A DNA stretch of 64,000 nt from Taxawa tesnikishii (nom. ined.) (Eukaryota; Ascomycota; Dothideomycetes; Dothideales). Below, in pieces: positions 1 through 64,000 of the stretch (position 1 is its first letter; each line of letters starts with the position of its first letter). Position numbers and translations under genes: made by a program. The stretch lies in NCBI GenBank assembly GCA_030247885.1, contig JAPDRO010000008.1, forward strand, positions 186,001-250,000. The letters run 5' to 3'. Under the pieces are notes generated by a model, which searched no databases, was not told the origin of the DNA, and worked only from the letters and a program-made list of their open reading frames with translations.

Positions 1-2
1 CC

Positions 3-677
3 GGATCGGCTTTAGACAGTCACGTTCCTGCAAGCGTAACCTTGCGGAGCAGCAGAAAGCGAATCAGCACGAGCGAGGCTTCGTCTGTCAAGAATGCGGA
101 TGACGTACCGGCGGCCGGCAGATCTTCCAGGACCAGCCAGCACGTAAAGCGGCTTTCCTTTGGGGTAGCGCCGCCCGCAACAGCGGTGGATCGACCAGCA
201 TCCGCCCTTAGTCGCCCGAGCAGCCGGGCCAGTAACGCCAGCCACAGTGCTGCAAACGCTGCAAACCAGTACAGCAGCCGTCCGAGTAGCAGGTCCAGCA
301 TGGGCGGCGCTCGGACACCACTCGGCCACTACCCATCGCACACCACCACCGCAGGTGCAGAGAGACGACCTCGATCGTCTATTGCTGGGAGCTACAGTGC
401 TGTCCACGGCGCCCGCCATGGCCATAGTATGAGCATGAACGAAACGATTGAGACGGACGTCACTTGGACCACCCCATCAGCCAGAAGGACAACGCTCGAC
501 AAGTCGGGCATTCCTACGCCATCAGCGAATAAGAGGATGAGCGGAAATTTTGCCAGCAGTGTGCATGGAGGTCGGCGGCCAAGCATTCCCGCAGTGAAGC
601 AGCACGAAGGACCAATGGCGCCACCAGCCTCAGACTCGCGACGCAAGGTAAACAGCGGTGTTGGGGAGACGTTTTAG
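3..677 (+). CDS. C-terminal part of Ser/Arg-rich SxIP-motif protein (partial)
   Basis: The frame is open from the left edge of the window to a TAG at 675-677, with no ATG near the edge, so this is the 3' end of a longer gene. The visible 224 or so residues are low-complexity: Ser, Arg, Pro and Ala dominate, with repeated RPSSR-like segments and no globular domain. One motif stands out, SGIPTPS near base 508. This is an SxIP site of the kind that binds EB1-family microtubule plus-end proteins, set in a basic/Ser/Pro context. Tails like this occur in fungal NUDE-type dynein regulators, kinesins and CLASP-like proteins. The NUDE family is my first guess, but the diagnostic coiled coil would lie outside the window. 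Function is therefore inference only. Confidence 0.55.
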   Translation, partial: GSALDSHVPASVTLRSSRKRISTSEASSVKNADDVPAAGRSSRTSQHVKRLSFGVAPPATAVDRPASALSRPSSRASNASHSAANAANQYSSRPSSRSSMGGARTPLGHYPSHTTTAGAERRPRSSIAGSYSAVHGARHGHSMSMNETIETDVTWTTPSARRTTLDKSGIPTPSANKRMSGNFASSVHGGRRPSIPAVKQHEGPMAPPASDSRRKVNSGVGETF

Positions 678-1227
678 TCATTGCGCAATAGCACAGACAT
701 GTTCCCGAATAATAGACCAAGATGGATGAACAAGGATTAAGACTACTGGCTAAACGGAATGTGCAATGGGTGGGACATGAGTGTGGGGAGTTCCGTGCTG
801 ACCGGGAGATCCGTGCTGAGTATGGCAACTACTCTCGGAGGATTTCCCGCCAAGCTTTTGGAAACGGAGACAGTGCTGGACCACCGGACGGAGTCATGGA
901 ACAATAGGTAGGACGATGCGTATTTTCGGCTGCAAAGGATGTGCAGGATTACGAGAATCTGGCTTGATGGGATGGCAGTGATAAAACGATACCCGAGAAG
1001 AATCACAATGATATTGTGGTCGAACGTTGGCGCAACGGGCTTTCGCATCCATCCCAGTATTGTGTCAGTGTGCGTGTGACTATGTGGGCTCGAGAGCGAT
1101 CGAGCTCGCCAAGGGATAACGGGCGGACATGGTTCCTTGTTCGGTGGTAGGTGCGTGCGACGGGAAGTCGTGAGCAGTGTCTCAAAGCAGAGAAGATTGA
1201 TTGAGATTGTCCGGGCGATGGAGGAGA

Positions 1228-1257
1228 GCCGTAGCCGTAGCCGTAGCCGTAGCCGTG
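1228..1257. repeat. GTAGCC hexamer microsatellite
   Basis: Four perfect copies plus a partial of the six-base unit GTAGCC lie in tandem in the noncoding region upstream of ACC1. In one minus-strand frame it would encode alternating Gly-Tyr, but no gene context supports translation. Confidence 0.85.
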
Positions 1258-2043
1258 CCGGGAATTTGAAGCATCGCCAGCGCAGCGACGGGCTTGCGGC
1301 TCGGGCAAAACGCTGATGTTGGCTGGCAACTGTTCAGCGTTCAGCGTTCAGCGCAGGGCTGGCACCGAGCGCGTCAGGCTCGGGTGTTCCTAGATCCTGT
1401 TGCTAAATTTACGCTGGCTCCAAGGCTGCCGCATGGATAGTCTCCTAGATCCCGAGCAGTGCAGCAGCAGTCCGCTCGATGATGCCAACATTGCGCTCTA
1501 TACAGCTGTCAATCATCCATGAGCGGCAGTGCAGGCGCGAAACACAGCGCCTGCGCCAGCGCCAGCGTCAACGTCGAGACTCGATAGCAACGTAGCAGAT
1601 ACCTGTCAAGATGCAGCGCGATAACGAGACGGGAAGACGGTGGTGGTGATGGTCGTGGTGCCGCTGCTGTTGTTCCCCAAACTTATGCAGCTCCTCCGCA
1701 AGCTCAACAGGCTGCTCGCATGCTGCTCATCGTTTCCTCTGAGGCCGTCATAGCAAATCAAGTCAATCAATTCCCCGAGACCCCTGCCGCATTCCGCAAG
1801 CGCGCCATCGACGTCTTCCTTTGATACGGCATGGCATGTAAATCAGTCGCAGTCCCGGACAAGACACTCGGGCTAGTGCTCGGATTGGGAATGGTGGATC
1901 TCAACTGGCACCCCAAGCTCCGACACGCTCACTAAAATAATGTATTGGGACGAGAGACATATACCATTAGCCCCCGTCAGGCCGTCCTCTGTGCTCTCTT
2001 GAACCGTGACTTCCCCTACTCTCGCTCTCGCTCTCGCGCAGCC

Positions 2044-2114
2044 TTTTCTTCTTCTTCTTCTTCTTCTCTTCTACATCATCATCATCATCATCCTCCTCCT
2101 CCTCCTCCTCCCCG
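2044..2114. repeat. Compound triplet repeat (TTC)n-(ATC)n-(CCT)n in the ACC1 promoter or leader
   Basis: Three different trinucleotide runs follow one another within about 70 bases, preceded by a CTCTCG repeat at 2021-2038. The plus strand is almost pure pyrimidine over much of this block. CT-rich tracts just upstream of starts are common in strongly transcribed fungal genes, so this may be part of the core promoter or 5' UTR of ACC1, about 280-350 bases before its ATG. Confidence 0.85.
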
Positions 2115-2394
2115 TCTCGACCACACCCCTCACCCCTCCCTCGCTGCATAAACTTGACATTAGACCTGCTCCATCCTAATATACCAGAGCGCGCAGAGTT
2201 TGCAGCCTGCTCGCCGGCCCCCACGACCCTCTGCTCACAGAGCGTGACGATTGGCTTCTAGATACCCCTCGGCTTGTTCAGGGCGCTGACGTGCTGATTG
2301 CCGGACCCGACACACTCGTTGACCGTTTTCGCCGTAGGGCTGGGTTCTCCGCATCTTACTTGGCTGTAGCTCTCAGCTTTTTCAACCACAACCT

Positions 2395-5300
2395 ATGGGC
2401 CTTCCTGCGAAGATGACAGACGCAGTAGGAGGTGCACCGAAGGCCAACGGCCATGTCAATGGCGCACCAAGTTCGTACGCTGCCAAGTTCAATCTGGCGT
2501 CTCACTTCATTGGAGGCAACGAATTGAGCCAGGCTCCCCGTCGAAGGTCAAGGACTTCGTCGCTGCCCACGACGGACACACGGTCATCACAAACGTGAGG
2601 AGCTCCTCCAACGCATCGACTGACGGCAGGCACGCTGACTAGACTAGGTTCTCATCGCCAACAACGGTATCGCTGCAGTCAAGGAGATCAGATCGGTACG
2701 GAAATGGGCCTACGAAACGTTTGGAGACGAGCGGGCCATCAAGTTCACGGTGATGGCCACGCCCGAGGATCTGGCAGCGAACGCGGACTACATCAGAATG
2801 GCTGACCACTATGTCGAGGTACGTTATCGCTGCAAGAGAAGGCACAATTGGACATTGGCCGCCTGAGCAGCTTTCTGACGGGTGCGGAACAGGTACCAGG
2901 TGGCACCAACAACAACAATTACGCCAACGTGGAGCTCATCGTTGATGTTGCCGAGCGTATGAACGTCCATGCAGTGTGGGCTGGATGGTGAGTACAAGAA
3001 AGTTGAGCGAGAAGTGAAGGGAGTGCTGACGTCCTGTAGGGGTCACGCCTCTGAGAACCCAAAGCTGCCCGAATCCCTTGCTGCATCTCACAAGAAGATC
3101 GTCTTTATCGGTCCTCCAGGCTCTGCTATGAGATCGCTGGGTGACAAGATCTCGTCCACCATCGTCGCCCAACACGCCAAGGTTCCTTGCATTCCATGGT
3201 CGGGAGAAGGCGTGGACCAAGTCAAGATTGGCGCAGACGGAATCGTTACCGTTGAAGACCACATTTACGACAAGGGTTGCACACACTCGCCCGAGGAGGG
3301 TCTTGAGATGGCCAGGAAGATCGGCTTCCCCGTCATGGTCAAGGCCTCGGAAGGTGGTGGTGGTAAGGGTATCCGTAAGGTTGACTCTGAGGAGAACTTC
3401 GCCCAACTCTACAACGCGGCTGCTAGCGAAATTCCTGGTTCCCCTATCTTCATCATGAAGTTGGCTGGCAATGCCCGGCATCTGGAAGTCCAGCTGCTGG
3501 CTGATCAGTATGGAAACAACATCTCCCTGTTCGGCAGAGACTGCTCCGTACAGCGTCGTCACCAGAAGATTATCGAGGAGGCCCCCGTCACCATCGCCAA
3601 GCCCGCCACGTTCCAGGCCATGGAGCGTGCGGCTGTCAGCCTCGGAAAGCTGGTTGGTTACGTCTCCGCGGGTACCGTCGAGTACCTGTACTCGCACGCC
3701 GATGACAAGTTCTACTTCCTCGAGTTGAACCCTCGTCTTCAGGTCGAGCACCCCACCACCGAAATGGTCAGTGGTGTCAACTTGCCTGCTGCTCAGCTGC
3801 AGGTTGCTATGGGTCTTCCCTTCACCGCATCCGTGACATTCGCTTGCTCTACGGTGTGGATCCACACACTGCCACCGAGATCGACTTCGATTTCTCCAAG
3901 GAGGGCAGTCTGCTCAATCAGAGAAGGCCACAGCCCAAGGGACACACGACCGCCTGCCGTATCACTTCCGAAGATCCCGGCGAAGGTTTCAAGCCCTCCA
4001 GCGGTACCATGCATGAATTGAACTTCCGCAGTTCGTCCAACGTCTGGGGTTACTTCTCCGTCGGTACCGCCGGTGGTATCCACAGCTTCTCCGACAGCCA
4101 GTTCGGTCACATCTTTGCCTACGGTGAGAACCGTTCCGCGTCGCGGAAACACATGGTTGTCGCTCTGAAGGAGTTGAGCATCCGGGGTGACTTCCGCACG
4201 ACAGTCGAGTACCTGATCAAGCTACTGGAGACCCCTGCTTTCGAGGATAACACCATCACCACTGGATGGCTGGATCAGCTCATCTCGAACAAGCTGACCG
4301 CAGAGCGTCCAGACCCAATGGTCGCTGTCATCTGCGGTGCCGTTACCAGGGCGCACATTGCCAGCGACATCTGCATGACCGAGTACCGCACCAGCTTGGA
4401 GAAGGGTCAGGTGCCCTCCAATGACGTCCTCAAGACCGTCTTCCCCGTGGACTTCATCTACGAGGGCCAGCGGTACAAGTTCACCGCAACCAGAGCCGGC
4501 TTGGACAGCTACCACCTGTTCATCAACGGATCCAAGTGCTCGGTCGGCGTCAGGCCTCTGTCTGACGGCGGTCTTCTCGTCTTGTTGAGCGGCCGCAGCC
4601 ACAATGTTTACTGGAAGGAGGAGGTTGGAGCCATCCGTCTCAGCGTTGACAGCAGAACCTGCATGCTTGAGCAGGAGAACGACCCAACCCAGCTCCGCAC
4701 ACCGTCGCCTGGTAAGCTCGTCAAGTTCCTCGTCGAGAACGGCGAGCACGTCAAGGCTGGTCAGGCCTTCGCCGAAGTCGAGGTCATGAAGATGTACATG
4801 CCCCTGATTGCGCAAGAAGACGGTCTTGTCAACCTGATCAAGCAACCAGGTGCTACCCTCGAAGCTGGTGATATCCTCGGTATACTGGCTTTGGACGATC
4901 CATCTAAGGTCAAGTCTGCTCAGCCATTCCTTGGCCAGCTTCCAGACCTCGGAGCTCCTACTGTCATGGGTAACAAGCCACCACAAAGGTTCACCTTCCT
5001 TTACAATACCCTCCGCGACATCCTGCAAGGTTTCGACAACCAGGTCGTCATGCAGCAGACTCTGAAAGAGCTTGTCCAGGTTCTGCGTGATCCTGAGCTT
5101 CCTTATGGCGAGTGGAACGCCCAGGCTTCTGCCCTTCACGCGCGTATGCCCCAAAGCTCGACTCCACTTTCGAGCAGATCGTGGAGCGTGCGCACAGCCG
5201 TGGCGCAGAGTTCCCTGCCAAGCAGCTTCAGAAGGCTTTCGACCGCTTCTGCCAGGAGAGCCTTCAGGGCGCTGGTGACGCAGACCTCCTCCGCACCAAC

Positions 5301-8300
5301 CTGGCACCATTGCTCACTATCATGACTCAATACAACGACGGTCTAAAGGCACACGAGTACGGTGTCTTCACCAGCCTTCTCGATCAATACTACACTGTGG
5401 AGTCTCTCTTCTCTCATAGGCAGGCTAGGGATGACGAAATCATTCTGCAGCTGCGTGACCAGAACAAGGACAAGGTCGCCAATGTTGTGCACACCGTCCT
5501 TTCTCACACCAAGGTCAACGCCAAGAACAACCTTATTGTGGCCATCCTCGACACCTACAGGCCTAACAGGCCAGGTACCGCAGGCGTTGCCAAGTACTTC
5601 CGCCCCGCTCTTCGCCAACTGGCCGAGCTGGAGTCTAGGGCCACCGCTAAGGTTTCACTCAAGGCTCGTGAGGTCCTTATTCAGTGCGCTATGCCCTCTC
5701 TTGAGGAGCGTACTTCCCAGATGGAGCATATTCTTCGTTCCTCCGTTCTCGAGTCCAGATATGGCGAGAGCGGTTGGGACCACAGAGAGCCAAACTTCGA
5801 CGTCATAAAAGAGGTCGTCGACTCTAAGTTTACGGTCTTCGATGTCCTGCCCCAGTTCTTTGCTCACCAGGACCCCTGGGTCTCTCTGGCTGCTCTCGAA
5901 GTCTACACTCGTCGCGCTTACCGTGCTTACCAGCTGAAGTCCATCGACTACATTACCGAGAATGACGTTCCTTACGTCCTGTCTTGGGACTTCGCTCTCC
6001 GCAAGATTGGACAGTCTGAGTTCGGTCTGCCAGTTACCTCTTCTCACCCGTCCACCCCTGGCACTCCGGCCGAGCGTGACCACATGGGACGTGTGCACTC
6101 TATCAGCGACATGTCTTACCTGGCCAGTCGCACCGAGGCCGAGCCTACTCGCAAGGGTGCAGTCGTTCCAGTCCAATACATCGACGAGATCGACGAGTAC
6201 CTTTCCAAGGCCCTTGAGGTCTTCTCGCTCCACGGCCAGACTACCAAGTCGCGCGGTTCCAGCGCCGGCTTGATGGCGGACCTCTCGAGACAGCGGAGAC
6301 CAGCCGCCTCGACAAAGGTTGAGAACACTGATGAGCTCACCGGCGTGTGCAACGTCGCTGTCAAAGACGCTGAGAGTGTTGATGACAAGGAGATCCTCTC
6401 TCGCATCCTTCCCATTGTTAACGACTACAAGGAGGAGCTCTTGGCTCGCCGCGTCCGCCGCGTGACCTTCATTTGCGGCAAGGACGGCAGCTACCCTGGC
6501 TACTTCACCTTCCGTGGACCTACCTACGAGGAAGATGAGAGCATCCGTCACAGCGAACCTGCGCTCGCCTTCCAGCTTGAACTCGGACGTCTGTCCAAAT
6601 TCAAGATCAAGCCCGTCTTCACCGAGAACCGGAACATCCACGTCTACGAGGCCATCGGCAAGGGCCCCGAGAACGACAAGAGGTACTTTACTCGTGCCGT
6701 TGTCAGACCAGGTCGTCTGCGGGAGGATATCTCTACCGCTGAGTACATGATCTCCGAAGCGGACAGGCTGATGACCGACATTCTCGACGCGATGGAGATC
6801 ATCGGCAACAACAATTCTGATCTGAACCACATCTTCATCAACTTCTCATCTGTCTTCCCTCTTCAGCCACACGAGGTGGAAGAGGCCCTTGCTGGCTTCC
6901 TTGACAGATTCGGCCGCCGTGCTTGGAGACTTCGTGTCACTGCTGCTGAGATCCGCATTATCTGCACCGACCCCAACACTGGCGAGCCGTACCCTCTGCG
7001 TGTGATCATCACCAACACCTACGGCTTCATCATCCAGGTTGAGCTGTATGCTGAGCGCAAGTCCGAGAAGGGCACCGAGTGGGTGTTCCAGAGCATTGGT
7101 GGCACCACCAAGATGGGCTCCATGCACCTGCGTCCAGTCTCTACTCCTTACCCTACCAAGAGCGCTCTTCAGCCAAAGAGGTACAAGGCCCACATCATGG
7201 GCACTCAGTATGTCTACGACTTCCCGGAGCTCTTCAGGCAGGCCATTGAGAATAGCTGGAATCAAGTTGTCGCCCAGCACCCACAGATGAAGGACAAGAA
7301 GCCTGTTCAGGGCGACTGCATTGAGTACAGCGAGCTTGTTCTCGATGATACCGACAACCTGATCGAGCTCCAGAGGGATCCTGGCAGCAACAGCATCGGT
7401 ATGGTCGGATGGATCATCACCGCCAAGACGCCAGAGTACCCACGCGGCAGGCGCTTCATCATCGTTGCCAACGACATCACCTTCCAGATCGGTTCCTTCG
7501 GTCCCCAGGAGGACAAGTTCTTCTACAAGTGTACCGAGTTGGCCAGGAAGCTTGGAATCCCTCGTATCTACCTCTCAGCCAACTCCGGTGCTCGCATCGG
7601 TATGGCTGAGGAGTTGATACCTCACTTCTCTGTTGCCTGGAAGGATCCACAGAGGCCAGAGGCTGGTTTTGACTACCTCTACCTCACCCCAGAGAAGAAG
7701 GCTCGCTTTGAAGACGGCCAGCTCCGCCACGTCATCACCAAGGAGATCAAGGTCGACGGTGAGACCAGGCACCAAATCACCACCATCATTGGTGCTAAAG
7801 ATGGCCTGGGTGTTGAGTGTCTGAAGGGCTCTGGCCTCATCGCCGGAGCTACCTCGCGCGCTTACGAGGACATCTTCACCATCACCCTGGTCACCTGCCG
7901 CTCCGTTGGTATTGGTGCCTACCTTGTCCGTCTGGGCCAGAGAGCCATCCAAGTAGAAGGCCAGCCGATTATTCTGACTGGTGCCCCGGCCATCAACAAG
8001 CTGTTGGGTCGCGAGGTTTACACATCTAACCTTCAGCTCGGTGGTACTCAGATCATGTACAAGAACGGTGTCTCTCACATGACTGCCACCGATGACTTTG
8101 AGGGTGTCCAGAAGATTGTTGAGTGGATGTCCTTCGTTCCCGACAAGAAGGGCGCTCCAGTGCCAATCTCACCTGCTGCTGACACGTGGGACCGAGACAT
8201 TACCTATTACCCACCCCAGAGGCAACCCTATGATGTGAGATGGCTCATTGCTGGCAAGCAAGACGACGACGGCTTCGCCTCTGGCTTGTTCGATAAGGGA

Positions 8301-9471
8301 TCCTTTGAGGAGGCTCTTGGTGGATGGGCTCGTACCGTTGTCGTTGGTCGTGCTCGCCTTGGTGGCATCCCTATGGGTGTAATTGCTGTCGAGACTCGTT
8401 CGGTTGAGAACGTTACCCCTGCCGACCCTGCCAACCCTGACTCCATGGAGGTGATCAGCCAGGAAGCCGGTGGTGTGTGGTACCCAAACTCGGCCTTCAA
8501 GACCGCTCAGGCCCTCCGCGACTTCAATAATGGCGAGCAGCTGCCCGTCATGATTCTGGCCAACTGGAGAGGCTTCTCCGGTGGCCAGCGTGACATGTAC
8601 AACGAGGTTCTCAAGTACGGTTCCTACATCGTCGATGCTCTGGTCAAGTACGAGCAGCCCATCTTCGTTTATATCCCACCTTTCGGTGAACTTCGTGGTG
8701 GTTCATGGGTAAGTCGTTGCCCATCGGCTCTGAAAGGATTCTGCTAATGCATCACAGGTCGTCGTCGATCCAACCATCAACCCGCAGTACATGGAGATGT
8801 ACGCTGATGAGGAGGCTCGCGGTGGTGTCCTCGAACCAGAAGGTATCGTCGGTATCAAATTCCGCAAGGACAAGCAGCTAGAGACCATGGCCCGCCTGGA
8901 CACAACTTACGGCGAGCTTAAGGCCCGCCTTGCCGACAAGTCCCTCTCGACCGAGCAACAAACTGAGATCAGAGAAAAGATGGCCCAGCGCGAGAAGCTT
9001 CTTCTGCCTGTGTACATGCAAATCTCCCTGCAGTACGCCGATCTCCACGACCGTGCCGGCCGTATGCAGGCCAAGGACACGATCCGCATGCCTCTGCAGT
9101 GGCAGCAAGCTCGTCGCTTCTTCTACTGGCGTCTGCGCCGCCGTCTGAACGAGGAGTACGTCCTGAAGCGTATGGCCGCCTCTTCGTCCAAGGAGCTCGT
9201 GTCGAGGTCCAACAACCTCAAGACACTCGAGGCCTGGTCCAACATCCCCAAGTTTGCGACCGACGACAAGGCCGTCGCCATGTGGTACGAGGAGAACCGC
9301 AAGGACGTGCACGGCAAGATCGAGGCCATGAAGACGGACAGCATCGCCTACGACGTCGCTGCCCTGATGAGGAGCAGCAAGGAGGGCGGTCTCAAGGGTG
9401 TTGCTCAGGTCATGAGCATGCTGCCCATCGAGGAGAAGCAGGAGGTGCTCAAATATCTGTCCAAGGCATAG
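2395..9471 (+). CDS. ACC1: Acetyl-CoA carboxylase, multifunctional (five exons)
   Basis: This enzyme carboxylates acetyl-CoA to malonyl-CoA, the committed step of fatty-acid synthesis in the cytosol. Exons are 2395-2594, 2648-2818, 2893-2987, 3040-8708 and 8758-9471; the four introns are 49-74 bp. After frame correction the sum gives 2283 aa, the usual length for fungi. Order of domains: biotin carboxylase with ATP-grasp ([16 protein letters not shown] near residue 68; Gly-rich [13 protein letters not shown]), biotin carrier with EVMKM (biotinylated Lys about 740), the long central region, and the two-part carboxyltransferase (residues about 1500-2200). The frame breaks three times by one missing base, each at a homopolymer: CCCC 2536-2539, CCC 3818-3820 and AAA 5153-5155. 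The missing residues are exactly those conserved in the family (for example APPSKVKDF), so I read these as sequence errors in an essential gene. The start at 2395 puts M in front of a poorly conserved leader; a second Met lies seven codons in. Confidence 0.97.
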
Positions 9472-10321
9472 AGAGCAAAAGAGTTGCGTGTAACAGTCAC
9501 TTCTTCGGCGTTCGGCTGGGCGGTTGGAATGCTGTTTTGTCATTTACTGTACATGCTGATGGCGTGGTATTGATTTGTTCCTCAGATTGTGCATGGGTTT
9601 GGCGGATACAGGTCTTGTGGAAATCATAGCTCGTTCTTGTTTCTGTATAGCGTAATCATAGTTACGGTTTCAAATCCATCTCATCTCCATCGTGTCTCTT
9701 GTCCAACCGTTTTGTACGCTTTGCAGTTTTTCATATCTGTACAAAAACCGACAGTACTGGCAGCTATGGTCCGTCGTGATGGCTTGTCGCGTCGTGCATA
9801 GCTTCCTACTCGTTTACCAATACTGGGCCCACCGTGCGACGACGGTGAAGCAACACATAACATCAGTTGTGCGTCAAGACGGCCACAACGTAGCGTTGGA
9901 ATGCAGGAGAGGCCCAATCACGCTGGCTCAGCACAAGTACAACGTAACGTGGTGGTGAACCATGCGATCGCTACTCGAGGCTAAAAAAGGAGAAGCAATG
10001 CGTACAATACCTAGGATCCCTAATCCTTCGCCGGTGGTGATATGGGCCGAGTAGCCAAGGTGCTTGCTTGTTCGTATGTTGTTTCGTATACATGTGTCAT
10101 ATATGTCGATTAGAATGTTCATCTATGGGATACATTCCGATGCAACAAAATGAGCTTATACCCGAAAAAGCCGCCCAAAGCGCCAAAGGAACGCCGAACC
10201 GAAAGTGAATGGCGCCTCCCTCGCTGTTTCCAGATGCTTTGTAAGAAATGCACATTTTTCGTTGGGGGAAAAAAGAATACGTCACTCGCGAACTTGCTGA
10301 TGCTTGAGCGCATTTCAGCAC
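9472..10321. other. Intergenic region between convergent ACC1 and epimerase genes
   Basis: The stretch holds the 3' flanks of two convergent genes. I see no conserved coding frame; the small ORFs look random. T-rich and AAAAAAG-rich patches near 10250-10275 could be part of 3' processing signals. Confidence 0.6.
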
Positions 10322-11788
10322 TCATGGCCACCAGTTCATCCGTTTGTAACTCTCTATTACTCGTTCGACTTCATCTTTGGTAATTCTCTCGTGGGTGTAT
10401 CTGGTAGACTGCGGTTAGTCGAACAGCGCATAGGAATCTTGTTTGAGGAACACGGCCGGATGGGTACCTGAAACCAGTCGTCCTCTCAAACTTTCCACCG
10501 TCGAGACTCAGATCGTTGTCTCTGAGCAACTCCTTTTCCATGAACGGCGTCAGCGGACTGGCTCCGCCCTCTATGCCGGCCTTTTGCTGCATCTCGGCCC
10601 ACGGGTCCAGGGTATCGTCGTTGACGTCGTCAACAACGTGTTCGAGGTTCAGTCTTGCAAACGTGTTGATCAGGGTGCCCTGGAATCCCGTCTCGATCTT
10701 GAACAAGTCTTTGATGATGGCGGCCATGGTCGCCTGGTTCGTATTCCCCTGTCGACGATATTGAACGCAACTCCGCTGCTAATGGATCCTTTCATTGTGG
10801 GTGAAATGGGCGTCGTGGGCGGGCTCAGCGTCGCTGCGTCGGAGTCTCCCTTGGCCTTCCATTCCGCAGCGGCCCAGCACGCGCGCGCCACGTCCTCGAC
10901 GTGCGCTGTTGCTGTCCGTAAATCGCTGCTCCACAGCCACTTCATCTCCTTGCCTTGGTCCTGATATACCCTCGCCAGCGCCATCTGGGTCCCCAGCCAG
11001 CCTCCGGCATACGGTCCATACACGTTCGCGAGACGCAGAACCACCAAGGGCAGGTCGGGGATCCTTGCCAGTTCCTCCTCGGCCGCGAGCTTCCACTTGG
11101 CCTGCCGGTGGGTTGGTTTGAGCTTGTCGTTCTCTTTCCGCGGCGGGTCGCGCTTCGCGTCGTACACAGATCCCGTACTCAGTTCCACGAATGCTTTCAC
11201 GCCCCGCTTTGCTGCCTCTTTGCCCGCATTTGTACTCAAGTTGAAACTTCGGAGTTTGTAGACTTCGTCATCCTGCGAGAAGCGCGTCTCTCCGCCGCAG
11301 TTGAAGACGTAATCGAATTGTCTGGGATTTCCATCCGCGGCGGGCTCGAGGTCGAAGATGCGCGAGAGCGACTGGGGTCGCGATGCGTCGGCTTGCAGGT
11401 GTAGCGGCTTGCAGGCGGAGAAGTGTTCGGGCGCGAGCTGGGCGAGCTCGGGGAGCTGCTTATCGACTATGCGGAGGGTGCTGGCGAGGTTGTTGTTCTG
11501 GATGTGGGTTGCGAGGAAGCGACCGATGTAGCCTGCGTTGCTGGGTCAGTCTGTGGAGATGTGCGGGGCGGGGGTCTGGTCTGTATGCAGCGCTGGAGGT
11601 GGGGAGAGCATTTGCGCGGAGAGGCGTGTGTATATGCGCTGCTGCATGCACATGGAGAATAGAACAGAGAGGGCGGTAAAGTAGGTGTGAGTACCGAGAA
11701 ACGGTGGAAGCATACCTAGTCCGCCTATGATGAGGACGGCGGGCTTTGGCTTTCCGTCTGCGCCATTGCTTGTTTCGCTGGCAGTCAT
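10322..11788 (-). CDS. NAD-dependent epimerase/dehydratase, extended SDR family (three exons)
   Basis: Minus-strand exons are 11788-11716, 11532-10468 and 10400-10322, giving about 405 aa. The first intron splits the Rossmann nucleotide-binding motif: GGLG is encoded before it and GYIGRFLATHI after it. Later features of the extended SDR fold are visible: FNCGGETRFS, then VELSTGSVYDA with the active-site Ser region, then LRLANVYGPYAGGW. The usual catalytic YxxxK is not obvious; the corresponding stretch reads RQAKWKLAAEEEL, so the Tyr seems replaced. The C-terminus, KDEVERVIESYKRMNWWP, is only reached through the last short exon. One base is missing in a homopolymer (CCCC 10746-10749, plus strand); adding it joins VDRGN to the rest in frame. 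The substrate cannot be deduced. The family is confident; whether it is catalytically an epimerase is open. Confidence 0.85.
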
Positions 11789-11910
11789 GGCGGTGTGTGT
11801 GGCTCCCCGCAGTGTGTCTGCGAGGCACAGGAGATGGGTGGGGTGTTGCTGGGGCGCAGGATGTTGCAGGAGGCTGGAGGATGTCCGGTAGAGGTGGGCA
11901 CTTCCCGGAC

Positions 11911-11946
11911 AGGCAGGGCAGGAGGGCAGGAGGGCAGGAGGGCAGG
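11911..11946. repeat. GGCAGGA tandem repeat
   Basis: Four to five copies of a seven-base GGCAGGA/GGGCAGGA unit in tandem, purine-rich on the plus strand, about 125 bases upstream of the minus-strand epimerase ATG. Confidence 0.8.
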
Positions 11947-11985
11947 GTCCAGGAGTGTAAAGTGCCGACTGGTTGCTTGTTTAGC

Positions 11986-12085
11986 TATGCTGGGTTGTCC
12001 TATGCCGTCCTATGCTGTGCTGTCATCTGCCGTGCTGTGCTGCGCTATGCCATGCCATGCTATGTTATGTTATGCTATGCTTTGC
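11986..12085. repeat. Degenerate TATGC/CATGC pentamer array
   Basis: About 100 bases built from variants of the five-base unit TATGC (CTATGC, CCATGC, TGTGC, TATGT). The copies are diverged but the five-base phase is kept for long stretches. It lies in noncoding DNA upstream of the epimerase. Confidence 0.75.
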
Positions 12086-13230
12086 TTGGGAGCAGCCAGT
12101 GTGGCCATAGTACAGGAACCGGGCGTGCGCGGATGGGTGTCTGGTAGAGTATGAAGGCCACGCAACCGCTGTATCTGGAACGGACTGTTGCAACTCGAAG
12201 CTGGAGCGGATTGCGTCGAGTGTGTATCGCTTGCAGGCGACGTGGGGGTTGGATTGGAGCTGGCCCACTTGCCCACATATTAATCACTGCCGGGAGGAAG
12301 GTAACGGGTACGACGGATAGATGGCCCTCTTCTCCGGCACACGCAATCTACGATACATGGCTGACGTGCTCGCACAGAGCCGGCCCCCTTTTCGCAGTTA
12401 TCCAGAGGAGTCGGTCGCGTTATACGTGCTCCTCCACAGCCTGAGTACCGAGAGTATGCCGTGCCGTTCGGCTGCCTTGTTCACGCACATTCATTGTGTG
12501 CCACGCCATACTGACAGGCGTCTAAGCTGATCTACCTCTACCCCGGGTCCCACTGGCAAGAGCCGGCAATTTGCCGCTCGCATGGTGGGCCGTGCCTGCA
12601 TGCTTGTGTATGATCCACCATGACCTCTCTCACGTGACCATAACCAACTACCATACAGGCAGCAAAACGACAAAGATCGAGTTCAAGTGGTTGTCCAAAG
12701 AGGACGTTGGATCTGTGAAGCAGTGTGCAAGCCTCTGGTGCCAGCATTCCCTTTTGTAGAGTCCCTGCTAAGTGGACCCATGAAACTAGGTATCTTTGCA
12801 CTGTGCGCAGAGAGTGGTAACAGGGCGCTGACAACGATACCCCGAAGTTCTGCAATGCTCCCGCAAGAGGTTGCGTCAAAACACTGAGCTACAGCAACCG
12901 GCATCGGTATGGACTGACTGGCCGACTCCGGCTTCTGCAGCCCGGCGGTTTGCTGGCCCCTCTTAATGGTATCACCAATAAGGTCCGTTGTGGCTGTGCC
13001 TTGAAGCATCAGGAATACGTGATAGCTCAGCCATCAGGTAGCTTGAAGTGTCGTGACAACCGATGTTTGTCTGGTGCCGTTGAGGTGTGGAGTTCCAGCG
13101 GCATGTGGAGCGACGGAGGCATGGTTATCCGTGAGCGGTCCGTAGAAGGAACAAGCGTTGGGTCGTGTTCCTTGTTCCGGCGACCTTCCTGTTCCCGAGG
13201 AGAAAAGGGCTGTTTGGTGCTCTTCATGTC

Positions 13231-13806
13231 CTACGTTTTCTCCATATCTTCATCCATGCGTTCGAATCTGTACGAGCGCCTCAGCTCCGCGTCCATTCCC
13301 TGAAATCCCACGGTTCTCTTCTGGTGAGCCTGAGCCATCCTCCTCATCAGCCACTGTCCATTCCCTGACTCCATAAACTCCGTTTTCTTCTCTTGGTATC
13401 TCGCCCGAAGCTCACTCGAACTCGGCATCTTATTTCGATCTTTCTTCGTCTTCTCCGTTACCAGCTTTAGGACCTTCATCTCCTTCAAACGTTCGTTATG
13501 TGCCCCAGACTCCTGCTCCTTCTGCTGCTGTAAGCTCCTTGGACCCAGGAGTACGATCTCCTCCTGTTGCTGGCTTGAACAGCTGCTGGTAGAGGAGGAG
13601 ACGCGGCTGCTGATACACTCCTCATCGGAAAGACTCAGAACCTTGAGGTTAATGGACCGCTTCGATCTCCTGAGAGCACCGTCGTTCATCGACTGCGAAG
13701 GAGACTCGGGCATGGTTGGCCGCTGATCCTCGCAAGAAGTTGATCGTCGACGTTGCATGGAACTTGGTCTGAATGTAATCTCGCACGCGTGTATCGTACT
13801 ACGCAT
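13231..13806 (-). CDS. Hypothetical Ser/Glu/Arg-rich protein
   Basis: A continuous minus-strand frame of about 191 aa from an ATG at 13806 (a second Met follows at 13758) to the stop at 13231. I do not recognise it. The middle is Ser- and Gln-rich (SSSTSSCSSQQQEE). The C-terminal half is charged and likely helical: KLVTEKTKKDRNKMPS is followed by SELRARYQEKKTEFMESG and a Met/Arg-rich end. No signal peptide or membrane segment is visible. The frame stays open upstream of 13806 without an ATG, so a 5' exon is possible; a candidate ATG with a nearby GTACCT donor lies near 14120, but the phases do not match as the sequence stands. Composition is biased enough that a real gene is likely but not certain. 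Confidence 0.45.
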   Translation of the reverse strand: MRSTIHACEITFRPSSMQRRRSTSCEDQRPTMPESPSQSMNDGALRRSKRSINLKVLSLSDEECISSRVSSSTSSCSSQQQEEIVLLGPRSLQQQKEQESGAHNERLKEMKVLKLVTEKTKKDRNKMPSSSELRARYQEKKTEFMESGNGQWLMRRMAQAHQKRTVGFQGMDAELRRSYRFERMDEDMEKT

Positions 13807-14515
13807 TGGATAAAGTGCGAGGAGAGGGGTAGTTTTCTGTAGTTCTGGATGGCCACGGTGCTGGAATGGCGCTCGAGATTGCAAGAGAAGGTCAGTTCCT
13901 GTAGGATCGTATGAGGAGACGGGTAAACTTTGTGAAAGCGAAGTCCCGTGCTCGGTGATGGGAAAGTGAACAGCAGGCAGCCGGAGATTTCTTTTATTAT
14001 TGCGCGCCTGTCGTGGCGGGCGTGACTTGAGAAATGCGAAGCAGGATTACAACACAAATCACAAAATCGAAGAAACGTACCAGAGAAACATAAAGGTACC
14101 TGCCTTTGAATTCTACTGCCCATGGTAGTCACGACGCTTACGGCGCTTGCACAGCCGCTTTCTGGGGCCCCTATAACTCTGACACTTCCGTACCGGGTCC
14201 GCAGTCGACCGGCGCCCCTTCCGATTCGAGTCAAGCTTTGGAGCAACCAGGAAACACCTCTCCAGACATCGCAAGAAAAGGGGAACAAACAAGTAGGATG
14301 AACGCCCAGCAGCGATGCAGCCCGTCAAGTCACAAGCGACGCAATAGAAACTCCCTTACTACGACAACATGCATTTGCGATTGCATCTCTGATAGAGCAT
14401 CATCTCAAGATGGCCTATACCATGGGAGTTGCTTGCAGAGTCCAGGTTTCCGCGCCGCTACCGTGGAAGGTCGAGATGTTAAAACAAGCTAATACCCGAT
14501 TTAGACTCCCGAACC
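13807..14515. other. Divergent intergenic region
   Basis: Lies between the minus-strand hypothetical gene and the plus-strand orphan that starts at 14516. It may hold 5' exons of the former. Beyond that I see no feature. Confidence 0.45.
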
Positions 14516-16103
14516 ATGGGTTCTGAACAATCTGCCTTGGAACAACAAACTGATAGCGGCCCAACAAGCCATCTAAACATTCCTGTCAACAGGGGTAAGT
14601 TCGTGGCCGTTGCCAATATAGACCCCTCGAGTGTACGCGAGCTAATACATAACCAGGACGTCGAACCCCTTTCTTAGAACACTTCGAATTTCGACAGCCG
14701 ACTTTAGGCAGACAGATGGAGGAGATGGAAAACGTACCTCGCCTTGCTTCCATTGGCGGCAAACCAGAAGGGGACGCAACAGCACAAAGTTCTCCGCCAA
14801 TATCCCTCGAATCGTCCATCTTCGAGGCAGCCTCGTCTGACGATGGCGATGAACCCTCGATGTCCACCTTCACATTGAAAGACGGAGAGTCCTTCGCAGA
14901 TACAGACATGCTGGATTATCAGCAATACATTCAAATTACTGTGTTTCTCTTCATAACTAGCCATGCAACCTTCTCCGCCGACACCACGCCTTCGCATGGC
15001 TACTTCGGCCGCATGAAGACGGTGGCAGAGGAGTGTTTTCTCCCACCGACCCACCCATTTAGCGATCTTGCCAACTTTTTGGGCAGCGTGAGCGTGTTCT
15101 TAGGAACCCTCAACCTCGACACATTCTTCAAGGAGAGATGTCTTTGGCAGATCGTTCTGGGCGGCTTCAGAGACATGTCGGCGATGTACATGAACAACAG
15201 AGCGGAGGCAGTGCTGCGACGCAAACCACCAGGTGGACACGCCAGAGCAGAACCGGGAAAGGTGTGGTCGACGTACCAGTGGCACATGCTGCGCGAAATG
15301 CTATACCAGATCCGCATCCAGGAGATGAGGGGTGCGAGACCGAAGAGAGACGTGGTTCCAATCGACGGAGTTATGAACATGGCCGGATGGATCGAGCGAG
15401 AGGACCGCAGGGAATGGGACTTCCATCAGTCCGCCAAGCGCGAGGTTTCGAGATACCTTGCCTGGTTTTCCTTGCCGATCGCCGAGAAGATCAATCAGTT
15501 GGACCAGGCCTTGGACTTCCTCGAGAATCGCCTTCCAGCTTTGCAGGCGACCGAGGAACCGCGTGAGGCCACAGAGTTGGAGAGAGTAGCTATGGGGAGC
15601 ACTGGGGAGCAATGTGCCGACTTCTTCCACCTGACAACCCTTCGTGGCTGGATCGAGAGCAAGGCGTGCTGAACACCAGAAAGAAGGAATGCAAGGCAAA
15701 TCCGGCGTACTCAGGCTACCCATTAGACCGTCACTACCGCATCCTTGCACCGTATGACCGATGCTGGCCAGACGAACTCAAGGAGTCCTCGCAACCAGTT
15801 GATATCACTTCGGAGGCAGCTCTTCCGAAGTTGAAATTCGACAGTCCGATGGAGTTAATGCCCATAGAGGATCGAGACAGCCGTTGCTTCGCGGCCGAGG
15901 TGCGAAAGCTGGGTATGCATGCGCCCAGAGATGGAAGCCTAAGGGAAACCAAGCATACCTCGACGGGAAGAAAGGACTCCAAGGTCGAGGACGTCGAAGC
16001 TGCTGCGGTTGCGGTGGTTGGACGTCATGTGCGCGCCAACACTGTGACCCTCGAGAACCCGGCAAAGCCCAAGGTCCGCAAGCGTGCCGAGTCGACATCG
16101 TGA
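14516..16103 (+). CDS. Fungal orphan protein, about 508 aa (two exons, one frame slip)
   Basis: Exon 1 is 14516-14594 (ATG GGT TCT), intron 14595-14656 (GTAAGT...CTAAT...CCAG, 62 bp), exon 2 14657-16103. The splice joins NIPVNRG to RRTPFLEHFEF in frame. A single missing base, most likely in CCC 15638-15640, is needed to pass from the first long frame (ending at 15672) to the second (open from before 15612); the corrected coding length is 1527 bases. I do not recognise the family. Visible features are an acidic, Ser-rich N-terminus, a hydrophobic helix-rich centre around residues 120-200 (YIQITVFLFI, DLANFLGSVSVFLGTLN), a long charged helix around 260-350, and a Lys/Arg-rich C-terminus ending KVRKRAESTS that could be a nuclear signal. 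No transmembrane topology or enzyme motif is clear. Confidence 0.65.
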
Positions 16104-17231
16104 AGAGGCAGAAAATCCAGGCAGTGGCAGACACAGCTGGTCGAAGCATGGATGCGGGGGCCCGCAAATGCAGCCGGGCCAGACAAAGCGTCCTTCCAGA
16201 GTGTTCCCGTCGTTACTGCGCCGGCCGGATAGACTTATATTGCAAGTCGTATGGGCGATTGTGTCAGGCTCATTCCCTGATCTTGGACCCACAGTTTTGG
16301 ACTAACCTGGCGCTCCCGCTTGACTTCTGCCTCGTATTGGCCGGCAGGGTCAGCCATCTCAAGTTCTGTTCCAGGTAGCATAAGCATGTTATCGAAAGGC
16401 CTGTGTTCAACTTCAACGCGTGCGGTGGATTCATGGTCACGGCTGTCGGTTTAAGAATGTTGGCAGGACTGTAACCCCTTAGCGGCCCAAAGACAATACG
16501 ATGCTCACAGCAACAAATGCATTTACGAGAAAGAAACAGGGGATCAGATCTCTGGAACAGGAGACGTTGTTGCGGTCTGCAGGAACCCGGATGGCATGAT
16601 CAGATCTGCGACAGGGACAGATAGCAAACATCAAACGAAGAGACGAGTTTCTCCGCAGTCAAGGCGCTCATTCACCCCTGTACAACACAGAGACAGAGCA
16701 TGCATCACCCGGTTTGATAGGGCTACAGGCTTGACAGGGCTACAGGCTTGGGCAGGGCTACAGGTGTAGGAAGACCACGATATGATACGTTTCGACTCCT
16801 GTCTTTCCGTTCCAGCCTTGGCTTGGCAGTAATACATGCTTTCTCACCCCGCAACGTAACCGGCACGGACGTTCGGACGCGGTAAGACCAGAATGATAGG
16901 CGCTCCTTAGCGTGAACACATCGTCATACAAAACCAGAGTGGTGGGACTGTTGCATGTGTTACAAGCATGCCTACCCCTCCCCATCATTTGCGTGTCCCC
17001 AACAACCACGTTGCAGCAACAACTCACTTTGCATAGTCACACAAGCACCGAGACCTCTTAACTACCCCCGTCCACCACGTTGTAGCCATTGCTACCATCA
17101 CTGCATCCTTCTCTGCAGCTGTAAAGCGAGCTTCCGTCCCTGGCATTTGCTCGAGACGATATACATCCATCAGCAGGACCAATCCTACACTCACCTTCCG
17201 TGCGTTTCACTCAACGACATCCGCCCTCAAG
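16104..17231. other. Intergenic region with an 18-bp triplicated unit
   Basis: Contains three tandem copies of a unit starting AGGGCTACAGGCTTG at about 16719-16767. The last 200 bases are pyrimidine-rich and probably form the promoter and leader of the HAD gene. No coding frame here is convincing. Confidence 0.55.
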
Positions 17232-18073
17232 ATGCCCGCAGTAAGTTGTCCCTTTCTCCATCCATGTTCCCGTACGAAGAGAGAAAAAAACAGAACTTTG
17301 TCGCTTGTTGTCAAACACACCCTAACGGAAAGTCTTCCACCACAGATCAAGGAGATCCTCTTCGACTGCGACAACACGCTCGTTCTTTCCGAGGAGCTCG
17401 CCTTCGAAGCCTGCGCCGAGCTGGCCAACGAGATCCTCGAGAAGAACGGCAAGTCCGAGCGCTACACCGGCCCTGAACTCCTCGCCGACTTCGTGGGTCA
17501 GAACTTCCGTGGTATGATGGTGTCCCTGCAGAAGAAGTATAACTTCGAGATCCCACCGGATGAGTTCAACAACTACGTCGACCGCGAGTTGGGCAAGGTG
17601 ATTGAGACGCTGGAGAAGAAGGCGCAGCCGTGCGTGGGCAGTATGGAGGTGCTGGAGGAGCTGTACAAGAGCAAGAAGTACGGACTCGCCGTCGTCTCCT
17701 CGTCCGCGTTGTCTCGTGTTCAAGCATCCATCAGGAAGGTCGGCCAGGACAAGTTCTTCCCCAGGAGCACGTCTACTCCGCTGCTACGTCCCTCCCCAAG
17801 CCGACGAGCAAGCCTGACCCAGCAATCTACCTTCACGCCTGCAAGGAGATTGGCGTCCAGCCTGGCGAGTGTGTTGCTGTCGAGGACAGCAGGTCTGGAG
17901 CCACGGCTGCGAAGAATGCCAAGATCCCACTTATCGGATACGTGGGCTCGTATGAGGAGGGAGACCAGCAGAAGAAGATGGCCAAGATGCTGACGGAAGA
18001 GTGTGGTGCTATTGTTGTCATGCACCACTGGAACCAATTCTTCGACTGTCTTAAGAAGGTCGAGGAGTCGTGA
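17232..18073 (+). CDS. HAD-superfamily hydrolase (phosphatase-like), two exons
   Basis: Exon 1 is only nine bases (ATG CCC GCA, 17232-17240). The 105-bp intron 17241-17345 follows, then exon 2 to the stop at 18073. Corrected length is 245 aa. The HAD signatures are in order: motif I DCDNTL (Asp10 nucleophile, Asp12 acid/base; note Asn where many subfamily members have Gly), motif II VVSSSALSR, Lys of motif III in SLPKPTSKPDP, and motif IV VEDSRSGATAAK. The helical cap between motifs I and II (FEACAELANEIL to about residue 90) is the C1 type of the beta-phosphoglucomutase/2-deoxyglucose-6-phosphatase group. One base is missing in CCCC 17759-17762; restoring it gives FFPQEHVYSA. Substrate unknown; sugar phosphates are the usual guess. 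Confidence 0.88.
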
Positions 18074-20279
18074 CTAGCCGACCGAGACAGCAAGCTTTAA
18101 TGATGGTGAAAAGACCGCTCATCGATACGGACGTCGGCTCGAAAACGGGCTGAGGCAATGACCATGACCTTATGAGCGTTCAATATGACATCCCGAAACG
18201 GGATGATCCACCTTCCCCTCCTTGCATTTGCCGAGAGTTTTTAGTCTCTCACTTCTCTGTAGTGTCATTCAGAGCCTGGCCGGTAGAGGACCTTGCAAAG
18301 AACATGCGCTCAAGAGACTCCAGTCGATGAGTCTTAGCATCAGGATGCAAAAGCAGCGCCGGGTCTTCACTAATATCGCTGAAGGAGCTCTGTTGCCTTC
18401 TTCTTAGCGGCCCGGTCAGTCTGAAGGTCAATCACACCCGCTCATTATAAGATCTACTTGATACGCTTACAAGCATGGACTGTTGCTGCATGACTTACGA
18501 CAACTATGGATAATTGATCCATCTACTTTTTGGCCACTACTCAATAGATCTGTTAGCGCGCTCGACTACGTGAATCCACGCAAACTACACCATGTCGCGG
18601 CCACCAAATTCTCCCCTCTCAGGCAAGCAGAGCTAACCACCATCGCCTTTGAAGACTAGCCAGTGGACCGATAGCGCCGGGAGGCTGCTTGGATCGAGTT
18701 GATCACAGTTCGTCTTCTTCCGGCGCTGTGGCACTGAAGAAGCCGTTGTTGATGACGGCTACGAGTATCCTAAAGTGGCTTGTGGCAGATGGGTTGACGT
18801 GAATTGAGAAGTGTCAACCGGTTGGCAAAACCCAAAATTTGTACTTGTCCGCGACGGCTATATGTAACAGGCGGCTAACAGTGCAAGCTGTAGCTAGCTG
18901 CGAGGGGCAGGAGTTGGAGGTTCGCATTGCACAGTCTTCCACTCCCCGGCATGACTTCTTGTCCTCCATGACAAGATATTCTGCAGAACAGGTCTTGGCA
19001 CGGATCTTCCGTTACGACCTGCTGTTTTCAGTGCTGGTCCAACGGTGGTCCTTGGTATGGTATGAAAGACGGGACGCGGCCGCTGAACGTTCGAAGCTAC
19101 GCTGCCAACTGCGTGAGTTGAGTTATGCCCACAACCCCTACGCTCAACCCCCCAGATGTCCGATGGGAATACAAGGGTAGTGACAAGGCGCCTGCCGTGT
19201 GGGAATACGTAGGTGGTGCTTGGCCGAAATGAAGCGACTAGGATACTGGCAAGGCCGAGCGAAGTCTAGCGGCGACCCAGAGACCCATGCGTCTAGCACG
19301 TTAATATTCATGTGGAGGAGTGATCGACAGGAACAGCCGCGGTTGATCTGCCGCTCCCGAACCCGAGTCCTCGTCCAAGACGACACAAAATGAGACATCT
19401 CACATCTGAGTCAAGCTGAAGTTGCAACACAGAATCCTCATTCCAACACTGTGCTATCTAGGACACACGCGAAACAATTTCTCCTCTTCTCCAACCTCAT
19501 CTATCGTCGACTCCGCTGCACTTGTGCGTTGGCAAGCGACACTTTTGTAGCGGCTTGTCCGTCGTTGACTTGTTGGCGCCGTGTCGATGAACAGACCACA
19601 AGATTGTCAACTGTGCCGCCTTGACGATTTGACTGGGACCAAGTTTGGCGTGTTTTTCAAGCCATATTACCGCATTGAGGAACTGCAGCGGTGCCACCCT
19701 GGCTCGTTACCATCCGCTTCGAACTTCTTTCGACATCGCCCATCCTCTCATATCCGCTTCTGCGGCTCTACACTTACCACTAAATGGCCTCCCTTGTCCA
19801 CATAAACTCACTACTGGTTGTGGTGTCCGCTAACGGTCAAGGAAAATCCCATCGTTTACACTGTTTCCTGGTAGATTGGCGTAGATTGGCACCATGCTGA
19901 GGCTACAGATCAAGCCACGGCACGCTTTGCTTCCGATAGTCCCTCCTGATACCACTCCACCTCTGTTGTGAGTGTTTGCGCAATCTGTAGACACGGCCCG
20001 CTACCCACCCATTTAAGGCTCAGAGGTCTCATCTCATCGTGAGACTGGCTATGGTTTTAGGTTCGGTACGGGAACAGAGCAAGCGGCTCCGCAGTGTACT
20101 AGCACACGATGGTACTTCCCAAACGTTCCAGGGATTCAAAGATGGTAGATATATAAGGTAGGTGATCTTCCTGCACATCTCTTCCATCCGCAGCATCAAT
20201 CTCGAAGCTCCTCTACATTCGTTACATCCATCCGCAGCATCAGCCTACACTTTCCCCATCAAATCACTCTCTGTATACA
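18074..20279. other. Gene-poor stretch upstream of the secreted protein
   Basis: About 2.2 kb with only short, compositionally random ORFs. A perfect 7-base inverted repeat CATCCCG-AAA-CGGGATG lies near 18188-18204, shortly after the HAD gene. The right end carries the TATA box of the next gene. I see no RNA gene or transposon remnant. Confidence 0.55.
20149..20156 (+). promoter_or_regulatory. TATA box of the secreted-protein gene
   Basis: ATATATAA about 125 bases upstream of the ATG at 20280, followed by an A/C/T-rich leader ending in ACA before the start. The spacing fits a fungal core promoter with a leader of roughly 90 bases. A clear TATA box is typical of inducible rather than housekeeping genes. 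Confidence 0.55.
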
Positions 20280-21451
20280 ATGAAGTACAATCTCGCCTGC
20301 GCTGCCCTTGCGGCCTCGGCTGCTGCGGTTGCCATTCCTCAGGACTTCAGCTGGGACGACGTTGAAGAGGCCGAAGCCGTTGGCATTCCAACTGTCTCCA
20401 TCCCAATCGTTGATATCCCAGCATCGACTGTCATCGCATATACACCTTCTGCCACCCTTGCCGCGATCCAACAGGGTGCTGCCCAGAATGGTGTTAACCA
20501 GAAGCGTGACCTGGTTGGGCGTGATGTCTGCCCAATCGCAGCCTCCGACGACACTGCGGATACCTTTTCGGCCAACAATGCTTTCAGCAACGCCGCCATC
20601 TCCGCTGACACCCCAGATGGCTACGTTCAAGCCTTCAGCAACCTTCAGGGTAGTCCAAGCGCCATGGGCTACATGGGTTACTCCATCCTTGACGCCTACG
20701 ACGTCTTGACTTGCTCTCAGCGTTGTGATGCCATCTACGGATGCGCTTCTTTCAATATTTGTCAGTGTTACCCTCACCCTCCATTTCTGTTCATTATTGA
20801 CGTTTCCAGACTTCGAGCGCGACCCTCAGGTCGACCCAACCGACAGCTGCACTAACCCCGCCTCCGTTACCAACATCAAGGTAAGCACCACCATGTCTGC
20901 CGGTTCAGCACCGTACTAAGTTCGTATAAGTGTGTCTACTGGGGTGCTCCAATCAGCACCGAAAGCGCTGTCAACAACGGCCTGTATAGCGAACAATTCC
21001 ACGTGGTCATTGCAGGATCCAACGGATATGTGAACCGCACCATTGAGCCTGCTGCCGGCTACAGCCAACCCACCTACCTCGGCCAAGCCGCCATCAACGC
21101 CCCGAACGACTGCAACGGCGGCTACACCTACATGGGTGTCAAGATCTGGACTGACGGTCCCTTCGACGCCAGTAAGTGTGCTGCTGCCTGCTCTGGTGTC
21201 TCTGACTACAACCGCGCCAATCCACCTAGCAACGGCGCCGCCCCCAGACCTGCCAGTTCTTCAATACCTACGTGCTTCTGAGAAACGGCACCTCCGTCGG
21301 CCAGTACTGTGCTATGTACAACGAGACCTGGTCCGCCAGCACTGCCACCAACGTCGGTCAGTGGCGTGGCTACGATCACTACACTGTTGACTACAGCTAC
21401 GCTTTCTCCAACACCACTGATCCTGGTGTCCCGGTTTGCGCCTCCAACTAA
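20280..21451 (+). CDS. Secreted cysteine-containing protein with Kex2-type site (three exons)
   Basis: Exons 20280-20760, 20810-20880 and 20931-21451; introns 49 and 50 bp; about 357 aa after correcting one missing C in CCCCC 21241-21245. Residues 1-19 are a clear signal peptide (MKYNLACAALAASAAAVAIP). NQKR at 73-76 looks like a Kex2 cleavage site ending a propeptide. The mature part has two similar Cys-containing stretches: TCSQRCDAIYGCASFN, continuing across the intron into YFERDP, and later SKCAAACSG followed by TCQFFNTYVLLRNG. This spacing recalls PAN/apple-like modules of fungal extracellular proteins, but I cannot prove it. CVYWGAP and several NxT/S sites suggest a glycosylated extracellular protein. 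Not recognisable as a characterised enzyme; candidate cell-wall or host-interaction protein. Confidence 0.8.
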
Positions 21452-22580
21452 AAGGGTGTACGTCGGGAGGATGATATTGTAAAGACCTTCTGATGCTTTT
21501 GGATGGGAAGGATGCAATGTTGGGGTGTTTGGTGTGGTTCTTCTTCATGGAGCGGAACAATGCAGCGCGGAAGGCAGTTGTTGGCGTTTGCGATGTGATT
21601 GTTGGTGTACCATATGGTCTTCCACACAGCAGTGTCCTCGATCATCACCGGAAACTGACCAAAGGTCTGCTATCGGGAGGCATCCCAAACGGAAGCGTCT
21701 GCAGGTCTTGCTCCTCCATGTGTATATACGTTGTCTTGCTTGGCCGTGATGCTTACCTTTTGTGTAACCCGTGATAGGAGTACCGCTCGACCTGATAATT
21801 GTTCGTCCACCACTTTAGCTCAGCATCAAGAGAGGAAGACAACACAGTCGAAATATAGATGCGACAGGCGAGTCATGAAGTCTTCATCACTGTCCCTGTC
21901 CCGAAACGCAGGATGCAATAAACCGAACACGACAAACACAGCGTTGCTGGGAAACTTTCAAAGCCAAATGGGTTCCTTGAAGTGCAGGGTCATTTTCTGC
22001 GTTCAAGCGAAGTTTTCATCCCAACAGGGGTATCTCTTCACGCTACACCTTACCACATCTGCCAGCTTGGTTTGCGAGAGATACATGCAAGCCTAGTCCC
22101 CTTCTTGGTCATTCGCCTTCTACGGTGGTCCTCTAACCAATGATCGGTTCTCATATTGACATACTGGGTATGCGGTCCCACCGACTGTATCAGCCATGTG
22201 TTAGTCTTCGAAGGAGAAGCCTTGAAAGGAATCCGGGTCCTGACAAGGTTGACCATCACGCATGCCACACCATCTTCTTCTTCTATACCAAGTCTTGTGG
22301 ACAATCGAGAAGGACAACCCGTCTTTACTTCAACGACAGCTGACACTGCTGTACTGCCAAGAAACGTATATATGTATATATATCAATGTACAACAAGTCA
22401 GAGAGTACTCGACAACCCTCTCCATGTCGTGGCATGCCGTCTATTGTACACACCATGTTCACAATCCCATGCCTCAAGACAAGGCACGCAACAAAACGCC
22501 GTTCAATGCAAGTTCCGTGTCAACGCCGTTCAATGCGCCTAAACAAGAATCACTTCATCCCTTAGCATTCCGGCGCCCAT
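21452..22580. other. Convergent intergenic region
   Basis: 3' flanks of the secreted-protein gene and of the CAF120-like gene. Contains an AT-rich (TA)n patch near 22370-22385. No supportable gene. Confidence 0.55.
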
Positions 22581-25500
22581 TCAGTATCTGCGCTGCTGCC
22601 CATACGGTTGCCCGTACTGCTGCCCATGTTGCTGTCCCTGCCCCTGTTGTTGTCCAGCAAAATAGTTCGCTCCGTAGGCCTGCTGCGGCGTAGCCTGATA
22701 CGGGCTCGCTGGATTGCTCCACCCGCTACTCTGTGCGTACGACTGCGGACTTTGAGTGTACATCTGAGCGCCCTGGTTCATCATCGGCATCACTGCCTGT
22801 CCGAAGATCTGCGGCATCCGCTGTGGCCCAGGCGACATGATCCCATTGAACTGGTAAGTACCAGACTGCTGTGAGTTCATGAAGTTCGCATAGGCCTGCT
22901 GTTTCAGCACTTCTTGCTGTTGCTGTTGTGCGTGCTGCTGCTGTTGACGATACTGTGCCTCCATCTCAGCTTGTGCTTGCTGCTGTTGGCGAGCAGCGAT
23001 CGCCTGCTGCACCAATCCGCTGCGCATTCCGTCTTTGATGGCTTGCTTTTCGCGCTCCCGGGCTGCCAATGCTCCGACTAGACCTGGCGCTTGCGCTTCT
23101 TCCGCTTGCTTATCCTTACCAGCGACGTTGATAAGTGGAGACCCGGTGGCTCGAGCTACGTGCATTTGCTCCCGTGCGGAGAGGTGCTGGGATTGTGTAG
23201 AATGCACAAGTCCACCGCTTGGGCTTGAGGGGTTCATCAGCATGCCAGCATTACGTGATTGGGATCTGCTCGGAGGAGTGCGCTGAGCCATCTGGTTCCA
23301 GTCTCCGGACGGGTTGCGACTGATTGGTGGCGTGTTTCCCGCTGAGCGTCGTTGAGGGAGCGTGGTGCCAGACGGTTGTCGGTTGTGGCTTTGCATAGGA
23401 GAGAATGGACGTGTTTGAGTAGGAGGCATAGGCGAAGCTGCCAACGCAGCCCGGTATTGGACCCACTGCTCGGGCGTGAGAGTTTGGCTGGCACGTTTGC
23501 TTCCACCTGGAGTAATGGCGCTTGGTTGCCAGGCGAGACTTCTGCGTTTCTCCTGTCCAGAGAGGATAGCTTCGCCACCTGAAGATGGGGGGCCAAAATA
23601 GGAATTCCTTTTATTATCGCTAGGGCTCAGGCGAGAAGCTGACCTGTGGTGTCCATGCTGTTCCTCGAGCGGACTCTCCTGTCCAAACCCGCCGGGGGTG
23701 ATCGTGCCACTCGTTGGCGGACGGTTGAGATTCGGCTTGTACGTATACGTTGGACCGAAATCTACGGTTGGCATTGCGTCACCGTCTGGAGTGTTGTCGG
23801 TATGGTAAGTGTCGAAACGGCTTTTGGGACGCTCTGATGTTTCCTGTCGAGTGAACTCGGGATCGCCCACTGTCTTAAGCCTGCCAGCTCTCGGCCTCTC
23901 CACGGACTTCTTTGGGGACGCGCTTCTGGCGCTCTTGGTACTTGCGTAATCCACAGAATCCTCAGTGACGTTACTCGCCATGGTGCTTGCTCGTGCCGAG
24001 GATTGTTCCAGGATCTGCTCAAGGACTTCTTGGTCGATCAGGTGATTGCGAAGACTGCCGTTGCTTGAAGGAGAGGATGGTTCAGATAAAGGGTCTGCTG
24101 GCAAAGGTCGGCTAGGAAGAGGCTTTCGAGATATATTACTACCATCTGCGCTAAAGGCGGGCGATATGGATCGGGTACGCTCCTGGCTTCCTGCCGGCAC
24201 AACAAGAAGAGGTTCGTGGCTGGCGCCACCCAGCTGTGGTACATGGCCATGCTGTGGGACTGGAGGGGGCGGTGCAGTATCTTGTGGGTTTAGGGGTGCA
24301 AATGCGCCGTCGTTGACAAAAGGAGAAGCAGGTATAGTAGGTAGACGTTGCTTGGTAGGAGATGCTGAACGGGTTCTCTGCGAAATGTTTACCAACCCTT
24401 GATTGCGCGAATAGGCGTCAGCAGGCTCTCCATCTCTGTTGTGGTTGGCGTCGATACGAACATTTGCATGGGTCTCCTGACCCCTTTCGGGGTTGGGATT
24501 CTGTCTTGTAGCATCAGAAAGCTGCATGAGGGTAGCTGCATCCATAGCGGAGTTTGCTCTACGGAGCTCAGGAGCCTGATATGGTTGGTGCGCAGGTCTG
24601 GAATTAGGATTGTGCAGGAATGCAGGAGGTGAGATCACAGGAGTAGGAGGTGGTTGAGATGCCTGAAGATTGAGCTCTTCGAATGCAGGCTGGATGTTCA
24701 TAGGTGGAGGACTTTCTGGCTCCGACTCAACACGCTCGAGTGGCGCACCATACGCTTGTTGCTGGCCGATAGCACCTCCATGAGCTGGTGGCGGCGGCGG
24801 CAATTCAAAATCCTCAGGACGCTCTCCATAAGACAGCCGCGAAGGTGTTTCAGCCTGATAGCGTTTGTAGCCCATTGCATCTGAAGCCGACCTCTTGTGA
24901 CCTCCGGGACTTGCATTGGCGACAGGAGCGGTACCGACCCTCTTGGGAGGAATGATAGCATTATGCGCTGGGGCAGGCGATTGTCCACGGCTGACCGGAG
25001 AAGAGTCTGCTCCTGAGTCGCTATCGTCGAATTTGATAGTACTGCGATTGTTGAGGTTCAAGCTTGTCCTGCTGACGGTGTTGCGTCGCTGGCCAGCTCT
25101 GCCTCCTGGGCTGCCGCTCTCCACAGAGTTCATACGGTAGGAGGTAAGTTTTTCAGCTCTTTCCTCCACTGGCGCTCCGTCCATGACTGACTGCCTTCCG
25201 TGTGAATGAGCCCCGAAACATCCAGTATATCGAGGTAGCCGTAACGACGGTCCCTTGGCATGGCAAACATGAGACCGCGCTGGTCAAGAGTGTCTGCAAT
25301 CAGACGGTTTGGCCGTCCGTACATTGCGAAAGTGTCAAAGACGGGGAAGAGCCATCTCAACATCATCTCGAATCCCGTCACTGCTGGATGTACTTCCGGC
25401 ATGACAAACAGGAATCCTTCGGTGGTAGCCTCTGGGGTAGTGTGAATGGTAATCAAACCTTCCAGCTTGATGAGCGTCGACTGGTCGATGAGAGGTTTCG

Positions 25501-26738
25501 ATTGAGGATAGATGGCATAAGCAGCGTAGGCGTCCGAAATAGTAGCGATAGGTCGTGTCTTCTTCGTAACTTTCCTGGTGTCGTAGAACTTGATGTCGCC
25601 CTTGGGCATCTCAGCCTTTCTGTCGTAGGCACTCTTCTTCTTGAGGATTTGCTTCTGTTGCTTCTGGAACTTCTCGTACTCCTTCTCGTCTGGCGGCGAT
25701 ATGACACACCAGCAGCGTCTCCACGGTGTCCCTGCGCCAAACCGTACTCTGGCCCAGTCCTCAGTCTTGAACCTAGACCTTTCCATGATCGTCTTGATAT
25801 TGTTCAAGAGCTTTCCCTTTCCTGCGATGAGCGATCCAGTGTACGCTTCCTGGAGCGTTGCATGCTCGTACATAGCGAGCCGAATCCCGGCCGTCCATTG
25901 CGTGAGCGAGTTCAAGGAATTGAAGTGAAGGAGGTAGCGGTTGTTAGCGGCAGTGGATATGCTGAGAACATTCTGGAGGCTGCCGCCTTCCGCACCGGTC
26001 ATAGGTAGCGACTCAATCTGTCCTGGCGTCTCAGCATCCACAATGAGAGGTCGTACTCGCGGGTCATACCATTTTGATTGAGGCATCGCTCAGGTTGATA
26101 AAGCTGGGAACGACTTCGCCATCTTCCCCAGCCGCATCTAAGGCTGCTGCATCCCATAACGATAATACTGTACCCACAAGCTGTGCGAAACACTCGGTCC
26201 ACACACGGTCAGCACTCGGCCTGCCTCCTAGGAGTATGTCAGCGGCATGCCCTCAACATTGCTGAAGTCACTCACGGGAGTCCAAATCGTGGAGTTTCAA
26301 GAAGTAACCCTCCTGATATAGTTTGTTCGAGTGGCTGTTCAAGTATGTGAAGATGGGCTGCAATTCCGGCAGCGTGTCTTGAGCGACGTCCATGAGAGGA
26401 GGTTGATATGTCTGCAGCATAGACAACGGCCGGCCAGACAGGGAGGCGCGAGAGTCTGAGCGAAAGCGCTGCTGTGTGGATGGAGAAGGAGAGGCTTGGG
26501 CGTATTGATCAAGTCTCTGGGCGGATGCCTGAGGGGTGGAGGTATCAATTGCCAGGGGCTTCCTCTTGGAGGTCGATGTCTGGGTCGTAGGAGAAGGAGG
26601 CACGTCAGAAGTGGTGGTGGTGTTGGTTGTAGGGCTCCTCGGCGGCGCGCCCCAAGTGCTCATGAACGAGAGGACTGGAAGCGTCAGTGGATGCAAGGGG
26701 TGATGCTTGTCGATCTACATACCTCGATTGCGAGGCAT
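22581..26738 (-). CDS. CAF120/SKG3-family PH-domain protein (four exons)
   Basis: Minus-strand exons 26738-26723, 26674-26276, 26227-26070 and 26017-22581, introns 48, 48 and 52 bp, about 1336 aa. Exon 1 is 16 bases and gives MPRNR joined to VLSFMSTWG. The N-terminal third holds a PH domain split by introns (GYFLKLHDLDSR, WTECFAQLVGTVLSLWD, SLQNVLSISTAANNRYLLHF). The CAF120-typical block follows (WRRCWCVISPP, KGDIKFYDTRK, FLFVMPEVHPAVTGFEMML, YGYLDILDVSGLIHTEGSQ). The rest is disordered, Ser/Pro-rich, ending in a long Gln-rich tail (QQQQAQAEMEAQYRQQQQ) and Gly/Gln/Tyr repeats. In yeast the relatives associate with the CCR4-NOT complex or the bud site. One T is missing in TTTTT 25149-25153; correcting it joins KELKKLTSYRMNS. 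Family membership is secure, exact function inferred. Confidence 0.88.
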
Positions 26739-27064
26739 GATGCTCGACTATGTGTCTCCTGACAACAACCTGTCTGTTTATAATTTCGTAGGCAATGTCC
26801 AACGGCGCGGCAGTTTTCGCAGTTGTATCCGACGCACGGCTTCCCGCTTTACGAGGGTGCGAAGGTGACCGGGGCGTATGCGCCGGGGGATGCAGGCGGC
26901 TCAATGCGAAGCGAGTGAAGAGGCGAGCATATGAATGCGGTGATATGGGCAGAAAAAGAACAAAAGGAGTAAGTTGCAGGAAAGCGTGTACGGCGAAGCG
27001 GTGCGGTGCGGTGCGGTACGGTGAGTTGTAAGTGAATGGTGGATGATGATGATGGTGCTTTCCG

Positions 27065-27091
27065 GACCGGACACGGACACGGACACGGACA
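27065..27091. repeat. GGACAC hexamer repeat
   Basis: Four tandem copies of GGACAC with one partial, preceded at 26996-27021 by a (GTGCG) run. Both are short and nearly perfect, so recent. Confidence 0.8.
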
Positions 27092-27335
27092 GGAACGGGC
27101 AGGTTGATCTGCGCTAGGTTTATTACATCAAGGCAAAAGGGTCTGTCAGGAAGACGTGCGGAGAGAACGCGTAAGTCAGACGGAATCGACGCTAATTTAA
27201 GGATAACTAACGCTATCTAGTCTGTACAGTGCAGAAGCCCGCGCGCCAGAGCCAAGAAGAGGAGAAGATAGGACGGCGTACAACACCACGCCTGGACACA
27301 GCTACCGGGCCTGCCATGGCAGCGTACCCTGCGGC

Positions 27336-27372
27336 CAGTGACAGTGGCAGTGACAGCGACAGTGACAGTGAC
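27336..27372. repeat. AGTGAC/AGTGGC hexamer repeat
   Basis: Six copies of a six-base unit with one or two changes. In the plus-strand frame it would read Ser-Asp/Gly-Ser-Asp, but no gene model supports translation. Confidence 0.75.
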
Positions 27373-27687
27373 GCTCTTGGTTGGGAGCGAGCGGCCGAGG
27401 GCGTGCCTCTTCCTTGGTTGCTTGGCTCGGCGCCCAGTCTGCAGTTTCTGGTGTTGAATGAGCTGACGAACGCAAAGGGACAAGATCAAATCTGTGCCCA
27501 GCCGTGGCCGTCAGTCCACGGACGAGCGGTTACATTAGGCAACGATCGTTTGGGGCCGTACGCCGTATTTGGCTGGCGTGCTCAAAAACAACGAAAGCCA
27601 CCCGACCAAAACAGGCTCGACAAGTTAGAGCAATTGGGCAAGACATAGAGTACGTGCGTCGCCAGCACAGAGCATCAAGGTGAAAGC

Positions 27688-27747
27688 AACACACACACGC
27701 ACACACACACACACACACACTCTCTCTCTCTCTCTCTCTCTCTCTCT
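27688..27747. repeat. Compound (CA)n-(TC)n microsatellite
   Basis: About 30 bases of CA dinucleotides with one CG interruption, directly joined to about 27 bases of TC dinucleotides, 380 bases upstream of the BAH-PHD start. Likely length-variable between strains. Confidence 0.95.
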
Positions 27748-27887
27748 GGCCGGGAACGATGACTTTTGGTTGAGGCTCATCGTGCAACGCTAGCGACACG
27801 TTACTGAACCTTTCAAAAACCCCCACATTAGGTGAGAGAAGAGCCGCACACGCCATAGAGAGTATAGTGTGTCGGAGAACTTAGATG

Positions 27888-27921
27888 CTGTTTGATCTGT
27901 TTGATCTGTTTGATCTGTTTG
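27888..27921. repeat. TTTGATCTG nine-base tandem repeat
   Basis: Three perfect copies of TTTGATCTG plus flanking partial copies, about 210 bases upstream of the BAH-PHD ATG, in its probable promoter. Confidence 0.9.
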
Positions 27922-28126
27922 GACTATCTGGCCTGACTTGCTTCTAACGCGTTCCCCGCGCTACCCGTCAGCCAGACGCGAGCTTCTTCCTCCATCGATT
28001 CACGTTCGTGTTTCTCTGATCATCCGAACCTCCTTCTCACTCCCCAACCAACGTCTCGCAGACCCTATATCTACACGAACAGTCACACACTCTCGTCCCC
28101 AGCCTACCTTGGCTTCGACTACCAGC

Positions 28127-29515
28127 ATGGCTAAGCGCCGTGCGAGCGATACTGCACAAGCTACGAATCATCCGACTACACCTTCACATGCGCCACCCTC
28201 AAAACGACGCAAAACACTGCCAGCAAATACGGCTCTAGCCACTTCTCCTGCCACTCAGCAACCCAAGACCCCCAGTACCGCTCAAAAGTCGGAGACTGAG
28301 AAACTGACCAAATACTTTGAGCAGTGCGATAAGAATGGCAAACCCTATTTTATAGTTCAGTATGGGCACGCGGCAAAAGGGACAGGGAAGTCGAAAAAGA
28401 AGGCTTTAGGGGTACCATATGAACTCAAGCTGAACGGTACCAAATACTTGGAGGACGCCTACGTTGCCGTCCAGCCACCTGCAAGATGGAAGCAAATGAA
28501 GCACTACAACAGGTTCACGGGTATGTGAACTCAAAACCGCTTTGGACCTTACAGGGCTAAGTGACGAGATAGTCGGTGATCAGACAATCGCAAACGGGGA
28601 GGTTGTCCTTGTGCATCCGGAGGAAGACTCTGAAACAGACGGTAAAGGCGAGACAAATGGGGAGATTAAGAAAACACCGCTGGATGTCCCGCGACAGTGG
28701 AAAGCGCAAGTACACGAGACGCGCGCCCTCAACGAGAACCGTGTCTTCATTCTTGTGTCCTGGCTGAATCGGCCAAGCGACCTGCCGGGCGGAGGAGCTT
28801 CGTATCATGCGAAAAACGAATTGATACCCAGCAACGATTTCAATGTCATTGATGCGATGACGGTAAATGGGCGGCTAGAAGTTGTACATTGGGATGACAA
28901 TGACGACAATGTAGCGCCGCCCGAGGATGATCAATATTTCTGGAGGCAGATCTTCGACCGGGACACTCAAACGCTATCGGTAGGCAACAAATCCATGGGT
29001 ACAAGGGAGCAGCATGTGCAACGTCGCTGACAAGGCTACGCTGACAGAAACTTCGAACGGTTTGTGTAGATGAACAACCACACAATCCCGATAAGATGAT
29101 AGTTCAATGCAGCAACCCGCAATGTGGGTTGTGGCTGCACGACCAATGCATAGCTGACGAAGCGGCGACCCAAGCCGCCGCTGCGAAAACCAAAAAGCAA
29201 TCGGGACGATCTTCCACGGACAACACTGCCGTGACTAGTGCGATTGTTGTAGGAGGAGGAGCGGAAGCAGAAAAACCTGCTTTTGAAGGCGCCACAGCTG
29301 TCGGCAAGGCGGATGGGGTTGAGGCGTATGTGTTCATCAAAAGGACCAAGTCCGTGACACAGAAGGAGGATCAGACCAAAGACGAGGTTTTGGAAGCGGC
29401 TCCTGTGAAGAAAAACGAGATTATCATCATCGACAAGAGAGGGAAGAAGGAATCGCGGAGGTTGGAGCAGCTGAAGTGTCTGAAGTGTGGCACGGTTATT
29501 GAAGACGCCGACTAA
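28127..29515 (+). CDS. BAH-PHD chromatin protein (three exons; candidate EPR-1-like reader)
   Basis: Exons 28127-28520, 28555-28979 and 29048-29515, 428 aa, no frame correction needed. The N-terminus is basic with KRRKTL-type nuclear signals. A BAH domain spans roughly residues 95-275: YFEQCDKNGKPYFIVQYG, then VAVQPPARWKQMKHYNRF, then the hallmark ENRVFILVSWLNRPSDLPGG and NELIPSNDFNVIDAMTVNGR. After it comes a PHD-like zinc finger (VCVDEQPHNPDKMIVQC, CGLWLHDQCI); its last Cys pair seems displaced about 100 residues downstream to CLKCGTVI by an Ala/Lys-rich insert. BAH-PHD proteins of this order include the Neurospora EPR-1 and plant EBS/SHL readers of H3K27me3; assignment here is inference from domain order. 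Intron 1 is only 34 bp (GTATGT...TTACAG), unusually short. Nuclear location likely. Confidence 0.85.
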
Positions 29516-30661
29516 GCGCAACAAGTTCTTGCTAGGAAGAGGTGGCGATACGATGCGCCGCCTTGTGCACCCCTTCACTTTCTTACGGATTTGGTCTGGA
29601 TCTGGCAGTATACCTTCGAAGTTGAACATTCTCATATACAATATAGCAAGGACTGCACATCAGCAGTGTTGATACTGTATGCAGAGATTGTCTATGAGAC
29701 ACCAAATGCAGTTCTACGTCCTGGTTCTTTGAGTTAGACATTGAGAACCAACGGCTTGCATCTTTGTATCCCTTGTGCATGCGCAGGATGCGGTCTTATG
29801 AGGTATAGCTGCCAAGCCCAAAAAGATGTCATACGAGAAAGCAGTACCTGCGTAGAAAAAGGGCCCTTCTCATCATTCTCTAGTGTTCCTCCACACACCC
29901 ATCTCATCTTTCCTGCATCCTCGATCCATCGAAAAAACGTTAGCACTTGTGCACGATGAACCGTAATTAGACTCCTAATTCTGGTGTTTCGCAGTTTGAT
30001 CGGACTCCTTGTTCCAATCTTTTGCACTCACCTGCGCCAGTGGTACGTGGGCGGGTTCGGGGATGGTGTACTTGGTGAGCTCAACGTGAGGCTCAACTCT
30101 TGATATCGTAAGTGTATAGTTCAGACGAGTGGTGGGTGGTGTCCTGTGTGCACGTAGTACCGTCGTAGAGGACTGAGGAAGGTACATGCGGAGATGAGGT
30201 CCAGGGATGCTTCGATGATGTTGACGGTTTGTGATGGATGCAGTTCCACTTGAATCATTCACCTCCGCTTCAATTGTCGCGTTGGTCCCAAGATAGCTCA
30301 GTAGAGTGGGATCCAGCCAATTCAAGACAAGCGCGCCATGGGAAACCCTTTAGTCGCTCGGGCTGCTTACAATCAGTGCCGTCGATGTTAGCTCTGCGGC
30401 ATCTTGCTTGCTGTTACTTCTTGTGAAGAAGGAGAAGGATATGCCAGGCCCGAGCAGGATGTCAAGCGCTCCGCGAGTACGATTATGGAACATGACACGG
30501 TATTAACATGCGCTGAGTACAACGTGTTGAGTTTATATTCACAAATAGTCAGGTCAAGAAAACAACGAGAGGGATTCGTAACTTCATTTACTGTTTACTA
30601 TATCTACTCTTCGTACATTATCAAGAGCTTAGCACCCGCTTCACTTGGTACGAGCAGTTTA
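29516..30661. other. Convergent intergenic region
   Basis: 3' flanks of the BAH-PHD gene and of catalase. A minus-strand open stretch at 29975-30325 lacks an ATG and has protein-like composition, but I cannot place it in a gene. Otherwise nothing is seen. Confidence 0.5.
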
Positions 30662-32472
30662 CTAGGACTCGTACTCCTTGTGAGTTCCACGCTTTGGTGC
30701 ACCGTTGTTGTCAGTGATGCTGTTGCCTGGCTTCTTAGCCATGCCGTTAGCGATGCGGTTCTCGTCAGATTTGGCCATGCCGTTGTGGGTGCTGTGTGGT
30801 CTGTCAGTATACATGTAGTGATGTTCGTGCCGAATCAGGAACTTACCCGTTAAACCTCAATGTGCTGATGCCATCGTAGCCCTTGACACCGGTGGCCTTC
30901 TCGAGACGGGATGCAATGTCCTCAGACACCTCGCGGAAGATGGCGATCTGGCGCTTGATGATCTCCTCCTTGCGGCAAGTCTTCATGTGGCCAGAAACGT
31001 TGGAGATGAAGCGCTCCTTAGCACCATCATCGAAGACCTTCTCCCACAGGACGCGTGGGGCGTTGAAATCCTCAGGCCGGATCTCGGACAGGAAGGTGAT
31101 GGCCTCACCGGCGAAGTGGCCGTGGGTCTTATCGAGGTCGACACTGCGGTTGCGGAAGGAGATGGGCTGGATGGAGGAGAGGTATGGTGGACGAGAGCCC
31201 TGGTTGTAGAATGCCATGTTGCCGTCACGCTGGAAGTTGGCCATGCGGTATGGGACGCGTGGGGTGTTTACCGGCAACTGCTGGTAGTTGACACCGACAC
31301 GGTGGCGGTGAGTGTCTGGGTAAGAGAAGAGACGAGACTGCAGCACTGGGTCGGCGGATGGCTCAATACCTGGTGGCATGTGAGCTGGGTTAAAGGTGAC
31401 CTGCTCGATCTCGGCGAAGTAGTTCTTGACATTCTCGTTCAAGTAGAACTCTCCGACCTTGCGGCGTGGAAATTGCTTCTGCGGCCAGACGTGAGTCAGG
31501 TCAAAGACGTTGATCTTCTGCTTCTCCCACAAGTCCTCGGCCTCCTTCGCGGTCATGGTCTGGACTTCCAGGTCCCATCCCGGGTAGTTGCCCTCCTCGA
31601 TGGCGTAGAAAAGATCTTTCTGGTGAGCATCGGGAGAGTAGCTGTTGGACTCGGCCTGAGGAATGAAGCCAGTGCCCTGCTTGGACTTCATGTGGAACTG
31701 GACGTACTTCCAGTCACCGGCCTTGTTGACCAACTTCATGGTGTGGCCAGAGTAACCGTGCATCTTGCGCCAGTTCTCTGGAATACCACGGTCGCCCATC
31801 AAGATCATGACCTGGTGGACGGACTCTGGGTTCTGGGAGAGGTAGTCCCAGAACATAGTGGAGTCGTCAGCGCCGCTCAGGTGAGAGGCGGGGTCACGCT
31901 TCTGAGTGTGGATGAAGTGAGGGAATTTGGCTGGGTCCCTCAAGAAGAAGACTGGAGTGTTGTTTGCGACCATATCCCAGTTGCCCTCGTCGGTCCTGAA
32001 CTTAATAGAGAAACCACGTGGGTCTCTGGCACAGTCGTGGGAGCCAGACTCACCACCAACAGTGGAGAAACGGACGGTGATTGGGCATTGCTTTCCCTTC
32101 TGGAAGATGTCTGCAAGGCAGATATCGTCAAGAGGGTCGGTTGTCTTGTAATACCCGTGGGCACCACCACCCTTGGCGTGTACAACACGCTCGGGAATAC
32201 GCTCGCGGTCGAAGTGGGAGAGGAGATCGACTAGGTGGAAGTCTTGAAGGAGGAGAGGACCGTTCTCACCGACACGCTGGGTTTCTGCTTTGAATCAGCT
32301 AAGTTCTAAGTGATGTGTCTGGGGGAGACATACCGTATGGATGAGGGTATGGGACACCGTTGCTGGTGGTGTAGAGGGTGTCCTCGGAGGTGGCATTGCG
32401 ATCGTCGTTGTAGTCACGGTAGAGGTCGCCGTTCTTGCGGCCGTCTGGGGCGTGAGCCTGGTAGCTAGTCAT
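30662..32472 (-). CDS. Catalase, heme-dependent (three exons)
   Basis: Converts hydrogen peroxide to water and oxygen. Minus-strand exons 32472-32334, 32287-30847 and 30791-30662; introns 46 and 55 bp; 569 aa and no frame break. Diagnostic residues are all present: the distal His in ERVVHAKGGGAHGYY, FSTVGGESGSHD, the distal Asn in DMVANNTPVFF, and the proximal heme Tyr in SRLFSYPDTHRHR. The length and the C-terminus (GTHKEYES) fit a small- to medium-subunit monofunctional catalase without the flavodoxin-like extension of the large-subunit type. No signal peptide and no C-terminal SKL are seen, so cytosolic or N-terminally/internally targeted peroxisomal location is possible. The last 43 residues come from exon 3; reading through intron 2 would stop at once after RFNG, giving a shorter isoform. 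A TATA-like stretch (minus strand, about 32591-32600) lies 120 bases upstream. Confidence 0.97.
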
Positions 32473-34774
32473 GATTGCAGATAGGTATAGATGAAAACGA
32501 AACTTTTGGGGGGTGAGATCAAAGGCCGAGATCAACTCTGCTCTTATGTGTGTGAAGGAAGCAGAGGGGATCGGGGCTCGATAGGCAGCGCTTCATATAG
32601 CCACGGGTGTGGGGTTAGAGCTGCCCCTCAAGCGGCGGGGTGCTGACCATCTGCTGCGCGCACGCTCACTGGCCACAATCACGCCCTGCATCTGCCCAGG
32701 AATCCGTGACGTACTGCACTCGACCTCACGGCGAAATCGGCAAACGCTGTTCCAGACCTACCGGGTACAACCAATCAGGGAAGCAAGAATGGGCAGACGA
32801 TGAGCAGCAAGGTTGACCATGCATCATGGAAGAGCATGCTTCTCCACACGGTCAAACGCTGTTTGCACTCGACGTGCTTCGACCGCAACATCGCGTCCTC
32901 GTCCCTTTCTCGGCTCTGCAGTCTGCATCGTAATAGATTGCTGTGGTTGACGTGAAAGCCATCAGAATCTTCTCCTGCCACCGCCAGGAGATACCGGGAA
33001 CTGTGCGAATGTCGCCGCCGCCGCACTGTTCGCCAGCCCAGCTGAATAGAAACAATGAGGACGGCGGCAGTCGTCATCCAAGTCGAAGGTGAGGGAGGTG
33101 ACACGGACCTCGCTTACAAGGCTGGTCGGCATCTGCCGTGGGGAGAGGGAGAGTTCTGATGAACCGATTTGGCCAAGGCAGACTATTTGATATTGTCTGC
33201 CCTGCTGCCGTCTTCGTTGATCGGCCTGATACTGCCCTGCAGCATGCAATGAACTGCTCACCGCTGTACTCGACACAACCGCGGCAGCGATGCCGTTGTC
33301 GTCGAGAGCCTCAAACTCCAAGCCGTTGCCGCATCCAGCTACCTTGTTTCAGTTGCAGGAGCGCCACGGCGGGGCTGGAGCTCTCTCCTCATCTTGCATG
33401 CGTGGGGCCTGCAGTTGGGGACGCCCGAGGGAGGATACGTCTCTTGCAATTGCTGCTGCTTTCAGGAACGCTTGCCGCGGTTGAACAGGGCACGTTCATT
33501 TTCCCCGTCCTGCCTTGCCTTGTTCACAAGGCTTTGCAGAATTGCGCATGATCGAATCATGTTAAGTTTCGACTATGATGGGTTGCGCTTTGTTTGTGCT
33601 TGTGGTTCGCCCGAGTTTCGTCCACGTTGTCAACTCCACTTCAGCTCAAGCGCCCCGTACGTACCACGTACATGTGTCACCGTGCTAGGTGTGGAACGAA
33701 ACGTGCAGTATGCTGGAAAGCTTACTATGCGGAGACTCACATCTCCGGGGTTGAGTGCGTGAGCCCGTTCATCGTCTCAAAACTCGAAGCATTAGTGTTA
33801 TCAACCACCTCAGTTATATTCTTTGATGAATTGACATTCGAATATGATGGCTCCGATCCCGTGTGGATCTTGTCCGGTAGAGATGGCCTATGTGGAGAGC
33901 GAAAAAGATCGCGAGTATGCGAACGTCAGTGGGCGATGCAGTCGCAAGAGTAGAGGGAAAGCGGTGGAGAGAATGTACGATGCAATAACGTTCGAGGGGT
34001 TTGCTCAAAACGGAAGGACTGGCCAGCCTGCGGGCACACTGTACTCAACATCTCAGCCACGTCTTCGAAGAGTTCGATATTCGAATCACGACAGCACTGT
34101 ACGATGCCCGCTTCTTCATCTTGTGCCAAGCGGGATGCCAACGGAATTCCGTACAGTCAATACCACCTTCACAATCCGTCTGCTTTTCGCAGGAGCAGCA
34201 AGGGTTACGATGTACAAAACTTGCCCACTTTCATACAATCTGTCAAGACGTATCTGCTCTAAGCATACAGGTTCCTTTGCAGGAGAAAGGGATTAAGCGG
34301 CAGACATACTGAGTATTTGTGGTCTTTCACAAAATATTCGATCGCACACCACGCCGTTCTGGTATCGGCTATCTCCTCTGTTCTCTACCTATTCGGGGCT
34401 GTGTTCTCTATGTGGTGGGCAAAGCCGTAAGAATGAAGCCACGAACGCTTGTGCAGATACGACCACTGTCTGTTAAAGCAATCCCGGTTCACCTTTGGGT
34501 GTTTGCCTGCTCCTTATGTTTTACGCACTGGGAGACTGCGGTTCAATCACTTGCATAGAATGCAGGCGCATGAAACCCCGTCCTTGCTGTTTCAGAACCT
34601 TCAATCCATAACAGCTATCAGCAACAACCCATCAGCAACAATCCATCAGCAACAACCCGACAGCAAAGCATCAAGCGATCAGCCCGTTGTTGAGCTCAGA
34701 GCAGCTCTAAAGAGGTAGGTTGTACGCCTCCGTCCTGTGGTTTGCTTCGAGAGTTGACGCACCGCAGGCTGTAA
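32473..34774. other. Long intergenic region
   Basis: About 2.3 kb without a supportable gene. ORFs on both strands are short and frame-inconsistent. The stretch 33540-34600 is slightly more AT-rich and could be degraded sequence, but no repeat family or transposase similarity is visible. A 14-bp tandem repeat lies near the right end. Confidence 0.5.
34617..34658. repeat. 14-bp tandem repeat ATCAGCAACAACCC
   Basis: Three copies of a 14-base unit, the middle one differing by one base, about 120 bases upstream of the BTB gene start. Confidence 0.85.
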
Positions 34775-35201
34775 ATGAGCGACAATACTGCGAATCTTCA
34801 GGTTGTCTGTGGTGGTACCACCTACCTCATCCACAAATCCATCGTGTGCTCGTGACCTGGAGTTTCCGCGGTTGCATGCAAAAAGACACCTTCAAGGTAT
34901 CACCATAGAATTCCAGCGGGCCACTTCTTGAAAGTCTTGAGGCTGACATGGTTCTCAGGAAGGAGAAGTGGGCGTGATCACGGTCAAGGCTGCTCAGACC
35001 GCTGCGTACGAGGAAGGTGCCCACGACCCAACCGTCATCGAGAGACCCGTCTACTTCCTCTACCATCATGAATACCTAGAGGATGAACGTCAAGACCCCG
35101 ACGTCGAAGGATGCTCTTACACAATTGAGCAGGACTGTGGTTTGCGCGGCGTGATGGTGAAGAAGGTTATGGGTAAGGGTGCGACCGCTCGGATTTCTTA
35201 G
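34775..35201 (+). CDS. Short BTB/POZ-domain protein (two exons, one frame slip)
   Basis: Starts ATG AGC GAC at 34775. The first frame reads LQVVCGGTTYLIHKSIVCS, the conserved beginning of a fungal BTB domain (VVCGGREFxVHKxIVC). A one-base loss between about 34838 and 34860 then moves the frame to FRGCMQKDTFK. An intron 34897-34958 (62 bp) leads to EGEVGVITVKAA and VYFLYHHEYLEDE, ending at 35201. The product is about 121 aa. Fungal BTB proteins of this type normally continue for another 100 or so residues of helices, so this copy is either a minimal BTB protein or a truncated one. The tail RGVMVKKVMGKGATARIS is unlike the family. BTB domains dimerise and often feed cullin-3 ligases; nothing here says which role applies. 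Confidence 0.6.
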
Positions 35202-35575
35202 CTAGCGCCTGCCGTAAGGGTACCTTCAAGGTACGCCATTACTCTTTTGAAGACCGAGATTGTACGGGAGAAGAGAGATTCTGATTGCATTTGCGAAGCG
35301 GTCATGGCACCCGTGTACTAGAGTGGCATCGTAACGAAAACACGAAACCGGCCTGTGAAATCCATACATTCTCTGCACACCCTTGATGCGATACTCGGCT
35401 TGCGACACCTATGAGACTCAGACTACTGCACCGATCATGGGCAAGAAACGTGGGGAGCCCCTCCTCCTTCCTTTCTGGGGAGATGAACTGCCCCACCAGC
35501 CGTACTCATGTATCAATTCTACGCACGCCCAACTCCATTCTCCCTTCCATCTCTCATTCGTACAACCAACCCATA
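35202..35575. other. Intergenic region upstream of the PLP enzyme
   Basis: 374 bases holding the promoter and leader of the next gene. An in-frame ATG at 35411 would add 55 residues of unconserved sequence; I prefer 35576. Confidence 0.5.
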
Positions 35576-36781
35576 ATGGCTGAGTTATCCACCTGCCCAC
35601 CTTTGACCCGGCAATCTGTGCAAGAAGCACACTCGCGCATCAAATCTTACGTTCACCGTACGCCGACCGCTACCTGCCAGACAATATCCGACATCGCGTC
35701 CACCCCGCAGACGCCAGAATCACTCAAAGGTACACAATACGAAGGCCAAACGCCAGCCAAACCGAAGATCAATGTGTTCTTTAAATGCGAAAACCAACAA
35801 AAGATCGGTGCCTTCAAAGCGCGGGGCGCCTTCCACGCTTTGAGCCGCTTGATGAAAGAAAGAGGGGGCAAAGAAGGGCTAGACGTCACTACACACAGTT
35901 CAGGGAACCACGCGCAAGCATTGGCGCTCGCGGCGAGAACGTTCGGGGTCCCGGCGCACATTGTCATGCCGAGCATCAGCACACCGTCCAAGATTGCGGG
36001 CACTCAGGCGCAGGGCGCAAGGGTGTTGTTTTCGGGGAGCACGAGCGAGGAGAGGGAAGCTGTGGTTAGAGACGTGATCAAGGAGACAGGCGCGGTGTTG
36101 GTGCCACCGTACGATCATCCGGATATCATGCTGGGACAGGGGACGCTAGCGTTGGAGCTGGAGGAGCAGGTTGAGGAGATTGTGAGAGAGGATCCTGGAC
36201 GAGGTGTGCCGGGAAAGAAGGGATTGGATGCAGTGGTGGCGCCCTGTGGTGGTGGTGGCATGCTCAGCGGAGTTGCGACGGCGCTGCATGGAACGGGGAT
36301 ACGTGTTTTCGGCGCAGAGCCGAGCTTTGAAGGCGCGGATGATGCGAAGAGAGGTGTTGAGCAGGGCAAGAGGGTCGAGAGGGTCAAGACGCTGACGATT
36401 GCGGATGGGTTGAGGACGCCGCTGGGCGAGATTACATGGACCGTCATCAGTGACAAGGAGAAGGTCAAAGGCATGTTCAGCGTTTCGGAAGAGCAGATTA
36501 AAAGTGCGATGAGGCTGCTGCTCGAGAGGGCGAAGCTCTTCGTTGAACCAAGCGCTGCGGTCGGGCTTGCTGTTGTACTGTACGACGAGACGTTCAGGCG
36601 CATAGCAGAAAAGGAGGGTGGGGATGAAGGTTGGAATGTTGGTGTAGTACTGAGTGGAGGCAACACTACGGTAGAAGCGATTGCGAAGCTCTTCTCTCCT
36701 TCTGATGAGCAGAAGGCTGAAAGGGAGGAGTCAAAGGTAGGGATGCATGGAGAAAAGGTGGCCGAGAACGTGGCTGGGTAG
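35576..36781 (+). CDS. Serine racemase / threo-3-hydroxyaspartate ammonia-lyase-like PLP enzyme
   Basis: Single exon, 401 aa from the ATG at 35576 in the context CCATAATGG. It is a fold-type II PLP enzyme. The cofactor Lys81 lies in KIGAFKARGAFHAL, the substrate loop is HSSGNHAQALALAA, the phosphate-binding glycine loop is CGGGGMLSG, and the C-terminal VVLSGGNTTVE holds the cofactor-facing Ser. Length and motif order match the serine racemase/SRY1 group rather than biosynthetic threonine deaminase, as the C-terminal ACT regulatory domain is absent. An insertion around residues 42-62 (TPESLKGTQYEG) is unusual. Expected reaction: deamination of hydroxy-amino acids such as 3-hydroxyaspartate, serine or threonine, or serine racemisation; these cannot be told apart by reading. 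Cytosolic. Confidence 0.88.
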   Translation: MAELSTCPPLTRQSVQEAHSRIKSYVHRTPTATCQTISDIASTPQTPESLKGTQYEGQTPAKPKINVFFKCENQQKIGAFKARGAFHALSRLMKERGGKEGLDVTTHSSGNHAQALALAARTFGVPAHIVMPSISTPSKIAGTQAQGARVLFSGSTSEEREAVVRDVIKETGAVLVPPYDHPDIMLGQGTLALELEEQVEEIVREDPGRGVPGKKGLDAVVAPCGGGGMLSGVATALHGTGIRVFGAEPSFEGADDAKRGVEQGKRVERVKTLTIADGLRTPLGEITWTVISDKEKVKGMFSVSEEQIKSAMRLLLERAKLFVEPSAAVGLAVVLYDETFRRIAEKEGGDEGWNVGVVLSGGNTTVEAIAKLFSPSDEQKAEREESKVGMHGEKVAENVAG

Positions 36782-37088
36782 ATAGATCTTGGTGCATAAA
36801 TGATCACGAATTAGATACCCTAGATAGATCGAAGTCGGCCACCGTATAGTCTCTAGACGAGGACTCCTGAAACTCCGAGACTCCATGCTGCATCAATGCC
36901 GGTCAAGATAGCCGCTCCTGAACTCGTTCACAAACCCGCAACCGCACCATCTCTGGAGGAGCTCGTAGCTGCCCGCTCGCGAACCTGACAAATAGCCCTC
37001 CGACAATCAACAGAGTGTGTGCTCATAGCCTCCCGCACTCCTAGACCCGGTGTAGTTTGTATCGCACATGTGTTCCCAACAGGTACTT
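36782..37088. other. Convergent intergenic region
   Basis: 307 bases between the stop codons of the PLP enzyme and the minus-strand membrane protein. No feature seen. Confidence 0.5.
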
Positions 37089-37845
37089 TTAACGACGATC
37101 AGGTATTAGTTCATAGTCGCCCTCTGGAGGAAGGAGGTTTGCAGCAGATGCGATGCCCGCGACGTCAAGAAGGAGGACAGCCCAGGAGACGGTACAGAGG
37201 ACCCAAGCGGTATCGAGCTTCCAGCCGACAAAGAAGCGGTCATCGTGATCGTAGAGGTAGGCCTGTACTGCATATCAGCACATGCGTCCAGTCAGTCAGT
37301 CCTCTTTCCACACCAGACGCACCACAATAGCCATAGCAGCGCACTGGCATAGAGCAATTACGGCCAACAATCCCACGACCATCCTCCAGCCCTGCACTCT
37401 CTTCTGCACGCCGCCGAGCAAGACGATAGCGAAAGCGACAATTGCGGCAAACTCGATGACGGCGGCGATGCTCATCAGGAAACCCACAGTCCTCCACATG
37501 GAGCAGAAATGCCGCTCGTCGCCATGGCAGTCTTGGTACTGAGGGAAGGTGGTGCAGCTGCCGGTCAAGCTGGAGCAGCGCTTGTGGAGGCCGTACGAAA
37601 CGCGTATGGGCGAGTCGGGGTGTGCAGGGTTGGGAGAAACGTTGACAGGAGAACGGTAGGTCAACCAGCTAGGCAGGGCGATCGAGGCGAGGGTCAGTGC
37701 AGTTGCTGTGAGTGCGTGTCAGAACTGCCCTGGGGGCCCGGCAGATACGGTATGGCCGTCATCAGGGCTGTCCGAGATGACGGTGCGTAGACTCACCCGC
37801 AAGGAAGACCCAGAGGCCGATGCCATATACAATTCTCCTGGTCAT
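37089..37845 (-). CDS. Four-TM Sur7/claudin-like membrane protein (three exons)
   Basis: Minus-strand exons 37845-37797, 37705-37314 and 37262-37089; introns 91 and 51 bp; 204 aa. Four hydrophobic segments are visible: the N-terminal IGLWVFLAATALTLASIA, then FLMSIAAVIEFAAIVAFAIV, then VVGLLAVIALCQCAAMAIVV, and a last one around TAWVLCTVSWAVLLLDVAGI. Between TM1 and TM2 is an extracellular loop with Cys in HKRCSSLTGSC and YQDCHGDERHFC followed by W, resembling the W-C-C loop of the claudin/Sur7/PalI superfamily. The cytoplasmic tail is short (PPEGDYELIPDRR). Family members sit in the plasma membrane and help organise eisosomes, septa or pH sensing. Assignment to that superfamily is moderate; no finer role can be read. 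Confidence 0.75.
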
Positions 37846-38575
37846 GTCTTCTCCGCTTGCTGTGTCTGTGTCAGTGTCAGTGTTCCGATCGGGGACAGAA
37901 ACAACAGTGAACAGTGCAGCCTTCACAGAGAGAAGTGGGGTGGGGGTTGATGTTCGTGTTGACTTGAGATGGCGCACTGTTGCCTGATTGGTCTGTTCCC
38001 CCCAAAGAGCGTGTGGGCGGTGAAGCCCATGCACAATTGCGTCGTTGAAGCCAACCAAGCATTCCTTTCATATTTCACTTGATGCGACATAATATGTCTC
38101 CTCTTGCTCTACATTACTCGATGCAACATATTTCTGGCTCTACATCACTTGATGCAACACGTTTCTTGCTCTACATCACCTCGACTAACATGCCTGGCAA
38201 GACACCAAATGGCGCTCCGCGACGCTGCTAGACTCACCACACTCAGGACGCTAGACACAGCATACTCGGGAGATGCGAGAACGTGATTCCAACACAGAAA
38301 CCCAGCCTCACCAGCAGGGTGATACGGGGCTCTCCCGGGTCTGCCTTGTCTAGAAGCTGTTCGCTCTGCCCCTGTTGTAATTCTGGCAAGCGGTGAGCAT
38401 TCGCCATCATCCGTCTTCTCATTGCCTTCCCATTGCCTTCTTCAATCAACACGAGTCATACAACTTGACTCTAGCAAATGTGGTTTGCTCCAAGGTAGGT
38501 AGCTTCTAGCTCGTCCCTTCCTTCTTCGTCCTTGCTGGTCTGTAGAGGGAATGAGTGGTGGATGCCTGCAGCTAG
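37846..38575. other. Intergenic region with a 31-bp minisatellite
   Basis: Upstream of the minus-strand membrane protein and of the plus-strand orphan. The minisatellite is annotated separately. A possible 5' exon of the orphan (ATG at about 38477 followed by GTAGGT) lies at the right end but cannot be joined in frame. Confidence 0.45.
38077..38190. repeat. 31-bp imperfect minisatellite
   Basis: Three units and a partial fourth of a sequence of the form CACTTGATGCAACA...TTCTTGCTCTACAT. Units 2 and 3 are both 31 bases and differ at a few positions; unit 1 is about 8 bases longer. It lies in noncoding DNA about 230 bases upstream of the membrane-protein ATG. Confidence 0.85.
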
Positions 38576-39277
38576 TGCTTCCTACGTGCTCCCCGTGCGG
38601 AAGCTGCCACTCAAACGAACCATGCGCCTTTTGCCTGGGCTCAAGCATGGAACGGCTATGTGGACCGCTTCTTCTCGAACAAATGCGGGCAGGCAGCCAA
38701 TTGCCTCGGCGTCGCCCACGTCAATACGGTAAGTGACATGCCATGTTGTATTACGGCCCTTGAAACTACGGGTACGACAAGTATGTGCCGGTGGCCAAGA
38801 GACTGCGTTATGCACACAACGGCCATCCAAAGAGACGGTGCACTGCGCCTCCTAAACCGGCCCGAGCGAGCGCACCAAAGTCGCGTTCGAGACCAACGGG
38901 ATCGACTACCAGGCTGCTAGAATCGGCCTACGAGATGAGAGAGCACCATCCTTCGGTTGATGGCTTCCGTCCGATGGGTGACGGTACCTTCATGAGCCTC
39001 CAGGAATAAGTCCATTCGTGTGAAGAGACGTCGCGAGGACCTGCAGCAGGCTCCACTAATGGAAACAGTGTCTCTGACGCCAGATCTAGTTGGGGCGGTC
39101 GAGCGCGAGCTGCCAAATCGCATGCTGCCGCTGACCCGATACTGGAAGTGGGGTTTCCAGCTGCATAGTCCGGATGTGCTGGAAGAGTTTGATGGCCTCA
39201 GTATGGGCGAGAAGAGCCTGCTGTCTGGTGGATTGGTCAACATGCTCAGGAGTGAGAAGTTCAGGTGGCAAGGATAA
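38576..39277 (+). CDS. Uncertain orphan gene, basic protein (model incomplete)
   Basis: A protein-like frame starts after a possible CTAG acceptor at 38575 and runs through FAWAQAWNGYVDRFFSNKCG to a GTAAGT donor near 38730. Splicing to TATGTGCC near 38782 gives YVPVAKRLRYAHNGHPKRRC, then Pro/Lys/Arg-rich sequence to GDGTFMSLQE and a TAA at 39007. A further good frame (GTG codon at 39020, MLPLTRYWKWGFQLHSPDVL to the stop at 39277) continues directly if two bases are missing from the AA at 39005-39006, giving LQENKSIRVKRRRED. The 5' end is not found. I do not recognise the family. The coding-like composition in three consecutive pieces supports a real gene, but the model is a guess. Confidence 0.35.
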
Positions 39278-40086
39278 GGGGCGTGCTGTCTCATGACACA
39301 GATCTTTAGGCGGATCAGATGACTATTGAGCGCTCTACATGGCACGTTCCTTTGGCGATTGTGATGGGAACAAGAGTATCGCAAGATCACTCATAAAGTA
39401 GGCTGCACTGCCTTCCCGCCATCAGCTAAAGGGAGCAAGCTAAAGCTTCATCACTCCCCTCACAAGCTATTCTATGTGACTAGAAGATGATTGTAAGCGA
39501 GACGGAAACGATGTTGCGCAACCGTATATGCGCGGCAACATGAACCATCACCTCGCGGATTGCCCTGCCCACCTCTTGCGGTAAGCTAAAACAAAGAGAT
39601 GATTTGGGTGCTACAAAGTTTAGCTAGCGTAGCCTGAGCTTGACAACTGCATTTGCACGTGTCCACTCACGTGCACGCTCGGATAAGGAGGGCGCCTATT
39701 CGGCCCCACCATCTGGCAAGGGGCTCTCTAATCCTTTACTGTAGTGTAGACGTTTCTGCGGTCTTCGAAGCCTATACCAGACCAGACACGTTCGCAGCCT
39801 AAGTTCTGTGTTGATTGCCAAGGAGCTGATTGCACCCGCTTCTACCAATGATTACCAGCGAGCAGTTGAGGTGGAGCTGATGCGACACCCGAGTGAATTA
39901 GCTATTTTCAATAAGTTTGTTGTGGAGGATAACTTTTTGATTGCTTTCTGAGATGGTGTACAATACATGGATACATTTGGCTAGCCTTTCGCGCCGTTAG
40001 TGTGCCACAATAAGGGAAAGGGTTCACGGTGATATAGTTTCTGATAGGTGAATCCTCCGACTCGCCCACGCGTCTAACGCTCACCC
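39278..40086. other. Intergenic region
   Basis: About 800 bases, somewhat AT-richer, between the uncertain orphan and the 3' end of OST3. Nothing supportable seen on either strand. Confidence 0.55.
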
Positions 40087-41292
40087 TTAAAACGGGGGCA
40101 GCCAAAATGGGTAGCCACCGTTCTTGATTCTGAAGACGCTGAGAAGGAAGCTGTACATGCCAAGAATAACGCCGCCCCAGACAAAGACAGCGATCTGCTG
40201 GGCCCTGGGATCAGCCATACGCGGGACCTTCAGGGCCAACGAAATGGTTGCAAAAGCAAGGACACCGTCTGCAGTCAATCATCAGTCATCGATCAGGTGG
40301 ACAGGTTGCATTATGCTCAAACTGCAGGGGCAAGATGGAAAGGTGGGAAAAGAGATAGGCAGCAACTTACACATAGCAGCAACGATTTGCGTCTCCAATC
40401 CAAATTGGTTCTGGAACCCGCCAGCGAAGTAGCTGATCCCGCCCTTGCCATCTCCAGAGACATACGGCACCTTGCGAATGTGGTTGAACATGTGGCCGCT
40501 GGTGAAGAGCAGCACGGCGATCAGGCTGATAGCGGCCCACAGATTGCGGTTCTGCAGGACAGGGACAAGATATGGGCCAGCAACGAAGAAGAAGGTGATG
40601 ACGCCAAGCACAGCAACGGTAGTGGTCGCGATCTTTACATAATTGATGGGGCGGTTGAGGCGTGGGTGCGGGCCTGCTGGGAGGTGACGGGCGAGCCAGG
40701 CGTGCACAGGTTCGGCGCGGTTGGTGCTGCATTGATGTCAGTCTGTACATCCAAGAGGCGGCAGAGGCTGGCAGCGTACCCTGTGCTGAAGTCAAAGCGG
40801 GACGGTTGGCCATCGGGCTTCGCGTTCGGGCCCGTAGTTGGGTGGAAGAGAAGCAAGACGGGTGCGGTTTGGAGCATCAGCTAGTACCGGCTCTGTCAGC
40901 CACTCTGCATTCCATAGCCCGGCTCTTGTGTTGATACATACGGATTGGAAGGTTTGCTTTCCATTGACAAAGTCCAGAGTGCCAAAGACCAGCCTTGACT
41001 CTCCTGCCTTGTCACCCTTGGCCCAGCTCCTTCCGAGAAGCTCCCATTCCGGCTGGAATTCCTGGCAGAGCCCACACCCGAATCTTGCTTCCAGAGCGGT
41101 CAAGAGAACAGCGACGGAGTAGTCGCGAGGAGCCTTGGTCAGCTGGTTGTAGGAGTCGTCGTCCAGCTTGAGTGGTCCGGCGGCCGAGAGCTGCTTGGAG
41201 TGGAAGTTCTGGAAGCGGTCGGTAGTGGGTTTCTTTGCCGCAAGAGCTGTCAATGGCAGCAGCAGCGCTGTCAGCGCCTGCAGTACCCTCAT
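40087..41292 (-). CDS. OST3: Oligosaccharyltransferase subunit OST3/OST6 (four exons)
   Basis: Subunit of the ER oligosaccharyltransferase complex that transfers the N-glycan to nascent proteins. Minus-strand exons 41292-40942, 40880-40780, 40726-40371 and 40268-40087; introns 61, 53 and 102 bp; 329 aa without frame breaks. Residues 1-18 are a signal peptide (MRVLQALTALLLPLTALA). A lumenal thioredoxin-like domain follows with the redox motif CGLC at 73-76, which in this family forms transient disulfides with substrate proteins. Then come four membrane segments: VLGVITFFFVAGPYLV, WAAISLIAVLLFTSGHM, YGVLAFATISLAL and VWGGVILGMYSFLLSVF. The conserved HIRKVPYV and GGYPFW signatures are present. 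It shares a 401-bp divergent promoter with the coiled-coil gene. Confidence 0.96.
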
Positions 41293-41693
41293 CGTGGCTG
41301 TAGAGGTGGGTGGTGATATGCTATATCCAACGATTGGGAACGCTCAAGTGCTTGGAGTGATGGAACGTTGCCTTTACTCTTTGCTGCAAGCTGTCCCGTC
41401 CCGTCCCTGTCACCGCTGAGAAGCGTGGACACATGTCTTGGCACGATTGCGGAGCCGCACTTCCGAGCTCGCTTAACTTTCAAGCTCGCACTTCCCGGCT
41501 CGCTTAACCTGCCCCTGCCCGTTCCGGAACTTGCACGTTTGGTTTGTTTACACCGAGTCCCGCACGTCAACACGCGCATCACAGCCATCAGCCATCCGCC
41601 ATACACCATCCACCATCCGCCGTCCTCGAGCCTCTGCCCATTATTCCGACACGGCGCAAGAACGCTGCATGCTTTACATCAACACGACTTAGG
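41293..41693. promoter_or_regulatory. Divergent promoter between OST3 and the coiled-coil gene
   Basis: The two ATGs lie 401 bases apart on opposite strands, so this stretch must hold both promoters and leaders. It is C/T-rich towards the plus-strand gene, with a CCATCCGCC-type repetition at 41590-41625. No TATA box is evident on either strand. Confidence 0.6.
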
Positions 41694-43655
41694 ATGATGC
41701 TAGCAATGGCGCCTGCCGCGATCGCAAGTAACAGCACTTATCCGAGCGTGAGTCCGCTAAACACATGCGCGCACTGCGCACATGTTGACCACAACCTACA
41801 GAATGATCAATCCCTACACTCAGCAGCGCTCGAACTCAAACATGAGCGGAGCGCGCGTTTAGTCGACATGATATCCAAGGACGAAGATGTCCGGAAGCTG
41901 CGATTTGAGATCCATGTGTTGGAGGACGATAACGATGAACTGCGCGACTTGCTGGCACAGGAGGAAGACCGCTCCGACTCCTTGGCGAAGTTGGTCAGCG
42001 AGAACCTAGCGCGCGCCGAGGAGGCAGAACGGGCACTGCAGGACGCTGACAGCGAGCTGCAAGCCAAGGAGCAGGAAGTTTCGAAGTTGAGGGTAACGTG
42101 ACACTCCCAATGTCCTTTGCTTCGCTCACTGACCGTACACTAGGCCGAGGCGCAAGCGCTGGAGAACATCACAAACGACTCAAGCAAAACCCTTATCGAG
42201 AAACTCGAGCTAACGCGTGAGCTCTCTACACTGAAGCCGGAGCTCGAACACCTGCGGGCCCTGGCATCTACGAATGAGAAGCTCATCGCAGAAAAGCTTA
42301 CCCTGCAGCGCGACCTCAGCGAAGTTCAGGTTCAGTTAGAACACTCGAAGCGCGAAGCCAAGCGCCTGCTTGCCAAACGACGGAACACCCAACATGATTT
42401 GGCGCAGGAAGACCAGCTGGAAGAGCTGCGGAAAGCGCTAAAGCGGGAACAGCGGCTGAAGGAGAAGGCACAGGAAGCTGCCGAGACTGCGCAAGCTGAG
42501 CTGGAGGCGGAGCGCAAAGCAGCACAGAATAAGAGTATCAAGGACGCCAAGGAGCTCGAGGACGATGCACAAGTAGAATCACAAGCGGAAGAGCTGCGGC
42601 AGCAACTAGCTTCGTCCAGGAAGGAGCAGGACAGAGCGGAGAAAGCGCTACAGAAAGCGCAGAACGACTGGGAAGCGCAGAAATCAATTCTGGACGACAA
42701 GCTCAACCAGTTCCGCACCAAGCTCAAGTCTACAAAGGAGAAGCTTAAGGAGACGGAAGCAGAGCTGGAAAAGGCGCAACAAGCCGCTGATACCGCAGTT
42801 GCAAAGCCCGATAAAGCTACTGCGGCGAAGAAGCCGGCCAAGAAGAGAAGCGCAGCACAGATGGATCCTGATGCGACGAATTTGGGCACACCAGGTGACG
42901 GCGGAAAGCAAGCCAAACGTTGTCGTAAGGCGGCCGCTGCCGTGGGCGACAAATCTACATTCTCAATCACACCTTTCCTGAACCGGACCGTGAGCGTGGC
43001 GCCCGACAGCCCGGAAGCGGATGGCAAGGCGATAAACGAAGAGGACGAGAACGTCGAATCGGAAGCCGAAAAGTCACCAACGCAGCCGCAGGTGACGAGC
43101 GCAGGACCGACAGCCAAGACAAAGAAGCCGCTCGCGCCTGTGCCAGCGAGCAAGGGCAACATCAAGAAGGCATCTGTGCAGCAGCGGAAGAAGCCCACCA
43201 TCACTGCGCTCGAAAAGGTGACCGAGGAAGAGGAGATCTCACAAGGGCAAGAGAACGTAGTCGCCGTCACCGCCAAGGTACCTCTCGAGAAACCTCTCAG
43301 GACCAAGGACTCAGCGTCCAACGACACGCAGAAAAAGAAGCCCAGGATGCGCAAATCGCTCGCCACGTTTGCCACCTTCAATCTCGAGCCTGAACCAGAG
43401 AAGAAAAAGAAGCGCCAGCTAGGCGGACTGGGTAAGACGCTGTTCGACGAAGAAGAAGAAACCGCACCTGGCAAGGCTCTGACCGGTCGCGGCGGACTCT
43501 TTGGCAACGCCAGAGCGTTTGGTCCGTTGGGAGGTCTGAAGAGTGGCGGACTGCTCGGAGGCAAAAAGGGAGGATTGTTGACCGCGGGAGATGGCAGTGG
43601 GTTCCAGTTCTCGCCGTTGAAGAAGGAAAAGAAGATGATGAGCTTCCTTAAGTAG
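41694..43655 (+). CDS. Long coiled-coil, nuclear-type protein (three exons)
   Basis: Exons 41694-41747, 41802-42092 and 42144-43655, about 618 aa. Intron 1 (54 bp, GTGAGT...CTACAG) has no stop and a length divisible by three, so it could also be read through, adding 18 residues with CAHCAHVDH. Residues from about 30 to 350 form an almost unbroken Glu/Lys/Ala/Leu-rich coiled coil. The rest is disordered and basic with KKPAKKRSAAQ-type nuclear signals. A conserved-looking C-terminal block follows: RKSLATFATFNLEPEPEKK, LGGLGKTLFDEEEE and FQFSPLKKEKKMMSFLK. The SPLKK end suggests CDK phosphorylation. Architecture resembles kinetochore, spindle or chromosome-axis proteins, but I do not recognise a named family. 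Confidence 0.85.
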
Positions 43656-43905
43656 GAAATGCTCTGCCTCTTTCCGTACTCTCTTGGTCTGTCGTGAATT
43701 CGAGATTTGGGTTCGGAGTCAATTGCTCGTTGTCCGGCGCAGCGGTTTTCTTTCTTCTTCATTACGTCTTTTCTTGCGATGAGATACCTGGGTCGGCGTG
43801 CGAGTCTTGTTTGACCACTTCTGGTGTTGTCTTGCGAGCTCTGGGTCTTTCGAGCTAATGACTATATCTTTTACACCGGTGACGGACGTGCTACACATTA
43901 GCTTT

Positions 43906-45120
43906 TCAGGAAGCGTCTCCGAAGACAAGCTCGCGTGGCACATCAGGCTTTCGCCTCAGAGCAACGAAGTACGCTTCCTTGGATTCCTGCAAAGTGTGAG
44001 TAACAGGAGTGGAAGCAGTTCTGACAAACAAGTCACATACACTCCGAGATGACTCGGGCTTCTCCCTGTGGACTTTGTCGAACAGCTTCCTCAGCCGCGT
44101 TTCGAATAGCTTGTCCTCGGCGCCCTGATAGAACTTGCAGAGGAAGTGACCTCCGGTTCGTAATGTGTCGTAACAGAACGTTAAGGCCGCCATGCAAAGG
44201 TCCTTCACGAGTGCACTGTTAGCCACCACATTGAACAAGTGCGGACGCCAGGATGTTCTGTACTCACCATACTACCAGCATGATCCCTGAAAGACATACC
44301 GCTCGTGTTCATCATCCTGTGATATGGGTTACTAACGCTCTTAACCCACATCCCCGTTGTCTGATCCCAGGGTGCTGACATGTCACTTAAAACTACATCC
44401 ACAACGCGTCCTTCTTTCTCATCGATCTCCTTCCTTGTCAGTTGCCTTCTCTGCTGACCCTCTTCCTTTGCCTCTTCCTTCCCCTCTCCCACCCTCACCC
44501 CTTGCCCTACGCCCAAGTCGGCACTCCGTTCCATCTCCACATATCCCTTGTCAACTTCCTCCATCTCTTCTTCAGTCACCCCTTCCTCTTCTTCCCCTTC
44601 TCTTAGCGCAAGCAACCCCTCTTCCTTGCCCTCCCCTCATTGGGTTCAACACATACCGCCTAACCTCCTCCCTCACCTTCTCGCTCAAGAAGTTACCTTG
44701 TATCGAACTTGCGCCTTTAGGCGGCTGCGCAGGTATAACATCAATGCCAATCACTCTTCCACCAGGGGACGTGCGGGTTACAGCGACCTGTGACCAGGAT
44801 CCAGGCGCATAGCCAAGGTCAATGACAGTTTGTCGGGGAGCAAACAGACGATGCTTTGTATCGAGTTCGAGTAGCTTGAAGGCGGCGCGTGATTTCAAGC
44901 CGGCAACTTTAGCGGATCTTGCGAAATGGTCACTGCCCTGACGGGTCTTCCAGCGAGTGGAAGAAGACGAGAAACGATGGGGAGGTGGTGTGGGTGTAGT
45001 GAGCACTTGCGGGTTAAGATATAAGGAAAGGGCTGTGGTAGGGAGGACCAAGTTCCGTGGCAGGCGAATGTATGACCGCCATGAGCGTAGCAGGTGCTGC
45101 GCCGGCGTGTCGAGGTGCAT
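43906..45120 (-). CDS. MRM2: Mitochondrial rRNA 2'-O-methyltransferase, FtsJ/RrmJ family
   Basis: Methylates the 2'-OH of a uridine in the large mitochondrial rRNA. Minus-strand exons 45120-44268, 44202-44041 and 43986-43906, introns 65 and 54 bp, 365 aa after correction. The N-terminus is a typical mitochondrial presequence (Arg/Ser-rich, RFSSSSTRW). The FtsJ core has the SAM motif VIDLGYAPGSWSQVA and a K-D-K-E tetrad in RAAFKLLELD, VVLSDMSAPW, FLCKFYQG and ESKEAYFVALRRK. Between beta strands 3 and 4 there is an acidic, Glu-rich insert of about 80 residues, longer than usual. Two single-base losses lie close together near 44636-44644 (C and G runs); correcting both gives VLNPNEGEGKEEGLLALREG. 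The second intron is stop-free and divisible by three. Divergent from the DUF1917 gene. Confidence 0.92.
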
Positions 45121-45387
45121 TGAGTCGTTTTGTTGAGTGAATGAGTGTGGAAAGTGAACAGTGGCTGGAAGTAGAAAGCTGCGACAGACGGAAGCTCGGC
45201 CCGTGGTTCCGTACTTGCTACAGCCACATGCAAATGCAGGCTGAACATCTGGACTACATCCTCTTTCTCATGAACACAGTTTGCACATGTAATGCGAGTA
45301 TGACGAAGCTGGGAGAGGACTGGGTGTCCGGACAGGGGTTGATCTCTGAGGAATCTGATTTCTACGGTGACGTCTCGCAGCTTTAGG
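45121..45387. promoter_or_regulatory. Short divergent promoter, MRM2 / DUF1917 gene
   Basis: Only 267 bases separate the two start codons on opposite strands, so both genes must share this stretch for initiation. No TATA element is visible; the MRM2-proximal part is A/G-rich. Confidence 0.55.
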
Positions 45388-46374
45388 ATGTTACTATATT
45401 TGGTTGTCTCTCCTTCCTCTTCCATCATAAGTAGCTCGAAGATGCAGAATCGGCGGAAGCGCAGAGCTGCTCTGCAGGGCCGTCTTCACGAACGACTGTC
45501 TGAACACCGCAAGAAGCACGCCCTGGCATGCAAACTGGTCAAACCTCAACAGGTCCGAAAGCCTATTCTGCACAACCCCTACGAAGGCGATCTTATGGCT
45601 CGCCAGCTCCATAAATCAGTTAGCCATCTCTTGAAGCTCGTGCCACTTACAACAGCCATCACTTAAGGGCCTTGGATTTGGGTGGTGAATCCAATTGTTG
45701 AAGACAAGGGCAAAAGAAAGCAGCGCAGCGACGAAGGTGATGGTGAAGGTTTTGCGAGAGGCGGCTCGACTACAATCGCAGACGTCACAAGCAAGCAAGC
45801 CGCCATTGAGAAAACAACAAAAGGAATGCCTCAAGGATCAGCAACAAGGAAACCCAATCCTCTGAGAGAACAACTGAAAGAATCTCGCCTCAAGACCGCC
45901 GCCAAGTACAAGTGCACAAGCGGAAAGGCGAGACCCCCATCTTCACGACATATCCGCTCGACACTAAGATTGTCAAAGTGGACGTTCCTCCCCGACCGCG
46001 ACGAGCTCGCCCGAACCTGGAGGCTGGTCGCGGAAGGCGTTGTTGACGGCCGTCTGGGCACAGCCGCTACTCTGGCTACGCTGGACCCCACCGATCCGCC
46101 AGGCAAATCGCGACTCGTCTGCTTCTATACGGAAGACTTCTCTAATACGGAAGACGTTCGGAGAGTCTTGAAGGAGCTAGTCGAGACAGGCGTTGCTCCC
46201 AGGGAGGGTCGTGGCATCTACTACAGATGTGATGCCTATACGTATTTCGGCACTGAATCTGACAACCCATTCGGACCGAGGGCCAGCATCCACTACAGCA
46301 AGGACTTCTTGACCAGGAGCGAATCCATCAAAGAACGGAAGCAGCAGTCATCATTGCTCGATGCGTGGGAATGA
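45388..46374 (+). CDS. DUF1917 (UPF0696 / BLES03-like) protein with internal stop
   Basis: One frame runs from an ATG at 45388 to the TGA at 46374 but is cut by a TAA at 45664-45666. Family features stand on both sides. Before it: HNPYEGDLMARQLHKSV. After it: GPWIWVVNP, then SKWTFLPDRDELARTWRLVA, LGTAATLATLDP, RLVCFYTEDFSNTEDVRRVL and YYRCDAYTYFG, the core of DUF1917, an eIF4E-like fold of unknown role conserved from fungi to animals. No GT-AG pair removes the stop in frame. Given the many homopolymer losses in this window, clustered base-calling errors are possible, but a true nonsense change cannot be excluded. Uncorrected, translation would have to start again downstream (first good ATG about 45828), losing the family's N-terminal part. 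Confidence 0.75.
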
Positions 46375-47829
46375 GTTGCTTAGTCCGTCTCTTTCAGGAC
46401 GTTCTTGTTTTGTTGCTCTGCAGTTTGCTCTTTTCGCTTGATACCCATGTGTGCAGCATCATGTTGCAGTTTTCTTTTCCGCTCTCTTCGTCGCTGAAAG
46501 GCTTGTATCAGTTACTCGGCCAGGGCACGCCTCTCGACACCGTTCAAACTCCGTACTGTTCGCAATATAAAAATAAAAGAAATGTCTATATACCTGTTCA
46601 TCAACCGAAGCTCGCCCAGTTAAGAGTTGTCAGAACAGTGCGATTCGTGTGTCATTCTCACGCCATAGTGACTCGTGAACACAAGACCACGTGCTGTGCT
46701 CAAATTCTTCTAACAGTGTCTTTCCTTCTCTCCTGCTCCAGCAACTCGCAACATCATGCTCCTGCGGGTTTGCCATAACAAGCGAAATGCGATTGGGATT
46801 CACCCACAGGCGACGGGCTACGTAGGTTAAATTGCAAGATGAGCGAAGATCTGTACAGCCGCTTGCCGGGCTCTGCATCCGTCAAGCCGTGTTGGGCGGC
46901 GAGCTCCGACGAAGGGCCCTGCGGTCAGCGATGCAGCTTCAGCAAACCGGGAAGTCAAACAGAGTCTGCGTCGTTTCTCTTACTCGATCAGCATGGGGTC
47001 GAGCCCTTGTTTCGAGCTGGCAATGAGTTTCCATCGAGTAACGGCTTGGCCAAAAGAAGCAAAGCGGAAACGCTACGTCTCGACAGGACCCCTGAACATT
47101 TTCGTTTACTTTTTCGACGCACACCTTCATGGCAGAAAGCAGAAAGCAGAGAGGAAGAGGTAGTAGAAGAAATGGCTTCAGATGCCAGTTACCGAACACC
47201 TATATATCTGCCCAGCAGCCACAGCACAGATAAGTTCCCCATTCCCAAAAAGAACGGGATGTGGCTTGAAGATCGCTTAACTAATCCCTATCTAACCGCT
47301 CTAGGTCCGGCTTCGGCGATTTCTTATCTGCGGCGTATCTGTGGGTGGTCCCGTCCCAAGCTAGCCTTTGTTGTCCCTCGATCGAGCAATTGAAATCGAG
47401 TAATCCCACCTCAACGGGCCTCGCCCTTGTATGCCGTTGGACAATGAACAGCATCAAGGCCGCCATCGCCTTCCGGACACAGCATTTGCTTCCGGTGCCC
47501 CCGTAAAATACATGTCGAACACTGAGAATTATTCCATGGGCCGTCCGGCGGACTGCGGTGCAGATGTGACCTTCCCCATGCATCTAAAATAAGAGGACAT
47601 GTACCCCAGATCCCCTCAGTATCCCCCGGTAGGCCTGTCTCGCGTGTTCCTCTCTTCTCTTGTTCCCCGGTTCACAACTGGTCTTTGGCCTTGCGTCTTG
47701 TTCTCCTTTTACGTCCAGAGGGACCTTTGGACTTCAGAAGGCCTCCTTGGTCATCATCATCCCCCCAGCAAGCCTGTGCTGGTAAACAGTTGTTTCATAG
47801 TTCGCTGTCCTGCACAGCCTCCTTCTGAC
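46375..47829. other. Intergenic region upstream of allantoinase
   Basis: About 1.45 kb. It contains one doubtful ORF (annotated separately) and otherwise nothing I can support. The right part is C/T-rich leader sequence of the allantoinase gene. Confidence 0.5.
46839..47393 (+). CDS. Doubtful hypothetical ORF, 184 aa
   Basis: A continuous frame from ATG 46839 to the stop at 47393. The translation is hydrophilic, with a Glu-rich patch (ESREEEVVEEMASD) and no recognisable domain, signal peptide or membrane segment. No intron or promoter evidence supports it, and a chance ORF of this length is possible in GC-rich DNA. Confidence 0.25.
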   Translation: MSEDLYSRLPGSASVKPCWAASSDEGPCGQRCSFSKPGSQTESASFLLLDQHGVEPLFRAGNEFPSSNGLAKRSKAETLRLDRTPEHFRLLFRRTPSWQKAESREEEVVEEMASDASYRTPIYLPSSHSTDKFPIPKKNGMWLEDRLTNPYLTALGPASAISYLRRICGWSRPKLAFVVPRSSN

Positions 47830-49447
47830 ATGGCACCCCACGCGCTCGGCCCTGTTCCGTCTGCGGAGCACGACGATGCCACAGCTCACAGTCGGCCTAC
47901 GCCTCAAGTCACAGTACTCGCTTCCTCTCGGGCCATCATTGGCAACAGATCAACAGCTGCGACAATAGTCATAAACACGGTTACTGGCAAAATTGCCTCG
48001 ATCTACCACTCTGTTCTTCCCGCCTCCTCTTTCCCACCAGGGACGCCGTACGTCGATCATTCCCCACACATACTCATACCTGGACTCGTAGATGCACACG
48101 TCCATCTGAACGAGCCTGGACGCACAGAATGGGAGGGTTTCTGGACCGGGACAAGAGCTGCGGCGTTTGGAGGAGTGACTACTGTTGTGGATATGCCGTT
48201 GAACGCAATACCTCCGACGACCACCGTGGCGGGGCTAGAGGAGAAGGTTGCAGCGGCGCAGGGCAAGTGCTGGGTGGATGTCGGCTTCTATGGCGGAATT
48301 GTGCCAGGCAATGAGGCGGAGCTGAAGCCGCTTGTCAGGGCGGGTGTCAGGGGATTCAAAGGGTTCTTGATCGACAGTGGTGTATGTTGCATCTGCATCC
48401 GCCGAAAGACATCCGGCTGACATGCTCGATTTGCAGGTCGACGAGTTTCCCGCAGTATCATCGGTCGAAATCAAGAAGGTATTTGAGGAACTCGCCGACG
48501 AGCCGACGACGGTCATGTTCCACGCAGAAATGATTCCGCCTATCGCAGCATCGATTGGTGATGATGTGCAATGGTCGCTCCCACCGCTCGAACCTACCGG
48601 TCCTCTCGACGCGTACCAAACTTTCCTGGACTCGCGTCCATCCTCTTTCGAATACTATGCGGTTCTCGAAATCCTCTCGTTGACGCACCTTGCACCCAAG
48701 CTCCCGCTACACATTGTACATCTCTCCGCTATTGAAGCGATTCCACTTCTCCGCGAAGCGCGTGCCAAGGGTGTTAACATCACGGCCGAGACATGTTTCC
48801 ACTACCTCTCTCTGGCGGCCGAAGCGATCAAGAACGGTGATACACGGCACAAGTGTTGTCCGCCTATCCGCAACCAGAGCAACCAAGATGGTCTCTGGAC
48901 CGAATTGACACGCCCTGACGACAGCGTGATCAAGACTGTCGTTTCAGATCACTCGCCCTGCACGCCAAATTTGAAGCTACTGCCGACGCATTTCCCGGGT
49001 TCTCTTGGTGAGGAAGGCAAGCTGTCTAAGCAGGACGGCGTGGGCGACTTCTTCTCCGCCTGGGGCGGTATCAGTAGCGTTGGACTGGGCCTCAGCATCC
49101 TGTGGACTGAGTCTCAGGAACGAAACATTAGCATCGAGGATATCGTGCGCTGGTGCTGCGTCAACACTGCCAAGCAAGTCGGCTTGGAGTACCGCAAGGG
49201 ACAATTGCTTCTCGGCTTCGACGCTGATGTTGCGGTTTTCGATGATGAGAGAGAGTTTGTTGTCGAGCCAAGTACGATGCTTTTCAGGAACAAGTGCAGC
49301 CCGTACCAGGGCAAGACGCTAAGGGGTGTTGTCAAGGAGACGTGGGTTAGAGGTGTCAAGGTGCACTCGAGAGATCACGGATTCGGTGAGAAGATGGGTC
49401 CCACAGGGCAGCTGTTGCTTGAGCCTAGAGTCAAGACGGCGGTTTAG
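47830..49447 (+). CDS. Allantoinase (two exons)
   Basis: Hydrolyses allantoin to allantoate in purine catabolism, allowing growth on purines as nitrogen source. Exons 47830-48381 and 48437-49447, intron 55 bp, 520 aa, no frame breaks. It is a cyclic amidohydrolase with the binuclear metal site: LVDAHVHLNEPGRTEWEGF (two His), Lys in GVRGFKGFLID (the carbamylated bridge), FHAEM, LHIVHLS, and the Asp in VVSDHSPCTPN. Also family-typical are GGVTTVVDMPLN and the C-terminal YQGKTLRGVV followed by TWVRG. The start at 47830 (GACATGGC) follows a leader with a longer upstream frame that lacks conservation. The intron interrupts the loop just after the bridging Lys. Confidence 0.95.
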
Positions 49448-49987
49448 GTGGGCCGGGGACGACGATAGATGGACAGCGGTGCTAGAAGCATTCGCAGGTG
49501 TTGGATGGGTTCTCGAGCTACGAGGAGCTAGCGAGGCGTTTGGTGGACGGTTTGGATGTTTGGGTAGGCTTATGCCTAGTTATTGAGTGCGATCCATCAA
49601 CGCTACCCTCACTACCGTTATCTGCTAAGATTGACCATGATATGCGTACTTTCCCCGACCAGGCTAGGAAAAGCGGTGAGTGTAGCGTGGAAGGACATGT
49701 CTGATGCGACACAACACATTAGAGACGTCTAGCAGTGAGGAAGAAGATGGGACATGGTATTTGGTAACAGTAGATGTGCAGAAAGACGAGGATCAAAGGA
49801 AGTTCCTCGTTTAGGAATGCCGAGGCTGTTCACCGATGACGCTGTGCATCTATGCTCGCGACCATCGACTGCGTGTCTTCCTCACTTCACTCTACTCTAC
49901 TCTACTACACTCTTGCAGAAAGACTTCTTTTGGAGCCGTCGCATACCAATCCTTCGATTGCAGTCCATCGTCTATATTCATTCAACA
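49448..49987. other. Intergenic region, allantoinase to GlcG-like gene
   Basis: 540 bases in tandem orientation, with a CTCTACT repeat at about 49890-49910 in the leader of the next gene. No gene seen. Confidence 0.5.
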
Positions 49988-50517
49988 ATGGCCTCCGCAT
50001 CAGCAACCCGTCCTCTCCCTGTCCTCTCCCTCCAAGCAGCTCAGATCGCATCTGAGGCCGCGCAAAGGAAAGCGAAAGAGATGGGCATAGGTCCGCTATA
50101 ATATACGCTATTACCGTCCAATGTACAATGCTACCAACACTATGCACTGCAGATTTCAACATCGCGCTGGTCGACAGCACCCTGCATCTTCTGCACTTCA
50201 CACGCATGCCAAACGCCAAGCTGACATCGATTCAAATCGCAATTGACAAGGCTTTCACGGCAGCTGGTCATCGCGCTCCTACAAGTACCTACTCTGGAAA
50301 GAACTTTTTGCCCGGCGGTCCAGCTTACGGGATACACAACTCGAACGGAGGGCGCTTTATGCTGATTGGAGGCGGTATCCCATTTACCGTGGATGGACAG
50401 GTTGTCGGAGCTATCGGCGTCTCCACTGGTACGCCGGCACAAGACATGGAGGTTGCCCAAGCAGGCGTGGATGCGGTGGAGGCGTGGGTGAAGAAGAGAG
50501 CAGGACCAAAGTTGTAG
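49988..50517 (+). CDS. GlcG/HbpS-family (DUF336) protein, two exons
   Basis: Exons 49988-50090 and 50153-50517 with a 62-bp intron (weak donor GTCCGC, acceptor CTGCAG); 155 aa. The product is a compact alpha-beta protein of the GlcG/HbpS (DUF336) family: LSLQAAQIASEAAQRKAKEM, then FNIALVDSTLHLLHFTRM, IQIAIDKAFTAAGHRAPT, GGRFMLIGGGIPFTVDGQVV, GAIGVSTGTPAQDMEVAQAG and DAVEAW. In bacteria relatives bind heme or cobalamin, or accompany glycolate and aromatic-acid operons; in fungi the role is unknown. No signal peptide. It lies tandem to allantoinase, but there is no evidence for co-function. Confidence 0.85.
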
Positions 50518-50925
50518 AGCGTATCATTTGACACCTCAAATGATCGAGTATCACGAGTACTGCCAGTACGTCTCATCATTTCAAGGGCCAGAACTGTAAC
50601 ATGCAAGCGAAAGGAGTATGCGAGCGGTATCAGTATCTAAGCGATCTGGGTGTACAAGGTCCGCTTGTGAGTAAAGGAGCGAGTGATTCCGAGGTTCACG
50701 GTACCGAAGTTAAACAACCGCACGGGATCATCATAATCCAACCTCTTCATTTTTTTACCTATCTCCTTTCTTGTTTCTACAAACCAACGATCTCCTTACA
50801 GCAGCGGCAAGTAACTCGCATCCAGAAAGCTCGCTTCCCTGCGAGTACACAGCGGCATTGCTAAGATCGACCATGGAGATTGGAACCTCCAAGTGAAAGA
50901 AAAACGCTTGTAAGCGCGGTCAATC
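50518..50925. other. Intergenic region
   Basis: 408 bases between the GlcG-like gene and the next plus-strand gene. A stretch near 50690-50720 (ACCGAAGTTAAAC) resembles a 5S rRNA box, but the rest of a 5S gene is missing. Nothing else seen. Confidence 0.5.
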
Positions 50926-52003
50926 ATGAGTCTTGTCCCTGCCACTCCAGCCAGTTTCCCGTATGCGGGTACGACGACAATGGGCGTACGTGATGATCCA
51001 ATGGTGTACGACCCAGCCACATTCGATGCCTCACTATCACCTACACGCACGAGCTGGTTCGAGTGTTTCTTGTCCAACTATAGCAACGACGAAGAAACCG
51101 CACTCGACGTCGATATGGCAGATACACCCTTTACTCACCCTCGGTGACCGCGACGACGAGCAACGGCAACATCGAGAATTTCATTTTCCACCGCTTCAAC
51201 GACCTTCCTCTCGAGCTGCGCACATGCATCTACTACATGGTGTTGATCGACGACGAAGAACACGATCTGGCCAGAATCAATCTTCCAGCGCTGCTCCTTG
51301 CCGGCAAGCAGACCATGTCCGAAGCTGCGCACATCTTCTACCATAATAGATATTTTTCTATCCGTATCGACATGAAGCACAACTACGACCACGTCTGGAA
51401 GAACCCCGAATGTTACGTTGACCTTTTCGTACCGGCCGAGATCTATCAGAAGACGCTCGCCCGCGCGGGCCTGGGCCTGTTCTCCGATATTGTACTGAGA
51501 CGGTTCCGATTTGAGGTCTACGACAGCAACAACGAGGTATTCGTCACCGTAGACTTTGAGCTGATATTTCAAGCGGTGTTCGCTGCTCTAAAGCGAACAA
51601 GCTGGATGGTATGCGCGTCGCGCCCGTCGAAGATGAGATGATCGACAACTTCAGTGACGCTTGCGCAACTGTCACAAAGTCTGCGCATGAGCGTCCGGAC
51701 TTCACCGGATACACGCTCCAGGACCTCAAGGCTCTGTCTGCTGCAGTCAAGATCCCGACCGACAGCCTTACGAAGTCTGCTGCGCCTGCTGTCGATGTCA
51801 ATGCCTTCAGCAATGCTCTCACTGCCTCTAACAATACTGTAGATGCTCTCGCCGCTACTCTGGACGCTACCGCCGCTCACATGAGCAATGCCACTGCTAC
51901 TGTTGATGCTGCTACCACTGCTCTTGACGCCATCGTTCTTGCTGCTGCAACCTCTGGTACTGCGGGCGAAATCACCAACCAGAGCGCCACTAGCACTGAC
52001 TGA
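50926..52003 (+). CDS. LPLELR (fungal F-box-like/2EXR-like) protein, two frame slips
   Basis: Starts ATG AGT CTT at 50926 and ends at the TGA at 52003, in three frame segments joined by single-base losses: one near 51140-51142 (CCC, HPSVTATTS) and one near 51590-51592 (AAA, ALKANKLDG). Corrected length is 359 aa. The centre has the motif common to many Dothideomycete proteins, FNDLPLELRTCIYYMVLIDD followed by INLPALLLAGKQTMSEAAHI and FYHNRYFSIRI, an F-box-like start followed by a beta-rich region. The C-terminal 110 residues are a low-complexity Ala/Thr/Asn-rich helix with a repeating DAL/DAA pattern (NNTVDALAATLDATAAHM). Such proteins are numerous and fast-evolving, and none has a firm function. 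Confidence 0.7.
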
Positions 52004-53224
52004 CCCAACTCCCTGGAGAAACACTGCTCGCAACCTTGCATCTGCTTCGACCGGCGCAACTTCAATGGGGGCTGTGACCGGAGGATTCGTTCCACGATAT
52101 CGGGCAACACTGATGTGTAAGGTTCGCTGATGGTGCGAACTGCAGGGGGACCAGTGGTCTGGGTAACGATGTTACAATGCATGTGATTGACCACAGTTTC
52201 CCTAAGAGCTTTAGGCGAGATGATATATGCGTCAACAAGGGCACAAATCTCATGAACAGCATGGGTCCAATCACCGTATATGCCTTGTCTCCATGATACC
52301 ATGTCCACTTCAAAAGGAAACAGGGTTTCGCTGATGTAGAGTACAACGCAAGTGCGAGCATATCCTCCCTCTTCGTGATCGTCTCACCGCTGGCCTTATA
52401 ACGCATCAAACAAATCACTATGGAGGAATGCACCTCTAAGTTTGCGTGTTGTGACCTAGATATTTCCACCTTTCCTTAGTTTGACCTCACACTGCATATA
52501 TATGTTCAACAACTTACATCCTATCCCATCTTTGCTGACTCCCCAATCCGGCCCCTCACATACATAGTGCCATGACAGTACAAGAAGAAGGAGACCTATA
52601 TGCTCGCCTCTCCGTCCCCACCACGACGAGCACCCGAGACATCACCGCAGCTTACCGCAGGCTGGCTCTCCAACACCGCCCTGATCGGAGAAAGGGGAAT
52701 ACGGAACAGTTCCAGCGGATTTAACACACGTATTAGGAGGAGATGATTGAGCGAAGCATACAGCTACTATGGAGACGCACAACGCCATCTAGGTCAAGTG
52801 AAAGCATTTTCTCTTAGTTGCCAGCGCTGCACAGCCTCTTTGCGATAGTATACATGTGTTCTATCCAGACAGAAGAATGCCACCTTGGCACCGCGCCGCA
52901 CCGCACCCCATGTCGGAAGGATAACAATAAAGCATGGCCATGTCGTACGCCTCGCTCCAGTCCCCTATGCAAATGACCCAAGCCATGAACCTTGTGTACT
53001 CCCGGCTCAAACAACACAAGGCGCCGAAGCGCAACCCACCATGCAGCGTCCTCGTCGGCGGCTCTGCACTTTTGCCGCCGGAATGGCACGTCCCACAAAT
53101 AAAAAAACATGAAGTCGAAAATAATTTTCGTACACCGTCGGAATTTTACGGCTGTTTATCTTTTAGTCTTCGTTCCAGGTTGTTGTCGCAAATCGACAAA
53201 GGCCTCGTAGCGCCTTCAAGCGGT
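52004..53224. other. Intergenic region with a J-domain remnant
   Basis: 1.2 kb between the LPLELR gene and the convergent carrier gene. Apart from the J-domain remnant, only random ORFs are visible. A plus-strand ORF from 52934 has no family likeness. Confidence 0.5.
52572..52724 (+). pseudogene. J-domain (DnaJ-like) remnant
   Basis: A short frame, too small for most gene finders, starts ATG ACA GTA at 52572. It reads LYARLSVPTTTSTRDITAAY and RRLALQHRPDRRKGNTEQFQ, ending with RI and a TAA at 52722-52724. This is the first three-quarters of a J domain. The invariant HPD tripeptide is spoiled to HRPD by an inserted Arg. The expected continuation (EAYSYYGDAQRHL) is found about 28 bases downstream in another frame, at 52752-52790. 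No canonical intron joins the two. So this is most likely a decayed J-protein gene, or the start of a small gene whose model I cannot resolve. Confidence 0.6.
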
Positions 53225-54664
53225 TCAGACCTCAGGCTTGAAGCTGACGAAGAGGTCACGCGTCAGTTCGAAACTCAGCCAACTAGATGCCATGCTAGGA
53301 GCGACTTTCAGCAAGTTGGGAGCAATGCCTTTGTATAGGCCGGCAACGCCTTCTTGTGAGACAATGACGCGGATGGCGTCGAAGATGGACTTGTATTGGT
53401 AGCCCATGCCAGACATGGTGTTGATCTGGAAACGGCGGCGGAGTACATCGCTAAGATTGAGGTCAACCAGAGTTTCTTTGAAATATTGAGTGGGATGGGA
53501 GGCATGCACACTCGAGCTGCTGCTGGAGAACCGGGGAAGGGGAGGTGATGGGAGTAAAGAAACCGGAACTTACAATGGGTACGTGCACGTCTGTGCTACC
53601 GCTCCAGAAATAGCACCAGCGCCCAGTTTTCCCCATGAGGACGGGTTCTTCTCGCCCGCGGGCGTGAAGTACTCCCTGACGCTCTCGTACACCATAAAGT
53701 TCAATCCGACGTATGGTGCAACGCCAGCCACCGTCGGTACGATTCCACGGTATAGCGCCAGGAAGCCACCTTCAGACTTGTACATGTCGACGAGCGTCGG
53801 CCACATGCCAGGGAGCTTCTTGCCTACTTCGACCTTCTTCAACCCTGCAAAGGACGCGGATTGAATAGATAGTCGAGTACGCACGATATCGAGCGGATAT
53901 GTGCATGTTACTGACGTGATGCCGGCTATGGCGCCGCAAGAGAGACGCTGGAATGCGCCCAGCGCTGCGCCAGGGGTGTCCTCGAAGAACTAAAGGAGAT
54001 TTCGCATGTCAGCCTTTCATCGCGTGATTGCTCATCTCTTCCCCCATGATTCAGCAAACAGAATCCTCCTCCCACATACCCTTTTGTAGAAGTTATAGCT
54101 GCCAAACTGCACTGCCGAGTAAGGCACGATGCGAATGCAGTTGGTGCCATTCCCAGCCATGAAGCCGCGAAACCCCTCTTCGCGCCACATCTTTGCCAGC
54201 GCTTTAGGGATGCTCATCTTGTACTCTTCGCGGCCCACGCTCTGAATCTGGAATAGAATCTTTAATCTTTCCAACGGCGAGACGACAGTCCGGGACACGG
54301 CGCCGGCAACACCACCGGCGACAAAGGACGCGACGACGGGCTGCGAGACCCATTCTCGGAAGCCGACGAGCGGCGGCTGGGGAGGTTCTGTGGGTAGAGC
54401 CATCGATGGAGCGGGTTGCTGTGAGAGTTGAAGAGGGGTTGGAGACGTTGCGGAAGGATGCGAAGGAGACGGTCGAGCGGTGGGTGTGGAGTCGAGAGAA
54501 GAAGTCATGAAAGGCGGAAGATGACCACCTGTAGCTTCATGCGCGCTACAAGTGCTTTCGGTTGTTGTTGTTGTTGTTGATTGCGTTGAGGGTGAGAGAC
54601 TGGGTAGAGGAAGTGGGCAAGTTTGAACAGTATTTTTCAAGATGAGCGGCTTTCGGTGAAGCAT
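53225..54664 (-). CDS. Mitochondrial carrier, YPR011C-like (APS/PAPS carrier type), three exons
   Basis: Inner-membrane solute carrier. Minus-strand exons are 54664 (or a later ATG) to 54080, 53989-53574 and 53450-53225; introns 90 and 123 bp. Three classic repeats with the PX[DE]XX[KR] signature: [25 protein letters not shown] and [12 protein letters not shown], each followed by the matching GxxxLYRG-type motif ([36 protein letters not shown]). Six membrane helices are expected. The block [19 protein letters not shown] with [16 protein letters not shown] resembles yeast YPR011C, reported as an adenosine 5'-phosphosulfate/PAPS carrier; substrate assignment is by similarity only. The start is uncertain: ATGs at 54664, 54508 and 54403 give 408, 356 and 321 aa, and the extra N-terminus is Ser/Thr/Pro-rich and unconserved. 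I favour 54508 or 54403. Confidence 0.9.
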
Positions 54665-54816
54665 AGGTTTAATATCAAGGCGGTATCGATATGTTTCTGG
54701 GGAGGGGAAGGTAGCGAGCGTTTGGTTGATGCCGAAGGGCCAGGGTGCCCAAAGAATGGGAGGGATTGAAAGGTGTACAGACAGGACGCGTTGATGTGCT
54801 CGTATGGTCGGTCGTA

Positions 54817-54872
54817 TGTAGGGCAGCGTAGGGTAGGAGGGTAGGAGGGTTAGGAGGGTAGGGCAGGGTAGC
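54817..54872. repeat. GTAGGG/GGAGGGTA tandem repeat
   Basis: About eight G-rich units of 6-9 bases (GTAGGGCA, GTAGGAGG, GTTAGGAGG) in tandem, with many GGG runs on the plus strand. The G-run spacing could allow a G-quadruplex. It lies within 450 bases upstream of the carrier start. The unit resembles telomere-like TTAGGG only in passing. Confidence 0.7.
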
Positions 54873-54954
54873 CCCGGAGTATCGAGTCAAAAGCCGCAAA
54901 CTCAAACCCCAAGCTCATCGGATCGGAGGGGACACGCTCGGGGATTGCCGGGAG

Positions 54955-55022
54955 CCTTCCTTCCTTCCTTCTTTCTTTATTTCTTTATTTCTTTGTTTCT
55001 CTATTTCTTTCCTTCCTTCTCC
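54955..55022. repeat. (CCTT/CTTT) pyrimidine tract
   Basis: 68 bases of almost pure C/T on the plus strand, built from CTTT and CCTT tetramers. Together with the preceding G-rich block it marks a strand-asymmetric stretch upstream of the carrier gene. Confidence 0.85.
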
Positions 55023-55631
55023 TGAGAGAGAGACGGCTGGGTCCTTGTCTGCATGAGACGGATATATATATGCGTGTGCCCGCGGCATGCTGTGCAGCGG
55101 ACACGCTTTTGGCACGGCTGTCTCATTTCACGGGCATGGCTCAGCCGCCTGACTTGTGCTTGACTGAAACGACTGCATCAGCCGCTTATATCACGCTTCG
55201 ACTAAACAACAATGACCAAACAGCCTTGGATCACCCGAAATGGTCGCGGCCTGGAACGTAGCAGCATCCGATACGGTATAGTTGAAACCAAGTCCCTGTT
55301 AAAACCCGGGATTGCTTGCCCATAGCTATAATCTGGCAGGCATACGGCAACCCACCAATGAAGAAATCAGAAAACTCAAACATCTTGCACTGAGAACATA
55401 GGGAAGACAAGGAAAACTCATCACATAGAAAAAGAGAGTCGTCCGTGTGGAGACCAGACAGTACAGAAACAAGCCCGACGCGCTCAACTCCCAGGCAGGT
55501 CACATATCCAGCATCCTCAGACCGTCTTGAGTGACAGACCGAACGAACTGGATGGTGGGGCTTCCCCGTCAGCACACGTTCTGCTAGAAAAGCTCAAACA
55601 GTAGCGCATACCCAGTCGAGAGCCCCGTACT

Positions 55632-56345
55632 TTACTTCGCCTTCCCTGGGGACTTCGCCCTTCCTGCTCCTGGGGATTTGCCCCTTCCTGGTCCCGGCGA
55701 CTTTGCCTTCCCTGGCGCCTTGTTCTGGCGGGGAGACTGACAGTTCTCAGTGTGTGTTTGCTCTCAAACTAGTAAAGGAGAAATGAGAATCAGTCAAACG
55801 AACCACGGAAATCCCGATCCCGGTCAAAGCATCTCTCGCAGTATCTCTCGCCGCATCCACAGCCTTTTGCGCATGTTGACCAAATGCAGATAGATCCGGT
55901 ATGTTGTCAGTTATTGTCTGGCTCAACTTCGAAATCTCGGACCCCTTTTCCTTGGATCCCTTGCCCTTGCCCTTCTCCGGGCTCTTGGCTACCTCCTTGG
56001 CCGGCGATTTCCCCCTGCTTGGCGTCTCCTCTCTGTTTAACCCCTCGTGACGGCTTTCCCCATGATCTTGTTCGTCGTCGGCTTCTTCGGCGTGGTTTTC
56101 TTACCAGCCACCTTTCCCTGCTCCACAGTCTTCTTCGTTGCCGCCTTTGTCTTGGTCGCAGCAGGCTTTTTCTTCACCACCTTCGCCTCTCCCTCCTTCT
56201 TTGACCTTTTGCTTGTTGCAGCCTTGGCCGTCGTCCTGGCCGGAGCTTTGGGCGTAGTTTCCTCTTTCTTGTTTTTAGCTTGTCTAGGGATGAGAGGACG
56301 CGTCCTGCCCGTGGAACCCTTCGGTTCCGCCGCCGCCGCCGCCAT
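55632..56345 (-). CDS. Lys/Ala/Pro-rich basic protein, histone-H1-tail-like (two exons)
   Basis: Minus-strand exon 1 is 56345-55807, intron 55806-55761 (46 bp) and exon 2 55760-55632; about 222 aa after restoring one base in the CCCC run 56041-56044. The N-terminal half is a run of Lys, Ala, Thr and Pro (KEETTPKAPARTTAKAATSK, KKKPAATKTKAATKK) like a linker-histone tail. The middle is a short helix-forming part (SKLSQTITDNIPDLSAFG, AQKAVDAARDTARDAL). The C-terminus repeats KSPG/AKSPGKAK, with SP sites of CDK type. There is no winged-helix H1 globular domain, so it is not a true histone H1. A nuclear or chromatin-associated architectural protein is the likely role, by composition only. Both splice choice and frame correction are supported by an exact codon count. 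Confidence 0.65.
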
Positions 56346-56983
56346 CTTCTTCTGTTCTTGCTACACGACTTTGAGAATGCTCCACGAGTCTCCGGGTCGA
56401 ACTAGAAAGCAGGTAGGATATCAGCCAATCATGCAAGACCGTGCAACGCTTCTACACAGAAGGGAGCATTCCAGTAGCTGCGACGTAGAAAGAGATACTC
56501 TAGAAAATCCTCTTCTGCCGCTGCTGAAGCTCGATGAGGTTGTGAAGAGGAGAGATACACTCAAAGAGTGCATTCGTCAACTGCTGAGCACCGTTTATGT
56601 GAAGTATGATGACGAACGAACATCACGTACCGTATTATAGACACACAAACGTTCGAGGCTGTGGAAGCACAGCAGGACGTTCGAAGCCCTCCTTGCGAAA
56701 GTGCTGATGTTATGTTGAGACGCGACAGACACGCGACAAGCAGAGGTGTGAGGCGGGCACAACAGTTGGAGGTACGTACCCGTATCACAAACCAACAAGG
56801 CATTCCACGCCAAGTTATACGAAAGACTGCATTATCTCTTGTCTCCGTTGATTAGACAGTATAGTTGTTTATGCCAAATTTCCCATCATCTCCTCTTCCA
56901 AGGAATGTAGAATAACGCCCTCAATATCCCCTCAACATTCCATTCATAACCCTTTTTTCCGACCCACCCGCTGTGTGACAACA
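56346..56983. other. Intergenic region
   Basis: Between the start of the basic protein and the 3' end of the glutamate dehydrogenase gene, both on the minus strand. No gene seen; ORFs are random. Confidence 0.55.
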
Positions 56984-59900
56984 TTAACCCTGCTGGATCT
57001 TGGCCATTCTCTTGTTCATGAAGCTGAAGAACGCAAACTGGCTCGCGCTAATGCCCTTCTCATAGATGAAGCGACTGCTCAGATAGCTGCCGAAGATGGC
57101 CCTAAGATAGTTCTCTGGCACCCGCTCGAGAATTGTATCTAGGCCAATTTGCTCGATTAGGAGGTCCGGCAGCGCGTCCCTCAACACGCTCTTCCGCAAC
57201 TGCACGTTATCCCAGAGCTCCGTGTTTTGGAGCTCCTCGTCGAGGGTCGTGATGGCCGTGCTGAGACGATCGGAGAGGACACTGCGGGGCGTCTTCGTGG
57301 CCTCGTGTTCGCGCCAGATGGCCTCAAATTCGAGACGTGCGTTCTGTTGGATGGTGTGTTGGACCTGACGGACGTAGCGCTCATAGAATGGTGGCGGTGT
57401 GCCGTCTTCACGCACACACATGTGCTCGATGAAGCCGGCGTCGTCGAAGGAGAGAGAGGCGAGCACTTCGAGAGAGGACGAGGTGACGCCGCCCTTGTTA
57501 GCTGACGCGTCCTTGAACAGGATGCAGCCGGCCTTTTCGAGGCGAAGCTTGGCGTCCTGAGTGATGAACAGGTTGGCTCCCTCGACCATATACGGGATCG
57601 TAGCTTTGCCCTTGCTGATGAGTCTGCTAGCTGTGCTCAAGTCAATGGACTCGGGACGTCCACCACATGGCACGAACATGTCGTACTTCTCGCCTTCACG
57701 GAGGTGGAACGTGTTGCGGAAGGCTGTACCATTGTTGACGATTTCTCCAGAGGGGAGCTTGACGTTGTTCTCATCGACAAGCACCCTATAACCTTGTGGT
57801 GACAGCTTGGAAATATCGTAGTTTGAGATCATGACTCTGTTCTTGGCCAGCCGTGAGAGTTCCTCGCGATCCAGACCGTTAGGATCGACAAGGACACCAG
57901 AGCCGTCCACGATTGCCGTGTACTTCTCCTTGCCTAGGAGAATTTCATTGGATCCGAGATCACCATCTGGACCACCGGTCTGCAGTTTGCGGACTTGTGT
58001 CTCGTCCAAGCCAAGCTTGCGGTAGATGCCAAGTACATATTCACGAACGGACAGAGTCGTCATACCGTATCGATCGTGTGGGATTCCACCAAGTTTCTGG
58101 CTCTTGCCCGTGAAGAAGGATTTCCACCACGGTGCTCCTCTGGCCCTGGCATGTTCGGTCGCCCAGTCTACCAGGTCGGCCGTGTTCTCGTCGGGGCCCA
58201 TGAACAGGATTTCCTGCTTGCCGTGCAGGTCAACGATAGGATCCTTGATGCCCGGGCTGCTAGGAGGTAAGAGAAGGTCCATGATGCTGTCAATGTACTT
58301 CTCGAAGGCCACCCTAGCTTTGTCCTGGTGATTCACGTCCAGCAAGACAACACCTTTCGAACCACCTTCGGGAATGTCTTTGTTCTTCCGCTGTTGTGTG
58401 TTCGCCAGATTGTAGTTCTCATCGAATAAGGATCGCGCGTTGATGGCGTAGGCTTCGGCACTCCTAGATTTCACAATGCGAATTCCACCACGTGCAATGT
58501 CGCGGAAGCGCAAATGGAAACCACGAAACTCTGAGCTAATCACCAAGAACATGCCGTAGAGCGGTTGCGGGTATTCCTCTGGCGGCAAGAAATTGGGGTT
58601 CAGGCGGAAGCTGAGCGCGACCTTGGTTGGCGTGTAGAAGTTGGTCTTCAGGACTGCACTGTTGAAGACCTGAAAGGCGGACATGACCATCTCATGATGC
58701 TCGTTAACAACGGTCTTGCTGATGAGGTTCCTTATCTCGTCATCGTCGAGCGCCTTGTCCACTCGCAGGCGGAGATAACTGAGAGTAGGAATGAAGTCAT
58801 CCTGCTCACCACGTGTTTGTACATAGTGCCTCTGCGCGAAAGCGAGGTACAAGTTGCGAATCAGGTCCGGATATTGGGCAACAATCTCAAGGATGTAATC
58901 TGAGGTGAAGGTTTCGGTGCGCAGGCGGCGTTTCAGCTTAGAAAGAAGCTCCGCGTGTACGCTGTTACTGGAGTCGAGGAGGGTGGACAATGTCTTGTAT
59001 TCGTTGCCTGCAAGATTTGCGTAAGGATTTCTGCTGTTACGAGAAACGTCTTGGAGGATGTCTTACCAAGTCTGTTCAAGAAGTGCCCGACGTAAACCCA
59101 GACACAGTGGGCATAAATAGTCTCCTGCAAACTGAGACGTCCAGAGGCGAAGTGTGACTGCAACTTGTTCTGGGGGATACAGTATAGCAATGACACCTCT
59201 TTCATGATCTGGTGGATCGAAGCTTCAATGGGCGGTTGCTTGGCTTGAGCTGTCTGGCCGGGCGGTGGTCGAAGGTACAAGGACATGATGGTATAACCGT
59301 TCGAGAACTGTTCTGTTCGTCTGTCAGCTCCGTCCGTGTGCGTTGACCGCACCAAGTACTTACCAACATACTTTCGAGACGAGGTAAGGCCGTAATAGTG
59401 ATACTGTTCAGATGTCAGCTTCTTGTGATCCTAGTGGGCGCCAATGCGTAGAACGCACCAGATCACTCAACGCGCTGAATAGTCCCAGCGCCGAGCCCCG
59501 CTTGTAAGCAATTACAAGTCTCTTCTCTCTGCTTCCCTCGATCTCAAACATCTCGATAACTGGACCAGTCCTCGCAACTGCAGTTTCCAGGATCTGCTGG
59601 TAGATCTCCTTGGTGTTCCTGGTTGCTTTCTGCAAGAATCTTTTGTCGCCGATTGCGTCCAGACGAGTTTCGCTCGGATCCGGATGCGGGTTCACGAAGT
59701 CTGCCTGGTAGACGAAGTAGCACCTCAACTGCAGATCTTCGACACCTGGCATCTTGCTTGGAGAGCGGAACGTCTCGACCCTGTAGCTGTTGCCGCTCAC
59801 AGAGTTGTTCAGGTACTTCTCGTCAATCCTCTGCTCGTAACGCGGACCCTGTGTTGCCGTGACTCCCGGCCTGCTTGTATCGATGTATACAGCATGATCG

Positions 59901-60437
59901 ACCTCCTCTTTGTCGAGCCTGATCTCGAGTTTCTTGTCATCTCGAGCATAGGCGGCCACCTTGGCGGCGTACAGAGAGTGAATGTGGGAGACAATCCTAC
60001 CCGCTGCTTAGCGAAAGCCCTAACAACCACATGGTGTGACTTACGCATCGGCGGTCTCAGTGGAAAAGTACATGTCGTCGATACCGAGATCATTGTAGAA
60101 CCAGCTGGTTTCCGATTCGACGAAGTCGGCCGGAATGAAGGCTTTGTCCTCAATCTTGTCCATTACACTGTTGCTCTGTTAGTATCTCGGCTGCTCGTGG
60201 CAGCGATCATGCCATGCCGTACTCTTCCATCTGCTGAGCCTTGCCCTCGAATCTGGGAGCAATGTAGCCCGATCCACCATCTTGCAGGATCCTTGGAGTA
60301 TGTGTTCCAGGGCTGGTCTTGCCGCCCGGTACTGCGAGATGCGTCGGCTGTGGAGAGGGTTGTCTACCTGGAGTGCGGACGACCTGCTCCAAGAGCTTGT
60401 TCCGCACGCCGTTTGCCAGGTCTTCGCCCACCGCCAT
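56984..60437 (-). CDS. GDH2: NAD-specific glutamate dehydrogenase, large fungal type (six exons)
   Basis: Oxidises glutamate to 2-oxoglutarate plus ammonia with NAD, the catabolic route of glutamate use. Minus-strand exons 60437-60223, 60167-60045, 59996-59459, 59403-59364, 59312-59067 and 59007-56984; introns 48-59 bp; 1061 aa, the usual length for this class, and no frame breaks. The long N-terminal regulatory part (FIPADFVESETSWFYNDLGI, YAAKVAAYARDDKKLEI, YHYYGLTSSRKYVEQFSNGY) precedes the catalytic core with FHLRFRDIARGGIRIV, NKDIPEGGSKGVVLLDV, EILFMGPDENT, LGGIPHDRYGMTTLSVREY, TGGPDGDLGSNEILLG and FVPCGGRPESIDL. The first intron has a GTACGG donor and a CTAAC branch point. Exon 4 is only 40 bases, a likely failure point for automatic annotation. 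The Ser/Thr/Pro-rich N-terminus holds possible phosphorylation sites. Confidence 0.96.
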
Positions 60438-62021
60438 GATGATGACTGAAGAAAGAGAGAGGTGAGGAGACCGTAAGAGGGTCTGTAAAGCTGGGTGAAA
60501 GATTCTGGGGAAGTAGCGTGAGCACGCAGCCTTTATAGATGGCGCATGAGGGGGTTTACCTGCGGATGCAAGAAGCGCTAGAGGAGCTTCGGTGAGGATT
60601 GCGGGGGCAATTACGAGAAGGAAACAAAGAAGAGAGGAACCTGGGAACGCCGTCGTTGGGGAAGACGAGGGACGGTGACGATGCGTGTTGACTGGGCGTT
60701 TTCAGGTTTCTTTGCAAAGACTTTATATGCGTCTGGGTCGCAGCAGCTCAGACAGGGTGCTCTCAGACGCTTGCCCGACTCGGCTCAGGCGTGCAATGGG
60801 AGCTTACTGATAAGCAAAGCTAGGATCACAGGTCTTGGAGACAAGAAAGCCACAGCGTGTCCTGTTGGACGGGTGGAATGGCACCAAGCTGCGTGCTCAT
60901 CGGTGTTGACCTTGGCTGATGCCTGTCCACGAGCAGAGAGGAACAATCTTTGGTGTGTTTTCTCAATCATCTCGGCTGTCGACGGCTTTGGAGTCTGCTT
61001 GTGTATATAGTACCTGGAACTAACCAGCACTAGATAGACCCTGTACCTGTACCTGATCGTCCGTGGCTTGGGCGCAGCAGCTATTTTCGGAGGCTCTCCC
61101 GCGCACAGCCCGAGCGAGCCATTGCAACTCCAGCTTGAGCAACGTCTGTCTACTGCTAGCAACAAACAGTACGAGGTCAGCTGCAACCAGACGCAATCAA
61201 CGACATCAACGACATCAACGTCTCTCTCCTTGCCAATTTCGCATGTCCACGTGTTGTATGGAATTTGCACAGCACCGATTGCCTACCCCTCATCGGTCCA
61301 GTCGGTCGCGAAGTCAATGGCGCGTGACGAAAACAGTGGGTGGTCAATTACCTAATTTCACGTAAAAGGCCTGCAAAGCGTGCCAATGGCGACATGCGAG
61401 GGGCTTGTGAGAGAAACATCAACATCTGTCCTCGGCCCCCTTTGCGAATGTCCCATTTGTGTATGCTGTCACGAAAGGCTTGTGTGGCCGTGTCGCAGCT
61501 GTCAACATAGAAAATCGTCGAATACTGCCGGTACCTATTCCAATCCTAACCTAGATCATTGCTGGAAATCCAACCCATCTTCGACGAAAGATCCAATTCG
61601 GACAACAGTAACACGCAGGGTTGCTATATCGAGCACAACTCTTTGATAATGCTTTCCTGTTCTGCTATGACACAGTAAAACCGGTTCGGTTGTTGCTGAC
61701 ATAGAGTATACACGACATGTTTGCTGGCCATTATGAACATCATCCCTATTTTCCTCGAATACATATCGCCAGTCGCCCATGAACGGCAAGCTGATAGCAA
61801 TCCCATGTAACTGCTAGATCCCGAATCCCTGACCGTACCTACGTCGAGAGATCCGCTCCAGGCCAGGACGTGGCTTCTACCGGGCACTCGGTGCAGGATG
61901 GATTTCCATGGCTGCGGAAATTACAGAAAACAAGGTGGTAATACACCTGGTGTGCTGCTGGCCCCGGAGTAGGTCATGTCGTGACACCGCAAAAGGCCCA
62001 GAGGGCAAGACGATAAGACCC
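60438..62021. other. Intergenic region upstream of GDH2
   Basis: About 1.6 kb. The first 300 bases are the GDH2 promoter (a CTTTATAG-like element near 60530). A nine-base CGACATCAA repeat sits at about 61195-61220. No coding frame is convincing. Confidence 0.55.
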
Positions 62022-63008
62022 TCATTTCCTGCTGAAGAACATGTCGTTGCTATTCTTCCAAGCAGCCTCCGCAATTTGCTCGACAGAGACGCCCTTTAGA
62101 CCGGCAACGACCAACGCGACACGGCTGATCAAACAGCTCTCGTTTCGCTCCTTGACCATATAACCCATCTCAAACTTGTCCTTCTTCTTCCTGGGGGCAT
62201 TGGAGGCGCATTCTTCAGGTAATTCTTCGCGACGTCGGAATTAGCGGGGATTTCGCCCCATGGCGCGTCTGTTTCCAGCTGCAGCCTGTCCAAGGGAATT
62301 GCCTTTACCATCTCGAGGGACTCTTCGTCCTTGAAGCTAAACCCGTTGACGCTGACGTCGAAGCCCATCTCAATCAAGGCCTCCATCTGGAACTTTGGCC
62401 CAACGAAAGAATGAACAAGGCCCCGGTGTGGCAATTTTGCAAGATACGGCTTGATGACTGTAACGAAATCGTCGAACGCAGCCCGACAATGAAGGAATAG
62501 AGGCAGATCGAGCCTGTGCTCTACGAAAAGATTCAGTTGTGCCTTGAATGCGGAGATCTGAGCTTCCTTGGAAGCCTTTGCAAGATGGTCGTAGTCAAGG
62601 CCGAGTTCTCCGAACGCCGCTAGCGGAGTCTGATCCTCCTTCAACAAATCTTGAACGACCCTTGCCATTTTCGCCAAGTAGTCCGGGTCTTCATTCGGTT
62701 CTAACGCATGATATGGATGAACTCCAACAGTCACGAAGCATTGTTCTGGATGCGACCGGGCAAGGTCAAGGTTGAAGTCGACGTCGTGTAGGGACATGCC
62801 AGTCAGCATTATCCTCGTGACACCGCTAACCATGGCTCGGTCAAGTACAGCAGGAAAGTCGGGCTCATGTTGTTGTTTCCCACGGTAGATACCGGCAAAT
62901 TCTCTTGCTGTCGCAGTGACGGCGACCTTGTAGACAAGTTAGCAGATGTGAAACCATTTTCATCTTGGATCGAAGGGTGCCCACATCAGCGAAGAGCAAC
63001 TTTTCCAT
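62022..63008 (-). CDS. TatD-family metal-dependent hydrolase (DNase), two exons
   Basis: Minus-strand exon 1 is 24 bases (63008-62985, MEKLLFAD), intron 62984-62927 (58 bp, branch GCTAAC), exon 2 62926-62022; 309 aa after restoring one base in GGGGG 62193-62197 (plus strand). TatD features: AGIYRGKQQHEPDFPAVLDR, MLTGMSLHDVD, VTVGVHPYHALEP, AFGELGLDYDHL (metal Glu), LPLFLHCRAAFDDFV, RGLVHSFVGP and LQLETDAPWGEIP. The N-terminal metal motif, normally DIGxNLTDP in eukaryotic members, reads DVAVTATAREF here, so it is either diverged or the first splice is wrong; the length match across that join is exact. Members act as 3'-5' exonucleases in DNA turnover and apoptosis-like degradation. The final block (KKKDKFEMGYMVKERNESC) includes the family's nucleic-acid-contacting basic patch by inference. 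Confidence 0.9.
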
Positions 63009-63526
63009 TCTTAGACAAGGTTGAGCAGCTTGCGAGTCTTGTTCAATTAAACACGCTCTTGTTGATGTTAGAAGACAATTAATCGATAGTTGTTGCGGTG
63101 CTTGCAGGCTGGCGGCTCATGTAACTAATTTGGTCACCGATGTTTAGCCGTAGCGGCCCTCAAGAAAGTGGTGCACCATATATGTACTCTCCTGAACTTT
63201 CATTTCGCTCTTCTCTACGGACAAGGCCTTACAAGGTAGCCTGGAACACAGTTGTGACTTACGCACAGCTAGCATGAGGAGTCCAGCAATGCGGTATGTG
63301 GTGTTAAGAGCTAACGTGTCAGGTTGGCTTCCTGGCGGGCCTTTGCAATGAGAGCCACTGCCTGCGCAGTCAAAGAAACAGTGTTCTCGTGTCCGATCAC
63401 ATGATTCTGATGTCGGTCACCTGATTGTATGAATGCGTTGTCTAGGCTAGACTAGAATGCAGACCAACCTTCAGCACACCCTTAGAGAGCACCAGAGCGT
63501 CAACGCTTACATCGTCTTCCCCTCTT
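63009..63526. other. Intergenic region
   Basis: 518 bases between the TatD start and the GH16 stop, both on the minus strand. No gene or repeat seen. Confidence 0.5.
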
Positions 63527-64000
63527 TCACTCTTGCCCAGTCTCTATCAAATCCCTCCCAGCCACTTGGGGAACGTCTGAGAGACAAAGTTCCCGAACAT
63601 GAAGATCGTAGGTACCGTCTCTAGGCATATGCCCCTGGCAGACGTTTCCGCCCACGGCTATGTTGATGAGAATCCTAAAATCTGTCATTGGCCTTGCTCC
63701 CGCAGGTCTGCTCGCCTTCATGACAGCGTTTCCGTCAATACACCACAACATCTTGTCTTCGTTCCAAACGAAGTCGAACTTCACGCCCTGAGGATGGTCG
63801 ATCCCTGGAATTGCCGTTTCTATAACGCGATGTTTGTTCCAGTCCTGTCCATTGAAATGACCCCAGTGCAGACATGAATGGTTTGTGCGTTGACCATCCC
63901 ATGCCTCAAAGATGTCCACTTCGCCATCCGTCGGCCACTGAAACGGATCATGCGGCAGAAGCCAGAAAGCAGGCCAGATTCCAGTCGCCACCGGGGCTGT
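63527..64000 (-). CDS. GH16-family glycoside hydrolase, C-terminal part (partial)
   Basis: The minus-strand frame is open from the right edge to a stop at 63527 (158 codons visible), so the N-terminus lies outside the window. The GH16 active-site motif is complete: DGEVDIFEAWDG (ExDxxE, nucleophile and acid/base Glu), preceded by ATGIWPAFWLLP and followed by HWGHFNGQDWNKHRV and DFVWNEDKMLWCIDG, with RILINIAVGGNVCQG near the end. This core matches the endo-1,3(4)-beta-glucanase/transglycosylase members of GH16, usually secreted and acting on cell-wall glucan. The visible end (RELCLSDVPQVAGRDLIETG) is shortly after the catalytic domain and shows no GPI-anchor tail. The substrate cannot be fixed from this fragment. 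Confidence 0.9.
   Translation of the reverse strand, partial: TAPVATGIWPAFWLLPHDPFQWPTDGEVDIFEAWDGQRTNHSCLHWGHFNGQDWNKHRVIETAIPGIDHPQGVKFDFVWNEDKMLWCIDGNAVMKASRPAGARPMTDFRILINIAVGGNVCQGHMPRDGTYDLHVRELCLSDVPQVAGRDLIETGQE

Follow-up and report, generated by a model that had tools for sequence, protein, structure and literature searches.

The window analysed here, a stretch of 64,000 nucleotides, has the gene content of filamentous ascomycete nuclear DNA, with a single-chain fungal-type acetyl-CoA carboxylase (ACC1), a protein with the fungal PH-like domain PF25381, an NAD-specific glutamate dehydrogenase and short GT-AG introns. Its finer placement may be Dothideomycetes-like. No relative was found in a scan of genome contigs with one ACC1 piece as the query, and a scan of viral contigs with a piece of the glutamate dehydrogenase returned one locus, with a match of 17 residues. 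The window also includes two dinucleotide repeats side by side (positions 27689-27747; 16 copies of AC and 14 copies of CT), a gene with PF08939 (Bles03; 45667-46371) that neighbours the MRM2-like gene, and a gene with BAH and PHD-like pieces (sub-threshold Pfam matches). This last gene seems to require an intron of about 34 bases, recognised by eye (28521-28554, GTATGT...ACAG), which is shorter than the 45-base intron limit of the codon model used below.

Several genes of the window are read in pieces that lie in different frames (Table 1). The original prediction had described these frame steps as about fourteen one-base losses in at least eleven genes; its own list names ten. Five of the fourteen (three in ACC1, one each in a HAD hydrolase and a TatD DNase) are well supported, as homology flanks the step on either side. 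Another two, in the epimerase and secreted protein genes, are weak candidates backed by the codon model alone, and five show a net step equivalent to one loss with no homology across it. The remaining two were placed together in MRM2, where the net step has the opposite sign.

Table 1. Frame steps in the window, with net step, strand and the evidence or alternative for each
Gene and feature	Positions	Strand	Net step	Evidence or alternative
ACC1 (acetyl-CoA carboxylase), C run	2536-2539	+	-1	Junction of PDB alignments
ACC1, C run	3818-3820	+	-1	PDB alignments on both sides
ACC1, C run (5153 in the original prediction)	5149-5152	+	-1	5csk_A on both sides
NAD-dependent epimerase, run	10746-10749	-	-1	Codon model
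Orphan gene, not localised (about 15638 in the original prediction)	15563-15672	+	-1	Intron alternative 15563-15657
HAD hydrolase, C run	17759-17762	+	-1	HAD_2 in two frames, codon model
Secreted protein, C run	21241-21245	+	-1	Codon model loss
CAF120-like gene, A/T run	25149-25153	-	-1	Weak intron alternative 25187-25248
MRM2 (FtsJ-like), G/A-rich low-complexity stretch	44575-44660	-	+1 modulo 3	Three-frame reading
LPLELR (2EXR-like) gene, first step	51006-51145	+	-1	Intron alternative 51006-51121
LPLELR gene, second step	51537-51641	+	-1	Intron alternative 51537-51601
Basic low-complexity protein, run	56041-56044	-	-1	Three-frame reading only
TatD DNase, G run	62193-62197	-	-1	PF01026 in two frames, codon model

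The three ACC1 steps are defined by alignments to known structures. At the first step, residues 9-42 of 5i6i_A are matched before the step (a weak match, E = 0.0095) and residues 42-61 after it, and the alignment sets the junction at 2535-2538. At the second, a match to residues 149-411 of 5i6i_A is followed in the next frame by matches that begin at residue 406 of 5i6i_A and at residue 386 of 5csk_A. The match to 5csk_A extends until residue 836 before the third step and resumes from residue 834 after it. Given that the alignments abut or overlap at all three steps, there is no space for an intron. A home-made codon model, which took its training pieces from the window itself and penalises gains and losses equally, calls a loss near each step (2521, 3827 and 5146); its positions can deviate by as much as about 15 bases, as the comparison of 2521 with the alignment junction illustrates. 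The open stretch of ACC1 reaches 1,216 codons, and after the last step both the coding signal and the homology persist for about 1,200 residues.

In the HAD hydrolase, the Pfam family HAD_2 is matched over positions 1-122 and then, in a second frame, over positions 133-177 of 178; the two matches are 44 bases apart. We found no PDB match for the upstream piece, and the codon model calls a loss at 17760. In the TatD gene, PF01026 is matched over positions 12-211 and then over 215-252 of 253, the second piece being weak (E = 0.007). The PDB match of the upstream piece (8efg_A) extends as far as base 62201, and downstream the match begins at 62150, so that homology localises this step only to about 50 bases; the codon model calls a loss at 62190. 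The epimerase has a PF01370 match on its upstream piece and none on its downstream piece, and the loss is called only when the intron penalty is made stronger or introns are forbidden. In the secreted protein gene, for which no Pfam match was found, the modelled loss beats the intron path by 1.4 log units. The codon model thus weakly suggests a lost base in each of these two genes.

Five steps lie in genes where homology does not reach across the step: one in the orphan gene (no Pfam match found), one in the CAF120-like gene (where PF25381 is matched only by the upstream piece), two in the LPLELR gene, named after the label of the earlier reader and with a sub-threshold Pfam match to 2EXR, and one in the basic protein gene, where the codon model gave no frameshift. 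At the first four, the default path of the codon model takes introns rather than frameshifts, and some of these steps could be small introns that were missed earlier. The splice signals at all four score poorly beside those of most introns in the genes for ACC1, glutamate dehydrogenase and catalase, and we consider this explanation of them somewhat unlikely. It covers only these four steps and does not conflict with an assembly error at the other sites. Introns cannot account for the steps in ACC1, and at the HAD and TatD steps the intron paths are worse than the losses by 3.5 and 5.3 log units, respectively, on intron scores that are rough.

MRM2 is the one gene with a net step of +1 modulo 3, which runs counter to the -1 of the supported steps. 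PF01728 is matched on the upstream piece only, and no Pfam or PDB match was found for the downstream pieces. The two losses that had been proposed here fit the frames no better than a single gained base, and one gain, which requires fewer events, may be what occurred.

The direction of the steps was also read from the codon model without guidance from the listed sites. It predicts 32 genes, and the 19 of them that score at least 8 contain six losses and no gains, a result with a one-sided probability of 0.016. The earlier statement that every change is a loss, with no clear gain, is insecure, since MRM2 has a net +1 step, which may be a gain. When frameshifts were implanted, the model recovered losses and gains with equal sensitivity (176 of 360 losses and 168 of 360 gains), and none was mistyped. 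As about half of the implants are found, silence of the model at a site says little. The model recovered 1 loss and 4 gains, each out of 40, in the CAF120-like gene, 2 and 1 in the TatD gene, and 7 and 5 in the orphan gene. Forbidding introns leads the model to call gains as well in several genes, all of them near introns of the default path. One further loss was disregarded, as it falls in a spurious antisense gene opposite ACC1 that scores 1.5. This gene derives from long open frames on the minus strand (2936-8702), which are probably shadow frames of the biased coding sequence.

The original prediction had placed the steps mostly in homopolymers. The association with runs was counted for the seven sites chosen as supported (the three in ACC1 and those in the HAD, TatD, epimerase and secreted protein genes), with the other seven omitted. 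Each of these seven can be assigned to a C/G run of at least three bases, and six of them to a run of at least four, compared with 21% and 4.9%, respectively, of random genic positions, which were taken from hand-drawn gene spans that include introns. Because placing the sites at runs favours an association, we made the comparison again at the positions that the model itself had called. Five of the seven sites then lie at C/G runs of at least four (again, 4.9% of random genic positions). The two that miss a run are both in ACC1, where the junctions defined by alignment contain runs of four and three bases.

The proportion of shortened runs rises with the inferred true length of the run. Over 8,470 bases of homology-supported genes, it is 0 of 130 C/G runs of three, 1 of 25 runs of four, 3 of 4 runs of five, and the single run of six. 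Over a wider coding set of 23,602 bases that includes the two weaker sites, the corresponding counts are 0 of 392, 1 of 62, 4 of 9 and 2 of 3. The wider set also contains six intact C/G runs that are five or six bases long, and under-calling would thus be frequent but not total. The density of steps is five per 8,470 bases, or about 0.06%. We also considered the depletion of long runs as proof of homopolymer compression and rejected it. C/G runs of at least five bases occur in the window at 0.44 of the first-order expectation, whereas in 50 kb of Escherichia coli K-12 they occur at 0.30, so the spectrum is not diagnostic. For A/T runs of at least five, the ratio of observed to expected is 0.63 in the window and 1.29 in E. 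coli, a bacterium being a poor control for a fungus.

At the five well-supported steps, three of which are in the one large carboxylase gene, a common sign, C/G runs, a rise with run length and families recognisable on both sides fit homopolymer-length errors, as expected of the unpolished, homopolymer-prone assembly that the original prediction had proposed. Mainly because of ACC1, we conclude from the sequence that the frame steps are very probably uncorrected errors of the assembly rather than features of the genome. The sequencing would have under-called short C/G homopolymers, roughly four to six bases long, and no accurate reads would have been used to correct the consensus. Every such miscall would drop one letter and split an intact gene over two reading frames; the real genome would then carry longer runs. 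A further argument for these corrections, that the exon sums are divisible by three once the bases are restored, is circular.

Errors of this kind have been described in long-read assemblies. In a bacterial MinION assembly, less than 0.05% of the sequence was in error; indels, mostly false deletions, made up 69% of the errors, they occurred most often behind runs of four to five bases, and genes were split (PMC12007338). The window resembles that case in its probable false deletions, which would split genes, and in its close error density (about 0.06%, compared with less than 0.05%). It differs in that deletions of A/T outnumbered those of G/C in the bacterial assembly (PMC12007338), whereas C/G runs carry the supported sites of the window. 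For nanopore-only fungal assemblies, the relevant passages of another report describe frame-breaking homopolymer errors that split conserved genes (PMC7500977), as in the fungal genome studied here, where homopolymer-length errors would likewise break genes. In those passages, however, over-calls exceed under-calls after polishing, while the supported steps here are under-calls (PMC7500977).

It is very unlikely that the short runs are real, belonging either to a hypermutator strain or to a decaying duplicate genome in which intact second copies keep the essential functions. A lineage defective in mismatch repair, in which polymerase slippage shortens runs and the contractions are left without repair, is expected to show an equal dependence on run length, with most changes affecting a single base, and a mismatch-repair-mutant hypermutator lineage has been described in fungi (PMC5614558). 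Against such a lineage, ACC1 alone would carry three breaks, and its coding signal and homology continue for about 1,200 residues beyond the last of them. ACC1 is essential in yeast, and a haploid without an intact copy should not survive three breaks in this gene. We therefore regard real contractions in a repair-defective lineage as highly improbable.

If the genome were duplicated or hybrid and one copy were truly decaying, a broken ACC1 could exist alongside an intact one. Decay is expected to produce stops, larger indels and gains, as the original prediction had reasoned for stops and for mixed gains and losses, but only one-base steps are found in the homology-supported genes. The pieces are also open over long stretches, as in ACC1, and retain codon bias and homology to their families, which argues against pseudogenes. 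On this evidence, decay of a duplicate copy is exceedingly improbable. Programmed ribosomal frameshifting or editing of the transcripts could in principle restore the frame and rejoin the pieces. This would have to take place at seven sites, spread over five genes with no relation to one another and including three within a single gene, and by eye we see no common context beyond the run at the printed sites; we give this possibility practically no weight.

With assembly error as the preferred explanation, automatic gene calls made from this record probably split or shorten ACC1, the HAD hydrolase, the TatD DNase and others. Genes split in this way could pass for pseudogenes or for gene loss. 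The value of the finding is thus a warning for annotation, and it is of little biological interest in itself.
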